Source: an uncultured Schlesneria sp. (lineage in GTDB: Bacteria > Planctomycetota > Planctomycetia > Planctomycetales > Planctomycetaceae). Taken from it: a stretch of 64,000 bases of DNA. The stretch is from positions 1 to 64,000 of the forward strand of contig CAIQIR010000094.1 in NCBI GenBank assembly GCA_903871875.1, read 5' to 3'. Positions 1 to 64,000 of the stretch are shown piece by piece (position 1 is the stretch's first letter; the number at the start of each line of letters is the position of its first letter). A program made the translations under genes and the position numbers. The notes beneath the pieces are model-generated. The model was not told the DNA's origin. It did no database searches and saw nothing but the letters and a program-made list of their open reading frames with translations.

Positions 1-837
1 GACTATAAGCCCCAGTACTACGGCGATCTTCGATCACGCGATGCCGCCTACCATCAGGGAACGGTCTGGGCCTGGTTGATCGGCCCGTTTGTCGATGCGT
101 GGTTACGGGTCTACCCTGATCAGTCCGATACCCACAAAGGTCTGAAGGAGTTGAGGAATTTCAAGAAACTTGAAATCCTCGATCTCAGCGAAAACATGAT
201 CACGGATCGGGGCTTGAAACATCTGACCGAACTCAGGAGCTTGACGGATCTCAAACTCCAGCACACGTGGATCACCGACGTGGGTCTGAAGGAATTGCGT
301 GATCTAAAAGACCTCAGAACTCTCGATCTCTTCGGCAACGAGATCACAGACCAAGGGCTGACGGAATTGAGTGGCCTTAAAAACCTGACGACACTCGGTC
401 TCAGGGGCAACCAAATCACAGATTCCGGACTGAAAAAATTGCGGGATTTCAAGAATCTGATGGTCCTTGATCTCGACGCGACCAAAATCACGGACGCGGG
501 CCTGAAGGAATTGAGCGAACTGAAGCAACTCACGAGTCTCTACCTCGGCGATACCGAGATCACCGATGCTGGCCTGCCCGAATTGAAGGGATTTAAGAAC
601 CTGATCTCGCTGGGTCTCAGCCATACACAAATCACGGATCAGGGTCTGATGCAATTAGCCGAATTCAAACAACTCACTCACCTCTACCTCGGCGAGACCA
701 GGATCACCGACGCAAGCCTTACGACGCTAATGGATTTCAAACAACTCTCAGTTCTCTCTCTTTCAAAGACCGAGATCACGAACGAGGGAAAGGAAGAGCT
801 TCAGGAAGCAATGCCGAATTTGGATATCTTTCGATGA
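1..837 (+). CDS. Glycogen-debranching-enzyme C-terminal piece fused to leucine-rich repeats (5' partial)
   Basis: The frame is open from base 1, so the gene starts upstream of the window. The first ~40 residues contain RSRDAAYHQGTVWAWLIGPF, very close to the conserved (R)D.AYHQGTVWPWL.GPF block near the C-terminus of amylo-alpha-1,6-glucosidase/GDE proteins. Normally about 60 more residues of the (alpha/alpha)6 barrel follow, ending in an RGCIAQAWSVAE-type motif. Here the reading passes at about residue 43 into roughly nine 24-residue leucine-rich repeats with the planctomycete ITD.GL.EL consensus. The LRR part has no signal peptide of its own within the window. An internal ATG at 76 gives a plausible LRR-only product, but it would begin inside the GDE motif, so the fused reading is preferred. 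Whether the debranching domain is functional cannot be judged from the tail. Confidence 0.75.
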   Translation, partial: DYKPQYYGDLRSRDAAYHQGTVWAWLIGPFVDAWLRVYPDQSDTHKGLKELRNFKKLEILDLSENMITDRGLKHLTELRSLTDLKLQHTWITDVGLKELRDLKDLRTLDLFGNEITDQGLTELSGLKNLTTLGLRGNQITDSGLKKLRDFKNLMVLDLDATKITDAGLKELSELKQLTSLYLGDTEITDAGLPELKGFKNLISLGLSHTQITDQGLMQLAEFKQLTHLYLGETRITDASLTTLMDFKQLSVLSLSKTEITNEGKEELQEAMPNLDIFR

Positions 838-1362
838 CCAATGTCTAATTGATCAGACTGGCAATTCGGACAACGAACCGGATCAGCTTCGGTCCCTCTG
901 GAACCGTTTCTTTGCCCGCGTTCAACGAGCTGACCATCGAGCGTCGCTGCCGGGATATCTCCGTTTTTTGACCAATGTTCCAAACGTTTGGAAACAAGAC
1001 GCGTTTTGAGATTGTCCTGCGACGTTTTCTCTGTATTTTATCACCTAACACGCTGTCGTACGTCAGTCGCCGCCTGCAGCGGCGAGGAAATTCGGCGGGC
1101 GGCGTGGGGACGTCGCTTTGATGGCGATCGGCCGCGTGGTGTTTCGTGCAGGAATCAGTTGGGGAATCAAGGATGTCAAAACTTGCTCGGCCGGTGAATG
1201 TCGGACTCGGACGGATCGATGAACTGTCTCCACGGCGAGGGAAACGGAATTGGCACCAGTCTGGGCCGATTGAGCTGAAGGAGTGGATCGGTTCGGACGC
1301 GTGGGGGTGGTTTGGAGTGTCCGCCCGGGAGTGTGATGTCGGTCAAACTCGACAAAATACGG

Positions 1363-1457
1363 ATGTTGATCAATGTTGGTCAAACTTGATCACCGAAGAA
1401 AAGTGGGCCAAACGCTATAAAACAGGGATGTTGATCAACTTGATCAATGTTGATCAT
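1363..1457. repeat. Cluster of TTGATCA palindromes in a gene-free gap
   Basis: Bases 838-1928 (about 1.1 kb) hold no gene I can support. Within them the core ATGTTGATCA occurs at 1363, 1428 and 1447, with related TTGATCA or TTGGTCA cores at 1378, 1385 and 1440. TTGATCAA is a perfect palindrome, so this could be a multi-site operator or a small decayed repeat. No gene starts immediately downstream; the next is at 1929. Confidence 0.4.
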
Positions 1458-1928
1458 CCGATTTTCAAAAAACGTGTTCTAGCCCAGTTTAACATTTGCT
1501 GGGGGGCTTCGATGAACGTCGCAGAAGACCCGGCCAGAAATCTTGGGAGGGAAGAGGGAGTTGGAAACACAGCCGCTCCGTGTTTCAAATCTTCGTTTGT
1601 ATGACTCGAGATTATTTGCGTCGTTCACGAAGCCAGCTTTGATCCCTGACAATTCTGATCTTTCACAATTTGAGAAATGATAAGCGCGATCATGTCGCGA
1701 CGCTTCGTATAGTGTTTTCGCTTTCGCCGCGGACACATTGCCTGAGCGAGGCCAGAAGAGAATACGGAGGCGGAAACACAGTGCAAGCCTTTGTTCACCT
1801 GAAATTCACTGCTAAGATTTCTTCGAACCTGCGGGCTCGACGGGATTGTGGCAGGAAAACTCACCGCATCAGGTGCTCACAGCCAGGATTGGATGAACGA
1901 GTCGGAATTCGACTCTCCTTGACGAAGT

Positions 1929-4727
1929 ATGACCACCTTGACGCAACCAACGACGGCGGCCGAGAACAGTCTAGCCCTGGGACCGACGGGGCGGTTGCGT
2001 TTAGAAGTCAACCCGGATGCACCGGCATTGACGGTCGACCACCGCAGCGTGCCAAATTTGCGGACCGCTTTGATGTCATCCAATGCGGCGGGATTGGTCT
2101 GCTTGGCATCGTCGACCTGGCCGGCCGAATTGCCGGCCACCTTCGCATATTGGCGGAATTGGGCTCGCTTATTTTTTCGCAGTGTCTGTCATGCGGAAGG
2201 AATCCCGGGTGAGAGCTGGCGCACCGTACCCGCTCCTTCTGACGAAGAGTTCGCCGCGCTGGTTACGTCGGCTCCACCGATGGTCGGCCTGGAGTACGTC
2301 ACGGGCTCGCTCTTGCGGCAATCGTGGCTGGAACTGTGTGACTACGTGGCGGAGGCCGCGGTGGCCGATTCAGAAGGCCCGTTGGCCTGGTTGCGGCGGG
2401 TTAATCCGCTGGCGCATCTGGTCGGGAAGGTGACATTTCATCTGGCGGAGAACAAGCGAGACCCCGAGCGGCCCTTCGCGTTTCTGGCGACCTATGCTCA
2501 CCAATTGTCGGCGCGGGCAAAACCACAACATCGACCATTGGCCGAGGCGTTGAAACTTTCGGTCGCGGAAAACGACCGGGTCCAACTGGAACGACTGTTG
2601 GAACCAGTGCGTCGCGCGGCGGAACGATCGCCACTGGTTACGGAACTGCTCCGGTCGAAACGCTTATTCGCACCGCAAGCTTGGACTGCCCGGGAAGCCT
2701 ATCAATTTCTGCAAGAGTCCTCCGCGATGGAAACAGCGGGCGTGGTGATTCGGCTACCGAACTGGTGGTCGCCCCGGCGTCCTGTGCGGCCACGGGTCGA
2801 AGTCCGGCTCGGCGAGAAACAGCCGTCTTCCTTCGGAATGGACCAGCTGCTCGATTTCCGCGCGGAAGTCGTCCTCGAAGGTGAGCCATTGTCGCCAGAA
2901 GAGTTGAAGCGATTGCTGGAGGGCTCGCCCGGATTAAGTCTGCTCCGTGGCAAATGGGTGGAAGTCGATCAGCAACGCCTGCAGCAAGCCCTCGACCATT
3001 GGCGCAGCATCCGGAGGACGCATTCGGATGGGATCGGGATGATCGAAGGCATGCGCCTCTTGGCCGGGGCGCAGATCAATGCCGCAGACGAAGTCGACGA
3101 TGCGGTCGCTGCGTGGTCGACTTCCGTGGCAGGAGATTGGCTGAAAACGACGCTCTCCAAAATGCGAACGCCCGGGAATTCGGTGGACTGCGAACCAGGA
3201 CGCGATCTGCAAGCGACACTCAGACCTTATCAAGCCGATGGCGTCCGCTGGCTTTGGTTCATGACGGAATTGGGTTTAGGGGCTTGCCTCGCCGACGACA
3301 TGGGTCTTGGCAAGACAATCCAGGTTCTCGATCTGTTGCTGCAACGAAAGCGGTCAAGCGTCAACAAAAAACGGACGCCAAGTCTGTTGATCGTTCCGGC
3401 ATCGTTGTTGGGCAACTGGAAGCAAGAATCCGCAAAGTTCGCCCCCTCCCTCAAAGTCTTGTTTGCCCATCGCTCGGAAATGGACGCGGATGATTTGAAG
3501 CAACGGGAAAAAAATCCCGCAGCCGGTTTTGCAGGTCTCGACCTGGTCGTGACGAGTTACGGGATGGTTCGTCGTCAGTCATGGTTGGGACAAATCAACT
3601 GGTCACTCATCATTCTGGATGAGGCACAGGCCATTAAAAATACTCAGGCGGCTCAAACGCGTGCACTGAAAAAACTCGCGGCGGACCGGCGAATCGTGAT
3701 GACCGGCACGCCGATCGAAAACCATGTCGGCGAGTTGTGGTCGCTATTCGACTTTTTTTCGCCCGGCCTGTTGGGCAGTGCCGCCGAGTTTAAGCGGTAC
3801 GTAAAAAAGCTGAATCAGCAGAGCGACGGTCTCGCCTTCGCCGGACTGAGAAAATTGGTCGGTCCGTACATTCTTCGACGGCAAAAATCCGACCCGACGA
3901 TTGCGCCGGACTTGCCCGAAAAGATTGAAATGCGAGCCGAATGCGGACTCTCGGTCCCGCAGACAATTCTCTATGCGAAAGCCGTCGTGGAACTTCAAGA
4001 GCAATTGAAGATCAAAGACGGTATCCAGCGTCGCGGATTGGTGCTCGCTGCACTGATGCAGTTCAAACAGATCTGCAATCATCCGGCGCTTTTTCTGCGA
4101 GAGGAAACCTTTCCACCGGAAGCGAGCGGGAAATTTCAAAGACTGGCTTCCTTATGCGAGCCGATCATCGCGCGTCAGGAGAAGATGCTGGTCTTCACGC
4201 AGTTTCAGTCGCTGTGTGAACCGCTGGCAAATTACCTGTCCACGCTGTTCGGGCAGCCGGGTCTGGTGCTGCATGGTGGAACTCCCGTCAAACGGCGCAG
4301 CGAACTGGTCAAGCGGTTCCAGCAAGAACCGGCCTGGCCGTTTTTCGTGATCTCGCTGAAGGCCGGGGGAAGCGGGCTCAATTTGACCGCCGCTTCACAC
4401 GTCGTCCATTTTGATCGCTGGTGGAACCCCGCCGTCGAGAACCAGGCGACCGACCGCGCATTTCGCATCGGCCAGCAGCGCAATGTCCTCGTGCATAAAT
4501 TCGTCTGTCGTGGCACGATCGAAGAACAGATTGACGCGATGATTGCGGACAAACGCGTCGTCGCGGAACAGATACTGGATGCCGACGGCACACCGAAGTT
4601 GACGGAGATGGCCGATGACGAATTACTGAAGTTCGTGGCTCTCGATCTCGGCCGCGCCACGGCGGATGGGGGCGAGTCAACGACGTCGCAGGGGCGTTCG
4701 CGGAAAGGCGCGCAAGTGACTGATTGA
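1929..4727 (+). CDS. SNF2/Rad54-family DEAD-box-like helicase
   Basis: 932 aa, a usual length for bacterial SNF2 proteins. The N-terminal ~420 residues match the poorly defined SNF2-associated region of these proteins. The ATPase core follows: motif I at about residue 455 (LADDMGLGKTIQ), motif II at about 563 (DEAQAIKN) and motif III at about 590 (MTGTPIEN). The C-terminal RecA lobe carries GGSGLNLTAA and HFDRWWNPAVENQATDRAFR (about residues 810-850). It is expected to be an ATP-driven DNA translocase acting on DNA-protein complexes. The next gene encodes a SWIM zinc-finger protein; this SNF2-SWIM pairing is common in bacteria and suggests the two work together. The start has no strong Shine-Dalgarno sequence. 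Confidence 0.93.
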   Translation: MTTLTQPTTAAENSLALGPTGRLRLEVNPDAPALTVDHRSVPNLRTALMSSNAAGLVCLASSTWPAELPATFAYWRNWARLFFRSVCHAEGIPGESWRTVPAPSDEEFAALVTSAPPMVGLEYVTGSLLRQSWLELCDYVAEAAVADSEGPLAWLRRVNPLAHLVGKVTFHLAENKRDPERPFAFLATYAHQLSARAKPQHRPLAEALKLSVAENDRVQLERLLEPVRRAAERSPLVTELLRSKRLFAPQAWTAREAYQFLQESSAMETAGVVIRLPNWWSPRRPVRPRVEVRLGEKQPSSFGMDQLLDFRAEVVLEGEPLSPEELKRLLEGSPGLSLLRGKWVEVDQQRLQQALDHWRSIRRTHSDGIGMIEGMRLLAGAQINAADEVDDAVAAWSTSVAGDWLKTTLSKMRTPGNSVDCEPGRDLQATLRPYQADGVRWLWFMTELGLGACLADDMGLGKTIQVLDLLLQRKRSSVNKKRTPSLLIVPASLLGNWKQESAKFAPSLKVLFAHRSEMDADDLKQREKNPAAGFAGLDLVVTSYGMVRRQSWLGQINWSLIILDEAQAIKNTQAAQTRALKKLAADRRIVMTGTPIENHVGELWSLFDFFSPGLLGSAAEFKRYVKKLNQQSDGLAFAGLRKLVGPYILRRQKSDPTIAPDLPEKIEMRAECGLSVPQTILYAKAVVELQEQLKIKDGIQRRGLVLAALMQFKQICNHPALFLREETFPPEASGKFQRLASLCEPIIARQEKMLVFTQFQSLCEPLANYLSTLFGQPGLVLHGGTPVKRRSELVKRFQQEPAWPFFVISLKAGGSGLNLTAASHVVHFDRWWNPAVENQATDRAFRIGQQRNVLVHKFVCRGTIEEQIDAMIADKRVVAEQILDADGTPKLTEMADDELLKFVALDLGRATADGGESTTSQGRSRKGAQVTD

Positions 4728-4873
4728 AACAGGGGGTGGAAGAATCTTGTTTCAGTCACGATTGCAGTGACAATGACCAGAGGATTATCCTTGTTTCGCC
4801 CTACGGGACGTGGTCGATTTTGTGGTCTCCGCGGTCCCGGGAGAAATGGAGTTCGAACGGAAAGGCGGCCAAG

Positions 4874-5929
4874 ATGTCGTGGGATGATCGGTATGGAGGC
4901 TGGGGGCCTTATATTCCCGTCGCCAAGAAAATTGCCCTGGGGCACACCGCGGCAAAAAAGCTGGCAAAAAAAGAAGGCCGCGAACCCACCCCGGTAACCA
5001 TCGAAGGGCGGAAAATCGGCAAAACGTTTTGGGGCGAGAAATGGCGCGAGAACCTGGAACGATATCGGGACTTCGACAATCGGTTGCCACGTGGAGCGAC
5101 CTACGTTCGGAACGGTTCGGTCGCGGATCTCGTCATTGAATCGGGACAAATCCGCGCGATCGTCGGGGGTTCTGAAGCGTACACGATCAACATCAAAATC
5201 CAGACGCTGAAGTCGGCGGTCTGGAAAGCGATTTTGCGAGACTGTGCTCAGGAGATCGATTCGCTGTTCGATCTATTGCAAGGGCGTTTTACTGACGGAG
5301 TGATGCAGCGCCTGACTCGAACTGACGGAGGGTTATTTCCTCGCCCGAACGAGATCACGATGAGCTGTAGTTGTCCGGACTACGCGGGCGTCTGCAAACA
5401 CATTGCGGCGACGTTTTATGGCGTCGCGGTGCGACTCGACAGTCAACCCGAATTGCTATTTAAACTCCGGAGCGTCGACCACCTTGAATTGATCAGCCAT
5501 GCAACCAGTGCGGGGAATCTCGATCGCGCCCTCCACGACAAATCGGAGTCTGGTTTGTCCAACAGCGATCTTAGCCAGATCTTCGGTATTGAACTGGAGT
5601 CGTCATCGGATCCGTCTTTGGCCGACTCCGCCCCGCCGCCTGCGTCAAAAGGCCGCAAGAAAAAACCCGCCGCGTCCCCGCCCCAAACAGTCCAGATGAC
5701 CACAAAACCAACCCGCAAAACGAAGCCCGGTGATCCGACGCTCAGTCCCATGACGGCTCCTGCCGCCGTTCGATTCCCTAAGCCAGCGACAAAAGTAACG
5801 GTGCGACCGACCGCCAAGAAATCGATAAAAAAGAAATCCGCTCAGGCGACCGCGAAGCGAACAACTTCACTTGTCTCTGGCAAAGTGGGAAACACAACAA
5901 AAACAGTGAGTCATCGGCGGCGAAAATAG
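4874..5929 (+). CDS. SWIM zinc-finger protein, partner of the SNF2 helicase
   Basis: 351 aa from the ATG at 4874, which gives the family's typical N-terminus (MSWDDRYGGWGPYIPVA). An in-frame TTG at 4724 is possible but adds 50 atypical residues. A SWIM motif (CSCPDYAGVCKH, CxC...CxH) lies at about residues 162-173 and should bind zinc. The last ~110 residues are a Lys/Pro/Ala/Thr-rich, probably disordered and strongly basic tail resembling histone-H1-like tails, suggesting nucleic-acid binding. The gap to the SNF2 stop is 146 bp and the genes probably share a transcript. The exact function is unknown. Confidence 0.88.
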   Translation: MSWDDRYGGWGPYIPVAKKIALGHTAAKKLAKKEGREPTPVTIEGRKIGKTFWGEKWRENLERYRDFDNRLPRGATYVRNGSVADLVIESGQIRAIVGGSEAYTINIKIQTLKSAVWKAILRDCAQEIDSLFDLLQGRFTDGVMQRLTRTDGGLFPRPNEITMSCSCPDYAGVCKHIAATFYGVAVRLDSQPELLFKLRSVDHLELISHATSAGNLDRALHDKSESGLSNSDLSQIFGIELESSSDPSLADSAPPPASKGRKKKPAASPPQTVQMTTKPTRKTKPGDPTLSPMTAPAAVRFPKPATKVTVRPTAKKSIKKKSAQATAKRTTSLVSGKVGNTTKTVSHRRRK

Positions 5930-6601
5930 TGAGTGAAGTAAGATCGCGTTCCGGCGAACACGGGGAGCCTAGTGGCGCGGCCCTCTATATCTTGATACTT
6001 GAGAGCTTGATGATCGTCTTGATCAGAGGTGATCGATGACGCTGAGCATCCAAAAAGGCGGTTCCGACCGAACGTCGAATCCCGTTATCGATGTGCCGCC
6101 GCAAATAACACAGCACGATGCTCGTGCAGCCCCCAGAGGTTGGTGACCAACAGCGTGGGGAATTGTTGGCGATCACTGGGGTGGTAACCAAACAACGCAA
6201 GACAGATCGAGATGATCATTTGGAAAAAGCCGATTGGCCGCCTTCCTCCGTCTCCGATGTCACGCAGTGAATCACAAAGATCCCTTTCGCGAGTGCTTTC
6301 CCACCGGATGTGCAAAATCCACGATTGGAGACGAAAAGACACGAGACGAACGGCGACAATCGCGAGGCCCACACCATTTGTTCGACGTAGCAAGATTTCG
6401 GCCGATCAGCCAAATTTCGCTCATCACCGATGCAAATCCAGCCGTGTCAGAATGACGATCATCAGCGATGTGACTCGAAGTCAAGATTCGGGCTGAAATC
6501 GACCGCAAAACAGAGTTTCGCTTCGCTGGCATCGACGCGATCCGCCGCGGTCAGTGCATTGCACATTCACTGCGGCCAGGTCTTCCAAATGCGTTTAACC
6601 T

Positions 6602-6632
6602 GCGACACATATTAATAAATATTTAGTGTCGC
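6602..6632. promoter_or_regulatory. AT-rich inverted repeat in the long gap before the RRM gene
   Basis: The gap 5930-6824 contains no gene I can support. At 6602-6608 GCGACAC is mirrored by GTGTCGC at 6626-6632 around an AT-only spacer. It lies about 190 bp upstream of the RNA-binding-protein gene, so it could be an operator or part of a structured leader. There is no direct evidence beyond the symmetry. Confidence 0.3.
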
Positions 6633-6824
6633 TGTGTTTCACTCAAATATATACGACCAAACGACGAATTGCGTTGTTTGCAACCAGTTTGGAATTGTGA
6701 ATCTTGGTCTGTGGCCGTACTGTAGGCGGGATAGTTGTTGCATAGTTGCGACAATTTCCTGCCGTTTTGTGGCAGGTGGCTGCATCCGTCGATGCAGTGC
6801 GAGAGGTTTTTTCAGGAGGCCCTC

Positions 6825-7148
6825 ATGGGCAGCAAACTGTACGTCGGAAATTTGGGCTACGGAGTTACGGACAGCAATTTGGAACAGCTGTTCGCAGCCC
6901 ATGGTGCCGTTCAATCGGCACAAGTGATCATGGATCGCGACACTGGCCGGTCCAAGGGATTTGGGTTCGTCGAGATGGCCAATTCGGCTGACGCCGAAAA
7001 GGCAATCAATGCATTGAACGGAGTTGAAAAGGACGGTCGACCGATGACCGTCAATGAAGCACGTCCGAAAACGGAAGGTGGCGGCGGCGGTGGCCGAGGT
7101 CGTAGTGATTACGGCGGCGGCGGTGGTGGTGGTGGTCGTCGTTACTAA
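6825..7148 (+). CDS. RRM-type glycine-rich RNA-binding protein
   Basis: 107 aa. One RNA-recognition motif spans about residues 3-80, with RNP2 (KLYVGNL, residues 4-10) and RNP1 (KGFGFVEM, about 45-52). The tail is almost all Gly/Arg with RGRSDYGG, as in cyanobacterial and planctomycete Rbp proteins that respond to cold. The start at 6825 is fixed by AGGAGG at 6814-6819. A Rho-independent terminator follows 33 bp after the stop, so the gene is monocistronic. The protein probably binds RNA in the cytoplasm; targets are unknown. Confidence 0.95.
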   Translation: MGSKLYVGNLGYGVTDSNLEQLFAAHGAVQSAQVIMDRDTGRSKGFGFVEMANSADAEKAINALNGVEKDGRPMTVNEARPKTEGGGGGGRGRSDYGGGGGGGGRRY

Positions 7149-7181
7149 CGAATAACGAAAACAGCAATCAGCATGACACGC

Positions 7182-7219
7182 AAGAGCCCGGCTTCATCCA
7201 GAAGTCGGGCTCTTCTTTT
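7182..7219 (+). terminator. Rho-independent terminator of the RRM gene
   Basis: AAGAGCCCGGCTT (7182-7194) pairs with AAGTCGGGCTCTT (7202-7214), followed by CTTTT. The position just after the 7148 stop fits termination on the + strand. Confidence 0.88.
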
Positions 7220-7955
7220 CCGTCGACCGAGGAACGGAGCACATCAGATGGTGCAATACACCCGCCACGGTCGTGAATCTTCTTTCGGACGTTCACCACG
7301 ACAATGGTCGTCGGGCGGACATTCATCGGCATTACGAAATCGCCCGACCGCATCACGATGACGTCCGTGGTGGGGTTACCACACGATTTGGCAACGTATC
7401 ACCGTCGACGAAGGAAAACCGCAGCGACAGGCAAGCTGACGATTCGTCGGCGGAAGAATCGCCTTGATGCGAATCGCCGTTCGACGATTTCTCTGACTTT
7501 TCGGCTTCGCGATTCGAACGGTCCGCCTCAACGTTAATCGTCTGTGGAGAGGTCGGGTTTGAATTCACTCGATACCACCCACCGCCGGCCGCCCGGCTCC
7601 AGAGCCCAACACGGGATTCATCAGATGTCTGTTCGCTCACGAACCCGGTATTTAGCACGCCGCGTTCCCCGAAAAGCGGTGGATTTGTCCGAGAAATGGT
7701 GTCCGACGCACAAGCGTGAAGTGCCGCTTGAACTTCCGTTGCGCACACATGGTTTCTGATCAGCCAACCTGCTCGCAAAGAGAGCTGAAACGACGGCTGA
7801 AACAGTCGGCAAGCAGGATGTTGTTGGCAGCGTCGTCGCCTGGTTTCCCCGGTCCTCTTCTCAGTAAGGACCATCCCAGGGGATGCCTCACTCTCAAGAT
7901 CATTCACTGATCCCCCGAGTCCAGGGATTGCACAGTCGACTCAAACAGCAGTCAG
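7220..7955. other. Gene-free gap
   Basis: About 735 bp. Open frames here have no recognisable domain, no ribosome-binding site and low-complexity Arg/Ser/Pro composition. I see no gene, RNA or repeat. Confidence 0.5.
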
Positions 7956-8675
7956 TTACGGGGCGAAAAACGCACTCATCGTGATTCCTGCCAACAAGGC
8001 TGTGATTCCCACTCGCAGGTTGTCATTCGACTGAATTGGCAACGATTCGACGATGGCAGCGCAAAGCGAGGCGATGCCGCAGATCAAGAAGGAGTCTGCG
8101 AACGTCGGCCGTGTACTCGCTTCCAGCCAATAGCTGCAGGTGGCGGCCAACGATCCACAAATGGTAAAGCAGGCCAGCCCAGTCAGTGTCTTATGCCGGT
8201 TCCAGGGAAGCGTTCGGCCACCGAACATCACGCCTCCGAACGTTGCCGAACCGTCACCCACCGCGAGTATTTGCAACGTCATTAGGCCAAATTCGTAGTG
8301 CTGGGACCAAAACAGCATTGGTACGACGACGGGGACCATATAACCCAAAACGGCATGCATCCAATGTTTTTCACCCGGACGTTTCAGCTTGGGACAGAAG
8401 GCGATTGCGAGCGAGAGAGCTGCGATGGCCAACAACACCGTAATGGAGACAACAAGTTGACCGCGTTCGTGATCACGGGGGACAAGCAGCAGCCCAAACG
8501 GCAACAAGCTTGGTGACATATGAAATAGCCGACGTCTGCACTCGCAATTCCCCAGCCGATCCACCACGACGGTTGCGCCCGGCAGAATCATCAGCCACTT
8601 CAACTTTTTCGAATGGATCGATGGTGATCGCGAGACGACCAAGCGACGTTGGAAGCGGTCGTAGATTGTTGTCAT
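7956..8675 (-). CDS. Dolichol/phytol-kinase-like (SEC59/DGK1/VTE5) membrane protein
   Basis: 239 aa from the ATG at 8675 (MTTIYDRF); a TTG seven codons upstream is less likely. Several hydrophobic segments run from about residue 60 to the C-terminus. The signature GDGSATFGG...G...LPWNRHKTLTG matches the CTP-dependent polyprenol/phytol kinase and CDP-alcohol-related family (GDG.A...G...G....K...G). It would phosphorylate a lipid alcohol in the cytoplasmic membrane. The first ~45 residues are polar and not typical, so the true start could be further in. It is transcribed away from the symporter gene. Confidence 0.7.
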   Translation of the reverse strand: MTTIYDRFQRRLVVSRSPSIHSKKLKWLMILPGATVVVDRLGNCECRRRLFHMSPSLLPFGLLLVPRDHERGQLVVSITVLLAIAALSLAIAFCPKLKRPGEKHWMHAVLGYMVPVVVPMLFWSQHYEFGLMTLQILAVGDGSATFGGVMFGGRTLPWNRHKTLTGLACFTICGSLAATCSYWLEASTRPTFADSFLICGIASLCAAIVESLPIQSNDNLRVGITALLAGITMSAFFAP

Positions 8676-9076
8676 CTGTGCCCTGTGAATTCTCAAAGCT
8701 GCTGATGATTACTTCTCACCCTCCGCGGTTCCCTCTCAAGAAGGCGCATTTGTTACGCGGCCAGTTTTGGTGAGCAATCATGATTCCACCTGAACAAAAA
8801 ACTGGCGGACGATTGATCAGACGTCGAGCCGTACCCGGCGGACGCATCAAATCGTTCCCAATTTGATGCCAAGCGATTTCGAAAATGACACCATCCCTAT
8901 CGGGGACTCAGCAACACCTGCGAATCAGCCCGACCGAATCGGCAGTGTCAAAACGATTTCTGAGACGGTTTTTCTTGTCGATTTGGAGCACAAAATGCTG
9001 CGATTTGTTCAACGAAGCAATTGGGATGGGCCGTCTGGCGGCCCCTTGTGTTCTGACCCGTGACGAGGTTAGTTGC

Positions 9077-9959
9077 ATGTCCGATCGTATCTTGAATCAG
9101 ATCACCCACTGGCTGGTGTCGGTCACGCTCATCGAAATGATGATCGCGATTGGCCTCAGCGTCTCATGGAACGAATTGATCCTCGTTGCCAGAAATCGAC
9201 GTCTGATCTGGGTCTCTCTCTTTACGAACTACGTTTGCGTCCCGGCTGCGACATTGGTGTTGGTTCTGATGCTGAATTCTCACCCCATGATCTCTGCCGG
9301 ATTCCTGATTCTGGCGGTTTGTCCGGGAGCGTCGTACGGACCTCCAATCGCGGCATTCGGAAACGGAAAACTTCCCGGCGGCCTTGGGATTGATGGTCCT
9401 GTTGGCAGGGTCTTCTGCCATCTTTGCCCCATTGCTGCTGCATTTTCTGCTGCCGTTGTTGTCGGCACCGGGGCAAGTGGCGATCGATTTACCGAAAATG
9501 CTCGGCGTTCTCATGTTCAGCCAATTCGTGCCCCTGTGTGTTGGTCTGGCACTACGACATTGGCTGCCCCAGCTGACAGACAAGCTTCGGGGACCGTCCA
9601 AGTCGCTCGGAGTGACGCTGAACATCCTGCTGGTGGGATGGCTTCTTGCAACACACTACTCCCAGTTTGACCAGGTGGACCCACGCGGACTCCTGGCCAT
9701 GTCAGCCTTGTTGCTGATCAGCCTGGGCACCGGATGGTTTCTGGGCGGACCGACCGTCGAGGATCGTAAGACGCTTGCGCTCGCCACCTCATTGCGCAAC
9801 ATCGGATTGAGCCTGGTGATTGCCACGGGGTCTTTCCCAGGAACGCCAGCGGTGACGGCCATCCTGGGCTATGGACTGTTTGAGATCGTCGGATCGCTAC
9901 TGTTGGCCGCCTGGTGGCACGGTCATACCGTCGCCATCAGACCCTCAACGGTGGGATGA
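9077..9959 (+). pseudogene. Bile acid:sodium symporter (BASS) family transporter, frameshifted
   Basis: Reading from the ATG at 9077 (MSDRILNQITHWLVS; weak ACGAGG upstream) gives the first transmembrane helices and the family-like CPGASYGPPIAAFGNG. The frame is then lost near 9367-9370, a run of four A. Removing one A restores GNFPAALGLMVLLAGSSAIF and the remaining helices to the stop at 9959, including the LRNIGL segment. The intact product would be about 293 aa, normal for BASS/arsenite-permease-like carriers. Either the gene is inactivated by a single-base insertion or the extra A is a sequencing error. Confidence 0.82.
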
Positions 9960-10231
9960 AGAAGTGGCCCGTGAGGCGACCCATTCAACGCCGGCGACAA
10001 ATGATTCTCACAGAGTGCCAATCGTAAAGAGTGTGTCGTCCAGGGCGCCATTCCAGAAAACTCCTTGCGTTCGACCTCAGAGGTCCACAAGGGAGCATCC
10101 CTCTCTCCGAAGAACCGAAACTGAACTTGCCCGACCAACCGGCGATCGACAGTCCCGATTTTCACCGGTTCCGCCAATCGCCGAGGCCCAAGATTCCCGC
10201 ATCGTTCATGTGCTGGGTGCTCGCCAGCCTT
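9960..10231. other. Short gene-free gap
   Basis: No gene or clear signal seen between the symporter remnant and the convergent 2TM gene. Confidence 0.4.
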
Positions 10232-10492
10232 CTAATGAGCGTGCGTGTGGCGTTCGAGACGATCCATGGTTCGTTGAATCATTCGTTCGCGAGTTTGAGG
10301 ATTCAGAAACACATTCACGGCATGCAGCAGAATCCCCAATCCCCATCCGCAAGCGACCCACACGGACCACATTTTCTCCGGATGTCGAGTGAAATTCATG
10401 GCCATCAAGGCCCCCACAACGATCAGATACACCGCAAAATGGATGAAGAATCCCAGTTTGATTTTTCCTTCCGCCTGTTCACGAGTCACCAT
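10232..10492 (-). CDS. 2TM-domain small membrane protein
   Basis: 86 aa. Two hydrophobic helices (about residues 12-34 and 42-63) are separated by a short polar loop (NFTRHPEKMWSVWVACGWGLGI), which matches the '2TM domain' family found alone or on sensor kinases. The start at 10492 has a strong AAAGGAG 8 bp upstream. The C-terminal tail is basic and would be cytoplasmic. The role is unknown. Confidence 0.8.
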   Translation of the reverse strand: MVTREQAEGKIKLGFFIHFAVYLIVVGALMAMNFTRHPEKMWSVWVACGWGLGILLHAVNVFLNPQTRERMIQRTMDRLERHTHAH

Positions 10493-10536
10493 TATTCAAC
10501 TCCTTTGCTGGTAGCCATACGATTGATCATGGTCAT

Positions 10537-11058
10537 TTAACGCGTCTTGGCCTGAGCGCGCCGGCCATTGGCCGCTTTTTGAGCAATCTCGCGGCGTCCG
10601 GCGGATGTCTGATGGGCGAGTCGAGTTTCAGCCCCCTTTCGCGCGGAGTCGCTCCGTTGTTCCGGCGTTCGGTTGCGCGCTTGCTGTTTTGTTTGTGCCG
10701 AAATCGCCTCGTGCGAAGCCGCGGCACCACCCTCTTTCTGAAGTGCCTTTGTCGTCGCTCGCGATCGTTTGGCGTTGACCGGCCGATTGGGTTGTGACTG
10801 ACCAGTGTTGTAGGCCCGCTGGGCACTTTTTCGTGTTCTTTCGGAGGTCTTTCCTTTCGCGGGTGGCGGAAGATCGACACCCGCCCGACGGGCCTTGGAC
10901 AATCCGATGGCAATCACCTGCTTCGTCGATCGAGCACCAATTTTTCCGGAACGGATCTCGTCCATCGTCTCTTTGACGAACTGTCCCGCCTGCGTCGACG
11001 GCGACGTTCCTTCTTGTGTGGCTCGTTTAACCCGTTGAATGGTCGCTTTGTTTGGCAT
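10537..11058 (-). CDS. DUF6496-like basic protein
   Basis: 173 aa, rich in Lys, Arg, Ala and Gln. The N-terminal ~60 residues, with QAGQFVKETMDEIRSGKIG and SPKQ/STKQVIAIGLSKARRAGVDLP, closely follow the DUF6496 pattern known from many proteobacteria and some planctomycetes. The C-terminal half is a low-complexity basic tail with KA/EGAxR repeats. It probably binds nucleic acid, but the family has no established function. It lies 44 bp upstream of the 2TM gene on the same strand and may be co-transcribed. Confidence 0.75.
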   Translation of the reverse strand: MPNKATIQRVKRATQEGTSPSTQAGQFVKETMDEIRSGKIGARSTKQVIAIGLSKARRAGVDLPPPAKGKTSERTRKSAQRAYNTGQSQPNRPVNAKRSRATTKALQKEGGAAASHEAISAQTKQQARNRTPEQRSDSARKGAETRLAHQTSAGRREIAQKAANGRRAQAKTR

Positions 11059-11524
11059 AATGGCAGTCCATGGGGGAACAATGGGCGCGGCATCAACCTG
11101 TTGGTTCTTCCGAGCTCTGCGGAATCGACAATGCGACGCAGGTACTCGGCTCAGTATCGAACATCGAGCCGCGATCCACGAGCGATTTGCTTCTGCAAAC
11201 GAGCTCCCTTGTCATGCTCAATCGATGATCAATCACGGAGGAATTGGGGAAGCAAATCAGATGCCCAATTCACGAAGACCGGGGTTCCTACGCCTGCCGC
11301 TGCCGGGTGACGATCGGTTCGCCGGCAATTGCTCGATCGTCCGTCCACCGAACACGTCTCGTGGCCTTGATCGAGTGGCCATCGATTGGGATTCCTCCTG
11401 GCCCCTCAGTTTGCCAACGCCAGCTTTCATGGAATCTGCGGGTCGGCCCCCACTGAAGCCGGCCAAGGCGATACAATCTCACCCGAGTGTTGCTGTAGTT
11501 TGATCTTGAACTTCTCAAAGTCAC

Positions 11525-11544
11525 CTCATTATTTTTTTAATGAG
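11525..11544. promoter_or_regulatory. CTCATTA-T6-TAATGAG palindrome before the two-component genes
   Basis: The gap 11059-11610 holds no supported gene. CTCATTA (11525-11531) and TAATGAG (11538-11544) are exact inverted arms around six T. A similar CATTG-T-run-AATG lies at 14625-14640 before the SulP gene, and an ACATT-T-run-AAATC lies on the minus strand at 29201-29217 before the SpoIIE gene. It could be an operator or simply an A/T-rich promoter. Confidence 0.35.
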
Positions 11545-11610
11545 AAACGGCCTTTCTTTTCCATGGTGCTCATGCGAAAGTGACAGTCACAAACACTGAG
11601 GAGAACGCCA

Positions 11611-12309
11611 GTGGGGCGGATACTGGTCATCGAAGATCATAAGAAATTGCTGCACAGCCTTCAGCGTGGACTGACCGCAGCAGGTTACGAAGTGGTCGGC
11701 GCCGATTCGGGTGAGGCGGGTTTCTACTACGCCAGCACCGAAGAATTCGACGCCTTGATCCTCGACATCATGCTGCCGGGACGCAGCGGGCTCGAAGTCT
11801 TGCGTGATTTACGAAAAATCGGATTCTCTGCACCCGTATTGATCCTTTCGGCGCGGGATTCCGTTGCCGACCGAGTGCTCGGCCTGGACAACGGAGCCGA
11901 CGACTATCTGGTCAAACCGTTCGCATTCGAAGAACTTCAGGCGCGCATCCGGGTGCAATTGAATCGGGGTATTCCATCTCGATGCGCCGTCTTGAACGCG
12001 GGCGACCTGCAATTGGACATGACAACGCAACGAGCAACCAGGGCCGGTCGAGAAGTAAATCTCGGCAAACAGGAATTCCGGTTGCTGGAATACCTGGTCC
12101 GACATAAGAACGAAGCGGTCAGTCGCGAAGCCATCGCGCGGGATGTGTGGCACGAACCGAATGGGATTGTGACAAACACCGTCGACGTCTGCATCAATTC
12201 GTTACGCAAGAAGCTGGAAGGTCCTGAACTGAAGAAATTGATTTACACCGTTCGTGGAGTGGGGTATTCGCTGAACGACGATTCGACCGGACCAATCGCC
12301 GCACGTTGA
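11611..12309 (+). CDS. OmpR/PhoB-family response regulator
   Basis: 232 aa from a GTG start at 11611 with GAGGAG 7 bp upstream. Receiver domain at about residues 1-118 with the phosphoacceptor Asp52 (LILDIMLPG) and the conserved Lys in DDYLVKPF. A winged-helix DNA-binding domain follows at about 130-225 (RRTVDVCINSLRKKLE/VRGVGY pattern). It heads a cluster with a receiver-only protein and a histidine kinase and is the likely transcriptional output. Targets are unknown. Confidence 0.95.
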   Translation: MGRILVIEDHKKLLHSLQRGLTAAGYEVVGADSGEAGFYYASTEEFDALILDIMLPGRSGLEVLRDLRKIGFSAPVLILSARDSVADRVLGLDNGADDYLVKPFAFEELQARIRVQLNRGIPSRCAVLNAGDLQLDMTTQRATRAGREVNLGKQEFRLLEYLVRHKNEAVSREAIARDVWHEPNGIVTNTVDVCINSLRKKLEGPELKKLIYTVRGVGYSLNDDSTGPIAAR

Positions 12310-12443
12310 TTCAGAACCAAAAGCAAAGACCTGTCACGTCAGCAGATTTTCTCGCACAACGCGACGCTCGGATTGACCACAACGAGATCGCATTTTCGGA
12401 TTTTGTGCGACAGCACACCATTTCCCACGCGCTCAGGGGAACC

Positions 12444-12842
12444 ATGATGCACCGAATTCTGATTGTCGAAGACCATCAAAACCTGTTACGCAGCTTGCGG
12501 CGAGGCCTGGAGACGCATGGCTATGAAGTCCTGGTCGCAGGCACGGGAGAGGAAGGGTACCTGATGGCGACGACCCACGATGTGGACGTGATCGTCCTGG
12601 ATGTCATGCTGCCGGGTAAGAACGGATTCGAGATCCTGTGCGATCTGAGAAATGCCCACTTTGACAAACCGGTATTAATCCTGACGGCGAAGGATTCGCC
12701 GGACGACCGACAACGAGGCAAAAGTTGCGGAGCTGACGCCTATCTCGCCAAACCGTTTGGATTTTCCGACATCCTTGCCCAATTGAATGAACTGCTGCGG
12801 CAAACCAAGACGTCGCTCAGTTCAGCGGAGCAATCATGCTGA
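12444..12842 (+). CDS. Stand-alone receiver-domain protein
   Basis: 132 aa from the ATG at 12444 (CAGGGGAACC upstream). It is a receiver domain only, with Asp53 (IVLDVMLPG) and the Lys of DAYLAKPFG, and no output domain. Its sequence is close to the receiver of the gene before it (HRILIVEDHQNLLRSLRRGL versus a similar stretch), so it looks like a duplicate that lost the DNA-binding half. Its stop overlaps the kinase start by 7 bp, so the two are translationally coupled. It may act as a phosphate sink or relay. Confidence 0.88.
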   Translation: MMHRILIVEDHQNLLRSLRRGLETHGYEVLVAGTGEEGYLMATTHDVDVIVLDVMLPGKNGFEILCDLRNAHFDKPVLILTAKDSPDDRQRGKSCGADAYLAKPFGFSDILAQLNELLRQTKTSLSSAEQSC

Positions 12843-14236
12843 TCCGCCGACTGAATATTCGCTGGCGACTGACACTGTGGTTTGGAGCAGCCATGATCGT
12901 CTTGCTCGTCGGTCGTAGCTTCTGGATTTACTTCATGATGGAACGACACATGATCATGACGACCGACGCGGATCTCGATTCCAACCTGGATTCGCTGGAA
13001 GTCGAAATCGGTCGCATTTCGGCGGCTGACGAATTGGAACGAGTTTTAACGAACTATGCGAACAACAATCGCGGATTGCGTTTTGACGTCGCGACCTCCA
13101 ATAACGACACTCTGTTTCGATCTCCGGAAACTCCACCGCCTGTCACGAACAAATTCCGCAGCGCTGCCGCCCCGAAATTGGAACGAACATATTCGACAAA
13201 TTTATCCGAGACCGGTGAGCAGCGCCGTGCGGTGATCGGTGCAATCGCCAGCCCCGTCGGCAACTTGACAGTGCGCGCCAGCCGCTCGATGCAGGCGGAA
13301 CGAAACGAAGCCCAGAATTTCATCGTCACGCTGCTGGCCACTCTGCCCCCGGTGGCATTGGCCGCGCTGGGCGTTGGCTACCTCGTTTCGGCGCGAGCTC
13401 TGTCACCTGTCGACAAGATGATTTCCGCTGCCAATGACATCACCGCGAATCGGCTCGAAAAGCGCATTGATGTGCCCGATACCGGAGATGAACTTTCTCG
13501 ACTGGCCAAAACACTCAACGAAATGATCGACCGACTGTACAAGTCGTTTGAAGAAATGCGGCGATTCACCGCCGACGCGGCCCATGACTTACGAACCCCC
13601 GTAACGGCGTTACGCACGGAAATCGAAGTCAGCCTGATGGCGGACCATACTGTCGAGGAATTTCGTAGTTCCATGCAAACCGCCCTGGACGAAGCCATTA
13701 ATCTCAGCCGGCTGACAGAACAACTATTAGACCTCAGCCGTGAAGACGACGGAACCCATCCCGGACTTCTGGAGACACTCCGCCTCGACCAAATTGTGGG
13801 AAGCGTCTTGGAAGATCTGCAAACGGTGGCCCGGCAAAAGCAGATTACCGTCGACACGCAACAGATGCGTCCGTGGACGGTGACAGGAGACCAGGTGCGG
13901 CTGCGCCGAGTCGTCATGAATCTGTTCGACAACGCGGTTCAATATACACCGGCCGGTGGCCGGGTCTGGATCGAAGGCCAGGCAACACCTGAACAAACGA
14001 CATTGGTCATTGCGGACAATGGTCCTGGAATTCCCGCGGATGACCTTCCCCATATCTTCGACCGCTTTCGCCGCGTCGACTGGGCACGAAATCGGCAATC
14101 GGGCGGCACAGGGCTTGGGCTGGCGATTTGTAAGTCGATCGTCGAAGCACACGGTGGACAAATCCGGGCGGAAAGCACGCTGGGAAAGGGCACCCGCGTC
14201 ATCGTCACGTTGCCCACCGCCAAAGCCATCGCGTGA
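12836..14236 (+). CDS. Membrane sensor histidine kinase
   Basis: 466 aa. One transmembrane helix lies near residues 12-32, then a periplasmic region to about 160, a second helix (about 163-185) and HAMP (about 186-240). The HisKA H-box carries His250 (DAAHDLRTPVTAL), and HATPase_c has N (NLFDNAVQYT), G1 (DNGPGIP) and G2 (GGTGLGL) boxes. It is the expected cognate kinase of one or both upstream receivers. The small periplasmic sensing domain has no recognisable ligand motif. Confidence 0.95.
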   Translation: MLIRRLNIRWRLTLWFGAAMIVLLVGRSFWIYFMMERHMIMTTDADLDSNLDSLEVEIGRISAADELERVLTNYANNNRGLRFDVATSNNDTLFRSPETPPPVTNKFRSAAAPKLERTYSTNLSETGEQRRAVIGAIASPVGNLTVRASRSMQAERNEAQNFIVTLLATLPPVALAALGVGYLVSARALSPVDKMISAANDITANRLEKRIDVPDTGDELSRLAKTLNEMIDRLYKSFEEMRRFTADAAHDLRTPVTALRTEIEVSLMADHTVEEFRSSMQTALDEAINLSRLTEQLLDLSREDDGTHPGLLETLRLDQIVGSVLEDLQTVARQKQITVDTQQMRPWTVTGDQVRLRRVVMNLFDNAVQYTPAGGRVWIEGQATPEQTTLVIADNGPGIPADDLPHIFDRFRRVDWARNRQSGGTGLGLAICKSIVEAHGGQIRAESTLGKGTRVIVTLPTAKAIA

Positions 14237-14858
14237 GACGGCAGTCGCCGGTATCTCGACCGCATTTCCATCGCGACATCAGCAATCGGCCCGCGGTTCG
14301 TGACTCTTCAGCGTTCGACGCCCGGTCCACTTGATGCGTGATTCAAACCGACTTTCGACGCTTTTGAATCGCCCCCCCCTTCCCCGCCGAAACACGACAT
14401 CAATCACAGGCGTTGTCTCACCCGCGAAGCAGGCGGCGCAGGCACAAGGCCGTCCCTGACAGCGTTCGCACGATCGGTTCGCCAAGGCCGCCGATGGCCG
14501 TCACCGCAGCCGCCACAGGTTTGCTTCCTGCATTTTGAGCCCCTTTCAGGTCGATCACCCGAGGTCCGAATCGCATTTCGGATGCCAGACCTCTCGAAAA
14601 GTTAAGCCATAACATTAAAAATCACATTGTTTTTTTAATGAAACAGAGTATCTTACGGCAGCAGGCAGCCACGTCCAACGGAGTTGATCATGAGAGCTTC
14701 TTCAGCAAGCACGATCCAAGCTGGGGCGACTGCCGATCACCATCCGCACATTTCGCTCCGAAACCACCTCTTCAATTTCAATGCAAGCCGGGTGCTGCAC
14801 TGGCAACATCACGGCAGTTTCTCCATCCGCATGCCCCTGGCATGAAAGGTGAACCATC
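14237..14858. other. Gap with an AT-rich element
   Basis: No gene supported in about 620 bp. At 14625-14640 CATTG, a run of seven T and AATG resemble the palindrome at 11525-11544. It lies about 220 bp upstream of the SulP start. Confidence 0.35.
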
Positions 14859-16655
14859 GTGGAAGCATCTCTCGCAATTCCCGTTCAAGCTAAAAAAACT
14901 CCTTCCGCGAACGACGCCCGTCAGCCGCAGGAATCCGCCGCTATCGATCCGCCTCAAAACGGTATCGCGGGCTTAAAACACTGGCGATATGACATGGTCT
15001 CGGGCTTAATGGTGGCCATGATTTCACTCCCGTTTTCGATGGGAATTGCGATCACATCGGGGGCTCCTCCGGTCTGCGGAATCATGTCGGCCATCATCGC
15101 CGGATTCCTATTACCGTTTCTGGGCGGATCGTATGTGACTGTCAGTGGGCCTGCGGCAGGCCTGGCACCCGCGATCTATTCTGGCATCGTCACACTGGGA
15201 ACCATCTATCTGGGCGCTGACGCCTCGAACGAATCGGTGCTCGCGACGGGTTATCCGTTAGTGTTGGTGGCCATCTGCATCGCGGGCCTGCTTCAAGTCG
15301 TGCTCGCGCGGTTCAAGATTGCCCGTCTGTGTGCGATCTTTCCCGCCGCAGCCATCGAAGGTATGTTGGCCGCGATCGGACTGATGATTATCGTCAAGCA
15401 GATTCCATTGCTCTTCGGCCAGAAGTTTGAATCCCACGAATTTTGGGGCATCCTTGCCGAGGCCCCGCAAAAATTGAGTGTCGTGAATCTTCCGGTGCTT
15501 GAACTGGGACTGGGCTGTGTGGCAGTCCTCTTTATCCTGTCGGCGATTCCCTGGCGGATGCTGAAAGTGGTACCGCCTCCTGTCTGGATCTTTTTTCTAG
15601 GAACGATTCTCAGCCTGACGCTGTTTAGCGTCGGTAAGGAAAATCTGATCGCGATTCCCGAATCGCCGCTGGAACACGGCATCACGATGCCCGCAGTAGG
15701 TGAAGTGTTCGCCACTCCCCAGACATGGTTGCCATTGGCCTACATTGTCTTCGTGTTGCTGCTGATCGATGGAACCGAATCACTGGCAACAATTATGGCC
15801 GTGGACAAGCTGGATCCCTTCCATCGCCGTTCGGACCCGGACCGCACGCTGCAGGCGATGGGTGTCTCGAACGTCGCCTCCAGCATGCTGGGTGGGCTCA
15901 CGATCATTCCGGGCATCGTGAAGAGTACGGCTAATGTGATGGGCGGAGGCCGCACTCAATGGGCCAACTTCTACAACGCGGGATTTCTGCTGTTGATGCT
16001 CATTTTTGCCCGTGACTTGATCAACCTGGTCCCCAAGGTTGTCTTGGCATCCATCCTCATCTTCGTCGGTTTTAAACTCTGCCGACCCAAGGTCTGGGGA
16101 TACATGGCGAAAATCGGATCGGAACAGTTTGCGATCTTCGCAACGACCGTGATTGTCACCGTCACCACGGATCTGCTGATCGGGATCGTTGTCGGCGTGC
16201 TGATGAAACTGGCCCTCAATCTGTGGTATGTCGGTCTCGCCAATCGCCTGAACAAATCCGTTGTGACCACGGCCTCCAGTCCCTGGTCACGATTAAGCGG
16301 GCTCTTTCAGAATCCCGTGGATCGCCGCGAATTTGCCGCGGGGGCTTATGATCTCTATCTCTCCCGCCCACTGGTTTGTTTCAACTTGTTCCACGTCATC
16401 CGCGAACTGCAGGAACTTCCCCCGGGCACGAAATCGGTTCGGCTGCACTTTAGTCCATACGTCACGGTCGTCGATCACACGACGGTGGAAACTCTGTTTC
16501 ACTATTTGCACGATTTCAATTCGAAGGATCTCACGATGGAACTTGTCCATTGGGACCGGTTCCAACCTCTTTCGGATCATCCGTGCGCCATTCAGCTCGG
16601 TCTGTCTGGAGAACTCGTTGAAACAGAGCCGCCACATGTCATGACTTGCGCCTAA
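14859..16655 (+). CDS. SulP-family anion transporter with STAS domain
   Basis: 598 aa from a GTG at 14859 (AAAGGTGAA upstream). The SulP core starts at about residue 38 with the family's YDMVSGLMVAMISLPFSMG block and SGPAAGLAPAI, and continues through 10-12 hydrophobic segments to about residue 460. A cytoplasmic STAS-like domain occupies the last ~115 residues. It is a membrane carrier for sulfate, bicarbonate or a related anion; the sequence does not fix the substrate. Remnants of dabA (inorganic carbon uptake) and cysD/cysN (sulfate activation) lie 1.3-2.8 kb downstream, so either substrate would fit the older context. Confidence 0.93.
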   Translation: MEASLAIPVQAKKTPSANDARQPQESAAIDPPQNGIAGLKHWRYDMVSGLMVAMISLPFSMGIAITSGAPPVCGIMSAIIAGFLLPFLGGSYVTVSGPAAGLAPAIYSGIVTLGTIYLGADASNESVLATGYPLVLVAICIAGLLQVVLARFKIARLCAIFPAAAIEGMLAAIGLMIIVKQIPLLFGQKFESHEFWGILAEAPQKLSVVNLPVLELGLGCVAVLFILSAIPWRMLKVVPPPVWIFFLGTILSLTLFSVGKENLIAIPESPLEHGITMPAVGEVFATPQTWLPLAYIVFVLLLIDGTESLATIMAVDKLDPFHRRSDPDRTLQAMGVSNVASSMLGGLTIIPGIVKSTANVMGGGRTQWANFYNAGFLLLMLIFARDLINLVPKVVLASILIFVGFKLCRPKVWGYMAKIGSEQFAIFATTVIVTVTTDLLIGIVVGVLMKLALNLWYVGLANRLNKSVVTTASSPWSRLSGLFQNPVDRREFAAGAYDLYLSRPLVCFNLFHVIRELQELPPGTKSVRLHFSPYVTVVDHTTVETLFHYLHDFNSKDLTMELVHWDRFQPLSDHPCAIQLGLSGELVETEPPHVMTCA

Positions 16656-16731
16656 GCCCGGAATTCGCTCGATCTCATTTCACTCGTGACATGACAGTGT
16701 CCTGATTCTTTCTACAAAGGGAACGCTTAAG

Positions 16732-16977
16732 ATGACCGAGTTACGACAGTTTGAATTGCTGGAAGATTTGAGACCGTTTGGAAGCGCCAAGGCCGCACTA
16801 CTTCGCTGGAATGGCGCGCGATATGTGTCGAGCAAGGAAGAAATCGAAGTCTTCGATTTCATTGGAACAAACGGCGTACGCAGGGATCGAGGCTACACCC
16901 GTTACATCGGCGAGTCGGCGAAGTGGGAAGCCATCAGCGCGCTCAGTTCTCCCACTACGGACTGGATGCCGGTTTGA
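16732..16977 (+). CDS. Small hypothetical protein
   Basis: 81 aa, no transmembrane segment, mixed alpha/beta composition (ELLEDLRPFGSAKAALLRW and EEIEVFDFIGTNGV). The start at 16732 has only a weak AAAGGGA 12 bp upstream. Base composition at codon position three resembles neighbouring real genes. I do not recognise the family. It follows the SulP gene by 76 bp and could be co-transcribed. Confidence 0.5.
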   Translation: MTELRQFELLEDLRPFGSAKAALLRWNGARYVSSKEEIEVFDFIGTNGVRRDRGYTRYIGESAKWEAISALSSPTTDWMPV

Positions 16978-17052
16978 ATTCGTGACGAACGAGATGCCAC
17001 TGTTTCTGATTCGACCCTGAATTCAATTGATCTCTTAGACGGGAAAAGCGTC

Positions 17053-17265
17053 ATGCCGGTGGCGGAAAATGAACGAGCAAAGGCGTCACACAGCAATCGG
17101 ACAGTTGTTCAACACTTGCGAAAACGACGACGACAATCACCTTGGAACTCCAATCGACTCGCCATGATCGCCGTCGCGATCATCACGTTCTGTCTGATCG
17201 GTTATATGATGGAGAGCATCATGCACCCCCATCCGGACAGCACTCGTCAGAAAGAGTCGCATTAA
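17053..17265 (+). CDS. Small single-TM protein
   Basis: 70 aa. The N-terminal half is strongly basic (KRRRQSP), then one hydrophobic helix at about residues 38-55 (IAVAIITFCLIGYMMESI) and a short polar tail. The orientation would be N-terminus inside. GACGGGAAAAG precedes the ATG. No family recognised. Confidence 0.45.
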   Translation: MPVAENERAKASHSNRTVVQHLRKRRRQSPWNSNRLAMIAVAIITFCLIGYMMESIMHPHPDSTRQKESH

Positions 17266-17751
17266 GACGCTGGCCGTCTCAATTGTCTGCAACCACAACG
17301 ACAACTATCAATTTCCTTAAATCACCGCCAACCTCCGGCGGTCGATTCACAACCGCTTGTCGCTTCAACAGTCATGGCGTCAGCTCCCGTTGCGCGAGCC
17401 CCCCCAGTAGATTGAACGCGACTCATTGAACTCGCCGAATCGGCACCGACGAGCCGAATCGCTCTCTGGCCAGATTCCTCGTGCTCGCCAGCGAACAGGG
17501 TGGCGATACGGTTCACTTTCCAGAACGAACTCGAACCATCCTCGCTGCGGCATCATCAAATCGCGTGACCGCCTTCAATCGAGAAAGCAATCCCGAACGT
17601 GGCCTTGGAGGTGGCAATTCGCGCAGGGTCTACCGGCAATTTCCCACGCGAACACAGATTCTTACACCGTGGCCCGAGAATTCACCAACGATCAAGATCG
17701 CTGATTTGCTTTCCGTTTTCGGCAGAGACGGTATGTTCCGCGACGAATGCC

Positions 17752-17943
17752 TCAGTGAATCGTAATTGTTCCGGTCGTTGCACCGGTCAGTTTACCGTCC
17801 GATGCCGTCAGAGAAATACTGCCGGAACTACTGATGATCAGACTGCTGAAGGTGGCAATGCCATTGACCACCTGAGCAGTGGCTGTCGAACTGCCCGTAC
17901 TGAACTTGCCGTGGCTGAGCGCCAGAGTGACCGTCGTTGTATC
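17752..17943 (-). pseudogene. C-terminal fragment of an Ig-like-repeat surface protein
   Basis: About 63 residues ending at the stop (17752) show the pattern VTLALS.G....G..T.....NGIATFSSL.I...G...LTASDGKLTGATT. This is typical of bacterial Ig-like/invasin-type repeats in planctomycete extracellular proteins. The rest of the gene is missing: upstream (rightward) the sequence switches at about 17944 to a DabA fragment on the opposite strand. The gap 17266-17751 before it has no supported gene. Confidence 0.55.
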
Positions 17944-18594
17944 GCTTGACCTGATCGGTCTTCTGGCGATTCGATTGGCATACGATGTTGCACTGGCGAA
18001 AGCGCCAGGTATTCCCTGGCCGTTAGCTTTGTGGCCGGCGGACGTCACTGTTGAGTCGCCACCCACAGACGATGTGTTGGCTCGGTACGCCCTCCAAGTG
18101 GCAGCCGAGCAGGTCTATCGCCGGGAACTCCTCCAGAAGTTGGCCACGCGCTCCGCCACGCCACAAACCTCGACACGCAAGAGATTGCAGATGGTGTTCT
18201 GCATCGACGTCCGATCAGAAGTCATTCGGCGAAATCTCGAATCGATGAACGAATCCATCGAGACGTTCGGGTTCGCCGGGTTCTTCGGCATGCCACTGGA
18301 GTATGTGCCGTTCGGTTTTGCGACAGGAACCCCGCAATGTCCGGTGCTCCTGCAACCCAGCTTCCAGGTGCATGAAAGACTGCGAGGTATCCATGCGGCA
18401 CAGAATCTAGGCTTGAATGCTCAACGCCGAATCGAGCTGGCCGAGGGCATGCTCCGCAATCTCGGTCTGACGAGTGGCTTTGCCCGCGTCGTGGCCCTCT
18501 GCGGTCACGCTTCAGATGTGACCAACAATCCGTATCGAGCAGCACTCGATTGCGGAGCCTGCGGAGGGCACTCTGGTGAGCCGAACGCTCGCGT
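17944..18594 (+). pseudogene. dabA: Internal fragment of DabA (DUF2309/UPF0753)
   Basis: About 215 residues match the middle of the zinc-containing, carbonic-anhydrase-like DabA subunit of the DAB inorganic-carbon pump. The conserved core FCIDVRSE..RR.LE, ETFGFAGFFG, CPVLL.P and the late block LCGH.S..TNNPY..ALDCGACGG are all recognisable. Both ends are lost: at 17944 it abuts an Ig-like fragment on the other strand, and at about 18594 it breaks inside the G.PNARV motif and joins cysD in another frame. DabA proteins are normally 800-1000 aa, so this piece cannot be functional. Confidence 0.8.
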
Positions 18595-19353
18595 TTCTAC
18601 CCTGGACGGCTGCCGTTCCCGTTACTTCATATCGACACGACTTGGGATTTCCGTGCGATGATCGAGTTCCGGGATCGGTACTGCCGCGAACAGAGCCTGG
18701 ACTTGAAGGTGTGGACCAACCCCGAGGGTCTAGCCCAAAATCTCAACCCGTTCGATCATGGTTCGAAAAAGCACGCCGACGTGATGAGTACGGCGGCGTT
18801 GAAGCAAGCGTTGAACCATTACCAGTTCGACGCCGCGTTTGGCGGCGCTCGTCGCGACGAGGAGAAAAGCCGAGCTAAGGAACGCGTCTACAGTTTCCGT
18901 GACCGCCTGCATCAATGGGACCCGAAAAACCAGCGGCCGGAACTCTGGAATCTTTACAACAGCAAGGTGAACAAGGGCGAGAGTATCCGCGTCTTTCCAC
19001 TCAGTAACTGGACCGAACTGGACGTTTGGCAGTACATCCACCTGGAAAACATCCCGATCGTTCCGCTTTACTTCGCGGACGTCCGCCCGGTCGTCGACCG
19101 GGATGGCATGCTCATCATGGTTGATGACGACCGTATGCGGTTACTTCCTGGGGAATTGCCAATGATGAAGCGGGTGCGGTTCCGCACATTGGGCTGCTAT
19201 CCTCTCACTGGAGCGATCGAAAGTGATGCGACGACGTTGCCTCAGATTATCGAGGAAATGTTGCTGGCGAAAAAATCCGAGCGACAGGGACGAGTGATCG
19301 ACCACGATGAAACGGGGTCGATGGAGCAGAAAAAACGCGAGGGATATTTCTGA
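18595..19353 (+). pseudogene. cysD: CysD (sulfate adenylyltransferase subunit 2), N-terminus deleted
   Basis: From about 18595 the frame encodes [20 protein letters not shown] and then the rest of CysD through RQGR.ID.D..GSME.KK.EGYF, its usual C-terminus. The first ~60 residues, including the PP-loop SGGKDS that binds ATP, are absent because the sequence joins a dabA fragment there. An ATG at 18658 could still start a 231-aa product, but without the PP-loop it should be inactive. A cysN remnant follows 1 bp after the stop, preserving the usual cysD-cysN order. Confidence 0.85.
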
Positions 19354-19354
19354 T

Positions 19355-19442
19355 ATGCAACCCGTTGACCTGAGTCAGGATGATATCCACACCTACCTTG
19401 GCCGCCACCAAAAGAAGGAGCTCCTGCGTTTCCTCACCAGCG
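19355..19442 (+). pseudogene. cysN: CysN N-terminal remnant
   Basis: The ATG at 19355 is followed by LSQDDIHTYLGRHQKKELLR and FLTSG, matching the first ~30 residues of CysN up to just before its GTP-binding P-loop (normally FLTCGSVDDGKST). The homology stops exactly where a diverged ~75-bp repeat begins (about 19442), so about 93% of cysN is missing. Confidence 0.8.
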
Positions 19443-19516
19443 GTAATGCATCATTGTTCTGGCTCACGAAAACTCAAGATTTTGGTGTTTTGGACAATTT
19501 TTCCGAACCGAATCGC
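19442..19516 (+). repeat. Diverged direct repeat, copy A
   Basis: The sequence from GGTAATGCATCATTGTTCT through TCAAGATTTTGGTGTTTTGG and ATTTTTCCGAA is similar, about three-quarters identical by eye with small indels, to copy B at 20591-20663. The copy begins at the cysN breakpoint and lies 77 bp upstream of the bestrophin-like gene. Confidence 0.65.
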
Positions 19517-19592
19517 TCACCAAATGCGACGAGTCCTTGGTCAATGACCAGGTTGAGGAACAACAAATCGTACCACTTGTGGAAACAAGAAT

Positions 19593-20510
19593 ATGACAAC
19601 TCTGACCGAACGGAATCGCTTCTGGAGCGAGGTCTTCGCCATTCGCGGATCGGTTACTCCCCGGGTGCTTCCGCGAGTGCTGACTTTTGGGGCAATTGCG
19701 ACGTTCATCTGGATTGCCAATGAACTCACTCATGAGTTCGACTTTCATCTGGCGGTCGCACCGTATGAAGTGGCTGGTGCCGTACTTGGCCTCTTACTCG
19801 TGTTGCGGACCAACGCAGGATATGACCGCTGGTGGGAGGCCCGTAAACTTTGGGGCGGGATTGTGAACCAATCTCGAAACTTGGCAATCAGTGGCTTGAA
19901 TTACGGCCCGAATGATCCAGCATGGCAGGCCGGTTTTGTGCGGTGGGTCGCAGTATTCCCACATGTCGCACGCTGTAGTCTGCGCGGAGAAAGCGACATA
20001 CCGGAGGTTGCTGCTCTGCTCGGCAATGATGAGTCTTCGAGGATTGCTGCTGCCGGTCACATGCCAATCTTTGTTGCGATGAAATTGGCAAAACTGCTAA
20101 GTCAAGCTGTGGCAGAGGGCCGCATGGATCGCATGTCCTTCTTGCAGGTAGACAAAGAGCGGGCCTCCTTGATCGATCACCTTGGCGGATGCGAACGGAT
20201 CCTCAAGACACCGCTGCCGCGCGTCTATTACATCAAGATTCGGCGATTCATTTTTTTGTTTCTTGTGGCCTTGCCGTTTGCTCTGTTGGATAAAGTCGGC
20301 GGATTGACGCCGCTGGTGACGATGTTCGTAGCCTATCCAATCTTGTCGCTCGACCAAATTGGCATCGAACTTCAACACCCCTTCTCGACCCGCAAGCTAG
20401 GTCACCTGCCTCTGGACCAAATTTCACGGTCTATTGAAAATAATCTGAACGATGTCTTGCGGCTCATTCAGGAGGAGACGCAACAGACGTCCACGGAAAA
20501 ATCGGTGTAG
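19593..20510 (+). CDS. Bestrophin-like (UPF0187/YneE) membrane channel protein
   Basis: 305 aa. The N-terminal region has LVLRTNAGYDRWWEARKLWG, a bestrophin family hallmark, and the C-terminal part has the equally typical Q.....LQHPF......LPLD.ISR.IE.NL. Hydrophobic segments lie near residues 28-45, 58-75 and 215-260. Bacterial homologues form pentameric ion channels in the inner membrane. The gene sits between two copies of a diverged repeat and right after a cysN remnant, as if it arrived by recombination. Confidence 0.88.
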   Translation: MTTLTERNRFWSEVFAIRGSVTPRVLPRVLTFGAIATFIWIANELTHEFDFHLAVAPYEVAGAVLGLLLVLRTNAGYDRWWEARKLWGGIVNQSRNLAISGLNYGPNDPAWQAGFVRWVAVFPHVARCSLRGESDIPEVAALLGNDESSRIAAAGHMPIFVAMKLAKLLSQAVAEGRMDRMSFLQVDKERASLIDHLGGCERILKTPLPRVYYIKIRRFIFLFLVALPFALLDKVGGLTPLVTMFVAYPILSLDQIGIELQHPFSTRKLGHLPLDQISRSIENNLNDVLRLIQEETQQTSTEKSV

Positions 20511-20582
20511 TAATCCTGTCGGACCACGGACTATTTAGGCGGCAATTCCCCGAGGGATTGCCAGTGCGAGAGGATCGCAACG

Positions 20583-20608
20583 GTTAACTCGGGTAACGCA
20601 TCTTTGTT
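20583..20608 (+). promoter_or_regulatory. GTTAA-N17-GGTT-type promoter signature (one mismatch)
   Basis: GTTAACTC at 20583-20590, then 14 bp, then TGTT at 20605-20608 (consensus GGTT). It is 162 bp upstream of the fasciclin start at 20771. Seven exact copies occur elsewhere in the window, all upstream of genes. Confidence 0.45.
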
Positions 20609-20663
20609 CTTCTGCCTCGTTAAAATTCAAGATTCTGGCGTTTTTGGCGATTTTTCTGAATCC
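20591..20663 (+). repeat. Diverged direct repeat, copy B
   Basis: The counterpart of copy A (19442-19516) in the same orientation: GGTAACGCATCTTTGTTCT, TCAAGATTCTGGCGTTTTTGG and ATTTTTCTGAA. It overlaps the promoter-like signature at 20583-20608 and lies upstream of the first fasciclin gene. Confidence 0.65.
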
Positions 20664-20770
20664 AATCTGGGAATGCGAGCGAACTCATGATCGAGCCGCT
20701 CCGGAAAGAATGTCGCGACAAATTGTTTCAATCCAAAAATGTTCAAACAAACCCGAAAGAAAGTCCCTCA

Positions 20771-21259
20771 ATGAAAACGTTTTCAGTTCGCATGCTCACG
20801 CTCGCATTGATTCTAGGTGTCAGTTCGCTCCTCCGCGCTGAAGACAAGGCGAAGGACATCGTTGATACCGCGGTAGCCGCAGGCAGTTTCAAGACTTTAG
20901 CAGCGGCGTTGAAGGCCGCCGATTTAGTGGACACGCTGAAGGGCAAGGGGCCGTTCACTGTCTTCGCCCCGACTGACGAAGCGTTTGCGAAACTCCCGAA
21001 GGAGACGTTGGAATCTCTGCTGAAGCCAGAGAACAAGAAAAAGCTGGCTGGCATTCTCACCTACCATGTGGTCTCGGGGAAAGTACTCGCCAAGGACGTG
21101 GTCAAGCTGACTGAAGCAAAGACAGTTCAAGGCTCGTCCGTGAAGATCGTTGTGAAAGATGGTAAGGTCACCGTCGATGGAGCGAATGTGACAAAGACGG
21201 ACATTGAAGCAAGCAACGGAGTGATCCATGTGATTGACACGGTCATTCTGCCGAAATAG
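20771..21259 (+). CDS. Secreted fasciclin (FAS1) domain protein
   Basis: 162 aa from the ATG at 20771. The first ~22 residues form a signal peptide ([16 protein letters not shown]). One FAS1 domain follows, with [15 protein letters not shown] (H1) and the late block [13 protein letters not shown] (H2). Such small FAS1 proteins are exported and thought to act in adhesion or surface maintenance. The ECF sigma and RskA-type anti-sigma genes directly downstream recall the mycobacterial SigK-RskA-MPT70/MPT83 arrangement, where FAS1 proteins are sigma targets. A strong hairpin separates it from the sigma gene. Confidence 0.93.
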
Positions 21260-21287
21260 TCCGCGATCTGACGGGATCATTGAATGT

Positions 21288-21319
21288 CCGTGAGGTCGGT
21301 AGCGATGCCGACCTCACGG
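21288..21319 (+). terminator. Perfect 12-bp stem hairpin between fasciclin and ECF sigma genes
   Basis: CCGTGAGGTCGG (21288-21299) and CCGACCTCACGG (21308-21319) form an exact 12-bp stem with an 8-nt loop. No T run follows, so it may be an attenuator or mRNA-stabilising 3' end rather than a classical terminator. It lies 28 bp before the sigma start. Confidence 0.65.
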
Positions 21320-21346
21320 CATTCCTGACCACCAAGGGAGATTGAA

Positions 21347-21913
21347 TTGCAGGTACCAATACTTCCCCGCGTCGCACGAGGTGAGACAAATGCCATTGAT
21401 GAATGCCTAGATCGGTACGGCGGACTTATCTGGTCGCTGGCCTGTCGGCTTTCTCCTTCGACCTCGGATGCCGAAGATGCTGTGCAGGAAATCTTTGTGG
21501 ATTTATGGCGAAACGCAGACCGGTTTCGGGAGGATCTCGGCTCGGAGGTGACATTCGTATCGATCCTCGCTCGTCGACGTTTGATTGATCGCCAGCGGAA
21601 GCTTCGTCGCAATCCCGAACCGCAATCCATCGATGAAACGGATGTCGAATACCCGACTCCAATACCTTCACGTCAAATCGAGTTAGCTGAGGATGGAGTT
21701 CGCGCCACGGCGTGTTTGGAAAAACTGCGACAGAATGAACGTGAGGTGCTGGAACTCTCGATCTATCATGGTTTAGCTCAATCTCGAATCGCCGAGCGCA
21801 CGGGTGTTCCTTTAGGTACGGTTAAAACGCTCATTCGTCGGGCGTTGACGCAGCTTCGCACTTGCATGCAGGTCGGCAGCCGACTGCATGCCGAAGGAGG
21901 TGTTCAACTATGA
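21347..21913 (+). CDS. ECF RNA polymerase sigma factor (SigK-like)
   Basis: 188 aa from a TTG at 21347 with AAGGGAG 9 bp upstream. Region 2 (about residues 20-85, DAEDAVQEIFVDLWRNADRF) and region 4 (about 125-175, LRQNEREVLELSIYHGLAQS and GVPLGTVKTLIRRAL) are complete. The gene overlaps an RskA-like anti-sigma by 4 bp (ATGA) and follows a FAS1 gene. It belongs to the ECF groups that are inhibited by a membrane anti-sigma. It is one of two candidates in this window to read the GTTAA-N17-GGTT signature. Confidence 0.94.
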   Translation: MQVPILPRVARGETNAIDECLDRYGGLIWSLACRLSPSTSDAEDAVQEIFVDLWRNADRFREDLGSEVTFVSILARRRLIDRQRKLRRNPEPQSIDETDVEYPTPIPSRQIELAEDGVRATACLEKLRQNEREVLELSIYHGLAQSRIAERTGVPLGTVKTLIRRALTQLRTCMQVGSRLHAEGGVQL

Positions 21914-22710
21914 GCATTCCCGGGAAACCAGATGCGGACCGCTGGGAAGAACTGCAAATCACGCGATTGTTGTTCGGGCTTTCGTTGGAAGAGCAAGCCG
22001 AGTACGACGAATTCGCCCAAAAGATGCCAGCGGAAACGTCTGAATTCTTCGAACAGGTGGTCGCTTCAATTGATGTGGCCTGGTCGGATCCAAAATCAAT
22101 GCCGCTACCAGAACATCTTCGAGAAACAATCCGCTTGCGAGCGTTAAAAGAATTAACACCGCAGGCGTCTCTCCCTGGCGATAAACCCACTGTCGCCAGC
22201 GTCGTTACCGTTCGATCGAGCAGGCTACCCTGGGTTATCACTGCGGCCTGCATGGCGCTCACGGTGCTGACGATTGCCTCAACCAGACCCATCGGGCCCG
22301 TAGAAGAAGTCTCGCGAGACGCTGCCCAGTTGCGAGCGGAATTGATTTCAGCCGCCAAAGACCTTGTACGAGTCAAGTGGTCCGATGGGCCAACCCCGAT
22401 CTCAGGCGCGGAGGGCGATGTTGTCTGGAGCCCATCACAGCAACAAGGGTACATGCGTTTTCGCGGGCTCGCTGTCAATGTGCCCACCGTTCAACAGTAT
22501 CAACTGTGGATCTTCGACAAGAACCAGAGTGATAAAACGCCAATTGACGGAGGTGTTTTTGACATCATTTCAGATCAGGAAGTCATTATTCCCATTCAGG
22601 CGAAGTTGCGAGTTCAAGAGGCCTACTTGTTCGCAATCACGATCGAGAAGCCGGGCGGAGTGGTCGTTTCTTCACGTGAAAGATTGCCACTTGTGGCTAC
22701 TGTCAATTGA
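21910..22710 (+). CDS. Anti-sigma factor with RskA C-terminal domain
   Basis: 266 aa from the ATG at 21910, overlapping the sigma stop. The N-terminal ~90 residues form the cytoplasmic sigma-binding part. A transmembrane helix lies near residues 107-123 (WVITAACMALTVLTIAS). The extracytoplasmic part carries the anti-sigma-K pattern YQLWIFDKNQSDKTPIDGGVF. It is expected to hold the upstream ECF factor at the membrane until released by an external signal, probably proteolytically. Confidence 0.9.
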   Translation: MSIPGKPDADRWEELQITRLLFGLSLEEQAEYDEFAQKMPAETSEFFEQVVASIDVAWSDPKSMPLPEHLRETIRLRALKELTPQASLPGDKPTVASVVTVRSSRLPWVITAACMALTVLTIASTRPIGPVEEVSRDAAQLRAELISAAKDLVRVKWSDGPTPISGAEGDVVWSPSQQQGYMRFRGLAVNVPTVQQYQLWIFDKNQSDKTPIDGGVFDIISDQEVIIPIQAKLRVQEAYLFAITIEKPGGVVVSSRERLPLVATVN

Positions 22711-22775
22711 TCAGATTGTCGATTCAGACGACTCGCTCGCAGTATTGTGAAACAAAGTTTCATTGAGGATCGATT

Positions 22776-23657
22776 ATGAAAGAATGGCCTCGTTCTCTTC
22801 TTTTCGCAGGTGCGTATTTCGCACTCGTCTTTTCGCAACTCGCACAGAATTCTGAAGCTGAGGATGGGAAAATGTCCCGAACCGATACAGCCACGAAGCT
22901 CGACACAGCACTTCGTGCTGCGGACTCACTGCGAGATTCAGAGCGGCAAATCTCTCTTTTTCAATCTGCCGCAGACGAAGCGCTGAAAACGATGCCCGCG
23001 AATGTCTTAGTCGAAGAAGCCTTTCAGCGAGTCCAAAAAAGCATGAGTACCGATGCCCGGAAGTTGGCAAAAGAGTGGCGGTCAGCGTTAATTGAAGCTC
23101 GCGATATTCTTCAGTTCGAGCCCGTAAAAGAATCTCCGCTTCCTGACGGATTTCCTGAACTGACGCCGGTCGGTGAAATTCGATTGCAGCAGTACCCGAA
23201 ATACCGGCTGGCGAGAACGGACATGACGTTCATGGAAGGGAGTGCATTTTGGACACTCTTCAATCACATTAAGGAACGCGACATCGCCATGACGGCACCA
23301 GTGGAAATGACATATGCTGACGATGGGAAAACGGCGACGAAGCAATCAACGATGTCCTTCATGTATCGCAGTACTCAGCAAGGCCAACTTGGCACCGCGG
23401 GCAAGGTACAGGTCGTCGACATTCCCGCGCAGATGGCGGTCAGTATTGGCATTCGGGGAAATGCCAATAAGGGACGCATCGCCGATGCCAAACGCCGCCT
23501 AGAAAGCTGGTTACATGTTCATCGTGACGAGTATGAATCGGCCGGACCACTCAGAGTCATGGGCCACAATAGTCCGTTCATTGCCGAAGAAAAGCAATTT
23601 GCTGAGATACAGATTCCTGTTTGTGTGAAACACTCTCAGAGAGCAGTCACGCCTTAA
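22776..23657 (+). CDS. Exported SOUL-family heme-binding protein
   Basis: 293 aa with an N-terminal signal peptide (about residues 1-28). The SOUL/HBP domain spans about residues 125-290, with Y.KYRLART, the family block DIAMTAPVEMTY and a late PFI..E.....IQIPV. SOUL proteins bind heme or other tetrapyrroles. The region between (about 35-110) is helical and not assigned. The gene follows the anti-sigma gene by 65 bp on the same strand, and a porphyrin-binding role fits the tetrapyrrole and photo-stress theme of the neighbourhood. Confidence 0.88.
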   Translation: MKEWPRSLLFAGAYFALVFSQLAQNSEAEDGKMSRTDTATKLDTALRAADSLRDSERQISLFQSAADEALKTMPANVLVEEAFQRVQKSMSTDARKLAKEWRSALIEARDILQFEPVKESPLPDGFPELTPVGEIRLQQYPKYRLARTDMTFMEGSAFWTLFNHIKERDIAMTAPVEMTYADDGKTATKQSTMSFMYRSTQQGQLGTAGKVQVVDIPAQMAVSIGIRGNANKGRIADAKRRLESWLHVHRDEYESAGPLRVMGHNSPFIAEEKQFAEIQIPVCVKHSQRAVTP

Positions 23658-23751
23658 TGAATCGTGAAAGTGACGGGGTCACTATTGATGCGTCAAGTTT
23701 CTTTTTGGATTGTCGCCTGCCATTGATTTCGAGCATTTTCAGGGTTATCTG

Positions 23752-25086
23752 ATGCTGAAAAATATTTTGACGGCTTGTTTGTTCTGTTGGCCGCTGGCCG
23801 TATTCGCCGCTGATTTCCCGCAGTTTCGAGGCGCGAACGGGACTGGAGTCGCAGAAGCGACGTTGATTCCAATCCACTGGTCCATGAAGGAAAACGTAGC
23901 ATGGAAAGTCCAGGTGCCTGGTGCGGGTTGGTCCCAGCCCGTTCTCATCGGCGAACATCTTTATCTCACGACTGCCGTGTCGGACAAAGACCTGAAACCC
24001 AAAGACTTTTCTGGTGGCGTGAAGATGCCGCAAAGCATGGGGCTGGGCGGACTGGGAAAAGCACCGAACACAGTCATCCAATGGCAAGTTCACTGCTACA
24101 ACGCGACGACGGGCGAGCGGCTTTGGGCCGAAACTATTGCGGATGGAAAACCGAAATACCCAATTCATCCATCCAACACGTATGCCACGGAATCTCCCGT
24201 CGCAGACGGTGATGGCATTTACACCTTCTTTGGAGCAACAGGCATCGTCGCTGCCCTGAACCATCAAGGTCAGATTCTGTGGCGAAAAGAGCTCGGTGCA
24301 TTCGCAACCAGCAGTGGATTTGGTACTGGCAGTTCGATGGCGATCCACAACGGCAAGATCTTTGTCCAACACTTCACGAATGGAAGCGGGATCTTAGTTT
24401 GCTTCGAGAACAAGACCGGTGACCAAGTCTGGAGAGTTGATCGTCAAAAGAACGCGAGTTCGTGGAGTTCACCCATCCTTTGGAAGAACGATTCACGATT
24501 AGAACTGTTGTCATCTGGGAACGACCTAATCTGCAGTTATGATCCTGAAACTGGCCGCGAACTATGGCGATTGAGCAACGTAAAATCTCCAACGGCTTGT
24601 TCAATTGCCGCAGACAATCGGCAGATCTACTTCGGAGGGTCAGACCCCTTCTCGACAGGCCCTTTATTTGCAATGCGAGCCGGTGCGTCTGGCGACATCT
24701 CACCGAAGAAGAAAAACGAAATCTTTGAGTCGTGCAGTTGGCTCGAAGCCAAAGGGGGGCCTGGTATGCCATCCCCCGTCTCATCCGGTGCCTACCTTTA
24801 TGTCGTGGATAAAAATATCTTGAAATGTTACGACGCTGGCTCTGGAGACCGACTGTATCAAAACCGCCTTCCGTCGACGTCGATGGTGGCAGCTTCACCC
24901 ATTGTGATTGGCGATAAACTGCTTGTGATCGGCGAAGCTGGCGATGCGACGCTTGTCAAGGTTGGGGCGGAGTTCGAAGTCGTTGGTGGTGGTAAACTGG
25001 ACGATGTCTTCTGGTCCACGCCAGCGATCGGTGATGGAGCCATCTACTTTCGTGGCGTGGATGCTTTATATTGCATCCGTCAGTAA
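23752..25086 (+). CDS. Exported PQQ-like beta-propeller protein
   Basis: 444 aa from the ATG at 23752, giving a clear signal peptide (ILTACLFCWPLAVFA). Repeated blades with W..(D/E)...G...W (for example ATTGERLWAE, DPETGRELWRL) mark a PQQ-like WD40-type propeller, and the opening FPQFRGANGTGV is the planctomycete-specific form. Members are usually periplasmic or extracellular and often lack dehydrogenase residues; a catalytic role is not evident. A paralogue is at 42160. Confidence 0.88.
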   Translation: MLKNILTACLFCWPLAVFAADFPQFRGANGTGVAEATLIPIHWSMKENVAWKVQVPGAGWSQPVLIGEHLYLTTAVSDKDLKPKDFSGGVKMPQSMGLGGLGKAPNTVIQWQVHCYNATTGERLWAETIADGKPKYPIHPSNTYATESPVADGDGIYTFFGATGIVAALNHQGQILWRKELGAFATSSGFGTGSSMAIHNGKIFVQHFTNGSGILVCFENKTGDQVWRVDRQKNASSWSSPILWKNDSRLELLSSGNDLICSYDPETGRELWRLSNVKSPTACSIAADNRQIYFGGSDPFSTGPLFAMRAGASGDISPKKKNEIFESCSWLEAKGGPGMPSPVSSGAYLYVVDKNILKCYDAGSGDRLYQNRLPSTSMVAASPIVIGDKLLVIGEAGDATLVKVGAEFEVVGGGKLDDVFWSTPAIGDGAIYFRGVDALYCIRQ

Positions 25087-25324
25087 GTCACTGAGAGCTT
25101 CGGCTTTTTCCGCATGGAAAAACTGGATGCAACGTCACGATCACTTTCGTTCCATGAAAGTTCGATAATCATCAAGATATTTCTCTGTGCGTAGAGCTGT
25201 GGGCAGTAATGAATCATTTTTAACGTGCCTTGCAATGCACGGTCTCAATTAATTCTGTGGCAAAACTCGGATTTCCCCGGCCGGACATTTCTCGCCGGAT
25301 GTCTATAAACGTTCGTTTGAGTTT

Positions 25325-25588
25325 GTGCTGCGTTGTGAGAATGCTCGTCTCGAAGACATAGCAGGATGCCGGGGAATGAACGATCCAGATTTGGTGACCC
25401 GACCGGCGACACCTCGACACACGGGGAAGGTCGAGCGGGGAGTAGACTATGTGCAGGAAAACGCCTTGAAGGGAAGAACCCTTGAAAGCCTGGCACAGCA
25501 GAACGCCCACTTGGACCACTGGGAGAAGACGGTCGCAGACACGCGAATTCATGGAACCACGAAGAAGCATGTCTCGATGGTCAAATAA
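25325..25588 (+). pseudogene. IS21-family transposase (IstA) C-terminal remnant
   Basis: The frame contains PRHTGKVERGVDYVQENALK followed by GRTLESLAQQN....W...VADTRIHGTT, a strong match to the C-terminal part of IS21 IstA proteins (RHKGKVERGVDYVQ, VADTRIHGTT). The catalytic DDE core, istB and terminal repeats are not visible in 25087-25632. This is a decayed element fragment. Confidence 0.72.
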
Positions 25589-25632
25589 CCGCATTTCGGA
25601 TCGTAAAACGCAAATCCTAGATTGAGACAACT

Positions 25633-26028
25633 ATGCCTTGGCTCGAATGGTACAACTCGCTCGCAAAACCAAGCTGGACGCCGCCTCCAGCGACCATTGG
25701 CCTGATCTGGACAATTCTCTACCCGATCATCTTCGTCAGCTTTGGGTTCGTATTCATTCAAGCAATTCGACGACGAATTCCGTGGCAAGTCACAGTGCCA
25801 TTTGCCATCAACCTCTTGGCGAATCTGGTCTTCACGCACATCCAATTTGGAATGCGGAACCTGCCATTGGCCGCAATGGACATATTGGTGGTATGGACCA
25901 CAATCATCTGGCTGGCCGTGGCGATTTGGCCGCATTACCGCTGGGTAAGTCTGGCCCAGATCCCGTACTTCATCTGGGTCTCGTTGGCGACCGTGCTTCA
26001 ACTGTCGATCACTTGGAACAATCGGTGA
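25633..26028 (+). CDS. tspO: TspO/MBR-family tetrapyrrole-binding membrane protein
   Basis: 131 aa, five hydrophobic helices. W..Y..L.KPSWTPP near the N-terminus and N(L)..NL.F...QF(G)...LA..DI are the TspO signature. TspO binds and degrades porphyrins and modulates photo-oxidative and pigment responses in alphaproteobacteria. The length is slightly short of the usual ~155 aa, with the N-terminal helix beginning immediately at MPWLEWYNSL. It heads a run of four + strand genes ending in a UV endonuclease. Confidence 0.9.
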   Translation: MPWLEWYNSLAKPSWTPPPATIGLIWTILYPIIFVSFGFVFIQAIRRRIPWQVTVPFAINLLANLVFTHIQFGMRNLPLAAMDILVVWTTIIWLAVAIWPHYRWVSLAQIPYFIWVSLATVLQLSITWNNR

Positions 26029-26045
26029 ACAAAGTCAGGGCTGAC

Positions 26046-26627
26046 ATGATCACAAAAATGCTTGCACTGCCCCTGCTGATCCTGATGGGGTCGTTTGTCA
26101 TGGCCGAAGACGCGCCACAAACCTTGTTCGACTTCACCGGAGCCGACTCTGCCAAGGAATGGCAGAACGTCAACGACGGTGTGATGGGTGGTGTTTCCGA
26201 GGGCAAGTTCAAGATCACCGACGAGAAAACCTTGGAGTTCTTCGGCAAATTGTCACTGGAAAACAACGGCGGCTTTGCTTCGGTTCGGACCAAGGCCAAG
26301 AAGCTTGGGCTGGAGAAAGGCGACACGCTGGTCACCAAAGTCCGTGGCGACGGGCGGGAATATACACTCAACCTATACCTCAATAAGCCGCTGATCGCCT
26401 TCTCGTATCGGGCCACGGTGCAGACCAAGAAGGACGAGTGGATTGAGGTCAAAGTCCCGCTGGACAAGTTCGAGGCGATCTCGTTCGGCAGGGTTGTGAA
26501 AGATGCCGGGCCGGTAAACGCGAAGGAGGTCAACGCCGTGGGCTTCATGTTGAGCGACAAGAAAGCCGGGGCGTTCAAGATGGAAATCGAGTCGATCAAG
26601 GTGGAGCGGGTGGAAGAGTCGAAATGA
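26046..26627 (+). CDS. Exported CIA30-family protein
   Basis: 193 aa from the ATG at 26046, with a signal peptide (MLALPLLILMGSFVMA). The body matches the NADH:ubiquinone oxidoreductase intermediate-associated protein 30 (CIA30) beta-sandwich: W..VNDGVMGGVS.G, F.G..SLENNGGFASVR and a late VGFMLSDKKAG.F..EI..I. Bacterial CIA30 homologues are carbohydrate-binding-like and uncharacterised. It starts 17 bp after tspO and overlaps the next gene by 4 bp. Confidence 0.88.
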   Translation: MITKMLALPLLILMGSFVMAEDAPQTLFDFTGADSAKEWQNVNDGVMGGVSEGKFKITDEKTLEFFGKLSLENNGGFASVRTKAKKLGLEKGDTLVTKVRGDGREYTLNLYLNKPLIAFSYRATVQTKKDEWIEVKVPLDKFEAISFGRVVKDAGPVNAKEVNAVGFMLSDKKAGAFKMEIESIKVERVEESK

Positions 26628-27010
26628 AACCGTTATTGCTCGCCTTCATCTTCAACATCATCGTCCTTGTGCCTATCGGATTGCTGACTCTGTTGGGTGG
26701 CAAGCGTGGCGGGCAATTGGCCTGCCAGGGGAAGTTCCCTGAGAGCGAGGGCTTCCGCACGATCCTTGGATCATTGTGGACGGCGATCCTGCTTGGTTCG
26801 ATGCTCGGCCTGTTTTATCCCGTGCCGATGTCGCCACTTTTGCTGATTCAGGTGATCTACAAGACGCTCTGGCTTCTCGTGTTCGTCACGCCCCGGCTGA
26901 TCGGTGGGCGAATCCGCGAAGTACCTTCCGGGATTGCGTTGGCATTCCTTGTGATCGTGCTGAGCTACCCGTGGGTTATTCCGTGGGGACCGCTTTTCGG
27001 AACTCGGTGA
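26624..27010 (+). CDS. Hypothetical integral membrane protein
   Basis: 128 aa, four predicted hydrophobic segments (about residues 5-24, 47-66, 70-90 and 104-122). No family recognised. The ATGA overlap with the CIA30 gene and direct abutment to the UvdE gene place it inside the tspO-CIA30-uvdE operon. Confidence 0.75.
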   Translation: MKPLLLAFIFNIIVLVPIGLLTLLGGKRGGQLACQGKFPESEGFRTILGSLWTAILLGSMLGLFYPVPMSPLLLIQVIYKTLWLLVFVTPRLIGGRIREVPSGIALAFLVIVLSYPWVIPWGPLFGTR

Positions 27011-27994
27011 ATGATGAAAATGACGCTGGAGGAAACTCTGGTCAATCGACATGGTGCTGCAACTGAACATCAAAATGATGAAATGGGAGAAGTCGTGATT
27101 CGACTGGGGCTCTGCTGCATGTTTCGAGAGCAGCCGATTAAGTTCGTCACGACGACGGCTACCGCTATCAGCAAGATGAAACGGTCTGACGCCTTGATTA
27201 AGCTCAGTCGTCTCTGCATGGCGAATGCCGACTCCCTGCTTGCCGCCCTGAGGTTCTGTGCCGACAACGACATTGGCTGCTTCCGGGTAAATAGCCAAAT
27301 ACTGCCGATCAAAACACATCCCACATGCGGATATTTCGTGGGCGATTTGCCCGATGGCGATGGGATCATTCGCCGATTCAAAGAGTGTGGAAAGTTCGTC
27401 AAGAAGCACAAACTTAGAACTTGCTTCCACCCGGATCAGTTCGTCGTGATGAACTCACCTCGACTCGACGTGGTTGAGAAATCAGTGCAGGAACTGGAAT
27501 ACCAAGCGGAAGTGGCCGAATGGATCGGAGCCGATGTCATCAACATTCACGGTGGCGGGGCATACGGCGACAAACCGATGGCTCTCGCCGATTTCGCCCG
27601 TAACCTCGACCGGCTTTCTTTAAGAGTCAGAAGCCGATTGACCGTCGAAAACGATGACAAAACCTTCACGCCAGCCGACTTGCTGCCCATCTGCAACGCT
27701 ACCGGCATCCCGTTGGTCTACGACGTGCATCATCATCGTTGTAATCCAGATGAATTGAGCATCGAACAGGCCACGAAGAAGGCACTGGCGACATGGAACC
27801 GGGAGCCGATGTTCCATCTTTCCAGCCCGATTGAAGGCTGGGACGGCCCGAAACCTGAGCGACATCACGACTTCATTGACGTGACCGACTTCCCAGAGTG
27901 CTGGCGACGGAAGAAAATCACCGTGGAAGTCGAAGCGAAGGCCAAGGAAGTGGCTGTGGAAAAGTTGAGGCAAGAATTGGCGGCAAATCGGTAA
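27011..27994 (+). CDS. uvsE: UV damage endonuclease UvdE/UvsE
   Basis: 327 aa if started at 27011, immediately after the upstream stop; an internal ATG at 27083 (MGEVVIRLGLCCMF) gives 303 aa, nearer the family norm. The TIM-barrel signature is clear: RLGLCCMF, HPDQFVVMNS, NIHGGGAYGDK and TVENDD, then YDVHHHRCN carrying metal ligands. UvdE nicks DNA 5' to UV photoproducts and abasic sites in a Mn-dependent way. Its place in a tspO operon supports a light-damage theme. Confidence 0.92.
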   Translation: MMKMTLEETLVNRHGAATEHQNDEMGEVVIRLGLCCMFREQPIKFVTTTATAISKMKRSDALIKLSRLCMANADSLLAALRFCADNDIGCFRVNSQILPIKTHPTCGYFVGDLPDGDGIIRRFKECGKFVKKHKLRTCFHPDQFVVMNSPRLDVVEKSVQELEYQAEVAEWIGADVINIHGGGAYGDKPMALADFARNLDRLSLRVRSRLTVENDDKTFTPADLLPICNATGIPLVYDVHHHRCNPDELSIEQATKKALATWNREPMFHLSSPIEGWDGPKPERHHDFIDVTDFPECWRRKKITVEVEAKAKEVAVEKLRQELAANR

Positions 27995-28118
27995 ATGGAG
28001 CCGCTAAACATGAACTTGTTCTGAAGATATACCTTGGCTGCGGACGGCTTCGAAGATTAGGGAAGGTATTGGGGTATTCCTCGATAATTGCGCGCAAACT
28101 TCGGAACGAGACAAAGCG

Positions 28119-28364
28119 ATGGGTCAGGAAATCGCCGCCATACAATTTCAGCACCATGACTTTCAGCGTTTTAAAAATCTCGCCAGCCGCGAATTGAGTC
28201 TCCTCGCCGACTGGTTTCGTAACCGGCAAAATTTAAACGCCCGATCGATCGACGGACTCGAATCGGAGACTTGGATGGTCGCCGAGGATGGCCATACATT
28301 ATCCCTTGCCGGATTGAAATGGTGGTCAGCGAAACTTGGTCTTATCAGCCGCCCGCCGAAGTAA
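28119..28364 (+). pseudogene. Short fragment resembling the start of a glutamate-cysteine-ligase-like gene
   Basis: 81 aa beginning MGQEIAAIQFQ.HDF..F and continuing ELSLLADWFR...E.W.V..DG. This resembles from memory the N-terminus of a glutamate-cysteine-ligase-like family (MGQEI...F...DF..F......LL..WF). The frame then ends, overlapping the 3' end of the convergent SpoIIE gene by 39 bp. It could instead be a genuine small gene. The assignment is tentative. Confidence 0.35.
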
Positions 28365-29165
28365 ACGAAATGGGGCCAACATGGTGTTCCACCACGAGGC
28401 CCGGCTCCCGTCGGCGCGAGCCAGCAATAAGGTCAAGTCGTCGCCAAGCGGCGCAGTTGCCTGGTCCCGAAGTGCTGTGAGCAAACTCTGCAGCAATCGG
28501 TGGGGTCGTGTGGCATCGAGCGTCTGAACCAGATTCAGAAGGCCTTGGGTCTCCAGAAGTTTTCCATCGGTAATCCGCGTCTCAGTCACCCCATCCGTGT
28601 AGGTCAGCATCATGTCTCCGGTACCGAGATTCAGACGGGTCTGACCGTACGCCACGCTTTTCCAGAGGCCCAATGGGGTATTGAGCAGACCCTTCGAAAC
28701 GGCTGTCTCGTGGTAGATCTCGAAGAGTTCCCACCTTCCAGTCTTTCGGCGATAAAGCAGCGGGTGTGGGTGGCCTGCTACGCTCAGCTGAAAGGATTGT
28801 GTGCTGGCAAAGAAGGTGCCCACGATAGCCGTGGCAAAGCTACCCTCCTGGTTTAGTTCCACGAATTCTCGGTTCATCCCCTCGACAAACTGAGTTTGGC
28901 TGATGCTATTGACGTGCCGCCGCATCAGATCACGCAATCGCCGAGCCAATCCTGAAACCCGAGGTCCATGACCGCTGACGTCGGCAAGGAGCATCCGGGA
29001 AATGCGACCGGAGGCACATGACGAAAGATAGTAGACCTCGCCGCCGCTGGCCGCGTTTTCATGAGGACAGGAATAAACCCAAACATCCAGACCGGGACGG
29101 TGAAAGTGCTCTTCCACGGCCTGGTTGCCACCAAAAATCTCTAGGCACTGCATTGTCTCGGTCAT
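28326..29165 (-). CDS. SpoIIE/RsbU-type PP2C phosphatase
   Basis: 279 aa from the ATG at 29165. The PPM phosphatase domain covers about residues 30-245: ASGGEVYYLSS, LLADVSGHGP (metal-binding Asp), a central ATAIVGTF, the AGHPHPLLYR block and MMLTYTDGVTETR. There is no N-terminal sensor domain, so it may be controlled by protein partners. Such phosphatases act on phospho-anti-anti-sigma factors or other Ser/Thr targets. No partner gene is adjacent. The gap 29169-29438 beyond has no gene. Confidence 0.9.
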   Translation of the reverse strand: MTETMQCLEIFGGNQAVEEHFHRPGLDVWVYSCPHENAASGGEVYYLSSCASGRISRMLLADVSGHGPRVSGLARRLRDLMRRHVNSISQTQFVEGMNREFVELNQEGSFATAIVGTFFASTQSFQLSVAGHPHPLLYRRKTGRWELFEIYHETAVSKGLLNTPLGLWKSVAYGQTRLNLGTGDMMLTYTDGVTETRITDGKLLETQGLLNLVQTLDATRPHRLLQSLLTALRDQATAPLGDDLTLLLARADGSRASWWNTMLAPFRLLRRAADKTKFR

Positions 29166-29438
29166 CAATCGCTCGCTGATGGTGACTCTGGCTCACCGAT
29201 GATTTAAAAAAATGTTAGCTCACTCAAGTTTCGCTGATTTGCCGAAAACCGGGATTTATCGCGAATGTCGTGACCAACAAACTCCAGATCACGTTTGTGC
29301 CGGGCGAGTCACATTACTGGGAAGATCTGCTTGCCGCACCCACGGCGATCAAAGCCTGTCGGACAACCAACCGACTCCCAACAGCGCTACGCCAGCGTCG
29401 TACGGTGAGAACCAGGTTTCGTTTCTCCGCAACCAGCG

Positions 29439-29648
29439 TCAGTTAGGGAGTTGACCCGCGTCCCCGGTGCGGATCTTCATCGTTCCCCTCAGGATCCATT
29501 CCGCATGCTCTGCCTTGAGGCCAGTCCCACTGGGAACTTTGATGTTCATGTCAACGAACTCATAAGCGATAACGGCGTTCTGGCCAGTCAGTTGGTCGTA
29601 GAGGCCGACAGCAAGTTCGGGCCAATTTGTCGTATGCTCAGTCGTCAT
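29439..29648 (-). CDS. Small conserved protein, paralogue of the 37675 gene
   Basis: 69 aa from the ATG at 29648 with GGAG 7 bp upstream. It is about 70% identical by eye to the 69-aa protein at 37675-37884 (shared MTTEHTTNWP, LTG.NAVI.YEF.DM, PSGTG..AEHAEW). No transmembrane segment or known domain. It seems to be the last gene of a minus-strand operon headed by a FAS1 gene under a GTTAA-N17-GGTT signature. The paralogue also has this signature directly upstream, so both copies probably belong to one regulon. Confidence 0.8.
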   Translation of the reverse strand: MTTEHTTNWPELAVGLYDQLTGQNAVIAYEFVDMNIKVPSGTGLKAEHAEWILRGTMKIRTGDAGQLPN

Positions 29649-29773
29649 GTCAATCTCCAAAAGTTGGGCGGTCAGAAAATGAAAGTCGTCAACGCAATCG
29701 AAGTGGTCGAGAAGTTCGCAGGCATGAGGTCAATGATTTGGCCGATCACGAATTCGATCAGTTCCCGAATGGG

Positions 29774-29884
29774 TCATGTCTTCGGTTCATCAGGGTGATC
29801 GCTGCCAATAAGGGCCGCGAACGCAGAAACCATCACAAGGCCCGTTACTCCTAAGCCAACCATAAATATGACAATGTCATTCAT
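29774..29884 (-). CDS. Very small single-TM protein
   Basis: 36 aa starting at the ATG at 29884 and overlapping the previous gene's 3' end by 8 bp. MNDIVIFMVGLGVTGLVMVS then AFAALIGSDH forms one hydrophobic helix (about residues 4-27) followed by a short acidic tail. Position and overlap suggest translational coupling in the FAS1 operon. No family recognised. Confidence 0.5.
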   Translation of the reverse strand: MNDIVIFMVGLGVTGLVMVSAFAALIGSDHPDEPKT

Positions 29885-30053
29885 GGGGCCGCCTTCCGAG
29901 GATCAGGGTGCCGAAGCTCAGTATCGACGGCACCCAGAGGCCGACGAACGCGCCTTCCTGTTTGCTCCCTGTAAACCAGAGGTAGACGGAGAAGAGGAAA
30001 GATGCGCCAGCTGCAATCACAAAGCCAAGTTTGGACATTTGAATCTTGGTCAT
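29877..30053 (-). CDS. Small two-TM protein
   Basis: 58 aa from the ATG at 30053 (MTKIQMSKLGF). Two hydrophobic helices (about residues 8-25 and 33-52) are joined by WFTGSKQEGAFVGLWVP. Longer in-frame starts upstream add Arg/Ser-rich residues and look wrong. It lies between the FAS1 gene and the 36-aa gene on the same strand. No known function. Confidence 0.62.
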   Translation of the reverse strand: MTKIQMSKLGFVIAAGASFLFSVYLWFTGSKQEGAFVGLWVPSILSFGTLILGRRPHE

Positions 30054-30161
30054 TAAGATCTCTCCGAACGAGGAAAAAGCGGAACGGGATCTTGAGCAAC
30101 CCCTGAAGGCGGTTGCGAACTCTGCACTGACGGGCTTCGATCGCAACCGTGTTGGGGAGCA

Positions 30162-30569
30162 TTATTTAGGCAGCATCACGCTGTCGATGATGTGAATGAC
30201 GCCGTTGGTGCAGACGATGTCCGTCTGGAGGACTGTCGCACCGTCGACCTTCACTCCGGCAGCGGTGTCAATCGCAAGATCTTGGCCCTGCACCGACTTG
30301 GCTGATTTCAGCTTCAATACATCGGCGGCCAAGACCTTACCCGCGACCACATGGTGCGTTAGCACACCCTGTAGCTTTGCTTTATTTTCCGGTTTCAGGA
30401 GATCTGCGACTGCGGCGGCAGGAAGCTTGCCGAAAGCATCATCTGTCGGCGCGAACACCGTAAACGGGCCCGTCCCTTTGAGTGTGTCCACCAGGCCGGC
30501 AGCTTGGACGGCAGCCACCAAGGTCTTGAAAGATCCCGCCGCCACAGCCGTGTCAACAATGTCATGCAT
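30162..30569 (-). CDS. Single-domain fasciclin (FAS1) protein without signal peptide
   Basis: 135 aa from the ATG at 30569 ([14 protein letters not shown]), chosen because AGGGA lies 9 bp upstream; a TTG six codons earlier adds nothing useful. The FAS1 domain is complete, with H1 [15 protein letters not shown] and the late [13 protein letters not shown]. Unlike the FAS1 proteins at 20771 and 39966 it lacks a signal peptide, so it may stay in the cytoplasm or use another route. It heads an operon with two tiny membrane proteins and a 69-aa protein. Confidence 0.9.
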
Positions 30570-30623
30570 TTGCAGTTTCCCTAGCAATAAGTCAGATCAG
30601 GAACGAGGCTCGTTCACGCAAAA

Positions 30624-30637
30624 CGTTCATATCGTTC
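30624..30637 (-). promoter_or_regulatory. Leader element GAACGATATGAACG
   Basis: This 14-mer on the minus strand lies 10 bp downstream of the -10-like GGTT of the FAS1 operon. The same sequence occurs at 37933-37946 (exact) and at 41041-41054 (GAACGATTTGAACG), with the same spacing to GGTT (10-11 bp). It may be an operator or a 5'-leader element. Confidence 0.55.
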
Positions 30638-30647
30638 ATGCTGATGA

Positions 30648-30673
30648 AACCGTGAACTCGGCCCAGACTTAAC
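30648..30673 (-). promoter_or_regulatory. Promoter signature GTTAA-N17-GGTT (exact)
   Basis: On the minus strand GTTAAGTC (30673-30666), 14 bp, then GGTT (30651-30648), 78 bp before the FAS1 start at 30569. The flanking AATTCCC just upstream is shared with the copy at 37958-37983. Confidence 0.65.
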
Positions 30674-30824
30674 GGGAATTGATGGAAACTTCTGAAGATT
30701 TACGATCAGGTCGCGGATCCGCAGCAGTTACTTGAAAAGCTGACAAGCAACATTCTCGCGAACCCCGTGATTCAAGCTGGTGCGCAGCATTTCGAGGAGA
30801 TCGGCCAGATCGGAGATGGCAGCT

Positions 30825-30923
30825 GCGAGTATATCGTGATGCATTTCCGGCATTGTGCTGGTCCCATCGACGGTTCAAATCGTTGGTGATCCCAGCGTAG
30901 ATAGTGTCATCGCCACACCGCAG
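30825..30923 (-). pseudogene. GIY-YIG endonuclease core remnant
   Basis: About 33 residues, LRCGDDTIYAGITNDLNRRW followed by DQHNAG..SRYTR, match the GIY-YIG core of the YhbQ/UPF0213 type (usually LRC.DGTLY.GIT.DL..R...HN.G.GA.YTR). The N-terminal GIY segment and everything after YTR are missing. It is a fragment next to the FAS1 promoter. Confidence 0.6.
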
Positions 30924-31008
30924 ATTGCTCAACGCTCAGACAACTGGGATTAGAGCCGTGGTTTAATGCTGTTTTAAAGTTGCTGCCTAAACTTCGACTA
31001 AATTATTT

Positions 31009-32199
31009 TTATGCAAAAGCTGATAGCCCAGTCAGATGCTCGCCGAGAATCAATAGATGCATATCGTCGGTTCCTTCATACGTGGAAACGGTTTCCAGAT
31101 TGCACATGTGTCGGAACGAGACGTGTGCGTCGAGAATTCCAACGCCACCCAGGATTTCGCGAGCGGTGCGGGCCACCCACAACGCCATCGCCACATTTTT
31201 TCGTTTGGCCATCGAAATCTGCACATAACTTGCTTGGCCGGAATCTTTCAATTGAGCCAGTCGACAGGCCAGCAGTTGAGCATTCGTGATTTCGGTTGCC
31301 ATCTGGGCCAGCTTGCGCTGCACGAGTTGAAATGCGGCCAGCTGTCTACCGAATTGAATTCGGCCTAACGAATAGTCACGAGCCTCTTCAAAACAGGCCT
31401 GCGCTGCTCCGAGCACGCCCCATGCGATTCCGTAGCGTGCGTGATTTAGACATTGGAGAGGTGATTTCAGGCCGTTGGAACCAGGCAGCAACGCGCTGTG
31501 TGGAACTTTGCAACTATTGAATTCCAACCGGCAGGTGACCCCGATCCGCAACGAGTATTTTCCGTCGATTACCGATGCGCTGAGTCCCGGCGTCCCACGT
31601 TCCACCAAAAAGCCTCGAATAGCGGCGGGGTTTCCCGGGTCTATACCTGACTCCCCTTCGAGCTTAGCCCACACGACGGCCACATCAGCGAGTATCCCGC
31701 CGCCGATCCACATCTTGGATCCGGTCAATTCGTATCCGTCAAGCGTCTTCACAGCTCGAGTCTCCATTCCGCCGGGGTCGGACCCGTGTTGCGGTTCCGT
31801 CAGCCCAAAGCATCCCAGCCTTTGCCCGCGGGCCATCCCTGGAAGCCAGCGTTGCTTTTGTTCTTCACTGCCAAACAAATGAATCGCCGTCATCGCCAAC
31901 GATCCTTGTACTGAAACGAATGTGCGCAACCCCGTATCGCCACGTTCCAGTTCTTGCAGAGCTAACCCGTATCGCAAGGCGCTCCAACCGGCGCAGCCAT
32001 ATCCCTGAATATGGGCGCCGAAAACACCCAATTCTGCGATTTCTGGAAGCAGTTCCAGCGGGAAGGTTCCTTCATTCCAGCATGGATTGATCTTCGGTAC
32101 GAATCGAGTCTGAACCCAGTGACGGATCTTTCCTCTCACTGACTTGTCTTCGTCAGAAATCAAATCATCAAGCCGATAAAGATCGAGACTCTCGGACAT
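31009..32199 (-). CDS. Acyl-CoA dehydrogenase (glutaryl-CoA-dehydrogenase-like)
   Basis: 396 aa, the normal length. The N-terminal helical domain is followed by the FAD-binding GCFGLTEPQHGSDP, the middle beta domain with LTGSKMWIGGG, and the C-terminal helices ending in AREILGG.GI and TVSTYEGT(D)DMH with the catalytic-region motif YEGT. It is an FAD enzyme that oxidises acyl-CoA thioesters; the substrate is not fixed by sequence. An exact GTTAA-N17-GGTT signature lies 293 bp upstream, so it may belong to the same regulon as the FAS1 genes. Confidence 0.93.
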   Translation of the reverse strand: MSESLDLYRLDDLISDEDKSVRGKIRHWVQTRFVPKINPCWNEGTFPLELLPEIAELGVFGAHIQGYGCAGWSALRYGLALQELERGDTGLRTFVSVQGSLAMTAIHLFGSEEQKQRWLPGMARGQRLGCFGLTEPQHGSDPGGMETRAVKTLDGYELTGSKMWIGGGILADVAVVWAKLEGESGIDPGNPAAIRGFLVERGTPGLSASVIDGKYSLRIGVTCRLEFNSCKVPHSALLPGSNGLKSPLQCLNHARYGIAWGVLGAAQACFEEARDYSLGRIQFGRQLAAFQLVQRKLAQMATEITNAQLLACRLAQLKDSGQASYVQISMAKRKNVAMALWVARTAREILGGVGILDAHVSFRHMCNLETVSTYEGTDDMHLLILGEHLTGLSAFA

Positions 32200-32492
32200 C
32201 CTGCAGACTCCGTTGTTGATAAAATGATGCGATTATAATTATCACGTCTGTTTTTTCGCAGTGATGAAACGGCTGTTGCTCTAAAGGCTCGTCCTGCTCT
32301 GCCCCGCCTGAAAGAATTAAGGAACGGCCAAGACTGTGAGACCCAGCACCGTGATTCTTCACAGTCGAGCCGATGGTATCATCACATTTTCCGACAGTAC
32401 AGAACTTGTCAGGAACAGTGGCATGCCATTCTGTACGCTGATTGAAGTCGAAAACGACCACTGGATCTCCTGTTATCCAAAGACGAGAGTCG

Positions 32493-32518
32493 AACCGTGA
32501 CCCCGCAAGAAAGTTAAC
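32493..32518 (-). promoter_or_regulatory. Promoter signature GTTAA-N17-GGTT (exact)
   Basis: On the minus strand GTTAACTT (32518-32511), 14 bp, then GGTT (32496-32493). The next recognisable gene in this direction is the acyl-CoA dehydrogenase (start 32199). The 32200-32585 gap otherwise holds no supported gene, and the distance is longer than for the other copies. Confidence 0.5.
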
Positions 32519-32585
32519 AGCATTCAGTCACACGGCACATTCAATTTGAACAAGCAATGATGGCCGCCGGGAAATACGAAAAACA

Positions 32586-33542
32586 TCACTCCTGTTTTAC
32601 CTTCAATCCTTTCACCGCCATCAGAGCCTGCTGAACATGTTCGTCTGAGGCGAATTGGGCCGAGAAAATCTGCCGAACGATACTTTCTTTGTCGATCACG
32701 TATGTGACGCGACCCGGAAGGATCCCCATCGTCTTCTGAACCGCAAACACCTTGCGGAGCGAGCCGTCCGCATCGCTGATCAACGGAAACGACAGCTTGT
32801 GTTGTCGAATAAAGTCGCGGTGGCGTTCCTCGGTATCGCCACTCACGCCGATCACTTCTACTCCTGCCTTGATGAATTTCTCATACGAGTCGCGGAATGC
32901 ACAGGCTTCTTGTGTGCAAAGCGACGTACCATCCTTAGGGTAGAAAAAAAGCACCATCCCGCTTTTCCCTCTAAAGTCAGATAGCTGGATTCGTTTACCG
33001 TCGTGAGTGGTCGCGGAGAAGTCCGGTGCGGGATCGCCGATTTCTAAACTTGCCATGCCGTTGTTCCCTGAATGTTTCGGTGAAGTTGTGTCAACGCTGA
33101 GGGATGACCATAACATCCACAGCGTCAGGATTCCGCGCAAGCTCCAGGCGGTGGTGCGCATCCAATTCGTCACAACCAGTCGCTGATGAAAAACGGGATT
33201 AAAGCCCCGAGACAACAGTTCATGGCAGGGAACCTGGACCAGAGCCGTCGATAACCAAATGACTCCCAGCAGCGCCAGTCCGATCCACAGAGTCCCGTTG
33301 GAGACTCCCTCGGGGCGGAACCAAAATAGAAGCAACGCAGACGTCCCTTCGATCAGCATCGGCGGCGCGACCACCCATGTGATGATTTTCGTATGACGTT
33401 GTTCGTAGGAAGGAAATTCCGGGTTACCGATGCTGGCGAAAAGTGGGTAGTGAACGACTTGTACGAACCAGATAACGCCTGCCATGTAGAGGGATGATGC
33501 CGCATGGATGAGAAAAAACAGTCGGGTGAGCGAGTCGTTCAT
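32586..33542 (-). CDS. Four-TM membrane domain fused to a Bcp-type peroxiredoxin
   Basis: 318 aa from the ATG at 33542, which overlaps the upstream stop (ATGA). Residues ~1-150 form four hydrophobic helices (FFLIHAASSLYMAGVIWFVQ, and others). Residues 163-318 are a complete PrxQ/BCP peroxiredoxin: G.PAPDFSATTHDG, FYPKDGTSLCTQEACAFRD (peroxidatic and resolving Cys five residues apart) and GILPGRVTYVID. An internal ATG at 33056 with GGGA upstream would give the soluble enzyme alone, so two products are possible. It would be a membrane-anchored thiol peroxidase reducing (lipid) hydroperoxides. It ends a four-gene operon. Confidence 0.88.
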   Translation of the reverse strand: MNDSLTRLFFLIHAASSLYMAGVIWFVQVVHYPLFASIGNPEFPSYEQRHTKIITWVVAPPMLIEGTSALLLFWFRPEGVSNGTLWIGLALLGVIWLSTALVQVPCHELLSRGFNPVFHQRLVVTNWMRTTAWSLRGILTLWMLWSSLSVDTTSPKHSGNNGMASLEIGDPAPDFSATTHDGKRIQLSDFRGKSGMVLFFYPKDGTSLCTQEACAFRDSYEKFIKAGVEVIGVSGDTEERHRDFIRQHKLSFPLISDADGSLRKVFAVQKTMGILPGRVTYVIDKESIVRQIFSAQFASDEHVQQALMAVKGLKVKQE

Positions 33543-34780
33543 ACAAGATCCTTCAAAACGGCTTCTGCAACTCGGCGTCCTGACACCATCGCACCCTGAA
33601 TAGAAGCGTTGTCTCGATGGTCTCCGCAGACGTAAATCCGATCTTGCCAGCGTACAGGACGTTCCGGGGTGCTTAATGCTGGTGGTGCCTGCACAGGCAA
33701 GGCGTATGGTATGGCGTAAGTGCGTAAATGGAGCCAGTCCTTGACTGCGGGGCCGAACCACTCTTCCAGCTGCTCGCGGACTTCCGTCAACAGTCGATTG
33801 GGATCGTTCGTGGTGCCCAAGACGGTGGCCGAGACGAGACTCTTGTCGCCAGGGCCATAGGATGGTGCGATGACGGTGGGAACACAGAGGCTGTTGATCG
33901 GCCCGCGACCGTCACCATTCAACACCAGGATACGCTTTTCAATCGGTGGGCGCGGTGCCAAAAAGTAGAGACACCTCGTGCCGCAGCCCGCAGAGGAAAT
34001 GTTGTCCCCCAGAAGTTCTGCTGCCGCAGGACCTTCCGCCGCCACCACGACAGCTTTGGCACTGAGTTCCTCACCTGTTGCGAGCGTTACCGAACCCGGC
34101 TGAACGCGAACGACCCGAGTTCCCAGTTGGATGCTTTCGGGCGTCAAAGTCGCCGCCAGTTGTTGGGGGATTGCTTCCATTCCCTCAGTGGGCAGGCAGG
34201 CGCTTCCGAGAGAGAACATTCGAAATACGAAATCCAGCATCCGGCTGGATGTTTGCAGTTCCGGGTCCAGAAAAATGCCGCCCAGAAACGGCCGGAAGAA
34301 CCGCTCGATCATCAACGGCGAAAAGCCTGCGTTTTGCAGCAACTGAAGTGATGTCGTTTCTCGCTCGCGAAAATGTTCCTCGATGGTGCCGTGTAAAGTT
34401 CGAGAGCGGAAGCTGGCCACACGCAACTTGTCGGCCAAGGAGCCGATCGGCGACCACAGCGAACGCAAGGCTGCAATTGGTCTGCGCCAAGGGTCGGTCA
34501 GTTCGTGGAAGCGGCCTTCGTGACGAACCAGTGCGCCCGGTAAGAAAGGTTTCAGTTGCAACGCCTCGTAATCCAGGTTTTGCTTCGCTTCCGGGTAGCT
34601 CGTGAGAAAAACCTGGAAACCCCGGTCCAAGCGAAAACCATCCAGCATGTCGGTTCGGATCCGACCACCGACTGCATCGGACGCTTCCAGGAGCAGGTAG
34701 CCGACACCCTGTCTTTGCAATTGACGTGCGCAGCACAGACCCGCGAGTCCGGCACCAACGATAAGAACATCGTGCATCAT
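33539..34780 (-). CDS. FAD-dependent amine-oxidase/protoporphyrinogen-oxidase-like oxidoreductase
   Basis: 413 aa. The Rossmann FAD motif is at the start (VLIVGAGLAGLCCARQL), followed by the second motif LLLEASDAVGGRIRTD and a C-terminal VCGDHRDNASIQGAMVSGR that contacts FAD. The family contains protoporphyrinogen oxidases, carotenoid desaturases and related enzymes; the substrate is unknown. It overlaps both neighbours by 4 bp, so it is tightly coupled with the SRPBCC membrane protein and the peroxiredoxin fusion. Confidence 0.9.
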   Translation of the reverse strand: MMHDVLIVGAGLAGLCCARQLQRQGVGYLLLEASDAVGGRIRTDMLDGFRLDRGFQVFLTSYPEAKQNLDYEALQLKPFLPGALVRHEGRFHELTDPWRRPIAALRSLWSPIGSLADKLRVASFRSRTLHGTIEEHFRERETTSLQLLQNAGFSPLMIERFFRPFLGGIFLDPELQTSSRMLDFVFRMFSLGSACLPTEGMEAIPQQLAATLTPESIQLGTRVVRVQPGSVTLATGEELSAKAVVVAAEGPAAAELLGDNISSAGCGTRCLYFLAPRPPIEKRILVLNGDGRGPINSLCVPTVIAPSYGPGDKSLVSATVLGTTNDPNRLLTEVREQLEEWFGPAVKDWLHLRTYAIPYALPVQAPPALSTPERPVRWQDRIYVCGDHRDNASIQGAMVSGRRVAEAVLKDLV

Positions 34781-35715
34781 TGGTCACCTTTCGGCAGCAC
34801 CGTCTGAAGTACCAATGTCCCATTTGTCCATTCCCCGGACTCGATCAGCCGCCTCGTTATCTCGTGACGATAGGCGAACATATCGTCGAGCTTGCGACGA
34901 ATCAACCAACCTCCGACCCAATGCCCGATCAGCCCCAACGGCACTGCATATTCGACTTCATCCCTTAACACTGTTCCACCCTGACCGTCGTCGAGAAATC
35001 GATGACGATGATACCAATACGCAAACGGTCCTGATTCCTGGCGGTCAGCGAAGAGATGCGGCGGATCATATTCGGTATGGATCGCGACCCATTGAATCGG
35101 CACGAATCCGAGTCGACCTCGTAAAACAACTCGGCTGCCAACCTTTAGAGAACCAGTCGACTCACTGATTTTCATCTGCTCCCACGGAGGAATAAGACTT
35201 GTCAGTGCGTCGGGACTCTCGTGGAATTGAAAGACGATGTCTGGCGGCGCGTTGATTCTCGTTTCTTTGATAAATAACGTCCGAGACGCAGTACCGGAAA
35301 GACTGACTCCTCGTTGCTTCGCCGCGTCGAGAAGAATCATTATGAACGGAACCCACCAAACGAGATCGTTCGTCAGGATCGTCAAACCGAAGAGCGGCGG
35401 AAAGGTGCCGTGCATCAGAGCCACCGCGAAACCAATTGGACCAAAGATCTTACCCAACAAGCCGACCAGGACGATTGGCCAGTGAGTTCGAGAATCATAG
35501 GCTGCGATGAGGTACCCGATGCCGTAGACTCCAACGATCATCCCCACGCACTGCCAGATTTCTGGGTAATTGATGCGATCAGCACCGGCGAGGTCAAACA
35601 GCAGATGGGGGGACGCGATGGCGAGTGAACCCCAGGCCAGGTTGTAGATCCCCGCCGCCCAGAGCCACCGACTTGCCCAGCGAGGCATGTCTGTGTGTCG
35701 ATTGAAAGAACTCAT
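34777..35715 (-). CDS. Membrane domain fused to an SRPBCC/START-like ligand-binding domain
   Basis: 312 aa from the ATG at 35715 (MSSFNRHTDM, GGAA upstream); starts at 35727 and 35751 are possible. Residues ~10-135 hold four hydrophobic segments. Residues ~155-290 resemble the COG4276/SRPBCC fold: FIKETRINAPPDIVFQFHES, ...GS.VVLRGRLGFVP..W and a late DEVEYA.P.G..G. Such START-like domains bind hydrophobic ligands. It overlaps the FAD oxidoreductase gene by 4 bp and follows a gene with another SRPBCC-like C-terminus. Confidence 0.82.
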   Translation of the reverse strand: MSSFNRHTDMPRWASRWLWAAGIYNLAWGSLAIASPHLLFDLAGADRINYPEIWQCVGMIVGVYGIGYLIAAYDSRTHWPIVLVGLLGKIFGPIGFAVALMHGTFPPLFGLTILTNDLVWWVPFIMILLDAAKQRGVSLSGTASRTLFIKETRINAPPDIVFQFHESPDALTSLIPPWEQMKISESTGSLKVGSRVVLRGRLGFVPIQWVAIHTEYDPPHLFADRQESGPFAYWYHRHRFLDDGQGGTVLRDEVEYAVPLGLIGHWVGGWLIRRKLDDMFAYRHEITRRLIESGEWTNGTLVLQTVLPKGDQ

Positions 35716-35844
35716 ACAAATTTCCATAAATTGGCAATAAGGCGAACTCATCGCGTCAGGACTGTTGTCACATCAGATTCTTCGTGGCAATTCGAGAATT
35801 CTTGCGGGTTTCATTTTCCTGGCGAATCTTTGCGTTTCTCTTGA

Positions 35845-37362
35845 TCACCGCATCCCACCGGATGGTCCGGTGGCTAGGGGAATGCCATCGCCTGCGGTTT
35901 CTTGATTTGTTGTTCGAGAATCTCGATCAGCGCGGATTGCCGCCCTCGCAATATTCCGCAACATTCCTGCGAAAACGCATTGATGGAGCGGATAAATTCC
36001 GTACCAGTAGACCAAACCCAGAAGTCCTCTCGGATCGAAAATCGCCGTCTGGCGAATGGTACTACCTTGTTCAGCGGGGGTGACCTCGAATTCAAGCCAT
36101 GCCCGTCCGGGCAGCTTCATTTCGGCATGTAATCGCACCCGATGTGGTGGCTCATATTGTTCGACCCGCCAGAAGTCGAGGGGGTCGCCAACGTTGAGAT
36201 TCTCGGGATCACGTCGGCCCCGCCGCACACCCACTCCACCGACGAGTAAATCAAAGAATCCACGCAGAGACCATAGCCAGTTGCCGTAGTACCAGCCGGT
36301 GCGTCCACCGATACGCCGAATTGGCGCGAACGCCTTTTCGGGCGGCACATTCACCGTGATCGTTCGTGAGTCGACAAGCCGGGAACCAAACCTTTCACCG
36401 CCCCATGTTTGTCGTGGGCCAGCTGACGATAATGCGTCCGACCAGCGCGTCTCGGCGAACTCGTGATCTTCGTTCAACAAGGCGCGGGAGATCGCGGCAC
36501 GAACCGAACGAGGCCGAACGGAGAATGTGGTTTCAGCCAGGTTGTTGGAGACGAGGGTTGGATTCCGCAGACTTTCCACGAGCTTCCGACCGACGCGGGC
36601 GTACAACGGCGTGACCAACCCGAGCCAAAGGCTCGAAAGATAAGGTGTCAACAACGGCACAGGAATCATCCAGCGGATGAGTCCTCGTTGATGGGCGTAT
36701 TCTTGCATGATCTGGCCGTACGAGACTTGATCGGGGCCGCCGATTTCGTAAACCTGTGACGGCCCCGCGGGCAGCTCCAAGGCGGACATTAAATAGTCCA
36801 GCAAATCTTCGATCGCGATGGGTTGTGCCTCAACGTGGACCCAGCGCGGGCAGATCATGATTGGCAGTCGCTCAACGAGTGCACGGATCATCTCGAACGA
36901 CAGACTTCCCGAGCCAATCACGATGGAAGCACGAAACTCCACGATGCATGGATGATAAGCCCGAAGCACGTCTCCGGTTTCTTGACGACTGCGAAGATGT
37001 TTGGAAAGCTTATGATCAGGATTGCCAAGCCCACCCAGATAGATGATGCGACTTACGCCAGCATTGGCCGCCGCCTTCGAGAAATTTGTCGCGGCAATCT
37101 TATCCTCTTCCTCGAAATCACGATCAGCACCCATCGAGTGGATGAGATAAAAGGCGGTCTTGACGCCCTTGAACCCGTCGACGAGCGAACCGGGTTCCAG
37201 CACGTCTCCAGCAACGATTTCCGTTGTCGAAGTCACTCGTGTGACTAACGCTTCAGGACGCCTGGTGAGGCACCTGACGGGGACACCGTGTTCCTGCAAG
37301 AGCGACAACAGTCGTCCACCGATGTAACCTGTGGCTCCAGTGAGCAGTACCAACCCGTGCAT
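35845..37362 (-). CDS. NAD(P)-binding epimerase-like protein with DUF2867 C-terminus
   Basis: 505 aa from the ATG at 37362 (MHGLVLLTGATGYIGG); the frame is open 13 codons further but that lead is atypical. The N-terminal ~290 residues form an atypical SDR (GATGYIGGRLL nucleotide-binding motif). The C-terminal ~160 residues match DUF2867 (GWYYGNWLW.LRG..D...GG.G..RGRR, WRVE...P...RL.AEMK.PG.AWLEF). This SDR-DUF2867 combination is widespread, but its reaction is not established. It is the first gene of a four-gene minus-strand run continuing through 32586. Confidence 0.9.
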   Translation of the reverse strand: MHGLVLLTGATGYIGGRLLSLLQEHGVPVRCLTRRPEALVTRVTSTTEIVAGDVLEPGSLVDGFKGVKTAFYLIHSMGADRDFEEEDKIAATNFSKAAANAGVSRIIYLGGLGNPDHKLSKHLRSRQETGDVLRAYHPCIVEFRASIVIGSGSLSFEMIRALVERLPIMICPRWVHVEAQPIAIEDLLDYLMSALELPAGPSQVYEIGGPDQVSYGQIMQEYAHQRGLIRWMIPVPLLTPYLSSLWLGLVTPLYARVGRKLVESLRNPTLVSNNLAETTFSVRPRSVRAAISRALLNEDHEFAETRWSDALSSAGPRQTWGGERFGSRLVDSRTITVNVPPEKAFAPIRRIGGRTGWYYGNWLWSLRGFFDLLVGGVGVRRGRRDPENLNVGDPLDFWRVEQYEPPHRVRLHAEMKLPGRAWLEFEVTPAEQGSTIRQTAIFDPRGLLGLVYWYGIYPLHQCVFAGMLRNIARAAIRADRDSRTTNQETAGDGIPLATGPSGGMR

Positions 37363-37633
37363 CGTCGCTCCCGTCCAGTTGATCGCTCGCGACCACAACA
37401 AACATGATCACTGATCGTCAATGCGGAAGCATCAGACGAACAAAAAACGGAGGTCGGGGAGACACTTCCACGCTTCCCAACCAACTTATCCGAACCTTGA
37501 AGCGAATGTCAGAGAGCTTAAGCATCGCCAGAAGAGGTTGCGCACTCAATCGCCAAATGCGTCTTAAGGTGAACAACGTCCGCAAATTGCTGACTTCGAG
37601 AATCAGATCGCGGTTCTCCGCGATCAGGCTTAC

Positions 37634-37671
37634 TGGCCGGCCTCCAACATTGCCGTCAAGACGGCCGGCCA
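37634..37671 (-). terminator. GC-rich hairpin after the 69-aa gene
   Basis: TGGCCGGCC (37634-37642) pairs with GGCCGGCCA (37663-37671), with a nested GCCGTC/GACGGC (37652-37665). It starts 4 bp after the stop at 37675 in the direction of transcription. No T run, so it may be a processing or stability hairpin. The gap 37402-37674 otherwise has no gene. Confidence 0.55.
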
Positions 37672-37674
37672 ATG

Positions 37675-37884
37675 TCAGTTTGGGCCTTGAGCCGACTGCT
37701 CGGTACGGATCTTCACGGTCCCGTTTAACACCCATTCTGCGTGTTCTGCTGCGGCACCAGTGCCGCTGGGAATCTTGACGTGCATGTCCAAGAACTCATA
37801 ACCGATCACCGCATTCTTCCCCGTCAGTCGTTCGTACAGTCCCATCGCCAGATCAGGCCAGTTGGTTGTGTGTTCGGTCGTCAT
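37675..37884 (-). CDS. Small conserved protein, paralogue of the 29439 gene
   Basis: 69 aa; the start at 37884 has GGAG 8 bp upstream. It is about 70% identical by eye to the protein at 29439. It is soluble, with no signal peptide and no recognised domain. An exact GTTAA-N17-GGTT signature lies 73 bp upstream together with the GAACGATATGAACG leader element, and a hairpin follows the stop, so it looks like a one-gene transcription unit under the shared regulator. Confidence 0.82.
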   Translation of the reverse strand: MTTEHTTNWPDLAMGLYERLTGKNAVIGYEFLDMHVKIPSGTGAAAEHAEWVLNGTVKIRTEQSAQGPN

Positions 37885-37932
37885 CTCAATCTCCAGGGTT
37901 CTTAATTATGAGGCTGATTATGAACTACAAAA

Positions 37933-37946
37933 CGTTCATATCGTTC
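37933..37946 (-). promoter_or_regulatory. Leader element GAACGATATGAACG
   Basis: Identical to 30624-30637 and placed 11 bp downstream of the GGTT at 37958-37961. Confidence 0.55.
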
Positions 37947-37957
37947 GTTGCGAATGG

Positions 37958-37983
37958 AACCGCGACATCGGCGATGAGTTAAC
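37958..37983 (-). promoter_or_regulatory. Promoter signature GTTAA-N17-GGTT (exact)
   Basis: On the minus strand GTTAACTC (37983-37976), 14 bp, GGTT (37961-37958), 73 bp before the start at 37884. The upstream AATTCCC is shared with the FAS1 operon copy. Confidence 0.65.
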
Positions 37984-38081
37984 GGGAATTGTGAGAGATT
38001 TTCAGAATCTCACCCTCAATAGACGGAAGAGCAACAATCTTCGATGATTTTGGCAGCGCATCGTGAACTACAAGATCGAGA

Positions 38082-39068
38082 TTACTCAGTGCTGGAAGCG
38101 AACGCGACTTTTCGAGCCATCGAAAGAACGTTCCACGCGATGGCAGCGATTGGCATCAAGATCAGTAGACCCGCAGCTACCAACGTGATTCCTCCGACCA
38201 GATCGACATCCAGTCGTTCACGACCGTGAAGGGTCTGCCAAAGTGCATGCGACATAAATAGGACGTGAGCCGCCACCGCTGATCGCAGCAGCCAGGCGGT
38301 ATTGGGCACGCGGAACCAGTTCAGCACGGCGTAAAGAATCGGCAGAACCTGGATCGCATGCAATGCCGCTCCGTGCGGGTATTTGAGCACTCCGGCGCCT
38401 CCCCAGGACTCATATGGTTTGCCATTGGCGATGTTTATCTCTCCTGCGATGGTCACAAACAGACCAAGACCGCAGGAGGCCAGCAGGAACCACAGTCCGG
38501 CACGGATTGCAGTTGCCAGTGCTTCGTCGATTGGTGGAAGTCGACGTGATCGACAAGCGAGGCAGACAATTCCGAGAGTGACAACCAAGATGAATCCCAG
38601 CATTGCCGTCTCAATCGTGGCATCGATCAGGTTCCCATGATTGAAATGTGAAGGAACGCCCCTCCAATATTGGAGGGTAATCAGCCCGACTTCCAGAAGA
38701 AGGCAGGCAGCCATCAAATTTGCGAAAAAACGGTCATGCCTCCACGAATGCATTTGCGTGAGAACCCAGGCGATTGACCATATTGTCACCCCTGCGGAAA
38801 CTCCGAACAAGGCAGGTTTCCGGACTGACAAGGGGCCGTCCCACGCGGCGTTGGTGATCCACAGCAAGGCGAGGTGAAACAATCCGCTTGTGACAAGCAC
38901 CGCGCCCATCCAGATTGACGGACAAAAATCGGATCTCAGGGGGGAATTCGAAGATGAAACTTCTGCCAAACGTCGCACTATCGCCCATTGATCACGGTGA
39001 ATCGCGCCTCTGATCGGTTGCGAAATATTCCTTGTGCATTTGAATCGTGGGTTCATTGGAACATTCAC
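38082..39068 (-). CDS. Multi-pass membrane protein of unknown function
   Basis: 328 aa with about seven or eight hydrophobic helices between residues 50 and 320. Conserved-looking loops include QMHSWRHDRFF and YPHGAALHAIQVLPILYAVL, with histidines near helix ends that could bind heme or metal. The N-terminal 45 residues are polar. No family named with confidence. Its start overlaps the SDR stop by 4 bp (ATGA), so the pair is co-translated. Confidence 0.8.
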   Translation of the reverse strand: MNVPMNPRFKCTRNISQPIRGAIHRDQWAIVRRLAEVSSSNSPLRSDFCPSIWMGAVLVTSGLFHLALLWITNAAWDGPLSVRKPALFGVSAGVTIWSIAWVLTQMHSWRHDRFFANLMAACLLLEVGLITLQYWRGVPSHFNHGNLIDATIETAMLGFILVVTLGIVCLACRSRRLPPIDEALATAIRAGLWFLLASCGLGLFVTIAGEINIANGKPYESWGGAGVLKYPHGAALHAIQVLPILYAVLNWFRVPNTAWLLRSAVAAHVLFMSHALWQTLHGRERLDVDLVGGITLVAAGLLILMPIAAIAWNVLSMARKVAFASSTE

Positions 39069-39796
39069 TTACGGGATAAGACATGCCCTAACCCACCATC
39101 GATTCCGATGACTTGACCAGTGATCCACTCGTTCTCCGGATTGAGCAACCAGTCGACAAGGGAAGCGACATGCTCTGGCTCTCCAAGTCGACCCAAGGCG
39201 TGCATATGGGCGGAAGCAGTGGCGCTGGCTGAGTTCTCCCAGATCCGCCGCGTCATCTCAGTGCGAATCAATCCTGGGCTGACGACGTTAACGCGAATAT
39301 TGCTTGAGGCATAAGTGGCCGCCGCCGACCGAGCCAATCCGATCACACCTGCTTTAGCCGCTGCGATTGCTTCATGATTCGCAATCCCGATTTCCGCTGC
39401 CGCCGAGGCGAACAACACAATTGAACCGCCTTGTTCACGCAATAGTTTCGCGCCAACGCGAATGGTGGCAAACGCGGTGAATAGGTTCGTCTCGACAATT
39501 TGGCGGAAGTCCTCGTCTGTCGTGGTATGCGCGGGTTTCAACAGAATTGAACCGATGCAGTTGACGAGAGCATGTATGCCACCTCCAACCTCGGCGGCCT
39601 CCCGCAATCCCTCTTCCAGTGACTGGGAACTGGTCAGATCCACTTTTATAAACGGTTGATCGAGTTCCCGTGACAACGCAAGCAATTTCTCTTCGTTTCG
39701 GCCGACGAGTAATAGTTGAAGGCCGTTTCGAACCAATCGCCGTGCCAGAACGCTCCCGATCGTCCCCGTTGACCCGAGAATCGCGATCGTGCTCAT
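39065..39796 (-). CDS. Short-chain dehydrogenase/reductase
   Basis: 243 aa from the ATG at 39796 with AGGGAG upstream; longer in-frame starts are atypical. Cofactor motif TGTIGSVLARRL, NCIGS at about residue 82, and an unusual active-site stretch SAAAEIGIANHEAIAAAKAG where classical SDRs have S...Y..K; here the Tyr appears to be His (NHEAIAAAKAG), so catalysis may differ. The C-terminal VSPGLIRTEM and GQVIGIDGGLG are standard. SDRs of this kind are found with light- and singlet-oxygen-induced lipid genes in other bacteria. Confidence 0.88.
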   Translation of the reverse strand: MSTIAILGSTGTIGSVLARRLVRNGLQLLLVGRNEEKLLALSRELDQPFIKVDLTSSQSLEEGLREAAEVGGGIHALVNCIGSILLKPAHTTTDEDFRQIVETNLFTAFATIRVGAKLLREQGGSIVLFASAAAEIGIANHEAIAAAKAGVIGLARSAAATYASSNIRVNVVSPGLIRTEMTRRIWENSASATASAHMHALGRLGEPEHVASLVDWLLNPENEWITGQVIGIDGGLGHVLSRK

Positions 39797-39875
39797 CGAG
39801 GTTTCTCCCTTTGCAAACCGGATGATTGTCAATTGTTGCGAATTGGTTAATGGCAGCTTAAGTTCAGTCAAAATG

Positions 39876-39913
39876 CTTCAACGCTTGGCAAGGTGATTGG
39901 CCAAGCGTTGAAG
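39876..39913 (-). terminator. 14-bp perfect hairpin after the two-domain fasciclin gene
   Basis: CTTCAACGCTTGGC (39876-39889) and GCCAAGCGTTGAAG (39900-39913) are exact inverted arms with a 10-nt loop. On the minus strand the stem is followed by CATTTTG. It lies 52 bp past the FAS1 stop at 39966, so it probably ends that transcript. Confidence 0.75.
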
Positions 39914-39965
39914 TTCGGGGTGGAGTAGTACGTCAAGTTGCTAATCATCTCTCGAATCCGACGGA

Positions 39966-40985
39966 CTAGCGTCGACGAGCCCCTCGCATCCGATAGGATA
40001 CCTGGTGACCAGTCTGCGGACAGACTTGAGCGACATATTGCGTTGACGCTGGAGCGACATGGGCGCCCTTGGCAGGTGTGGCTGATGGCAGAAGCACGGT
40101 GTCAATGACATGAATCACGCCGTTCGAAGCGTCGATGTCCGTCGCAACGAAACCAGCTCCGTTGACGGTGGCGGCTCCGTTATTCACCGCCGCGATCAAC
40201 ATGCCCCCTTGAGCGGTCTTAAGTTCCTTTCTGCTTAGCACGTCATTCGAGAAGACGCGGCCAGGTACAACATGAAACTTGAGAATAGCCGCCAGTTTTT
40301 CCTTGTTCTCCGGTTTCAACAGATTCTCCACGGTGCCGGCTGGAAGTTTCGCGAACGCATCATCAGTCGGTGCGAACACGGTGAGGGGCTTGTCGCCTGA
40401 CAATACCTCGACCAGCCCGGCAGCTTTTGCGGCGGCAAGCAGCGTTTTGAAAGTTCCGGCCTTGGCAGCAGTCGTCGGAATATTGTCCGTGGATGGCATT
40501 ATCACTTGATCGATCACATGGATTACACCATTCGAGCAGGCGATATCCGCAGCGACGACCTGGGCCTGGTCGATCTGTACTTTGCCATCGTTAACTTTGA
40601 CGTTGACCCGCTGTCCATTGACCGTGGCTGCCGCATTCAGCTTGACGACGTCTGCCGCCATCACCTTGCCGGGAACAACATGATAAGTGAGCACTGCAAT
40701 CAGAGACTGCTTGTTCTCTGGCTTAAGCAGCGTCTCAACAGTTCCTGCGGGCAACTTCGCAAACGCTTCATCAGATGGGGCGAATACCGTAAATGGCCCT
40801 TTTCCCTGCAGAGTCTCAACCAACCCGGCCGCCTGCAGAGCGGCGGCGAGCGTTTTAAATGTACCAGCTTCAATTGCTGTTGCCACAATGTCTTTCGCAG
40901 GCGCCGTTTCAGCCCTCGCACCACTTTGAACGAAAACCAACATCGCAGCAGCCGTCGCACCAAACACCATTCGCTGAATCCTCAT
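39966..40985 (-). CDS. Secreted protein with two fasciclin (FAS1) domains
   Basis: 339 aa from the ATG at 40985 (GGAG 7 bp upstream); in-frame starts to 41012 are less likely. Signal peptide at about residues 1-24 ([18 protein letters not shown]). FAS1 domain 1 at about 27-160 and domain 2 at about 168-305, each with FTVFAP(S/T)[10 protein letters not shown] and GVIHVID. A short basic tail (RMRGARRR) ends the protein. An exact promoter signature lies 79 bp upstream. It is transcribed divergently from the CarH-like regulator. Confidence 0.93.
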
Positions 40986-41040
40986 CTCGATCTCCGATTC
41001 GTACATCAACATACTGAACGACGACCGACTTCCATTAACT

Positions 41041-41054
41041 CGTTCAAATCGTTC
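41041..41054 (-). promoter_or_regulatory. Leader element GAACGATTTGAACG
   Basis: One mismatch to the elements at 30624 and 37933, 10 bp downstream of the GGTT at 41065-41068. Confidence 0.5.
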
Positions 41055-41064
41055 TTACGGCTGG

Positions 41065-41090
41065 AACCGTTGGAACCTTGATGTCTTAAC
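41065..41090 (-). promoter_or_regulatory. Promoter signature GTTAA-N17-GGTT (exact)
   Basis: On the minus strand GTTAAGAC (41090-41083), 14 bp, GGTT (41068-41065), 79 bp before the two-domain FAS1 start. It lies in the divergent region shared with the MerR regulator. Confidence 0.65.
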
Positions 41091-41240
41091 GAACGATTTC
41101 AAGAAATCCGAAAAAACGCGAATAATGCTGGTTTTGTCCGTCCTGGCGTTCTTTAAAAGACCGTTTTGCACGATTTATAGTTGCCAAGACAGCGTTGTTG
41201 CCGTACATTCCTCAGTCGCCAAACAGAATGCGGGACTGAA

Positions 41241-42167
41241 ATGCCACCACTTCGAGAATCTACAGATAAGCTGTTGTCTCCAAAACAAGTCGCAAAAGCG
41301 ATTGGAGCGAGCGAATCGTCCTTGAAGCGCTGGTGCGATCAGGGGCTGATCAAAACGGTGAAGACGGCAGGTGGCCATCGACGCATTCCCGTTCACGAGG
41401 CGCTTCGATTCGTCCGCGAGCAAAATCATGCGGTTGTCGAGCCACACATTCTGTCGATGACGGCGACAACCGATCGCAAGGCCCGACGTATCGAAGGTGT
41501 CGCGGAACGGTTGACCGAAGCACTGTTGTCGAACAACGAACTGACCTGCCGCGCGATCGTGTTCGACATGTTTCTGGCCGGTGAATCGGTGAGCCGCATT
41601 TTTGATGACGTCGTGGCCGCTGCCTTTAGAGCCATTGGCGACAAATGGGAATTTCACGAAGCCGAAGTTTATCAAGAGCGGTGTTCGTGCCAGATCATGC
41701 TTCGGCTGCTTCACGAGCTGCGGTCCCATCAAGTCCCTCCCAACCCGAGTTGCGTCGCTTTGGGGGCCACAATCGAAGGAGATCAATACGTCCTGCCGGG
41801 CACGATGGCGGAGATCGTGCTCCGCTCAGTTGATTGGGACGCTCGGCTGCTCGGCACTTCGATCCCGTTCGATTCAATGGTGAAAGCCGTTGAGACACAC
41901 TCCCCAGAGCTGTTCTGGCTGAGTGTTTCTTTCATCGAGGACGAAGCCGCGTTTATTGCCGGTTTTCATCGATTGTCCGCCGCCGCCTCGAAAACGAAAA
42001 CGGCAATTGTCGTCGGTGGCCGAGCACTCACATCCGAAATTCGAACCAGGCTCAGTTACTCGGCATTTTGCGACACGATGCGTCACCTCGAAGAGTTCGG
42101 AAAAACAATGCGACGGCAAACCGACATCGCCTCTCAAAAATCACGCAAGACCAGAAAGAATGCCTGA
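41241..42167 (+). CDS. CarH/LitR-like MerR regulator with an altered B12-binding domain
   Basis: 308 aa from the ATG at 41241. The MerR winged helix (about residues 10-60) reads LLSPKQVAKAIGASESSLKR, then TAGGHRRIP. The helical bundle (about 85-165) and the Rossmann-type cobalamin-binding fold (about 170-295) match CarH photoreceptors. Key cobalamin residues differ: the W-x9-EH motif is W136-x9-E146-R147, and the ExHxxG motif is D181-Q-Y183-V-L-P, so both histidines are replaced. Light sensing through adenosylcobalamin is therefore doubtful, though the fold is kept. It heads the operon with the lipid genes, overlapping the next gene by 8 bp. Confidence 0.88.
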   Translation: MPPLRESTDKLLSPKQVAKAIGASESSLKRWCDQGLIKTVKTAGGHRRIPVHEALRFVREQNHAVVEPHILSMTATTDRKARRIEGVAERLTEALLSNNELTCRAIVFDMFLAGESVSRIFDDVVAAAFRAIGDKWEFHEAEVYQERCSCQIMLRLLHELRSHQVPPNPSCVALGATIEGDQYVLPGTMAEIVLRSVDWDARLLGTSIPFDSMVKAVETHSPELFWLSVSFIEDEAAFIAGFHRLSAAASKTKTAIVVGGRALTSEIRTRLSYSAFCDTMRHLEEFGKTMRRQTDIASQKSRKTRKNA

Positions 42168-43452
42168 CGTAATCATGAACCTGTTCCAAATCCGATTTAT
42201 GACGCTCATCGCGGCGGTCACATTGTTGCCGCACGCGACAATGGCCGCAGACCTCGCGGCGACTTGGCCGCAGTGGCGTGGTCCGTCGCGCGACGGGCAA
42301 GCGCCGTTGACTCCCGCGTGGCCGGATCGCGTTGACGACGCGACGCTCGCGACGACGTGGCGAGTTGAGTTGGGGCCGAGCTACTCCGGGCCGATTGTCG
42401 CTACGGATCGAGTCTTCGTGACAGAAACTCGCGACAAGAAGTCCGAAGTCGTGAAAGCGCTGTCGCGGGAGGAAGGCAAAGTGCTGTGGTCGGCGGAGTG
42501 GCCTGGTTCGATGTCGGTTCCTTTCTTCGCAGAGGAAAACGGTGAGTGGATTCGAGCGACTCCGGCCTACGATGGCGAATCACTATTCGTCGCGGGGATG
42601 CGCGATGTATTGGTCTGCCTCGAAGCGGCAACGGGCAAGGAACGCTGGCGAGTCGATTTCGTCGAGCGGTTCAAATCGACGCTGCCAACATTTGGGTTCG
42701 TGTCGTCGCCGCTCGTTGACGGCGAACACATTTATGTTCAAGCGGGTGCCTCATTCGTGAAGCTCAACAAGCGAAGCGGGGAGACGATTTGGCGATCGCT
42801 CGAAGATGGTGGCGGCATGAACGGCAGCGCTTTTTCGTCGCCCTTCAAAGCCACGATCGCCGGACAGACGCAGCTCCTGGTGCAGACTCGAAATCGCCTG
42901 GTCGGCGTCGATGAGGCAACCGGCAGCGAACTTTGGACGCAGCCAATCGAGGCGTTTTGCGGCATGAATATTCTAACGCCGGTCGTCTTCGGCGACGCGA
43001 TCTTCACGAGCAGTTACGGTGGCAAATCGTGGCTGTTCGATCTCGCCACGACCAGCAACGACGGAAACAGCAAAATGTCTGTGACCGAACGCTGGCAAAA
43101 CAAGAATCAAGGCTACATGTCTACACCGGTCATCATTGACGGTCATATTTACACGCATCTCAAAAACCAGCGATTCGCGTGCATCGACCTCGCGACTGGG
43201 AAAGACCGTTGGATTAGTAAACCGTTCGGCAAATATTGGAGTCTCGTCGCTCAAGCTCAAAAGATTATGGCTCTTGATGAACGAGGCGACTTGTTACTCA
43301 TCAATGCCAATCCAGAAAAGTTCGAGTTGATGGATCAGCGCCAAGTCAGCGAGTCGCCAACGTGGGCGCACCTGGCGGTTTGCGGTGACGAAGTTTACGT
43401 CCGCGACCTCAAAGGCCTGACGGCCTTTCATTGGTCTGCCTCGCAACAATAA
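42160..43452 (+). CDS. Exported PQQ-like beta-propeller protein
   Basis: 430 aa from the ATG at 42160 (GAAAGA upstream), overlapping the regulator stop; an ATG at 42175 is an alternative. Signal peptide in the first ~28 residues (FMTLIAAVTLLPHATMA), then WPQWRGPSRDGQ, the same opening as the paralogue at 23752, and propeller blades such as EATGSELWTQ and DLATGKDRWIS. Probably periplasmic; no catalytic residues recognised. Confidence 0.88.
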   Translation: MPDVIMNLFQIRFMTLIAAVTLLPHATMAADLAATWPQWRGPSRDGQAPLTPAWPDRVDDATLATTWRVELGPSYSGPIVATDRVFVTETRDKKSEVVKALSREEGKVLWSAEWPGSMSVPFFAEENGEWIRATPAYDGESLFVAGMRDVLVCLEAATGKERWRVDFVERFKSTLPTFGFVSSPLVDGEHIYVQAGASFVKLNKRSGETIWRSLEDGGGMNGSAFSSPFKATIAGQTQLLVQTRNRLVGVDEATGSELWTQPIEAFCGMNILTPVVFGDAIFTSSYGGKSWLFDLATTSNDGNSKMSVTERWQNKNQGYMSTPVIIDGHIYTHLKNQRFACIDLATGKDRWISKPFGKYWSLVAQAQKIMALDERGDLLLINANPEKFELMDQRQVSESPTWAHLAVCGDEVYVRDLKGLTAFHWSASQQ

Positions 43453-43466
43453 AGGATGACGCCATC

Positions 43467-44738
43467 ATGAAGATCGCGATCATCGGAGCCGGGATTTCCG
43501 GACTGACGGCTGCGTATCGGCTCGGTCTCGCTCATGACATCACTTTGTTCGAGGCCAATGATTATCTCGGCGGGCATACGAACACGGTCGAGGTGGAACT
43601 GGGCGGTGAGCGACAAGTGATCGACACCGGGTTCATCGTTTTCAACGACTGGACATACCCGAAATTCATCGAACTGCTGAACGAACTCGGTGTTCGATCG
43701 CAACCGACGTCGATGGGCTTCAGTGTGCGCTGCGATGCGACGAATTTGGAGTACAACGGTTCGTCCATCAACGGATTGTTTGCCCAGCGACGAAACCTGG
43801 TACGACCGAGCTTCTACAGGATGCTGGGCGATATCGTTCGTTTCAATCGCGACGCTCCCGAATTGGTCCTGAGTCATCCAGAAACCGATGAGACTACAGT
43901 CGGAGAGTTTCTGGCTAAGCAGCGTTACTCACGTGAGTTTGCCGAGCATTACCTGCTGCCGATGGGAGCGGCGATCTGGTCCTGCCCGGTCGGGATGTTT
44001 GAAAACTTCCCGATCAGATTCATCGTCGAGTTCTACCGCAATCATGGTTTGTTGAGCGTTCGCAATCGGCCAACATGGCGGGTCATCGAAGGTGGCTCGC
44101 GGAATTACGTCGTGAAGATGGCGGAGCGATTTCGAGATCGCATTCGACTCAGAACGGCGGTTGGGTTGGTCCGTCGCTCGGCAGACGACGTGGTCGTCGT
44201 CCCGCGAAATGCTTCCCCCGAATCTTTCGACCATGTTGTTCTGGCTTGTCACAGCGACCAGGCACTGCGGATGTTGGCTGATTCGACCTCAATCGAACGC
44301 GATGTGCTGACCGAGTTTCCTTACGGACGCAACATCGCCGTTCTGCACACTGATGAAACTGTCCTGCCGAAGCGGAGACGAACCTGGGCAAGTTGGAATT
44401 ACCACCTCAGCGATCAGGCGTCGAAAAACGCCAGCCAGGCGGCCACGGTAACGTACCAGATGAATCTGCTGCAAAACCTGCGGTCAAAGCACGTCTTCAA
44501 TGTGACGCTCAACAGCGACGAACGGATTGACCCGGCAAAAGTATTGCGCAGGTTTGAGTATCACCACCCGATTTTTACCGTTCGGCGAGCGGCCGCTCAG
44601 TCGCGGCATCACGAGCTGATCAACGTCAACCGGACTTCCTTCTGCGGTGCATATTGGGGAAACGGCTTTCACGAAGATGGCGTCGTCAGTGCCTTGCGTG
44701 TTTGCGAGACTCTCATGCCGAAGGAGTCTCGGGCATGA
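43467..44738 (+). CDS. FAD-dependent oxidoreductase of the COG2907 type
   Basis: 423 aa from the ATG at 43467 (AAAGGATG upstream). The FAD motif [17 protein letters not shown] opens the protein, followed by [17 protein letters not shown] and [13 protein letters not shown], which are hallmarks of COG2907 proteins. These oxidoreductases are repeatedly found beside DUF1365 and cyclopropane-fatty-acid-synthase genes, as here, and probably act on membrane fatty acyl chains. It overlaps the DUF1365 gene by 4 bp. Confidence 0.93.
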
Positions 44739-45601
44739 GAAGCTGCCTTTACGAAGGTGTCGTGCAACATCGACGGCTTGATCCCGTCGAGCATTCGTTT
44801 CGATATCGGTTGTTCCTTGTCTTCGTGGACTTGGCGGAATTGGATTCGTTGTTCGGGCAACGCGGATTCTGGTCGACGCACTGGCCGGCACTGGCGTGGT
44901 TCCGCCGCGCCGACTATTTGGGCGACCCGGCTCGCCCGCTGGAAGACTGCGTACGCGAATTGGTTGAGCAGCGGACGGGATATCGTCCGTCCGGTCCGAT
45001 CGGATTGCTGACCAATTTCCGCTATTTCGGTTTCGGCATGAATCCGGTCAGCTTCTACTACTGTTTTGATGCGGCTGGCGAGCGGGTCGAAACGCTTGTG
45101 GCGGAAGTCAGCAACACACCGTGGAACGAGCGGCACTGGTACGTGCTGGATTTCGCCGGTCAGGATCTTGTAGCAGCACTCTCCGACCAGGACTCGGCCA
45201 GCCCGGAGTTTCGGCAGCCTGCGGGGCGGTTCGAGCATCCCAAAGAGTTTCACGTGTCGCCGTTCATGCCCATGGAGATGACCTACCACTGGCGGGTGAC
45301 CGAACCGCGCGAGTGGCTGGCACTGACCATCGAGAACCACGCGCACGGCTCGAAACGCTTCGATGCGACGTTGTCACTGCAACGGCGGCCGATCACGTCC
45401 TGGCAGCTTGCTCGCGCGCTGGTGCGGTATCCGTTGATGACCGGGCGAATCTTTCTGGGAATCTACTGGCAGGCGCTGCGTCTGTGGCTGAAGCGGGTTC
45501 CGTACGTGCCGCATCCACGGACTGCCGTTCCGATGGCGTCTGTTTCTATACCACCTGTTTCGTCCCCGAATTCTTCATCCTCAAAGCAAGTGACACCATG
45601 A
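44735..45601 (+). CDS. DUF1365 (COG3496) family protein
   Basis: 288 aa from the ATG at 44735, overlapping the previous stop. Family motifs: L(Y)[45 protein letters not shown] and [11 protein letters not shown]. The enzymatic role is not established, but its constant neighbours (COG2907, Cfa) point to fatty-acid modification in phospholipids. It overlaps the first Cfa-like gene by 4 bp. Confidence 0.93.
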
Positions 45602-46938
45602 GCATCACGTTCGCACCGAAATCATCGAGCCGTTCTACGAAATCGCCTGCGAACTTGTCGCCGATCGAGGGAAACTCCGTATCCCTGCCGAAACGCCTGG
45701 GCCTTGTGAACCGTCTCGCGCGGCGGCTGGTATTGGGAAATCTGCAGGAACTGCAAGGCGGCACCATTCAGTTGGTGGATTCGACCGGCTCAACGACGCT
45801 CGGCCAGGGTGGTGACTTGCGGTGCGACATGCGAGTTCACAACCCGGCATTCTTCAGTCATGCCGTGTTGGGCGGAAGCCTGTCGGTGGCTGAGTCGTAT
45901 CTGCGCGGCGATTGGGACTGCGATGATCTAACGTCGTTCTTTCGGATCTTCGTGCGGAACATCGAAACGGCGGACAAGATCGATCGGGGACTTTCCCAGA
46001 TCGCCACGCTGGTCAACCGGCTGTATCACGCCTGGCACATCAACAGCAAATCGGGAAGCCGCCGGAACATTCATGCGCATTATGATCTCGGCAATGACTT
46101 CTTCCGGCTGATGCTCGATGATACGCTAGCCTATTCGAGCGGCATCTTCACCACGCCAGCCAGCACGCTGCGTGACGCTTCGCTGGAAAAGATGGACCGC
46201 ATCTGCCGAAAGCTCGATCTGCAGCCGGGCGATCATCTGCTCGAAATCGGCACCGGTTGGGGCGGGTTGGCGGTCCACGCGGCCACGCAGTTTGGCTGTC
46301 GGGTGACCACGACGACAATCTCGCAGCAGCAGTTCGATGTGGCCCGCCGGCGAATTGAAGAGGCGGGCTTGTCCGATCGCGTGACGCTGCTATTGCAGGA
46401 CTACCGCGACTTGACCGGGCAGTACGACAAGCTCGTTTCCGTCGAGATGATCGAAGCAGTCGGGCACCGCTACTTGGACACGTACTTTCACAAATGCAGC
46501 GAGCTGCTCAAACCTAACGGCACGTTCGTGCTGCAGGGGATCGTGATGCCGGACCGCCGCTACGCCAAGTATTTGCGGTCGGTCGACTTCATCCAGCGGT
46601 ACGTCTTCCCTGGAGGTTGCCTGCCGTCGGTGGGCGCGATGTTGGATTCGATGGGCCGCGCAACCGACTTGAGGTTCGTTCACGCCGAGGACTTCGGCAC
46701 GCACTACGCACAGACGCTCCGCGAGTGGCGGCAGCGATTTCATGAGCGGCTGGAAGATGTTCGCGGACTTGGGTTTCCCGACCGCTTCATTCGCATGTGG
46801 AACTACTACCTGAGTTACTGCGAAGCGGCGTTCGACGAACGATTCACCGGCGTCGTCCAAATCCAATTCGACAAGCCGCTCTGCCGACGCGACCCGATCT
46901 CGATCGGCTCGCAAGCAGCCGCGTGGAGGTCGGCATGA
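45598..46938 (+). CDS. Cyclopropane-fatty-acyl-phospholipid synthase-like methyltransferase 1
   Basis: 446 aa from the ATG at 45598, overlapping DUF1365. The N-terminal ~130 residues form the helical lipid-binding part ([20 protein letters not shown]), and [19 protein letters not shown] plus YSSGIF are standard. SAM-binding [14 protein letters not shown], then a Cfa-type [12 protein letters not shown] and IQRYVFPGG. It should transfer a methyl or methylene group from SAM to unsaturated acyl chains of membrane phospholipids; cyclopropane versus other methylated products cannot be told apart from sequence. Confidence 0.94.
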
Positions 46939-47984
46939 GCCTGTTGTCCTTCGGTATTGATGCTGTGGAACGCGGATTGATTCCGGATGTGATCACTCGT
47001 GCGGTGATTCGGCAGATGTGCAAGCAACGCCTGCGCGAGTCCAGTTGCAGCCGTACCGATGCTGATTCGCCAGAATTCCAAGCGTTCGTAAAATCGATGC
47101 ACGTGGGGCCGATTGCACCTGTTCCTGAAATGGCCAATCAACAGCATTACGAATTGCCTCCGGAGTTCTTCGCCGCAATACTCGGCCCGCACCGCAAATA
47201 CAGCTCGTGCTTTTTTCCAACGACAAGTACTTCGTTGGCTGAAGCGGAAACGTCCGCGCTCGAAATCACCTGCCAACGGGCGGGCATCGACGAAGGCCAG
47301 ACGATTCTGGAGCTTGGCTGTGGCTGGGGTTCGCTCTCGTTGTGGATAGCCGGGCGGTATCGCGGCTGCCGCATCACTGCCGTCTCGAATTCGGCTCCCC
47401 AACGGCGATTCATTGAAAACGAAGCAGCGTCGCGCGGACTGACGAACCTGCACGTTATCACCGCCGACATGAATGAGTTCTCAGCCGGGACACATCAATT
47501 CGACCGTGTCGTCTCGGTGGAAATGTTCGAGCACATGAGGAATTACGAGCTCCTGCTAGAACGAATCGCATCATGGCTGCGGCCGGATGGCAGACTCTTT
47601 GTTCATCATTTCTGTCATCGGACACTTGCGTATCCCTACGAAACTGAGGGCGACGCGAACTGGATGGGCCGTTACTTCTTCACGGGTGGCTTGATGCCCA
47701 GCGAAAACATGCTGCGGCAGTTTGACCGGCACATGACAGTTGTCGATCAATGGCGGTGGGACGGCACTCACTATCAGCGCACCTCCGAAGCGTGGCTCAC
47801 AAACCTGGATGCCCGCTGCGGCGAAGTGCTGCCGGTTCTTGAAGCGACCTACGGTCGAGGTGCGGCGCGACGGTGGCTGCACCGCTGGCGCATGTTCTTT
47901 CTCGCAGTTGCCGAGTTGTTCGGCTACTCGAACGGCAGCGAATGGTTCGTGACTCATGCGATTTTGCAACCGAACGGAAAGTAA
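46935..47984 (+). CDS. Cfa-like SAM-dependent methyltransferase 2
   Basis: 349 aa, ATG at 46935, overlapping the first methyltransferase by 4 bp. It is shorter and more diverged: QQHYELPPEFFAAILGPHRKYSS, SAM motif ILELGCGWGSLSLWIAGRY and SVEMFEHMRNYE. It matches a second Cfa branch (COG2230-like, ~340-350 aa) that often lies beside DUF1295 proteins. It probably performs another methyl transfer in the same lipid pathway rather than duplicating the first enzyme. Confidence 0.9.
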   Translation: MSLLSFGIDAVERGLIPDVITRAVIRQMCKQRLRESSCSRTDADSPEFQAFVKSMHVGPIAPVPEMANQQHYELPPEFFAAILGPHRKYSSCFFPTTSTSLAEAETSALEITCQRAGIDEGQTILELGCGWGSLSLWIAGRYRGCRITAVSNSAPQRRFIENEAASRGLTNLHVITADMNEFSAGTHQFDRVVSVEMFEHMRNYELLLERIASWLRPDGRLFVHHFCHRTLAYPYETEGDANWMGRYFFTGGLMPSENMLRQFDRHMTVVDQWRWDGTHYQRTSEAWLTNLDARCGEVLPVLEATYGRGAARRWLHRWRMFFLAVAELFGYSNGSEWFVTHAILQPNGK

Positions 47985-47987
47985 ACC

Positions 47988-48776
47988 ATGTCACCGCTGG
48001 CCTCGATGTTAATCAACTCATTGTTGGTCGTAATCGCCTCGATGACCTGCTTGTGGCTGATCAGCCTCGTGCGTCGGGACGCGAGCATTATCGATGCGTT
48101 TTGGGGAACGGGGTTCGTGCTCGTGACTTGGTACACGCTGGCCACTTCGCCGCCGGCGCAATCAGTCGAACGGACGTGGCTGCTCGGCATTTTGACGACG
48201 ATTTGGGGTTTGCGGCTGTCGTTGTATCTACTTTGGAGAAACCACGGACACGGGGAAGACCGGCGATATCGGGCGATGCGGGAACATCACGGTCCACGGT
48301 TCTGGTGGGTCAGCTTTGTGACCGTGTTCCTGTTGCAGGCCGTCATCCTGTGGCTTGTGTCGCTGCCGATCCAGGCCGCAATGGTTGCCGCGGAATCGAA
48401 GCCGCTCGGCTGGCTCGACCTGGCGGGATTGGCCTTATGGAGCATCGGCCTGTTCTTTGAAGCGGTCGGCGATTACCAAATGGCCCGATACCAGGCCGAT
48501 CCCAACAACGCGGGCCGGGTCATGGATCGCGGCTTGTGGCGACTGACGCGCCATCCGAATTACTTCGGAGATTTCTGCGTCTGGTGGGGCCTGTACCTGA
48601 TCGCCTTCGCGGGTGGAGCAGCGTGGACGATCTTCAGCCCGCTTTTGATGTCGTTCCTTCTGATCAAAGTTTCCGGCGTGACACTGCTGGAAAAATCGAT
48701 CACCGTCCGCCGCCTCGACTACGCGGCCTATCAGGCAAGAACCAGCTCATTCCTGCCGTGGCCGCCGAACAAGTAA
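47988..48776 (+). CDS. DUF1295 (COG3752) steroid-5-alpha-reductase-like membrane protein
   Basis: 262 aa with about six hydrophobic segments. The C-terminal RGLWRLTRHPNYFGDFCVWWG and the final L.KSI..R...Y..Y...TS.F.PW.P are the DUF1295/isoprenylcysteine-methyltransferase-superfamily signature, binding a cofactor such as NADPH or SAM. It starts 3 bp after the previous gene and completes the COG2907-DUF1365-Cfa-Cfa-DUF1295 module. Confidence 0.93.
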   Translation: MSPLASMLINSLLVVIASMTCLWLISLVRRDASIIDAFWGTGFVLVTWYTLATSPPAQSVERTWLLGILTTIWGLRLSLYLLWRNHGHGEDRRYRAMREHHGPRFWWVSFVTVFLLQAVILWLVSLPIQAAMVAAESKPLGWLDLAGLALWSIGLFFEAVGDYQMARYQADPNNAGRVMDRGLWRLTRHPNYFGDFCVWWGLYLIAFAGGAAWTIFSPLLMSFLLIKVSGVTLLEKSITVRRLDYAAYQARTSSFLPWPPNK

Positions 48777-48873
48777 TTCCGCGACCGCCCCACCGAGCAC
48801 GGGTGACCGACGGTATGAAAGGTCGCGACGAGTATTTTGAAAGTGCTTCTACTAATTTCGGAGCTTCCAATTG

Positions 48874-49290
48874 ATGAAGAAGATCTGTGTTGGAGATCGA
48901 GCCCCCGATTTCTTTGCCGTTGCAAACACAGGGCAGGTCATTCGATTGACGGATTATCTCCATCATCAGGCGGTTGTGCTGTTCTTTTACCCCAAGGACG
49001 ATTCGCCAGGATGCACCATGCAAGCCTGCGCCTTTCGGGACGCCTATGAAGACTTTGCAACGGCAGAAGCCGTTGTGATCGGCGTAAGTGACGATATGCT
49101 CGAAAGCCATCGTCAATTCGTCGTGAAACGACGGTTGCCGTTCCTCCTTCTGAGCGACTCCGATGGTCAGATCAAGACGGCTTTCGGTGTTCGCAAAACC
49201 TTTGGCCTCTTCCCCGGCCGCGTAACTTATGTCATCGATCGACAAGGCATCGTGCGTTTGATTGCGAACTCGCAATTAGATGTTTTGTGA
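48874..49290 (+). CDS. bcp: Bcp/PrxQ peroxiredoxin truncated by a TGA near its C-terminus
   Basis: 138 aa from the ATG at 48874 (a TTG lies one codon earlier). The active-site block FYPKDDSPGCTMQACAFRD has peroxidatic and resolving Cys five residues apart. The frame ends at TGA (49288-49290) after NSQLDVL, but continues open for 31 more codons to 49386, encoding HVREALQIVREQ, which is the normal Bcp C-terminal helix. A CGA-to-TGA change would explain this. The catalytic core is complete, so the short form may still work. Confidence 0.85.
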   Translation: MKKICVGDRAPDFFAVANTGQVIRLTDYLHHQAVVLFFYPKDDSPGCTMQACAFRDAYEDFATAEAVVIGVSDDMLESHRQFVVKRRLPFLLLSDSDGQIKTAFGVRKTFGLFPGRVTYVIDRQGIVRLIANSQLDVL

Positions 49291-49392
49291 CATGTTCGCG
49301 AGGCGCTACAGATTGTCCGTGAACAGACTTCAGCAAAAGAGCCCGATGAATTCACAGAACCTTCCTTGAACAGAAAATCTGGTTGAAAATTG

Positions 49393-50379
49393 ATGAAACA
49401 CGAAAGAGTGGGGATCATCGGAGCAGGAATCGCAGGACTCGTTTGCGCCGATCGGCTTCATCGCGAAGGGATCGCGGTCACGATCCTGGAGAAATCTCGT
49501 GGCGTTGGTGGACGATCTGCAACCCGACGTCTGGATGAATCTAGTTGTGATCACGGTGCCCAGTACTTCACCATCAGTGATCCACTTTTTGCGGAACGAA
49601 CTGCCGAGTGGCGTAAACAGGGCGTTGTCGATGTTTGGCAAGGGCGGATTGTCTCGATCGAAGCAGGTATGATTCGCGATCTTAACCAGCCACGTGAGCG
49701 TCTCGTTGGCACACCGGGCATGAATAGTATCGGAAAATATCTGGCCCTGAATTTGGACGTGAGAAGCAACATTGAGGTCGAAGGCGTGGAACGCTTGGAC
49801 GAGCACTGGCGAGTTGTAGATAATGCAGGTCATGCATACGGGCCGTTTGATGTCCTGATTTCAACGGCACCGCCTTTTCAAACTTCGCGACTTTTCTCCG
49901 AATGGTCTCAGCAATTGGCCGAACAACTCGAATGCGTCATGATGCTACCGTGCTGGACGGTAATTCTGCGTTTTTCCGCTCCGTTAACGATCGAGTTTGA
50001 CGGTGCCTTTGTCAACGGCTCGCCGCTGAGCTGGATCGCTCGGAATAACAGCAAGCCGGGACGCGGGGCGCCAGAGTGTTGGGTGCTCCATGCATCCGCC
50101 GAGTGGTCAGCGTCGCAAGTTGACGGCGAGCCTGCAGAAGTGGGATCCGCATTGACGAATGAGTTTTGGAAACTCTTTGGTAGAGAACTTGCGCGTCCAT
50201 CGCTCGTCGTCTCTCATCGATGGCGTTATGCGCTACCTCGTGATGTTTTGCCGATGCGATTCTTGTTCGACGACAAATTACGGATGGGATGCGCCGGTGA
50301 CTGGTGTGGAGGGCCACGGATTGAGGGTGCTTTTCTCAGCGGCGACGCGTTGGCAACTCATCTCCTCGAAAAACAATAA
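49393..50379 (+). CDS. Renalase-like FAD-dependent oxidoreductase (COG3380)
   Basis: 328 aa from the ATG at 49393. N-terminal FAD motif VGIIGAGIAGLVCADRL, then ILEKSRGVGGRSATRR and DHGAQYFT, which identify the COG3380 renalase-type group, and a C-terminal CAGDWCGGPRIEGAFLSG that closes the FAD site. Bacterial members oxidise aberrant dihydro-nicotinamide forms or have unknown substrates. They are frequent in light- and oxidative-stress regulons. It follows the peroxiredoxin closely. Confidence 0.92.
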   Translation: MKHERVGIIGAGIAGLVCADRLHREGIAVTILEKSRGVGGRSATRRLDESSCDHGAQYFTISDPLFAERTAEWRKQGVVDVWQGRIVSIEAGMIRDLNQPRERLVGTPGMNSIGKYLALNLDVRSNIEVEGVERLDEHWRVVDNAGHAYGPFDVLISTAPPFQTSRLFSEWSQQLAEQLECVMMLPCWTVILRFSAPLTIEFDGAFVNGSPLSWIARNNSKPGRGAPECWVLHASAEWSASQVDGEPAEVGSALTNEFWKLFGRELARPSLVVSHRWRYALPRDVLPMRFLFDDKLRMGCAGDWCGGPRIEGAFLSGDALATHLLEKQ

Positions 50380-50574
50380 CGCATTTTGAATTCCATTCGC
50401 GTGATTGCATCTGGCGCGTGAATCACGAGGAGACTGGTCAGTTTACACACCGATCGCTTTCAAACAATGATCAAAGTCCGAGCGATTTAGAGCCTTCGAA
50501 TCAGTCGCAAATCAATTGTGACCCTGCTGAAAAACTCAGGTAATCACGTCAGCGGCAACTGCTTGATAAATGTT

Positions 50575-50600
50575 GTTAACAATATTGATTCAATGCGGTT
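50575..50600 (+). promoter_or_regulatory. Promoter signature GTTAA-N17-GGTT (exact)
   Basis: GTTAACAA (50575-50582), 14 bp, GGTT (50597-50600), 102 bp before the alpha/beta hydrolase start. The spacer end ATTCAATGC is almost the same as in the copy before the sigma gene (53038-53063). Confidence 0.62.
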
Positions 50601-50702
50601 TTTCGATAAGTGACCGAGCAGCTTCGTCGGTCGTGTTCATTCTCGGTGAAAGCAGGCAAGATGTTGTCAATGGCATTCACCTGAGCTTCAATCGTCAAGG
50701 TG

Positions 50703-51374
50703 ATGGTATTTATGAGCGTCGCGTTCGCGAGTGGTGCAGGACAAGTGAAAAAAGTCCGATCCCGAGATTTGATTGTGCTCGTTCACGGACTGGGAGGGAA
50801 TTCGCTGTGGATGTTACCAATCAAGTGGCGGCTTGTTGGTCTTGGGTACCGTTGTTTGACTTGGAGTTACGCGAGCTTTCGCAAATCGATCTCTACGCAT
50901 GGTCGGCAACTGCGTGAGTTTTTGGAGACCGAGTTGGCCGCTGAGAAGCGTGTACATTTTGTGGCGCATAGCATGGGTGCCATAGTCGTCCGCGCAGCAG
51001 TTGCATCGGCACCGCCTGAAAATCTGGGGCGTGTCGTTTTTTGGGCCTCACCGAATTCCGGTTCAGCTGCGGCTTTGGCGATTGACCGATTGAGTCGATC
51101 ACGCTTTCAAACGATTTCAGAACTCTCCAGCCGGCGTGACAGTTTTGTCAATCGCTTGCCTGTCTGGTGCGGCCGAGACCTGGGCATTATTGCTGCCAAA
51201 TTCGATTCGGTCGTGTCACTTGAGAGCACTTTTGCGATCAATCAAACGGATCACGTGATTGTCAATGCGACCCACGCGGGGGTGCTGTTCTCTCGCCAGG
51301 CCGCATTACAGACCGCGAGCTTTCTGAAATATGGACGATTTCGGCAACCATTACGCATCACTTATCGCTCATGA
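50703..51374 (+). CDS. Alpha/beta hydrolase (lipase-like)
   Basis: 223 aa from the ATG at 50703 (a GTG lies one codon upstream). VLVHGLGGNSLWMLPIKWRL forms the oxyanion-hole region and HFVAHSMGAIVVR carries the nucleophile in AHSMG. A candidate Asp lies in the region around 150-175 and a late His in NATHAGVL. It resembles PGAP1/esterase-type hydrolases that act on lipids. An exact promoter signature upstream links it to the shared regulon. The gene converges with the folE pair. Confidence 0.87.
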   Translation: MVFMSVAFASGAGQVKKVRSRDLIVLVHGLGGNSLWMLPIKWRLVGLGYRCLTWSYASFRKSISTHGRQLREFLETELAAEKRVHFVAHSMGAIVVRAAVASAPPENLGRVVFWASPNSGSAAALAIDRLSRSRFQTISELSSRRDSFVNRLPVWCGRDLGIIAAKFDSVVSLESTFAINQTDHVIVNATHAGVLFSRQAALQTASFLKYGRFRQPLRITYRS

Positions 51375-51546
51375 ATTGTCGCTTTATCTAGACCACCATT
51401 GTCACCGCTTTCGATCGCGACGCTCACTTTTGCTGCCCTCACGTCCAATAAGACGGCCCGGCATTTACCAGGCGATTTAAAAAATGGAGGGTGATCTAAA
51501 CAAAGCGCTTTACAGCCGTCTCTCGCACCAATTTCATCATCTGGTT

Positions 51547-52047
51547 TTAGAGTGGTTGAAGCTCTTGAGTGCCTTCAGCCTGGGCACACAACTGTGAATG
51601 TCGTCGATGAGGATAACGACTGTCATCGACCCAGTCCTCACGAGTGTACGTGACGACAGACGTATCGGTCTCTCGAACGTCGATTCGTTGGAGTCGAAAA
51701 CCAAATTCGGTAATTTCGGTGAAAAGCTGATAAGCCAGATTCTCGACAGTTGTCGGGGCATCGAAAATCTTCATTCGCAGTGTCTCACCCGTGCGCTCCA
51801 TATGCGAACACAATGTTTCAAAAAGCGGATCGGCGGAATGGATCAGCATCGCGTGGTCATAATGATTCTTCAGCAAAGGCTCAATTTGTTCGTCGAAATC
51901 GGCAAAGAGCGTACTGATTGCACCAGTACGTTCGACTTCGAAGAAGCAACTCACCCCGTATCGGTGTCCATGCAGGTTTCGGCACTTATCCAACAATTGT
52001 TCGTTGCGATGGGCCGCGTAAAATTTGTAGTCTTTCTGAATAATCAT
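51547..52047 (-). CDS. 6-pyruvoyl-tetrahydropterin synthase/QueD homologue
   Basis: 166 aa from the ATG at 52047 with AAAGAG upstream; the longer frame lies over folE and is a shadow. The zinc and catalytic block CRNLHGHRY (C...HGH) is complete, followed by DFDEQIEPLLK..YDHAMLI and a late PTTVENLAYQLF. It converts dihydroneopterin triphosphate to a tetrahydropterin or to carboxy-tetrahydropterin; which one is open. folE lies 104 bp upstream on the same strand and supplies its substrate. Confidence 0.9.
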   Translation of the reverse strand: MIIQKDYKFYAAHRNEQLLDKCRNLHGHRYGVSCFFEVERTGAISTLFADFDEQIEPLLKNHYDHAMLIHSADPLFETLCSHMERTGETLRMKIFDAPTTVENLAYQLFTEITEFGFRLQRIDVRETDTSVVTYTREDWVDDSRYPHRRHSQLCAQAEGTQELQPL

Positions 52048-52151
52048 GAACTTTTCTCTTTCAAGGTTCGTGCAGGTACACATGCGGATCGGTGTTGATT
52101 GAAATGACGTGGACGCCCGCTTTGACCCCGTCGATCTTTCCCGACTTGCCT

Positions 52152-52805
52152 TCAATTTGTGATCAACGACATGACTTCGGCGCGACTTGCCGGATTCGAT
52201 TTGAACAGCCCTCGCACGGCGCTCGTAATGGTGCGACTCCCCGGCTTGCAAACACCCCGAATGCTCATGCATGAATGCTCGGCGCTGATCACGACTGCGA
52301 CGCCTTTCGTTTCTAATTCAGCCTCGATCAGGTCCGCGATCTGCTGAGTTAAACGCTCTTGCACCTGAGGTCGATGGCCAATTTCCTCGACGACACGAGC
52401 AAGCTTACTCAGTCCAGTGACACTTCCATTGGGGAGATAGGCGACATGAGCCACTCCCGAAAATGGCAATAAATGATGCTCACACATGCTGGTGAAACCA
52501 ATATCTCGCACGAGCACCATTTCGTCATAAGATTCAGCGAACTTCACCCGGAGATGGCGAGCCGGATCCTGGGAAAGTCCTGAAAACATCTCTGCGTACA
52601 TCTTCGCCACTCTTCTTGGTGTCTCAAGTAGACCATCACGATCCGGATCTTCACCAACAGCCTTCAAAATCGTTCGAACAGCTTGTTCAATCGCCCTCAA
52701 ATCGACCGGTTGAGCCGCCCGGTTGTCGATCCGCTCCGGCAACTCGGAATTACAACGAAGTTCGATTGCTTGAATTCTTGTTTCTCGTGTTCGCAAGATA
52801 GTCAT
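52152..52805 (-). CDS. folE: GTP cyclohydrolase I
   Basis: 217 aa from the ATG at 52805. All hallmarks are present: [20 protein letters not shown], the zinc-binding [15 protein letters not shown]-like [10 protein letters not shown] and the late [17 protein letters not shown]. It makes dihydroneopterin triphosphate from GTP. folE is a recurrent member of LitR-controlled light regulons, where pterin may serve as a photolyase or cryptochrome chromophore. An exact GTTAA-N17-GGTT signature lies 72 bp upstream. Confidence 0.96.
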
Positions 52806-52877
52806 CGGGGTTCCTGAAATTATCAGTGATGTCGGTCGTGTATGGGCATAGAACTCAGTCTGCTCCAACGGCTGTCT

Positions 52878-52903
52878 AACCGTCGTTCGCGAGCCGAGTT
52901 AAC
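52878..52903 (-). promoter_or_regulatory. Promoter signature GTTAA-N17-GGTT (exact)
   Basis: On the minus strand GTTAACTC (52903-52896), 14 bp, GGTT (52881-52878) followed by AGACAG, 72 bp before folE. It lies back to back with the plus-strand copy at 53038 in the folE/sigma divergent region. Confidence 0.66.
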
Positions 52904-53037
52904 CGAAATAATCTCTTCTTCCGGAAGTTACATCGTTGATTCGCCCATACCTGGCGCTTCGTTGCGGCTCAATCGGCTCTTTACTGTGCATCGGGAAACA
53001 GCTTTTTCGTTCTTGGAATCGAGAATCCTGCAAACGC

Positions 53038-53063
53038 GTTAAGACGACAATTCAAATGCGGTT
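53038..53063 (+). promoter_or_regulatory. Promoter signature GTTAA-N17-GGTT (exact)
   Basis: GTTAAGAC (53038-53045), 14 bp, GGTT (53060-53063) followed by AGTGTCAG, similar to the folE copy (AGACAG). It is 132 bp before the sigma-factor start and suggests the sigma gene is itself under this control. Confidence 0.66.
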
Positions 53064-53195
53064 AGTGTCAGGTCAGAAAGCACGATTTGCGTGAAATCAC
53101 GGTGAGTGCTGGACGAAACGCAAACATAAAACCGTAGCAAATCTAACTGAGTTGCCGATTTAGAGCGGGATTCGATCGAGAGGAGAAATTGAGTC

Positions 53196-54197
53196 ATGGC
53201 CCATCGACTACGCAGGATGAGATCATCTCGTGATCAGTGTGCCCTGCCCGATTCCGAGGCGTCGGTAAAGCTTCGGCAAGAACTAATTCCGCGTGGCACA
53301 CTTATTGAACGAACGCGTGAATTGATGGAATTGACGATCGATTTCGTTCACCACCCTTTGTTCGAACTTGCCGATGCGACGAAACGGATTCAGGCTCTAC
53401 GCCCTGGTTCACTCGACGTACCGCCAGAAGCCACTCAAGTCGGTTCCGGTGTGGCGTTCGTTTCGGGGATGGTGAAAACGCCGCTTCTGACTCCGGAGGA
53501 GGAACGATACTGGTTTACCTTGATGAATTATCTGAAATTCCGAGCCGAACGGAATCGACGATTGCTTGACCTCAGTAGGCTTAACAATTCTCTGATTAAA
53601 CGAATCGACGCCGATCTTAATGAGGCTCGTCGCGTTCGAAATCACATCGTGGAAAGTAACCTTCGATTAGTCGTTGCGCTTGCTCGGAAATTCTCAGACT
53701 CCTTGGAACAACTGTCGGAACTGACCAGTGAGGGAACCACACCGTTGATTCGATCTGTGGAATTGTTCGATGTCAGCTTGGGGTATCGCTTCAGCACCTA
53801 TTCCACGTGGGGGGTGCGAAATCAAATGCTGCGTTATTTGAAGCGTGTGAGATCAACACGACTGAGATCGGTAACCGAAGACGATCTTCGGTTTGAGAAT
53901 CTTCCTGATCAACGAACTTGCGAGAAAACGGATGAATTAGCCAATCAATTACGAGTAACTGTTGTTAATCGCCTCCTGGCGTCGCTCTCTGAGCGAGAAA
54001 AGTTCGTGATTCAAGCCCGCTTTGGACTGGACGGTCATTCGCGTGGGCAAACTCTGGAGGCGATTTCGAAGCAAATCGGCTTGAGCAAAGAGCGCGTTCG
54101 TCAAATTATCTTTTCGTCGGTCTCGAAGTTGAGAAGCGAGATGCAACTTGAGGATTTCGCGTCCCTTGATTCAGCACATGGATCAGATGATTTTTGA
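53196..54197 (+). CDS. Sigma-70-family RNA polymerase sigma factor
   Basis: 333 aa, ATG at 53196 with GAGGAG 9 bp upstream. A long N-terminal part (about 1-140) precedes region 2: IVESNLRLVVALARKFSD and, near 190-210, FDVSLGYRFSTYSTWGVRNQ (2.3-2.4). Region 4 is clear: LSEREKFVIQARFGL and LEAISKQIGLSKERVRQI. It resembles group 2/3 sigma factors but with a shortened region 3. Its own promoter carries the signature found upstream of FAS1, folE and hydrolase genes, so it is either the master or a target in a cascade. The next gene starts 21 bp after the stop. Confidence 0.92.
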   Translation: MAHRLRRMRSSRDQCALPDSEASVKLRQELIPRGTLIERTRELMELTIDFVHHPLFELADATKRIQALRPGSLDVPPEATQVGSGVAFVSGMVKTPLLTPEEERYWFTLMNYLKFRAERNRRLLDLSRLNNSLIKRIDADLNEARRVRNHIVESNLRLVVALARKFSDSLEQLSELTSEGTTPLIRSVELFDVSLGYRFSTYSTWGVRNQMLRYLKRVRSTRLRSVTEDDLRFENLPDQRTCEKTDELANQLRVTVVNRLLASLSEREKFVIQARFGLDGHSRGQTLEAISKQIGLSKERVRQIIFSSVSKLRSEMQLEDFASLDSAHGSDDF

Positions 54198-54218
54198 AAT
54201 TAAGATAGAAACATCAGC

Positions 54219-55415
54219 ATGTCCCAACTAACGTTTTTTGAGATTCAAAGTTCTAGTGCACAAACATTTCCTGAACGGCGTCAAATTGGTTACGGTCGCG
54301 CACGACTGTGGCTGGGAATCACAACCGTCGGAACGATAGTCACAGTCGCCAGCCTTGGTCTGATTTTCAAGACGTCGGGCTTTTTTGAACGGTTCACAGA
54401 ATCTTTTAGGTTAGGCCCAGAATTCAGTCTTCTGGTATTTGTGCTGAGTTATGCGATCATTCATTTGCCATTCGATATCGTTGGTGGTTACATCCTGCCG
54501 AAGCATTTCAAGCGGTCTCACCCGCCTTTAGCAGACTTCCTCGTTGGACTCTTGAGGGGAGTTGCTGGACACACGTTGATCCTGTTTGTGACTGCAATTG
54601 CGATCAACCTCGCGGGCCGATGGGGAGGTTTGCCGCTTACGATTGCGACCAGTTCCGTAATCGTATTGTTGCTGCTGCTCGGTCGCCTCACCTTCGCCTC
54701 CCTCATTGCGCAACTGAATTTCAGAGATTCAGCGGCTAACTTCGCAGGGAATCAGACGGCTCTCCCAATTGCTTACGTTAAGAATCGTGATGAGGCTTTC
54801 ACTGGAGGAGTGACTGGAGTGTTCCGACCAATTGGCCACATTGTTCCGGCCAAATGGTACGAGATGCTCAATCCCGAGGAACTGGATTTCGCGATAAAGC
54901 GCCGAACGATCTCGATCGAGACGGGAAGCTGGCGACGCGGTCGTGTAGCAGCGATTGTCTTCACGCTGACGGGTCTCACGATCGCGTGTTATCTCGTGGG
55001 AAAAAATCGCTTAGGCACAGTTGGTGGGACCATTGATCTCAGCTTCTGGTTTACACTTTGGTCGTTTATCGGACTGTTAAGTCTCCCAACGCTGAATCGC
55101 CGTTCCGTGAGCGCAATCGATAACCTCGCTCGAGTCGACGGGACAACTTTCGATGTGCTAATCTCGGCAACTCGACGTCTCGATGAATTGTTGGATGGCG
55201 AACAGCAGCGTCCAGGAATTGTTGAAACAATTTTTCATCCGATTCCCAGCGTGGAAAATCGTATTCGTGGACAGTCAACGCATCTTCGGACATCCTGTTG
55301 GGACGTCGCACGAACAACGGTGTACGTGAGCCTTTCGGGGATGGGTCTTTTGAGCCGCGCGGTTCACTGCAACTGTGGCAGACCTAGCCTGTGGGTTTTT
55401 CTTCCAGTTGACTGA
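54219..55415 (+). CDS. M48-like membrane protein lacking the HExxH zinc site
   Basis: 398 aa. N-terminal ~170 residues hold four hydrophobic helices (WLGITTVGTIVTVASLGLIF, and others). The following FTGGV.G....GHIVPAKWYEMLNPEELDFAIKRR lies where M48 peptidases have an SPEEL..VLAHE..H segment, but no HExxH is present. Another two helices follow (about 248-290), then a soluble tail with HPIPSVENRIR, as in M48 proteins. I infer a catalytically dead M48 relative; the match is from memory and not certain. It is probably co-transcribed with the sigma gene and could control it. Confidence 0.6.
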   Translation: MSQLTFFEIQSSSAQTFPERRQIGYGRARLWLGITTVGTIVTVASLGLIFKTSGFFERFTESFRLGPEFSLLVFVLSYAIIHLPFDIVGGYILPKHFKRSHPPLADFLVGLLRGVAGHTLILFVTAIAINLAGRWGGLPLTIATSSVIVLLLLLGRLTFASLIAQLNFRDSAANFAGNQTALPIAYVKNRDEAFTGGVTGVFRPIGHIVPAKWYEMLNPEELDFAIKRRTISIETGSWRRGRVAAIVFTLTGLTIACYLVGKNRLGTVGGTIDLSFWFTLWSFIGLLSLPTLNRRSVSAIDNLARVDGTTFDVLISATRRLDELLDGEQQRPGIVETIFHPIPSVENRIRGQSTHLRTSCWDVARTTVYVSLSGMGLLSRAVHCNCGRPSLWVFLPVD

Positions 55416-55531
55416 ATCGGTTTGCCTTTAAAACTTTAATTAAAGCACACATTTAATGATGGAATTCCTGCGTGAACAGAGTAGATCCTTACTTCATTTC
55501 GTCAGATCGGTAAATCAGTGTTGACCGTGAT

Positions 55532-55759
55532 GTGATCAAGATCACGGTTCGTGATCAAAGTATCGATGTTCCTGTTCTCGTTCTTCCGGGCCGGGTTTCG
55601 AATTCCGTCGGCTATCGGCGCGCTACTGCGGGACACGTGGGTGGTGACATTGCTTCCGGTGTTCCGTCAGTTGGCTTGAACATTCGCATTTACGAGGAAA
55701 CGGAATACCTATTTGGAATCCGAGTTGAAATAGACTCTCAAAAGTGTCACGAAATCTGA
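55532..55759 (+). pseudogene. Fragment resembling the C-terminal part of a molybdopterin oxidoreductase
   Basis: About 75 residues: V.VLVLPGRVSNSVGYRRATAGHVG recalls the P(A)PV.I.PGH..NSV.L.LGYGR..AG.VG block of ActB/TAT-exported Fe-S molybdopterin oxidoreductases. The metal-binding domains are absent and the block appears shortened inside. It fills part of the 55416-55899 gap before the peroxiredoxin. Confidence 0.4.
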
Positions 55760-55801
55760 TAACAGCATCATCGAGAACCGTCAGAAAAAGGTTCCTTTGT
55801 T

Positions 55802-55827
55802 GTTAAGACTCAGCACCTTCTGCGGAT
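55802..55827 (+). promoter_or_regulatory. GTTAA-N17-GGTT-type signature (one mismatch)
   Basis: GTTAAGAC (55802-55809), 14 bp, GGAT (55824-55827), 72 bp before the peroxiredoxin start, the same distance as for folE. Confidence 0.5.
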
Positions 55828-55899
55828 AACGGTATGGACGATGAAATCATTTAAAGATTGATCATCGCGTGGACTGTCGTCATCTGTATGAGAGAGATC

Positions 55900-56442
55900 A
55901 TGAGCATTCGAGTAGGTCAGCCAGCGCCGCATTTTGAAGTTCAGGGGTACGATCGGCAAAAGGACGATACCGAACAGCAATTTCGAAAGATTGCGCTGTC
56001 TGATTTTACGGGGCAGTGGATTTGCCTCTTCTTTTATCCTCGGGATTTCACGTTCGTTTGTCCAACGGAGATTGCGGCGTTTAACAGCAGCGTCGGTGAT
56101 TTCGCGGAAAGAAACTGTGTAATACTGACCGCCAGTACCGACAGTGTCTACGCACACAAGGGGTGGTGTGACAGTCATCGTGACCTGAAGAACCTCAAGT
56201 ATTTGATGCTTTCAGACGTGAACCACAGGCTTTCGGCTGCGTTCAACGTGCTTGACGAGGAACAGGGCCTGGCTCAACGTGGAATTTTTCTGATCGACCC
56301 GAAAGGAAGTGTACGCTGGCTCGCGGTGAACGACCTGGGCGTCGGTCGCAATGTTGCTGAAGTCCTTCGTGTGCTCGAAGCACTTCAGACCGATGCACTC
56401 GTTCCCTGCAACTGGAAGCCGGGCGATCCGACTCTCGGATGA
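55900..56442 (+). CDS. AhpC/Prx1-type 2-Cys peroxiredoxin
   Basis: 180 aa from the ATG at 55900 (GAGAGATC upstream). The peroxidatic Cys lies in FYPRDFTFVCPTEIAAF and the resolving Cys in VPCNWKPGD near the C-terminus, as in typical 2-Cys peroxiredoxins. It reduces H2O2, organic hydroperoxides and peroxynitrite in the cytoplasm. No ahpF or dedicated reductase is adjacent. A one-mismatch promoter signature lies 72 bp upstream, and a broken dps gene follows 107 bp downstream. Confidence 0.94.
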   Translation: MSIRVGQPAPHFEVQGYDRQKDDTEQQFRKIALSDFTGQWICLFFYPRDFTFVCPTEIAAFNSSVGDFAERNCVILTASTDSVYAHKGWCDSHRDLKNLKYLMLSDVNHRLSAAFNVLDEEQGLAQRGIFLIDPKGSVRWLAVNDLGVGRNVAEVLRVLEALQTDALVPCNWKPGDPTLG

Positions 56443-56549
56443 GTCACAAAGTGACTTCGGGCAGTCACCCGCACGTAAAGGAGGTGTGACAGCCCACCCT
56501 GTTCACTCTAAAATATGGCTGCACTTCGCGCGAACAAACTTTTCAAAGA

Positions 56550-57044
56550 ATGCAGAAAATGAACTCGACCAAAAACGATCTTCCAGCCGAAACACAAACG
56601 GCGGTGGCACAGTTTCTCAATGAGCGACTGGCGGATCGGATTGACCTGCAACTTCAAGCCAAGCAGGCTCATTGGAACGTGAAAGGTGCGACGTTTATCG
56701 CATTGCACGAGTTGTTTGACAGCGTGGCTGACGAAGCCGAATAATTCGTAGATGCTGTGGCGGAAAGGATCGTAGCACTCGGTGGAACAGCCGAAGGAAC
56801 AATTAACACTGTCAACCAACTCACAAAGTTGGCACCGTATCCCCTGAACATCACGAGCGGTCGGGATCATGTGGAGGTTCTCTCTAACGCGATGGCAAAG
56901 ATCGGCAAGGCTGTGCGTGTTGCGATTAATCGCTCCAATGAACTTGGTGATTTGGATACCGCTGACCTCTTCACGGGGATTTCGAGAAACATCGATAAGA
57001 AACTCTGGTTCGTTGAGGTCCATCTGCAAGGCGTCAAATCATAA
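56550..57044 (+). pseudogene. dps: Dps (ferritin-like DNA-protection protein) interrupted by an in-frame TAA
   Basis: The first 64 codons encode the normal Dps start (MNSTKNDLPAETQ from 56559; DLQLQAKQAHWNVKGATFIA with the ferroxidase His and the E/D region). A TAA follows at 56742-56744. The same frame then continues FVDAVAERIVALGGTAEGTI through a complete four-helix C-terminal half to 57044. A CAA (Gln) to TAA change explains it, as Dps proteins have EEVD-x-VAERI at this place. Unless suppressed or a sequence error, iron-binding Dps is lost. An internal ATG at 56757 starts only the second half. Confidence 0.85.
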
Positions 57045-57099
57045 AATCTGGTTGTGGCTATCTTCACTGCCTTAAGTTGTGCAGCGTGTTCGGATGGTG

Positions 57100-58140
57100 T
57101 CACCGCGTTGCGGGTGGCCTGCCGGTGGAGATGGGATACTGGCAGCAATCAACTGGGCAGACATCGTGACTCGGCCCACAACTTCCAATTGACCGCCGTT
57201 CGGTAACGTGGCCGAGTCTTTCCTGAATCAATTCGCAAACCATTGAAACGAATTGGGGGTGAGTTCCAACCGTGCCGGCACGAGATAATATCACTCCGAG
57301 TTCTTCGCATAGTTCGCGAGCTTCTTCGTCGAGATCGAAGAGGATTTCCATATGGTCCGAAAGAAAACCTATCGGCGCAATGACCAGCGACGCTTCCCTT
57401 CGACTCTTGAGGTTCCGAATGTGATCCAGAATGTCGGGCTCCAGCCACGGGTCAGACGGTCTTCCACTACGGCTTTGGTAAACCAGGTTCCAACGATCTG
57501 GAGAAAGCTTCAAATCGTCGACGATCAGTCGGCAAGTCTCGGTCAGTTGTGCAACATAGTTACAGTGGACGGCCATGCTACGCGGAATGCTATGTGCCGT
57601 GAACGCAATTGAAGTGGATCCGCGCATCGCTTCGGGAAGGCGATTCAACGCTTCGCGAATCCGATCTGCGTTTGCCGCGATGAAGTCGGGATGATTGTAA
57701 AAAACGCGAATTTTATCGACGGTCGGTGCGTTGATGCCGACCTCGGACCGCGCCTGTTCGATATTCTCACGGTATTGTCGACAACCGGAATACGAACTGT
57801 ATGCCGACGTGACGAATGCCAGGGCGCGTTTGACACCATCTTCCGACATTTTCCGAAGCGTATCCCCGAGCAGCGGGTGCCAGTTGCGATTGCCCCAGTA
57901 AACAGGAAGATCAATCGCAGCACGATTGAGTTCGTGCTGGAGCGATGTCATCAGTTCACGGACCTGAGAGTTGATTGGGCTAACGCCGCCGAAGTGATAG
58001 TAGTGCTCAGCGACTTCCAGCATTCGTTCCCGAGGGACTGGCTTGCCTCTCAGCACGTTTTCCAGAAATGGAATCACGTCGTCCGGCTTTTCCGGACCAC
58101 CGAAAGAAACAATCAGCAAGGCATCGTAGCGTTCAGACAC
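57100..58140 (-). CDS. hemH: Ferrochelatase
   Basis: 346 aa. Start ALLIVSFGGPEKPDDVIPFL, the substrate region with the catalytic His in FTAHSIPRSM, and the second family block VYQSRSGRPSDPWLEPDI and PIGFLSDHMEILFDLDEEA. It inserts Fe2+ into (copro)porphyrin in heme synthesis. The C-terminal CGPSHDVCPVDCC cluster could hold a [2Fe-2S] centre, as in some bacterial and animal ferrochelatases. It is the third gene of a minus-strand operon after mqo, with a 75-bp gap. Confidence 0.96.
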   Translation of the reverse strand: MSERYDALLIVSFGGPEKPDDVIPFLENVLRGKPVPRERMLEVAEHYYHFGGVSPINSQVRELMTSLQHELNRAAIDLPVYWGNRNWHPLLGDTLRKMSEDGVKRALAFVTSAYSSYSGCRQYRENIEQARSEVGINAPTVDKIRVFYNHPDFIAANADRIREALNRLPEAMRGSTSIAFTAHSIPRSMAVHCNYVAQLTETCRLIVDDLKLSPDRWNLVYQSRSGRPSDPWLEPDILDHIRNLKSRREASLVIAPIGFLSDHMEILFDLDEEARELCEELGVILSRAGTVGTHPQFVSMVCELIQERLGHVTERRSIGSCGPSHDVCPVDCCQYPISTGRPPATR

Positions 58141-58215
58141 AACTCAATTCCTCTTCAACGTCAATATTCCCAGTTGTTCGTCGTCGGCTGCCTCACTCCT
58201 CCGTCGATCATCCTG

Positions 58216-59715
58216 TCAGATTAGCTGCAAGATTTCATCTGCGTGCTGGTGTGCGGCATAAAATCGCTCGGAATTCGCAGCCAGCTTGATGTCCTCATTA
58301 TAAGTGGGAATCATCGTCTTCATCTGAGTGCGACCGTGAGGGCTGGCCAAAAGATGTGGGAAACACTTCTTGATGACTTTGAACATGATGTTCACGGAGA
58401 CCGAAGCACCAGGTGACGCACCGAGCAGCGCCGAGATACTGTGATCTGCGTCCGTGATTACCTCGGTACCGTAGTGAACAATCCCCGTTCGTCCATCCGT
58501 CTTTTTGATTGCCTGTACACGGATGCCGGCGTCAATCAATTTCCAGTCATCTATTTTGGCCGCGGGATAAAAGACGTGAAGCACCTTAAGGCGATCAGCC
58601 ATGCTTTGCGTCCCTTGCTGGATCAGATAGCGGACAAGATCGAGATTGGAGAATCCTATTTTCATCAGGGTCAGAAGATTGTCCGAGCGCACAGAAAAAG
58701 GGAGGTCCGTAAAACGGCCTTTCTTGTGGAGAAACTTGGTTGTCCACGCTGCAAACGGGCCAAAAAGCAGAGTTCTTCTGCCATCGAGAATCCGCGTATC
58801 GAGATGTGGAACAGCCATCGTCGGAGCCGCATCAAGCGCCTGTCCATAGACTTTCGCCTGATGCCTCCCGACGATCTCGGTATTGTCACACGTCAGCCAT
58901 TGGCCACCGATAGGAAATCCACCGAGTCCCCTTGCTTCAGGAATACCTGCGGTTTGCAGTAATGGCAGACTTCCTCCCCCCGCGCCAACGAAGACGAATT
59001 TTGCGCGGTTCGTGTGAACTTCACCCGCGGCCAAATACTCGGCCCGTACTTCCCACGTGGAGTTCACTTTTCGTAATCCTACGACTCGATGGCCGCGAGC
59101 GATTCCACATCCTTCCTGCCGTTCGAACCATTTCAGGAGCTTCCGCGATAATGCGCCGAAATTCACATCCGTTCCACCATTCATCTTTGTCGCGGCGATC
59201 GGCACGCTGCCACGGCCTTCGATCAAAAGCGGAGCCCATAAGGCAATAGTGTCACGTTCCGTGGAATACTCCATTTCCCTGAAGAAATGATGGACTTTCA
59301 TGCCGGCGTACCGGGCTCGTAGAAAATCGACCTGCGCTTCGCCGTGCACAAAACTCAGATGCGGGACAGGGTTAATAAATTCCTTCGGGTTATCGATCAG
59401 GCCACTGGAGACGGCATAACTCCAGAACTGTTTGGATTGTTCAAATTGCTCAAAAATCTCAATTGCTTTCGCCACCTTTACGGATCCGTCCGCCTCACGT
59501 GTCGGCGTGTAACTGAGTTCGCAGATACCAGCATGTCCGGTGCCGGCATTGTTCCAGCCGTCCGAACTTTCCTGCGCCAAGCCGTCTGCGACTTCATAGA
59601 GCTGGATGGAAAGTCGCGGCTCTAACAGCTTCAGCATCACCCCAAGGTTCGCGGACATGACCCCGCTACCAATCAGGATCACATCTGGATTCTCAACATA
59701 TTGAACATGGGACAT
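58216..59715 (-). CDS. mqo: Malate:quinone oxidoreductase
   Basis: 499 aa, full length. The FAD-binding start VILIGSGVMSANLGVML, then the MQO-specific SSDGWNNAGTGHAGICEL.YTP and the substrate region VPHLSFVHG. It is a peripheral membrane flavoprotein oxidising malate to oxaloacetate and passing electrons to quinone. It is the second gene of an operon with a FAD monooxygenase-like gene upstream and hemH downstream, an unusual combination. Confidence 0.96.
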   Translation of the reverse strand: MSHVQYVENPDVILIGSGVMSANLGVMLKLLEPRLSIQLYEVADGLAQESSDGWNNAGTGHAGICELSYTPTREADGSVKVAKAIEIFEQFEQSKQFWSYAVSSGLIDNPKEFINPVPHLSFVHGEAQVDFLRARYAGMKVHHFFREMEYSTERDTIALWAPLLIEGRGSVPIAATKMNGGTDVNFGALSRKLLKWFERQEGCGIARGHRVVGLRKVNSTWEVRAEYLAAGEVHTNRAKFVFVGAGGGSLPLLQTAGIPEARGLGGFPIGGQWLTCDNTEIVGRHQAKVYGQALDAAPTMAVPHLDTRILDGRRTLLFGPFAAWTTKFLHKKGRFTDLPFSVRSDNLLTLMKIGFSNLDLVRYLIQQGTQSMADRLKVLHVFYPAAKIDDWKLIDAGIRVQAIKKTDGRTGIVHYGTEVITDADHSISALLGASPGASVSVNIMFKVIKKCFPHLLASPHGRTQMKTMIPTYNEDIKLAANSERFYAAHQHADEILQLI

Positions 59716-59724
59716 CGGTTGGCT

Positions 59725-60972
59725 TTACGCGAGTGCCTCGATCGCAGTATGGGAATTGACCGCATCTTGGATTAGTGCCAAAGTCTCGTCCAGTTCGGGG
59801 CGGAACAGGTCACCGATCAGTAGGTCCGTGATATCGCCTTTTCGATGCGGATGCTGAGCGACAAACTTGCCGAAGCTCAACCCGGAATAATAAGCCAGAA
59901 CCAGTTGCCGCATTCGCTCCATGCCACGAAAGTACTCTGTCTCCCAGCAACTCAATTGAGCCTGGGAAGTATCGCCTCTGGCCAGCCCATCGCATATTGC
60001 GTCTGCTGCCAGTTCCCCTGACTTCAACGCCAGCAGCACTCCCGAAGAATAGAGGGGATCCAAGAATCCGAGGGCGTCACCCACAAGTACCCAGCCGTTC
60101 CCTGCGGCAACACGTGAACGATACGAATATTCCTTGGCGACACGGTAAATGTCTGCTCGCCGAGCCTTGCTGATTCGCTGTTTCAGCGCCGGGCACTTTT
60201 CCACCTCGGCTTGATAGATCGATTCAAAGTCTTTCAAGTCACGATTGCCAAAAAGGTAATCATGTGAGGCCACCACGCCGACACTCACAATGTCGTCATG
60301 CAAAGGAATGTACCAGAACCAGCCCTGCTTACCTTGCAGTTGCAAAACGACTGTCGCACCCTCGTCCCGACCAATATCGCGCTGAGCGCCCTGCCAGTAG
60401 GTCCAGCACGCTGCCTTTCTCAAAAGCGGATCCCGCTGTCGGAGTCCCAGCTTGCCCATGATCAGGGTACTTTGCCCACTCGCATCGACAATGACGTCTG
60501 CTCGTTCGATTCTGTCATTTGCTCCATCCTCGCCCTGCACGCGTACACCGACGGCTCGATCGCCTTCAAAGATGACATCCACGACGCGCACACCATGCTG
60601 CACTTCGACCCCATGTTCTGCGGCGTTCTCAAGCATCAATCGATCAAACTCGCTGCGTCGAACCTGCCAAGTCTGAGACGATTCATGTGGATTGTTGTCG
60701 AGGAAATAAAACGGTTCGGAAAGACGGCCGTTGGAGGCCACAAACTGAACGCTGTATTTCTTGATGAATTTGCTTTCTTTCAGCTTCGAAAGCATGTTGA
60801 GACGTTTGAGGACCCAATAGGTCTGCGGGATCAGCGACTCGCCAATATGGAACCTTGGAAATCTCTCTCGCTCGAGAAGACGAACTCGGTAGCCCCGTTG
60901 AGCAATCAAAGTCGCCGCAGTTGCTCCAGAAGGCCCACCGCCGATAACGATGACAGTCGGTAGACTTTGCAA
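59725..60972 (-). CDS. FAD-dependent oxidoreductase of the tryptophan-halogenase/geranylgeranyl-reductase superfamily
   Basis: 415 aa from a TTG at 60972 with AGGAG 7 bp upstream; a TTG at 61005 has no such site. FAD motif VIVIGGGPSGATAATLIAQRG, then RFHIGESLIP (halogenase-like), a central GWFWYIPLHDD and a C-terminal VGDALGFLDPLYSSGV binding FAD. The halogenase catalytic Lys is not obvious, so hydroxylation or reduction of an aromatic or isoprenoid substrate is as likely. It heads the operon with mqo and hemH. Confidence 0.85.
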   Translation of the reverse strand: MQSLPTVIVIGGGPSGATAATLIAQRGYRVRLLERERFPRFHIGESLIPQTYWVLKRLNMLSKLKESKFIKKYSVQFVASNGRLSEPFYFLDNNPHESSQTWQVRRSEFDRLMLENAAEHGVEVQHGVRVVDVIFEGDRAVGVRVQGEDGANDRIERADVIVDASGQSTLIMGKLGLRQRDPLLRKAACWTYWQGAQRDIGRDEGATVVLQLQGKQGWFWYIPLHDDIVSVGVVASHDYLFGNRDLKDFESIYQAEVEKCPALKQRISKARRADIYRVAKEYSYRSRVAAGNGWVLVGDALGFLDPLYSSGVLLALKSGELAADAICDGLARGDTSQAQLSCWETEYFRGMERMRQLVLAYYSGLSFGKFVAQHPHRKGDITDLLIGDLFRPELDETLALIQDAVNSHTAIEALA

Positions 60973-61186
60973 AACACAAAACTCCTGTTTCTCGGGGTTA
61001 GTCAAGTTTTCTCGGCGCGGCTGTTGATGCGATAAGGGGTCGCCCCACTGTTAATGCACGTCCAGAATTTTGATATCCCATTTCAGCAGCAGACTTTTCG
61101 ACAACTTTCGACACCAATACCTGGTCGCAAGCCGTGCCACCCACAACCGCTTTTTTTCAACTTGCGCTCTTGTTTGCTACAGCAAG

Positions 61187-61235
61187 CACCGCAATTTTTA
61201 AAGAGACTTAACAGAGATTTTCAAAGTTTCTTAAC
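61187..61235 (-). promoter_or_regulatory. Two overlapping GTTAA-N17-GGTT-type signatures (one mismatch each)
   Basis: On the minus strand GTTAAGTC (61212-61205) is followed after 14 bp by GGTG (61190-61187), and GTTAAGAA (61235-61228) is followed after 14 bp by TGTT (61213-61210). They lie 214-237 bp before the FAD oxidoreductase start. The rest of the 61006-61430 gap has no gene. Confidence 0.4.
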
Positions 61236-61430
61236 TCGGCATCACCGTTCTGGCTGGTGGGTACCGAATCGCTTCTTTTCCGTTTGTCATGAAAAGCAGC
61301 CAAAACGTCGATTCGGACGGAGTTTGTCCAGCATATCAGCGTTCATTTTTTGAGCTTTAAGGTACGCTGAGTGCTCATCCATAGAATCGTAGGGTGCTGG
61401 CTTTGGGACAAACCAGGTCTTGGTACAGAC

Positions 61431-63203
61431 TCAGGTCCGTGGCGAGATTTGGACTCGCATGCGGTGGTACTTCAAGCCAGGAAAAAAGAAGCAGCAGCCA
61501 AGCACAATGCCCAAAATCGACAGTCCGAAATCTGTGGATCGATGCTGCTGCATGATCGCCATCAGGACCGACGTGACGTAAAGCGCCACACCTTGCACGT
61601 AAAACTTCCCCGAAAGGATCCCCGCTTTCGCGAAAAATACGTTTCCCCCCGTCAATGCCAATACCGGAGACAATGTCAGAACCGGTAGGTCCAGAATCCA
61701 TTCGAGGAGATATAGCACGGAACTCGACCCTACGCTTCCGGCCCACACGTGCGCAATTTGGCGTTCGACAAACGTGATCGGTCCCGAGCGTCGACGAAGT
61801 TCCCAAAAAATGCAGGCCCATCCGATCGAGCCGACCGACCAAATGGTCGCATAAGGCCAACGAGACTCAACACCACTGTAGTGTACCCAGTTGGTGATCA
61901 TACATAGCAACATGACCACCAAGCTGTGCCACATCCATAGCAAACCCCAATTTTCGAGAATCGCTGCATGATGCGTCTCGCGAAAGGCAAGCGAAATGAT
62001 CTGTGAGAGCTGGGTTGATCGCGCCGAAATTGGTTCGTTGTTCAAGTAGGCTTCCAGATCATCGGCGAGTGCGTCGGCTGTTGCGTACCGAAGATCCACC
62101 GGCTTCTGAAGACACTTAAGACAGATCATTTCCAAATCGGCATCGGCTTTGGGGTTCAGCATTCGAGGCGGTATTGGATCCTGCTCGCGAACCATCAGCA
62201 CAATGTCGACTGCGGATGCAGCTTGAAACGGCGGATACCCCGTCAACATCGCGTAAAGGATTGCTCCCAATGCATAGATATCGGTTGCAGAAGTGATCTC
62301 TCCGCGTCGACCAGCGGCCTGTTCCGGGGCCATGTAACCCGGTGTTCCGAGGATCGCCCCAGTCATCGTCAGGTTAATGTCGTTTAAATCGACCATCTCT
62401 TCATCGGACAAACCGTTGGAGAGTCGCTTTGCCAATCCAAAATCGCTGACATAGGTTCGGCCATCCGCATCGATAAGGATGTTCGAGGGCTTAAGATCCC
62501 GGTGCAGCACGCCGCGGCGATGCGCGTCGGCAATCGCGCGGCAAATCGGCGCCAGCATTTCCGCCGCAGTTCGGGACGGCAGCGGACCATCGGTCAGCCG
62601 TTTGGCCAGAGTGGTTCCTTCGATCAGCTTCATGCTGAAAAATGGTCGACCGTCAAACTCGCCGACCTCATAGACGTTGACAATATGCGGATGATCCAAC
62701 TGGGCTGCCGATTCCGCTTCGGTACGAAACCGAGCGATGTCTACGGGTGACGCTTTATCACCACGCAAAATCATCTTCAGAGCAACAATTCGGTCGAGGC
62801 TTTTTTGTCTCGCCCGATACACCACGCCCATCCCCCCGCGTCCAAGTTCTCCCAATATCTCGTAATCGCCGCAATTTTTGGGCGCGTCGACCACCTCGAT
62901 CGAGTCGCCAGAATCATGTAACTCAGCAATGTCGGATAGATCTGAAATGCTCGCGAAATCTTCCGCGATTTGCATCGTAGCCCATAGTTCACGAAGTTCG
63001 ACGGCCAACTCAGGATGTTCGCGAATAATCAATTCGATTGCTGCAGAACTGCCACCGCGCGATGCTTCGAGAATTCGCTCTAAGAGTGATAAGAGCAATT
63101 CATCCTTACTGATCATAATGACGTCCCGATTGCGAAGCCGACGCCCAATTTGCCTGTCGAACCCAGAGCCGACGCTAGCAGGTTCTGCGAAAGAGTTGAA
63201 CAT
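61431..63203 (-). CDS. Transmembrane Ser/Thr protein kinase (Hanks type)
   Basis: 590 aa from the ATG at 63203, 3 bp after the sigma stop; a later ATG (63116, MISKDELL) is possible. A helical N-terminal region (about 30-110) precedes the kinase domain (about 112-385): glycine loop LGRGGMGVVYRA, Lys in IVALKMIL, catalytic loop HRDLKPSNILID and DFGLA. Several transmembrane segments follow to about 590 instead of the usual sensory repeat domains. The ECF sigma-kinase pairing is a planctomycete feature. Confidence 0.94.
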   Translation of the reverse strand: MFNSFAEPASVGSGFDRQIGRRLRNRDVIMISKDELLLSLLERILEASRGGSSAAIELIIREHPELAVELRELWATMQIAEDFASISDLSDIAELHDSGDSIEVVDAPKNCGDYEILGELGRGGMGVVYRARQKSLDRIVALKMILRGDKASPVDIARFRTEAESAAQLDHPHIVNVYEVGEFDGRPFFSMKLIEGTTLAKRLTDGPLPSRTAAEMLAPICRAIADAHRRGVLHRDLKPSNILIDADGRTYVSDFGLAKRLSNGLSDEEMVDLNDINLTMTGAILGTPGYMAPEQAAGRRGEITSATDIYALGAILYAMLTGYPPFQAASAVDIVLMVREQDPIPPRMLNPKADADLEMICLKCLQKPVDLRYATADALADDLEAYLNNEPISARSTQLSQIISLAFRETHHAAILENWGLLWMWHSLVVMLLCMITNWVHYSGVESRWPYATIWSVGSIGWACIFWELRRRSGPITFVERQIAHVWAGSVGSSSVLYLLEWILDLPVLTLSPVLALTGGNVFFAKAGILSGKFYVQGVALYVTSVLMAIMQQHRSTDFGLSILGIVLGCCFFFPGLKYHRMRVQISPRT

Positions 63204-63206
63204 CTT

Positions 63207-63857
63207 CTATTTATGATAGGTCCCCGTTTGCGACGGAGAATCCCCGAGAATTTCCCGTAATTTTCGAAGAGCTCGAAGATGGCGCATTCCAGTTGCGGCG
63301 GCGGATAGACCTAATACCTCGGCGACTTCACTGTTTCCAAGCTGCTCGAAATGTCGCATGAGCAGGATTTCGCGATTTTCTTCATCCAGTTGTTCGAGGG
63401 CGCCAAGGAAACGAACCTCCAACTCCTTGCGGATGCTTGCTGCTGCAGGCGTCAGTTCGTGGTCGGCCAGTTGTCCCATCAGGTCGAACCCGGATTGATC
63501 CGCGAACTGCGGCGATGCAAGTGATTGCTCGCGGTCGAGACTTCGTCGCTGGGCGCTACGATGTCGTCGGTGCATGTCGATCATTCGATCTTGAGCCAAT
63601 TGCCGCAACCACAGATGAAATGGAAGCCGAGGGTCGCCGAGATAGTCTCGCAGTCGCGTATTGGCTTCAAACAACACATCCTGAACGATGTCGCTGGCAT
63701 CGACTCGTTGCGAAAGCCGCTTATCCAAACGTAATTGAATCAACTTTCGAAGCGAGGTTCTATGTCGCTCCAGCAATCGATTGACGGCCGCACGGTCTCC
63801 GCACTTGGCTTCCGCCAGCAGGTTCTGTGTCACACTGTGTTCGGGCCAAAATGTCAT
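63207..63857 (-). CDS. Planctomycete-type ECF sigma factor
   Basis: 216 aa. Region 2 (about 40-110) with RVDASDIVQDVLFEANTRL and FHLWLRQLAQDRMIDMHRRH, and region 4 (about 150-205) with LDEENREILLMRHFEQLGN and EVAEVLGLSAAATGMRHLRA. This is the sub-group whose genes are followed by a Ser/Thr kinase in planctomycetes. It is the first gene of the pair with the kinase. Confidence 0.95.
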   Translation of the reverse strand: MTFWPEHSVTQNLLAEAKCGDRAAVNRLLERHRTSLRKLIQLRLDKRLSQRVDASDIVQDVLFEANTRLRDYLGDPRLPFHLWLRQLAQDRMIDMHRRHRSAQRRSLDREQSLASPQFADQSGFDLMGQLADHELTPAAASIRKELEVRFLGALEQLDEENREILLMRHFEQLGNSEVAEVLGLSAAATGMRHLRALRKLREILGDSPSQTGTYHK

Positions 63858-64000
63858 AGATCAGGTTATCGAGCACGGATTGATTTGATTCCGAAGCTTA
63901 AGTCGGTTGGAGATACCGATTGGTCGAAAGGCTCTTTTCTGACAGGACCTTAGAGCAAAACAGGCACACTTGCAAACCGTCGATCTCGCAGAATTGCCTT

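Follow-up and report, generated by a model that had tools for sequence, protein, structure and literature searches.

The 64-kb window, that is, the whole stretch of DNA analyzed here, carries seven exact copies of a two-block box, and this box recurs with fixed spacing and orientation upstream of orthologous genes in related genomes. Judged from the sequences, the core of the box is GTTAA-N16-CGGT with a variable last base. We think that, in a planctomycete family, the two blocks would be the -35 and -10 elements of a class of promoters for an alternative sigma factor, and that the readers of the box in the genus would be two sigma factors: the RpoD-like one encoded at 53196, which lacks region 3, and its paralogue on contig C93. 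The two sigmas may also transcribe their own genes from the box, forming a positive feedback. The box stands at a dispersed set of targets, namely mqnA, genes for FAS1, DCC and SRPBCC proteins, and a second folE together with a PTPS gene; the mqo-hemH operon is a probable further target. Taken as a whole, this explanation seems to us somewhat probable. The signal may be light or photo-oxidative/redox stress.

The exact pattern GTTAA-N17-GGTT, which was the signature proposed in an earlier note on this DNA, was found 7 times in the window, at the positions and on the strands claimed there, whereas 100 dinucleotide shuffles gave a mean of 0.16 and a largest value of 1. When up to one mismatch was allowed, 17 copies (7 exact and 10 with one mismatch) were obtained versus a shuffle mean of 7.0. 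The signature itself needed correction to the core given above: in all seven exact copies a C precedes GGTT, so that they read GTTAA-N16-CGGTT, and the base after GTTAA is C or G in 7/7. As had also been claimed, every exact copy is intergenic according to a codon-usage gene caller.

The copy at 30648..30673 (-) stands before the FAS1 gene 30162-30587 (Fasciclin match), that at 37958..37983 (-) before a small ORF (37675-37884, -) that the earlier note did not name, that at 41065..41090 (-) before the two-domain FAS1 gene 39966-41012, and that at 52878..52903 (-) before folE (52152-52868), which is followed by the PTPS gene (51547-52272). The distances of these copies to a nearby in-frame ATG are 78, 73, 79 and 72 bp, respectively; that is, four copies, and not five as previously stated, read in the range of 72-79 bp before a start codon. 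The copy at 50575..50600 (+) is 99 bp from the called start of an alpha/beta hydrolase gene (50700-51374), and for the copy at 32493..32518 (-) the nearest called gene, an acyl-CoA dehydrogenase (31009-32199), is 293 bp off. The last exact copy, 53038..53063 (+), lies 132 bp before the ATG of the sigma gene 53196. Because flanking sequence is common to the copies at 30648 and 37958, and a leader element to those at 30648, 37958 and 41065, these three copies are not independent.

All four one-mismatch copies named in the earlier note were present, and six more, at 7533, 21821, 22184, 25810, 36954 and 49661, had gone unmentioned. The copy at 61187..61212 (-) is a probable box; it ends in CGGTG, an ending also seen on the sigma promoters of G010, G011 and G012, and it precedes 59725-61005 (FAD/halogenase-like), mqo (58216-59715) and hemH (57100-58140). 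The copy at 55802..55827 (+), with CGGAT, is a weak, possible box 30 bp before an AhpC-type peroxiredoxin gene (55858-56442). The copies at 20583 and 61210 are without CGG. When 22/26 FAS1 genes were examined, the box was found at one mismatch in 0/9 FAS1 genes comparable in size, a set that takes in the window's own. From these sequences the 20583 copy is not supported as a conserved FAS1 promoter, nor is it disproved; the verdict stops there because the genes were grouped post hoc, by size alone. The folE gene was likewise rejected as a conserved target, since the box occurred at 1/16 folE genes, only the window's own. Among the targets named earlier, the FAS1 gene at 41065 and the sigma gene keep their box in relatives and in the sigma clade, respectively.

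Pattern searches of the 7.61-Mb genome gave 8 copies of GTTAAS-N15-CGGTT and 16 copies of GTTAA-N16-CGGTT, 7 of which lie in the window in both cases. Because about 14.5 copies of the latter are expected by arithmetic with equal base composition, there is no genome-wide excess of the box. A reversed-pattern control, which differs in make-up from the motif, agrees on this point: it exceeded the motif in 14/15 genus genomes (for example, 25 motif copies vs 40 in G006, and 10 vs 15 in G003). The signal of the box is thus its location and conservation, not its genome-wide number. Genome-wide, 14/16 CGGTT copies were intergenic, compared to 3/17 copies in which GGTT follows a base other than C (Fisher p = 9e-5; this p value uses the count of 14, which drops to 13 should a 60-aa ORF that covers the C93 copy prove genuine). 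Outside the window the corresponding values were 7/9 and 3/17 (p = 0.009). Exact CGGTT copies were viewed with their flanks in G000 (16/16), G001 (17/17), G002 (13/14), G003 (2/10), G005 (9/9), G006 (21/25), G007 (8/8), G010 (6/9), G012 (9/9) and G014 (17/17), and those of G004, G008, G009, G011 and G013 were mostly outside the intergenic/genic classing. In six genomes outside the genus, 56/57 copies were classed, the 57th being the mqnA copy of G024, and 40/56 were intergenic. Five of these six genomes were picked for an exact mqnA box, and mqnA in those five therefore gives no independent count.

The gene at 53196..54197 (+) encodes a sigma-70 family factor of 333 aa. Its Pfam regions 2 and 4 were found, region 3 was not found at E up to 10, and region 1.2 gave a sub-threshold match (14 bits vs a cut-off of 22). 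The gap between the matched parts is 29 residues, as compared to 88 in mycobacterial SigB. The protein passed the broad sigma70-ECF superfamily model (86.7 vs a cut-off of 42.9); its best NCBIfam matches, all below cut-off, were cyanobacterial RpoD, RpoS and SigB, and its best PDB match was SigB. Judging from these profiles, the 53196 sigma is RpoD-like and without region 3. It keeps the -35 helix KERVRQI, and the 53196 clade, which forms one side of a branch (100/99), has RN[QHE]M in region 2.4 versus MKN[FY] in most other sigmas. Next to the gene, no anti-sigma was recognised; neither Pfam nor NCBIfam gave a match for the neighbour at 54219. In this genome a second sigma gene, the C93 paralogue (62% identical), is boxed too.

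In the 400 bp upstream of orthologues we looked for a coding-strand box that has a spacer of 16 and no more than one mismatch. Such a box was found in 14/16 regions of 53196-sigma orthologues, 25/42 of mqnA and 11/29 of mqnE, while the other 11 spacers gave 0-4 and the opposite strand 0-1. When near variants are included, the box stands upstream of the sigma gene in 17/17 clade members (11 exact, 3 CGGTG, 1 CGATT and 2 with spacer 17); one mismatch is reached by 0.7% of shuffled regions, and the box was found at 0/19 sigmas that are more distant. The reading of the layout in the earlier note, as that of an alternative-sigma promoter, is supported; nothing was found tying the box to the 21347 sigma. 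The pattern fits autoregulation of the 53196 sigma, which on the present comparisons is the best candidate for the reader of the box. Both the sigma and the mqnA promoters of one subclade have lost the final T of the box, and a last-base shift at FAS1 genes was not significant (p = 0.29, in a table without the sigma cases G009 and G013).

The distribution is wider than the 40-kb regulon first claimed. In this genome the box is also found before the second sigma gene and mqnA, and menaquinone and isoprenoid genes are preceded by it in other genera; mqnE was boxed in 1/13 cases within the genus and in 10/16 genomes outside it. Exact mqnA boxes occur in G022, G024 (an assembly only 79% complete), G025, G035 and G040, where the best sigma match is 30-36% identical, and in G004 (same genus, 89% complete), where a clade sigma was not found, both mqnA and FAS1 carry an exact box. 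Because mqnA is boxed in five genera where the 53196-type sigma was not found, another sigma probably reads the box as well.

These same mqnA boxes, that of G004 and the mqnE boxes outside the genus also speak for a different explanation, in which another family-wide sigma (an ECF, or a long factor of about 570 aa that lacks region 3) reads the box and the 53196 gene is just one among its targets, as a cascade step. The long sigma has the -35 helix KER[VI]RQ in common with the 53196 sigma. However, its region 2.4 is unlike that of the 53196 clade, and as an autoregulated reader it was rejected: the box was found at 0/19 of its loci, and then at 2/18 in a second set (exact in G025, one mismatch in G000), which also contains a short sigma and one of RpoD type and repeats some loci of the first set, whereas all members of the 53196 clade carry the box or a variant. 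We regard this explanation as possible but rather unlikely. Chance combined with local duplication appears very improbable. The leader shared by three of the seven copies, the near-random genome-wide number and the one-mismatch copies, which are largely chance, would agree with it, but the number of exact copies expected in the window is far below seven, and the box is kept, with one spacer and strand, upstream of genes that were chosen by their proteins in other genomes.

In a further alternative, a DNA-binding regulator might use the two blocks as its operator. One example would be the MerR/LitR-CarH-like protein encoded at 41181..42167 (+), a gene noted as context only, which is divergent from the boxed FAS1 gene at 41065. 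This protein has Pfam MerR/HTH_17 and B12-binding_2 domains and scored 47 bits with the CarH equivalog model, below the cut-off of 400; a Tyr is aligned to the His of chain 8jbs that we take to be the B12-ligating histidine, which fits the class II type. LitR-like genes occur in 14/15 genus genomes, and the exception, G012, nevertheless keeps the box on its sigma gene, mqnA and other genes. Moreover, the box is non-palindromic, with a single orientation and a single spacer, and the known LitR operator T(G/A)TACA-N12-TGTA(C/T)A was absent from the window even when one mismatch was allowed. We consider an operator improbable.

The EcfG-type promoter is GGAAC-N16/17-CGTT. The present system resembles ECF (group 4)/EcfG in having a five-base block, 16-17 bases and a four-base block, a sigma in which only regions 2 and 4 were recognised, and apparent autoregulation. 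It differs in its first block, GTTAA instead of GGAAC, in that no anti-sigma was recognised, and in that the 53196 sequence is closest to RpoD, RpoS and SigB. To these group 1/2 sigma-70 factors it is linked by the profile and PDB matches and the -35 helix, but region 3 is missing, region 2.4 is altered, and CGGT stands where TATAAT is expected. The RpoE-ChrR (ECF11) promoter is TGATCC-N18-TA; this pattern had 0 matches in the window vs 1.0 expected by chance, and ChrR was not recognised among the proteins scanned. According to the accessible portion of a report on this singlet-oxygen regulon (PMC7380195), the kinds of genes overlap, including cyclopropane/furan fatty acid genes. Similarly, the parts available of a report on the Pseudomonas LitR/CarH light regulon (PMC9758184) describe genes like those of the window, namely a LitR-like regulator, an SDR, flavoprotein oxidoreductases, cyclopropane-synthase/UfaM-like genes and folE. 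In that regulon the LitR operator lies at sigma-70 promoters, as far as those parts tell (PMC9758184), unlike in our window, where the operator was not found.

More tentatively, we speculate that a one-family promoter class may define a menaquinone/isoprenoid and redox-stress regulon, that its RpoD-like sigmas dropped region 3 and so came to an ECF-like geometry, and that in one genus such a sigma was duplicated and became self-controlled, while genes of the FAS1, pterin and photo-oxidative kinds joined the regulon. In the accessible part of the open-licence literature, no such promoter or menaquinone-synthesis sigma regulon in planctomycetes was found. If true, the promoter code of this planctomycete family would be readable, quinone supply would be tied to a stress-type sigma, and the 53196 sigma would be a natural example of a primary-type sigma functioning without region 3.

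A downstream repeat, GAACGATNTGAACG, which we examined as a possible second promoter half, is present in FAS1 gene leaders, and it also lies a short way upstream of a further sigma paralogue.

All seven exact copies of the nine-base signature GTTAA-N17-GGTT listed in the earlier note are present in the window as described, compared with a mean of 0.16 in shuffled sequence. In every one of them GGTT is preceded by C, and GTTAA is followed by C or G. The genome of the window (G000; 7.61 Mb in 178 contigs, the window belonging to contig C94 of 67,412 bp) contains 33 occurrences of the nine-base form, 16 of GTTAA-N16-CGGTT (hereafter the box) and 8 of GTTAAS-N15-CGGTT, 7 of these 8 inside the window. 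Since the 16 copies are near the random expectation of about 14.5, the box shows no excess over the whole of G000. Its clustering in the window is not random: 7 of the 16 copies lie within 64 kb (chance about 3e-11, a figure to be read with the fact that three of the seven share a common leader sequence and are not independent).

The placement of the copies was classed with a codon-usage gene caller trained on the window genes. In G000, 14 of the 16 CGGTT copies were intergenic, versus 3 of the 17 copies with a different base before GGTT. One of the 14, the copy upstream of a second sigma gene, lies under a 60-aa ORF, which we took as spurious. Among the genus relatives, intergenic copies made up 8/17 (G001), 8/13 (G002), 6/9 (G005), 12/21 (G006), 7/8 (G007), 4/6 (G010), 5/9 (G012) and 13/17 (G014) of those classed; given this mixture, many exact copies in these genomes are due to chance. 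In six genomes of other genera, the share was 40/56. Three near-identical stretches of G006 (contigs C196, C237 and C245), each with one exact box, are probably a repeated element.

The gene at 53196-54197 (+) encodes a sigma factor of 333 aa with regions 2 and 4, whose best profile matches are of the RpoD, RpoS and SigB types. The match to region 1.2 was below the threshold, and a profile search of the protein did not find region 3. Orthologues with at least 45% identity were found in 14 of the 15 genus genomes and in a second genus (G015); G000 and G014 have two each. The search gave none in the remaining genus genome, G004, which is 89% complete. The second copy in G000 (C93 at 12532, box at 12213) is 62% identical to the 53196 sigma. 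This clade of 17 genes forms one side of a branch with support of 100/99. The box is found upstream of all 17 (11 exact), the variants being a CGGTG end in three (G010, G011, G012), CGATT in one (G013) and a 17-base spacer in two (G008, G009). None of 19 more distant sigma genes has a box at up to one mismatch. By eye, a CsrA-like gene is convergent to the sigma gene in six loci (L066, L069, L070, L071, L075, L076).

We also examined upstream regions of mqnA, mqnE, FAS1, folE and sigma genes that were chosen by protein and not by motif. For mqnA, 12 of the 15 genomes of the genus have a box at up to one mismatch, and in 9 it is exact; a motif search had already turned up eight of these cases. 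Beyond the genus, at the same tolerance, the box stands before 13 of 27 genes (6 with the exact form), none of which had come from the motif search. Shuffles gave about 1%. For mqnE, the box was present in 11/29 (3 exact), that is, 10/16 outside the genus and 1/13 inside; the query came from G032, itself found by motif, so the independent count is 10/28. Among the FAS1 genes, 12 of the 22 examined had the box. Of the nine whose frames are of two-domain size (344-382 aa), eight have it; another, shorter set, which includes window gene 20687, had it in 0/9. When spacers of 11-22 and the opposite strand were covered, the matches were concentrated at spacer 16: 14/16 sigma regions (4 at spacer 17, 0 at the remaining spacers), 25/42 mqnA regions (0-2 elsewhere) and 11/29 mqnE regions (0-1 elsewhere), with 0-1 matches on the opposite strand in these three sets. 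The folE set was mostly negative: spacer 16 gave a match in 1/16 regions and the opposite strand in 2/16.

Two observations favour the 53196 sigma as a candidate reader. Every gene of its clade carries the box upstream, and in one subclade the last T of the box is lost in sigma promoters (10/10 vs 0/4) and mqnA promoters (9/9 vs 0/4) alike. The latter comparison includes G004, omits G009 (T, spacer 17) and G013 (CGATT), and treats inherited changes as separate events. The corresponding shift in FAS1 promoters was not significant (4/7 vs 1/5, p = 0.29). Compared with mycobacterial SigB, region 2.4 of the 53196 sigma has G for W, N for Q and L for T. The Q and T of E. coli sigma-70 contact the -10 element at its first base. 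With both residues replaced, an altered second block is plausible. Exact mqnA boxes in genomes in which no clade sigma was found (G022, G024, G025, G035, G040 and also G004) count against the 53196 sigma as the sole reader. Either the box is a code used in common by related sigmas, or the 53196 sigma is one of the targets of a cascade.

In the genus, gene clusters behind the box comprise the sigma gene, mqnA (8 species), an SRPBCC-domain membrane protein (4), a DCC thiol oxidoreductase (4), an MBOAT protein (3), an SDR (3) and FAS1; apart from sigma and FAS1, the names come from Pfam on one member. Single cases include a peroxiredoxin (G007) and a bacteriorhodopsin-family gene (G014, L161:3537-4376, +), which lies 79 bp behind an exact box and adjoins a boxed FAS1 gene. 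In the six genomes of other genera, the genes behind intergenic boxes include those for menaquinone decarboxylase, UbiE/MenG, MqnE, farnesyl diphosphate synthase and IspH, each above its NCBIfam cut-off, and for a second prenyl synthase, which was under its cut-off. Two PF02621 proteins, MqnD by eye, and DCC, DUF2071, DUF1731 and DUF4166 proteins also stand behind the box there. Other boxed genes of these genomes have no quinone link. In G000, the quinone link consists of mqnA and, via a CGGTG variant at 61187, the mqo/hemH operon.

From gene content, we infer that the signal may be light or photo-oxidative stress. The stretch 41181-50379 carries a LitR/CarH-like regulator gene (41181) followed by PQQ-propeller, flavoprotein, two cyclopropane-synthase-like, DUF1295 and flavoprotein genes, the flavoproteins being oxidoreductases. 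This content is much like that of the Pseudomonas LitR region (PMC9758184) and the furan fatty acid pathway (PMC7380195), and the stretch resembles proteobacterial light-induced and furan fatty acid clusters. The regulator has tyrosine where chain 8jbs has histidine. A search of the window found no exact box between 41.1 and 50.5 kb.

The repeat GAACGATNTGAACG matches at 30620-30637, 37929-37946 and 41037-41054 (all -), and in relatives at G006:C91:46303, G001:C99:33781, G005:C51:87908 and G002:C172:8163. Its sites are leaders of FAS1 genes and a position shortly before another paralogue of the sigma gene, whose identity to 53196 is 31-34%; the exact form with trailing TT occurs in 8 of the 15 genus genomes. 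Two small ORFs on the minus strand look like paralogues by eye: 37675-37884 (69 aa), directly behind a box, and 29439-29660 (73 aa), behind a boxed FAS1 gene.

Relatives also carry long sigmas of about 560-610 aa (L046, L048, L050-L052, L054-L060, L368 and others), in which the C-terminal half aligns with the 53196 sigma with no region 3 between, and the long N-terminal part is HTH-like by eye. At 20687-23657 (+), the gene order is FAS1, ECF sigma, RskA C-terminal-domain protein and SOUL protein, and the ECF sigma scores 114 bits with a SigK-like model (cut-off 226). This order is reminiscent of the SigK-RskA-MPT70/83 gene set of mycobacteria.
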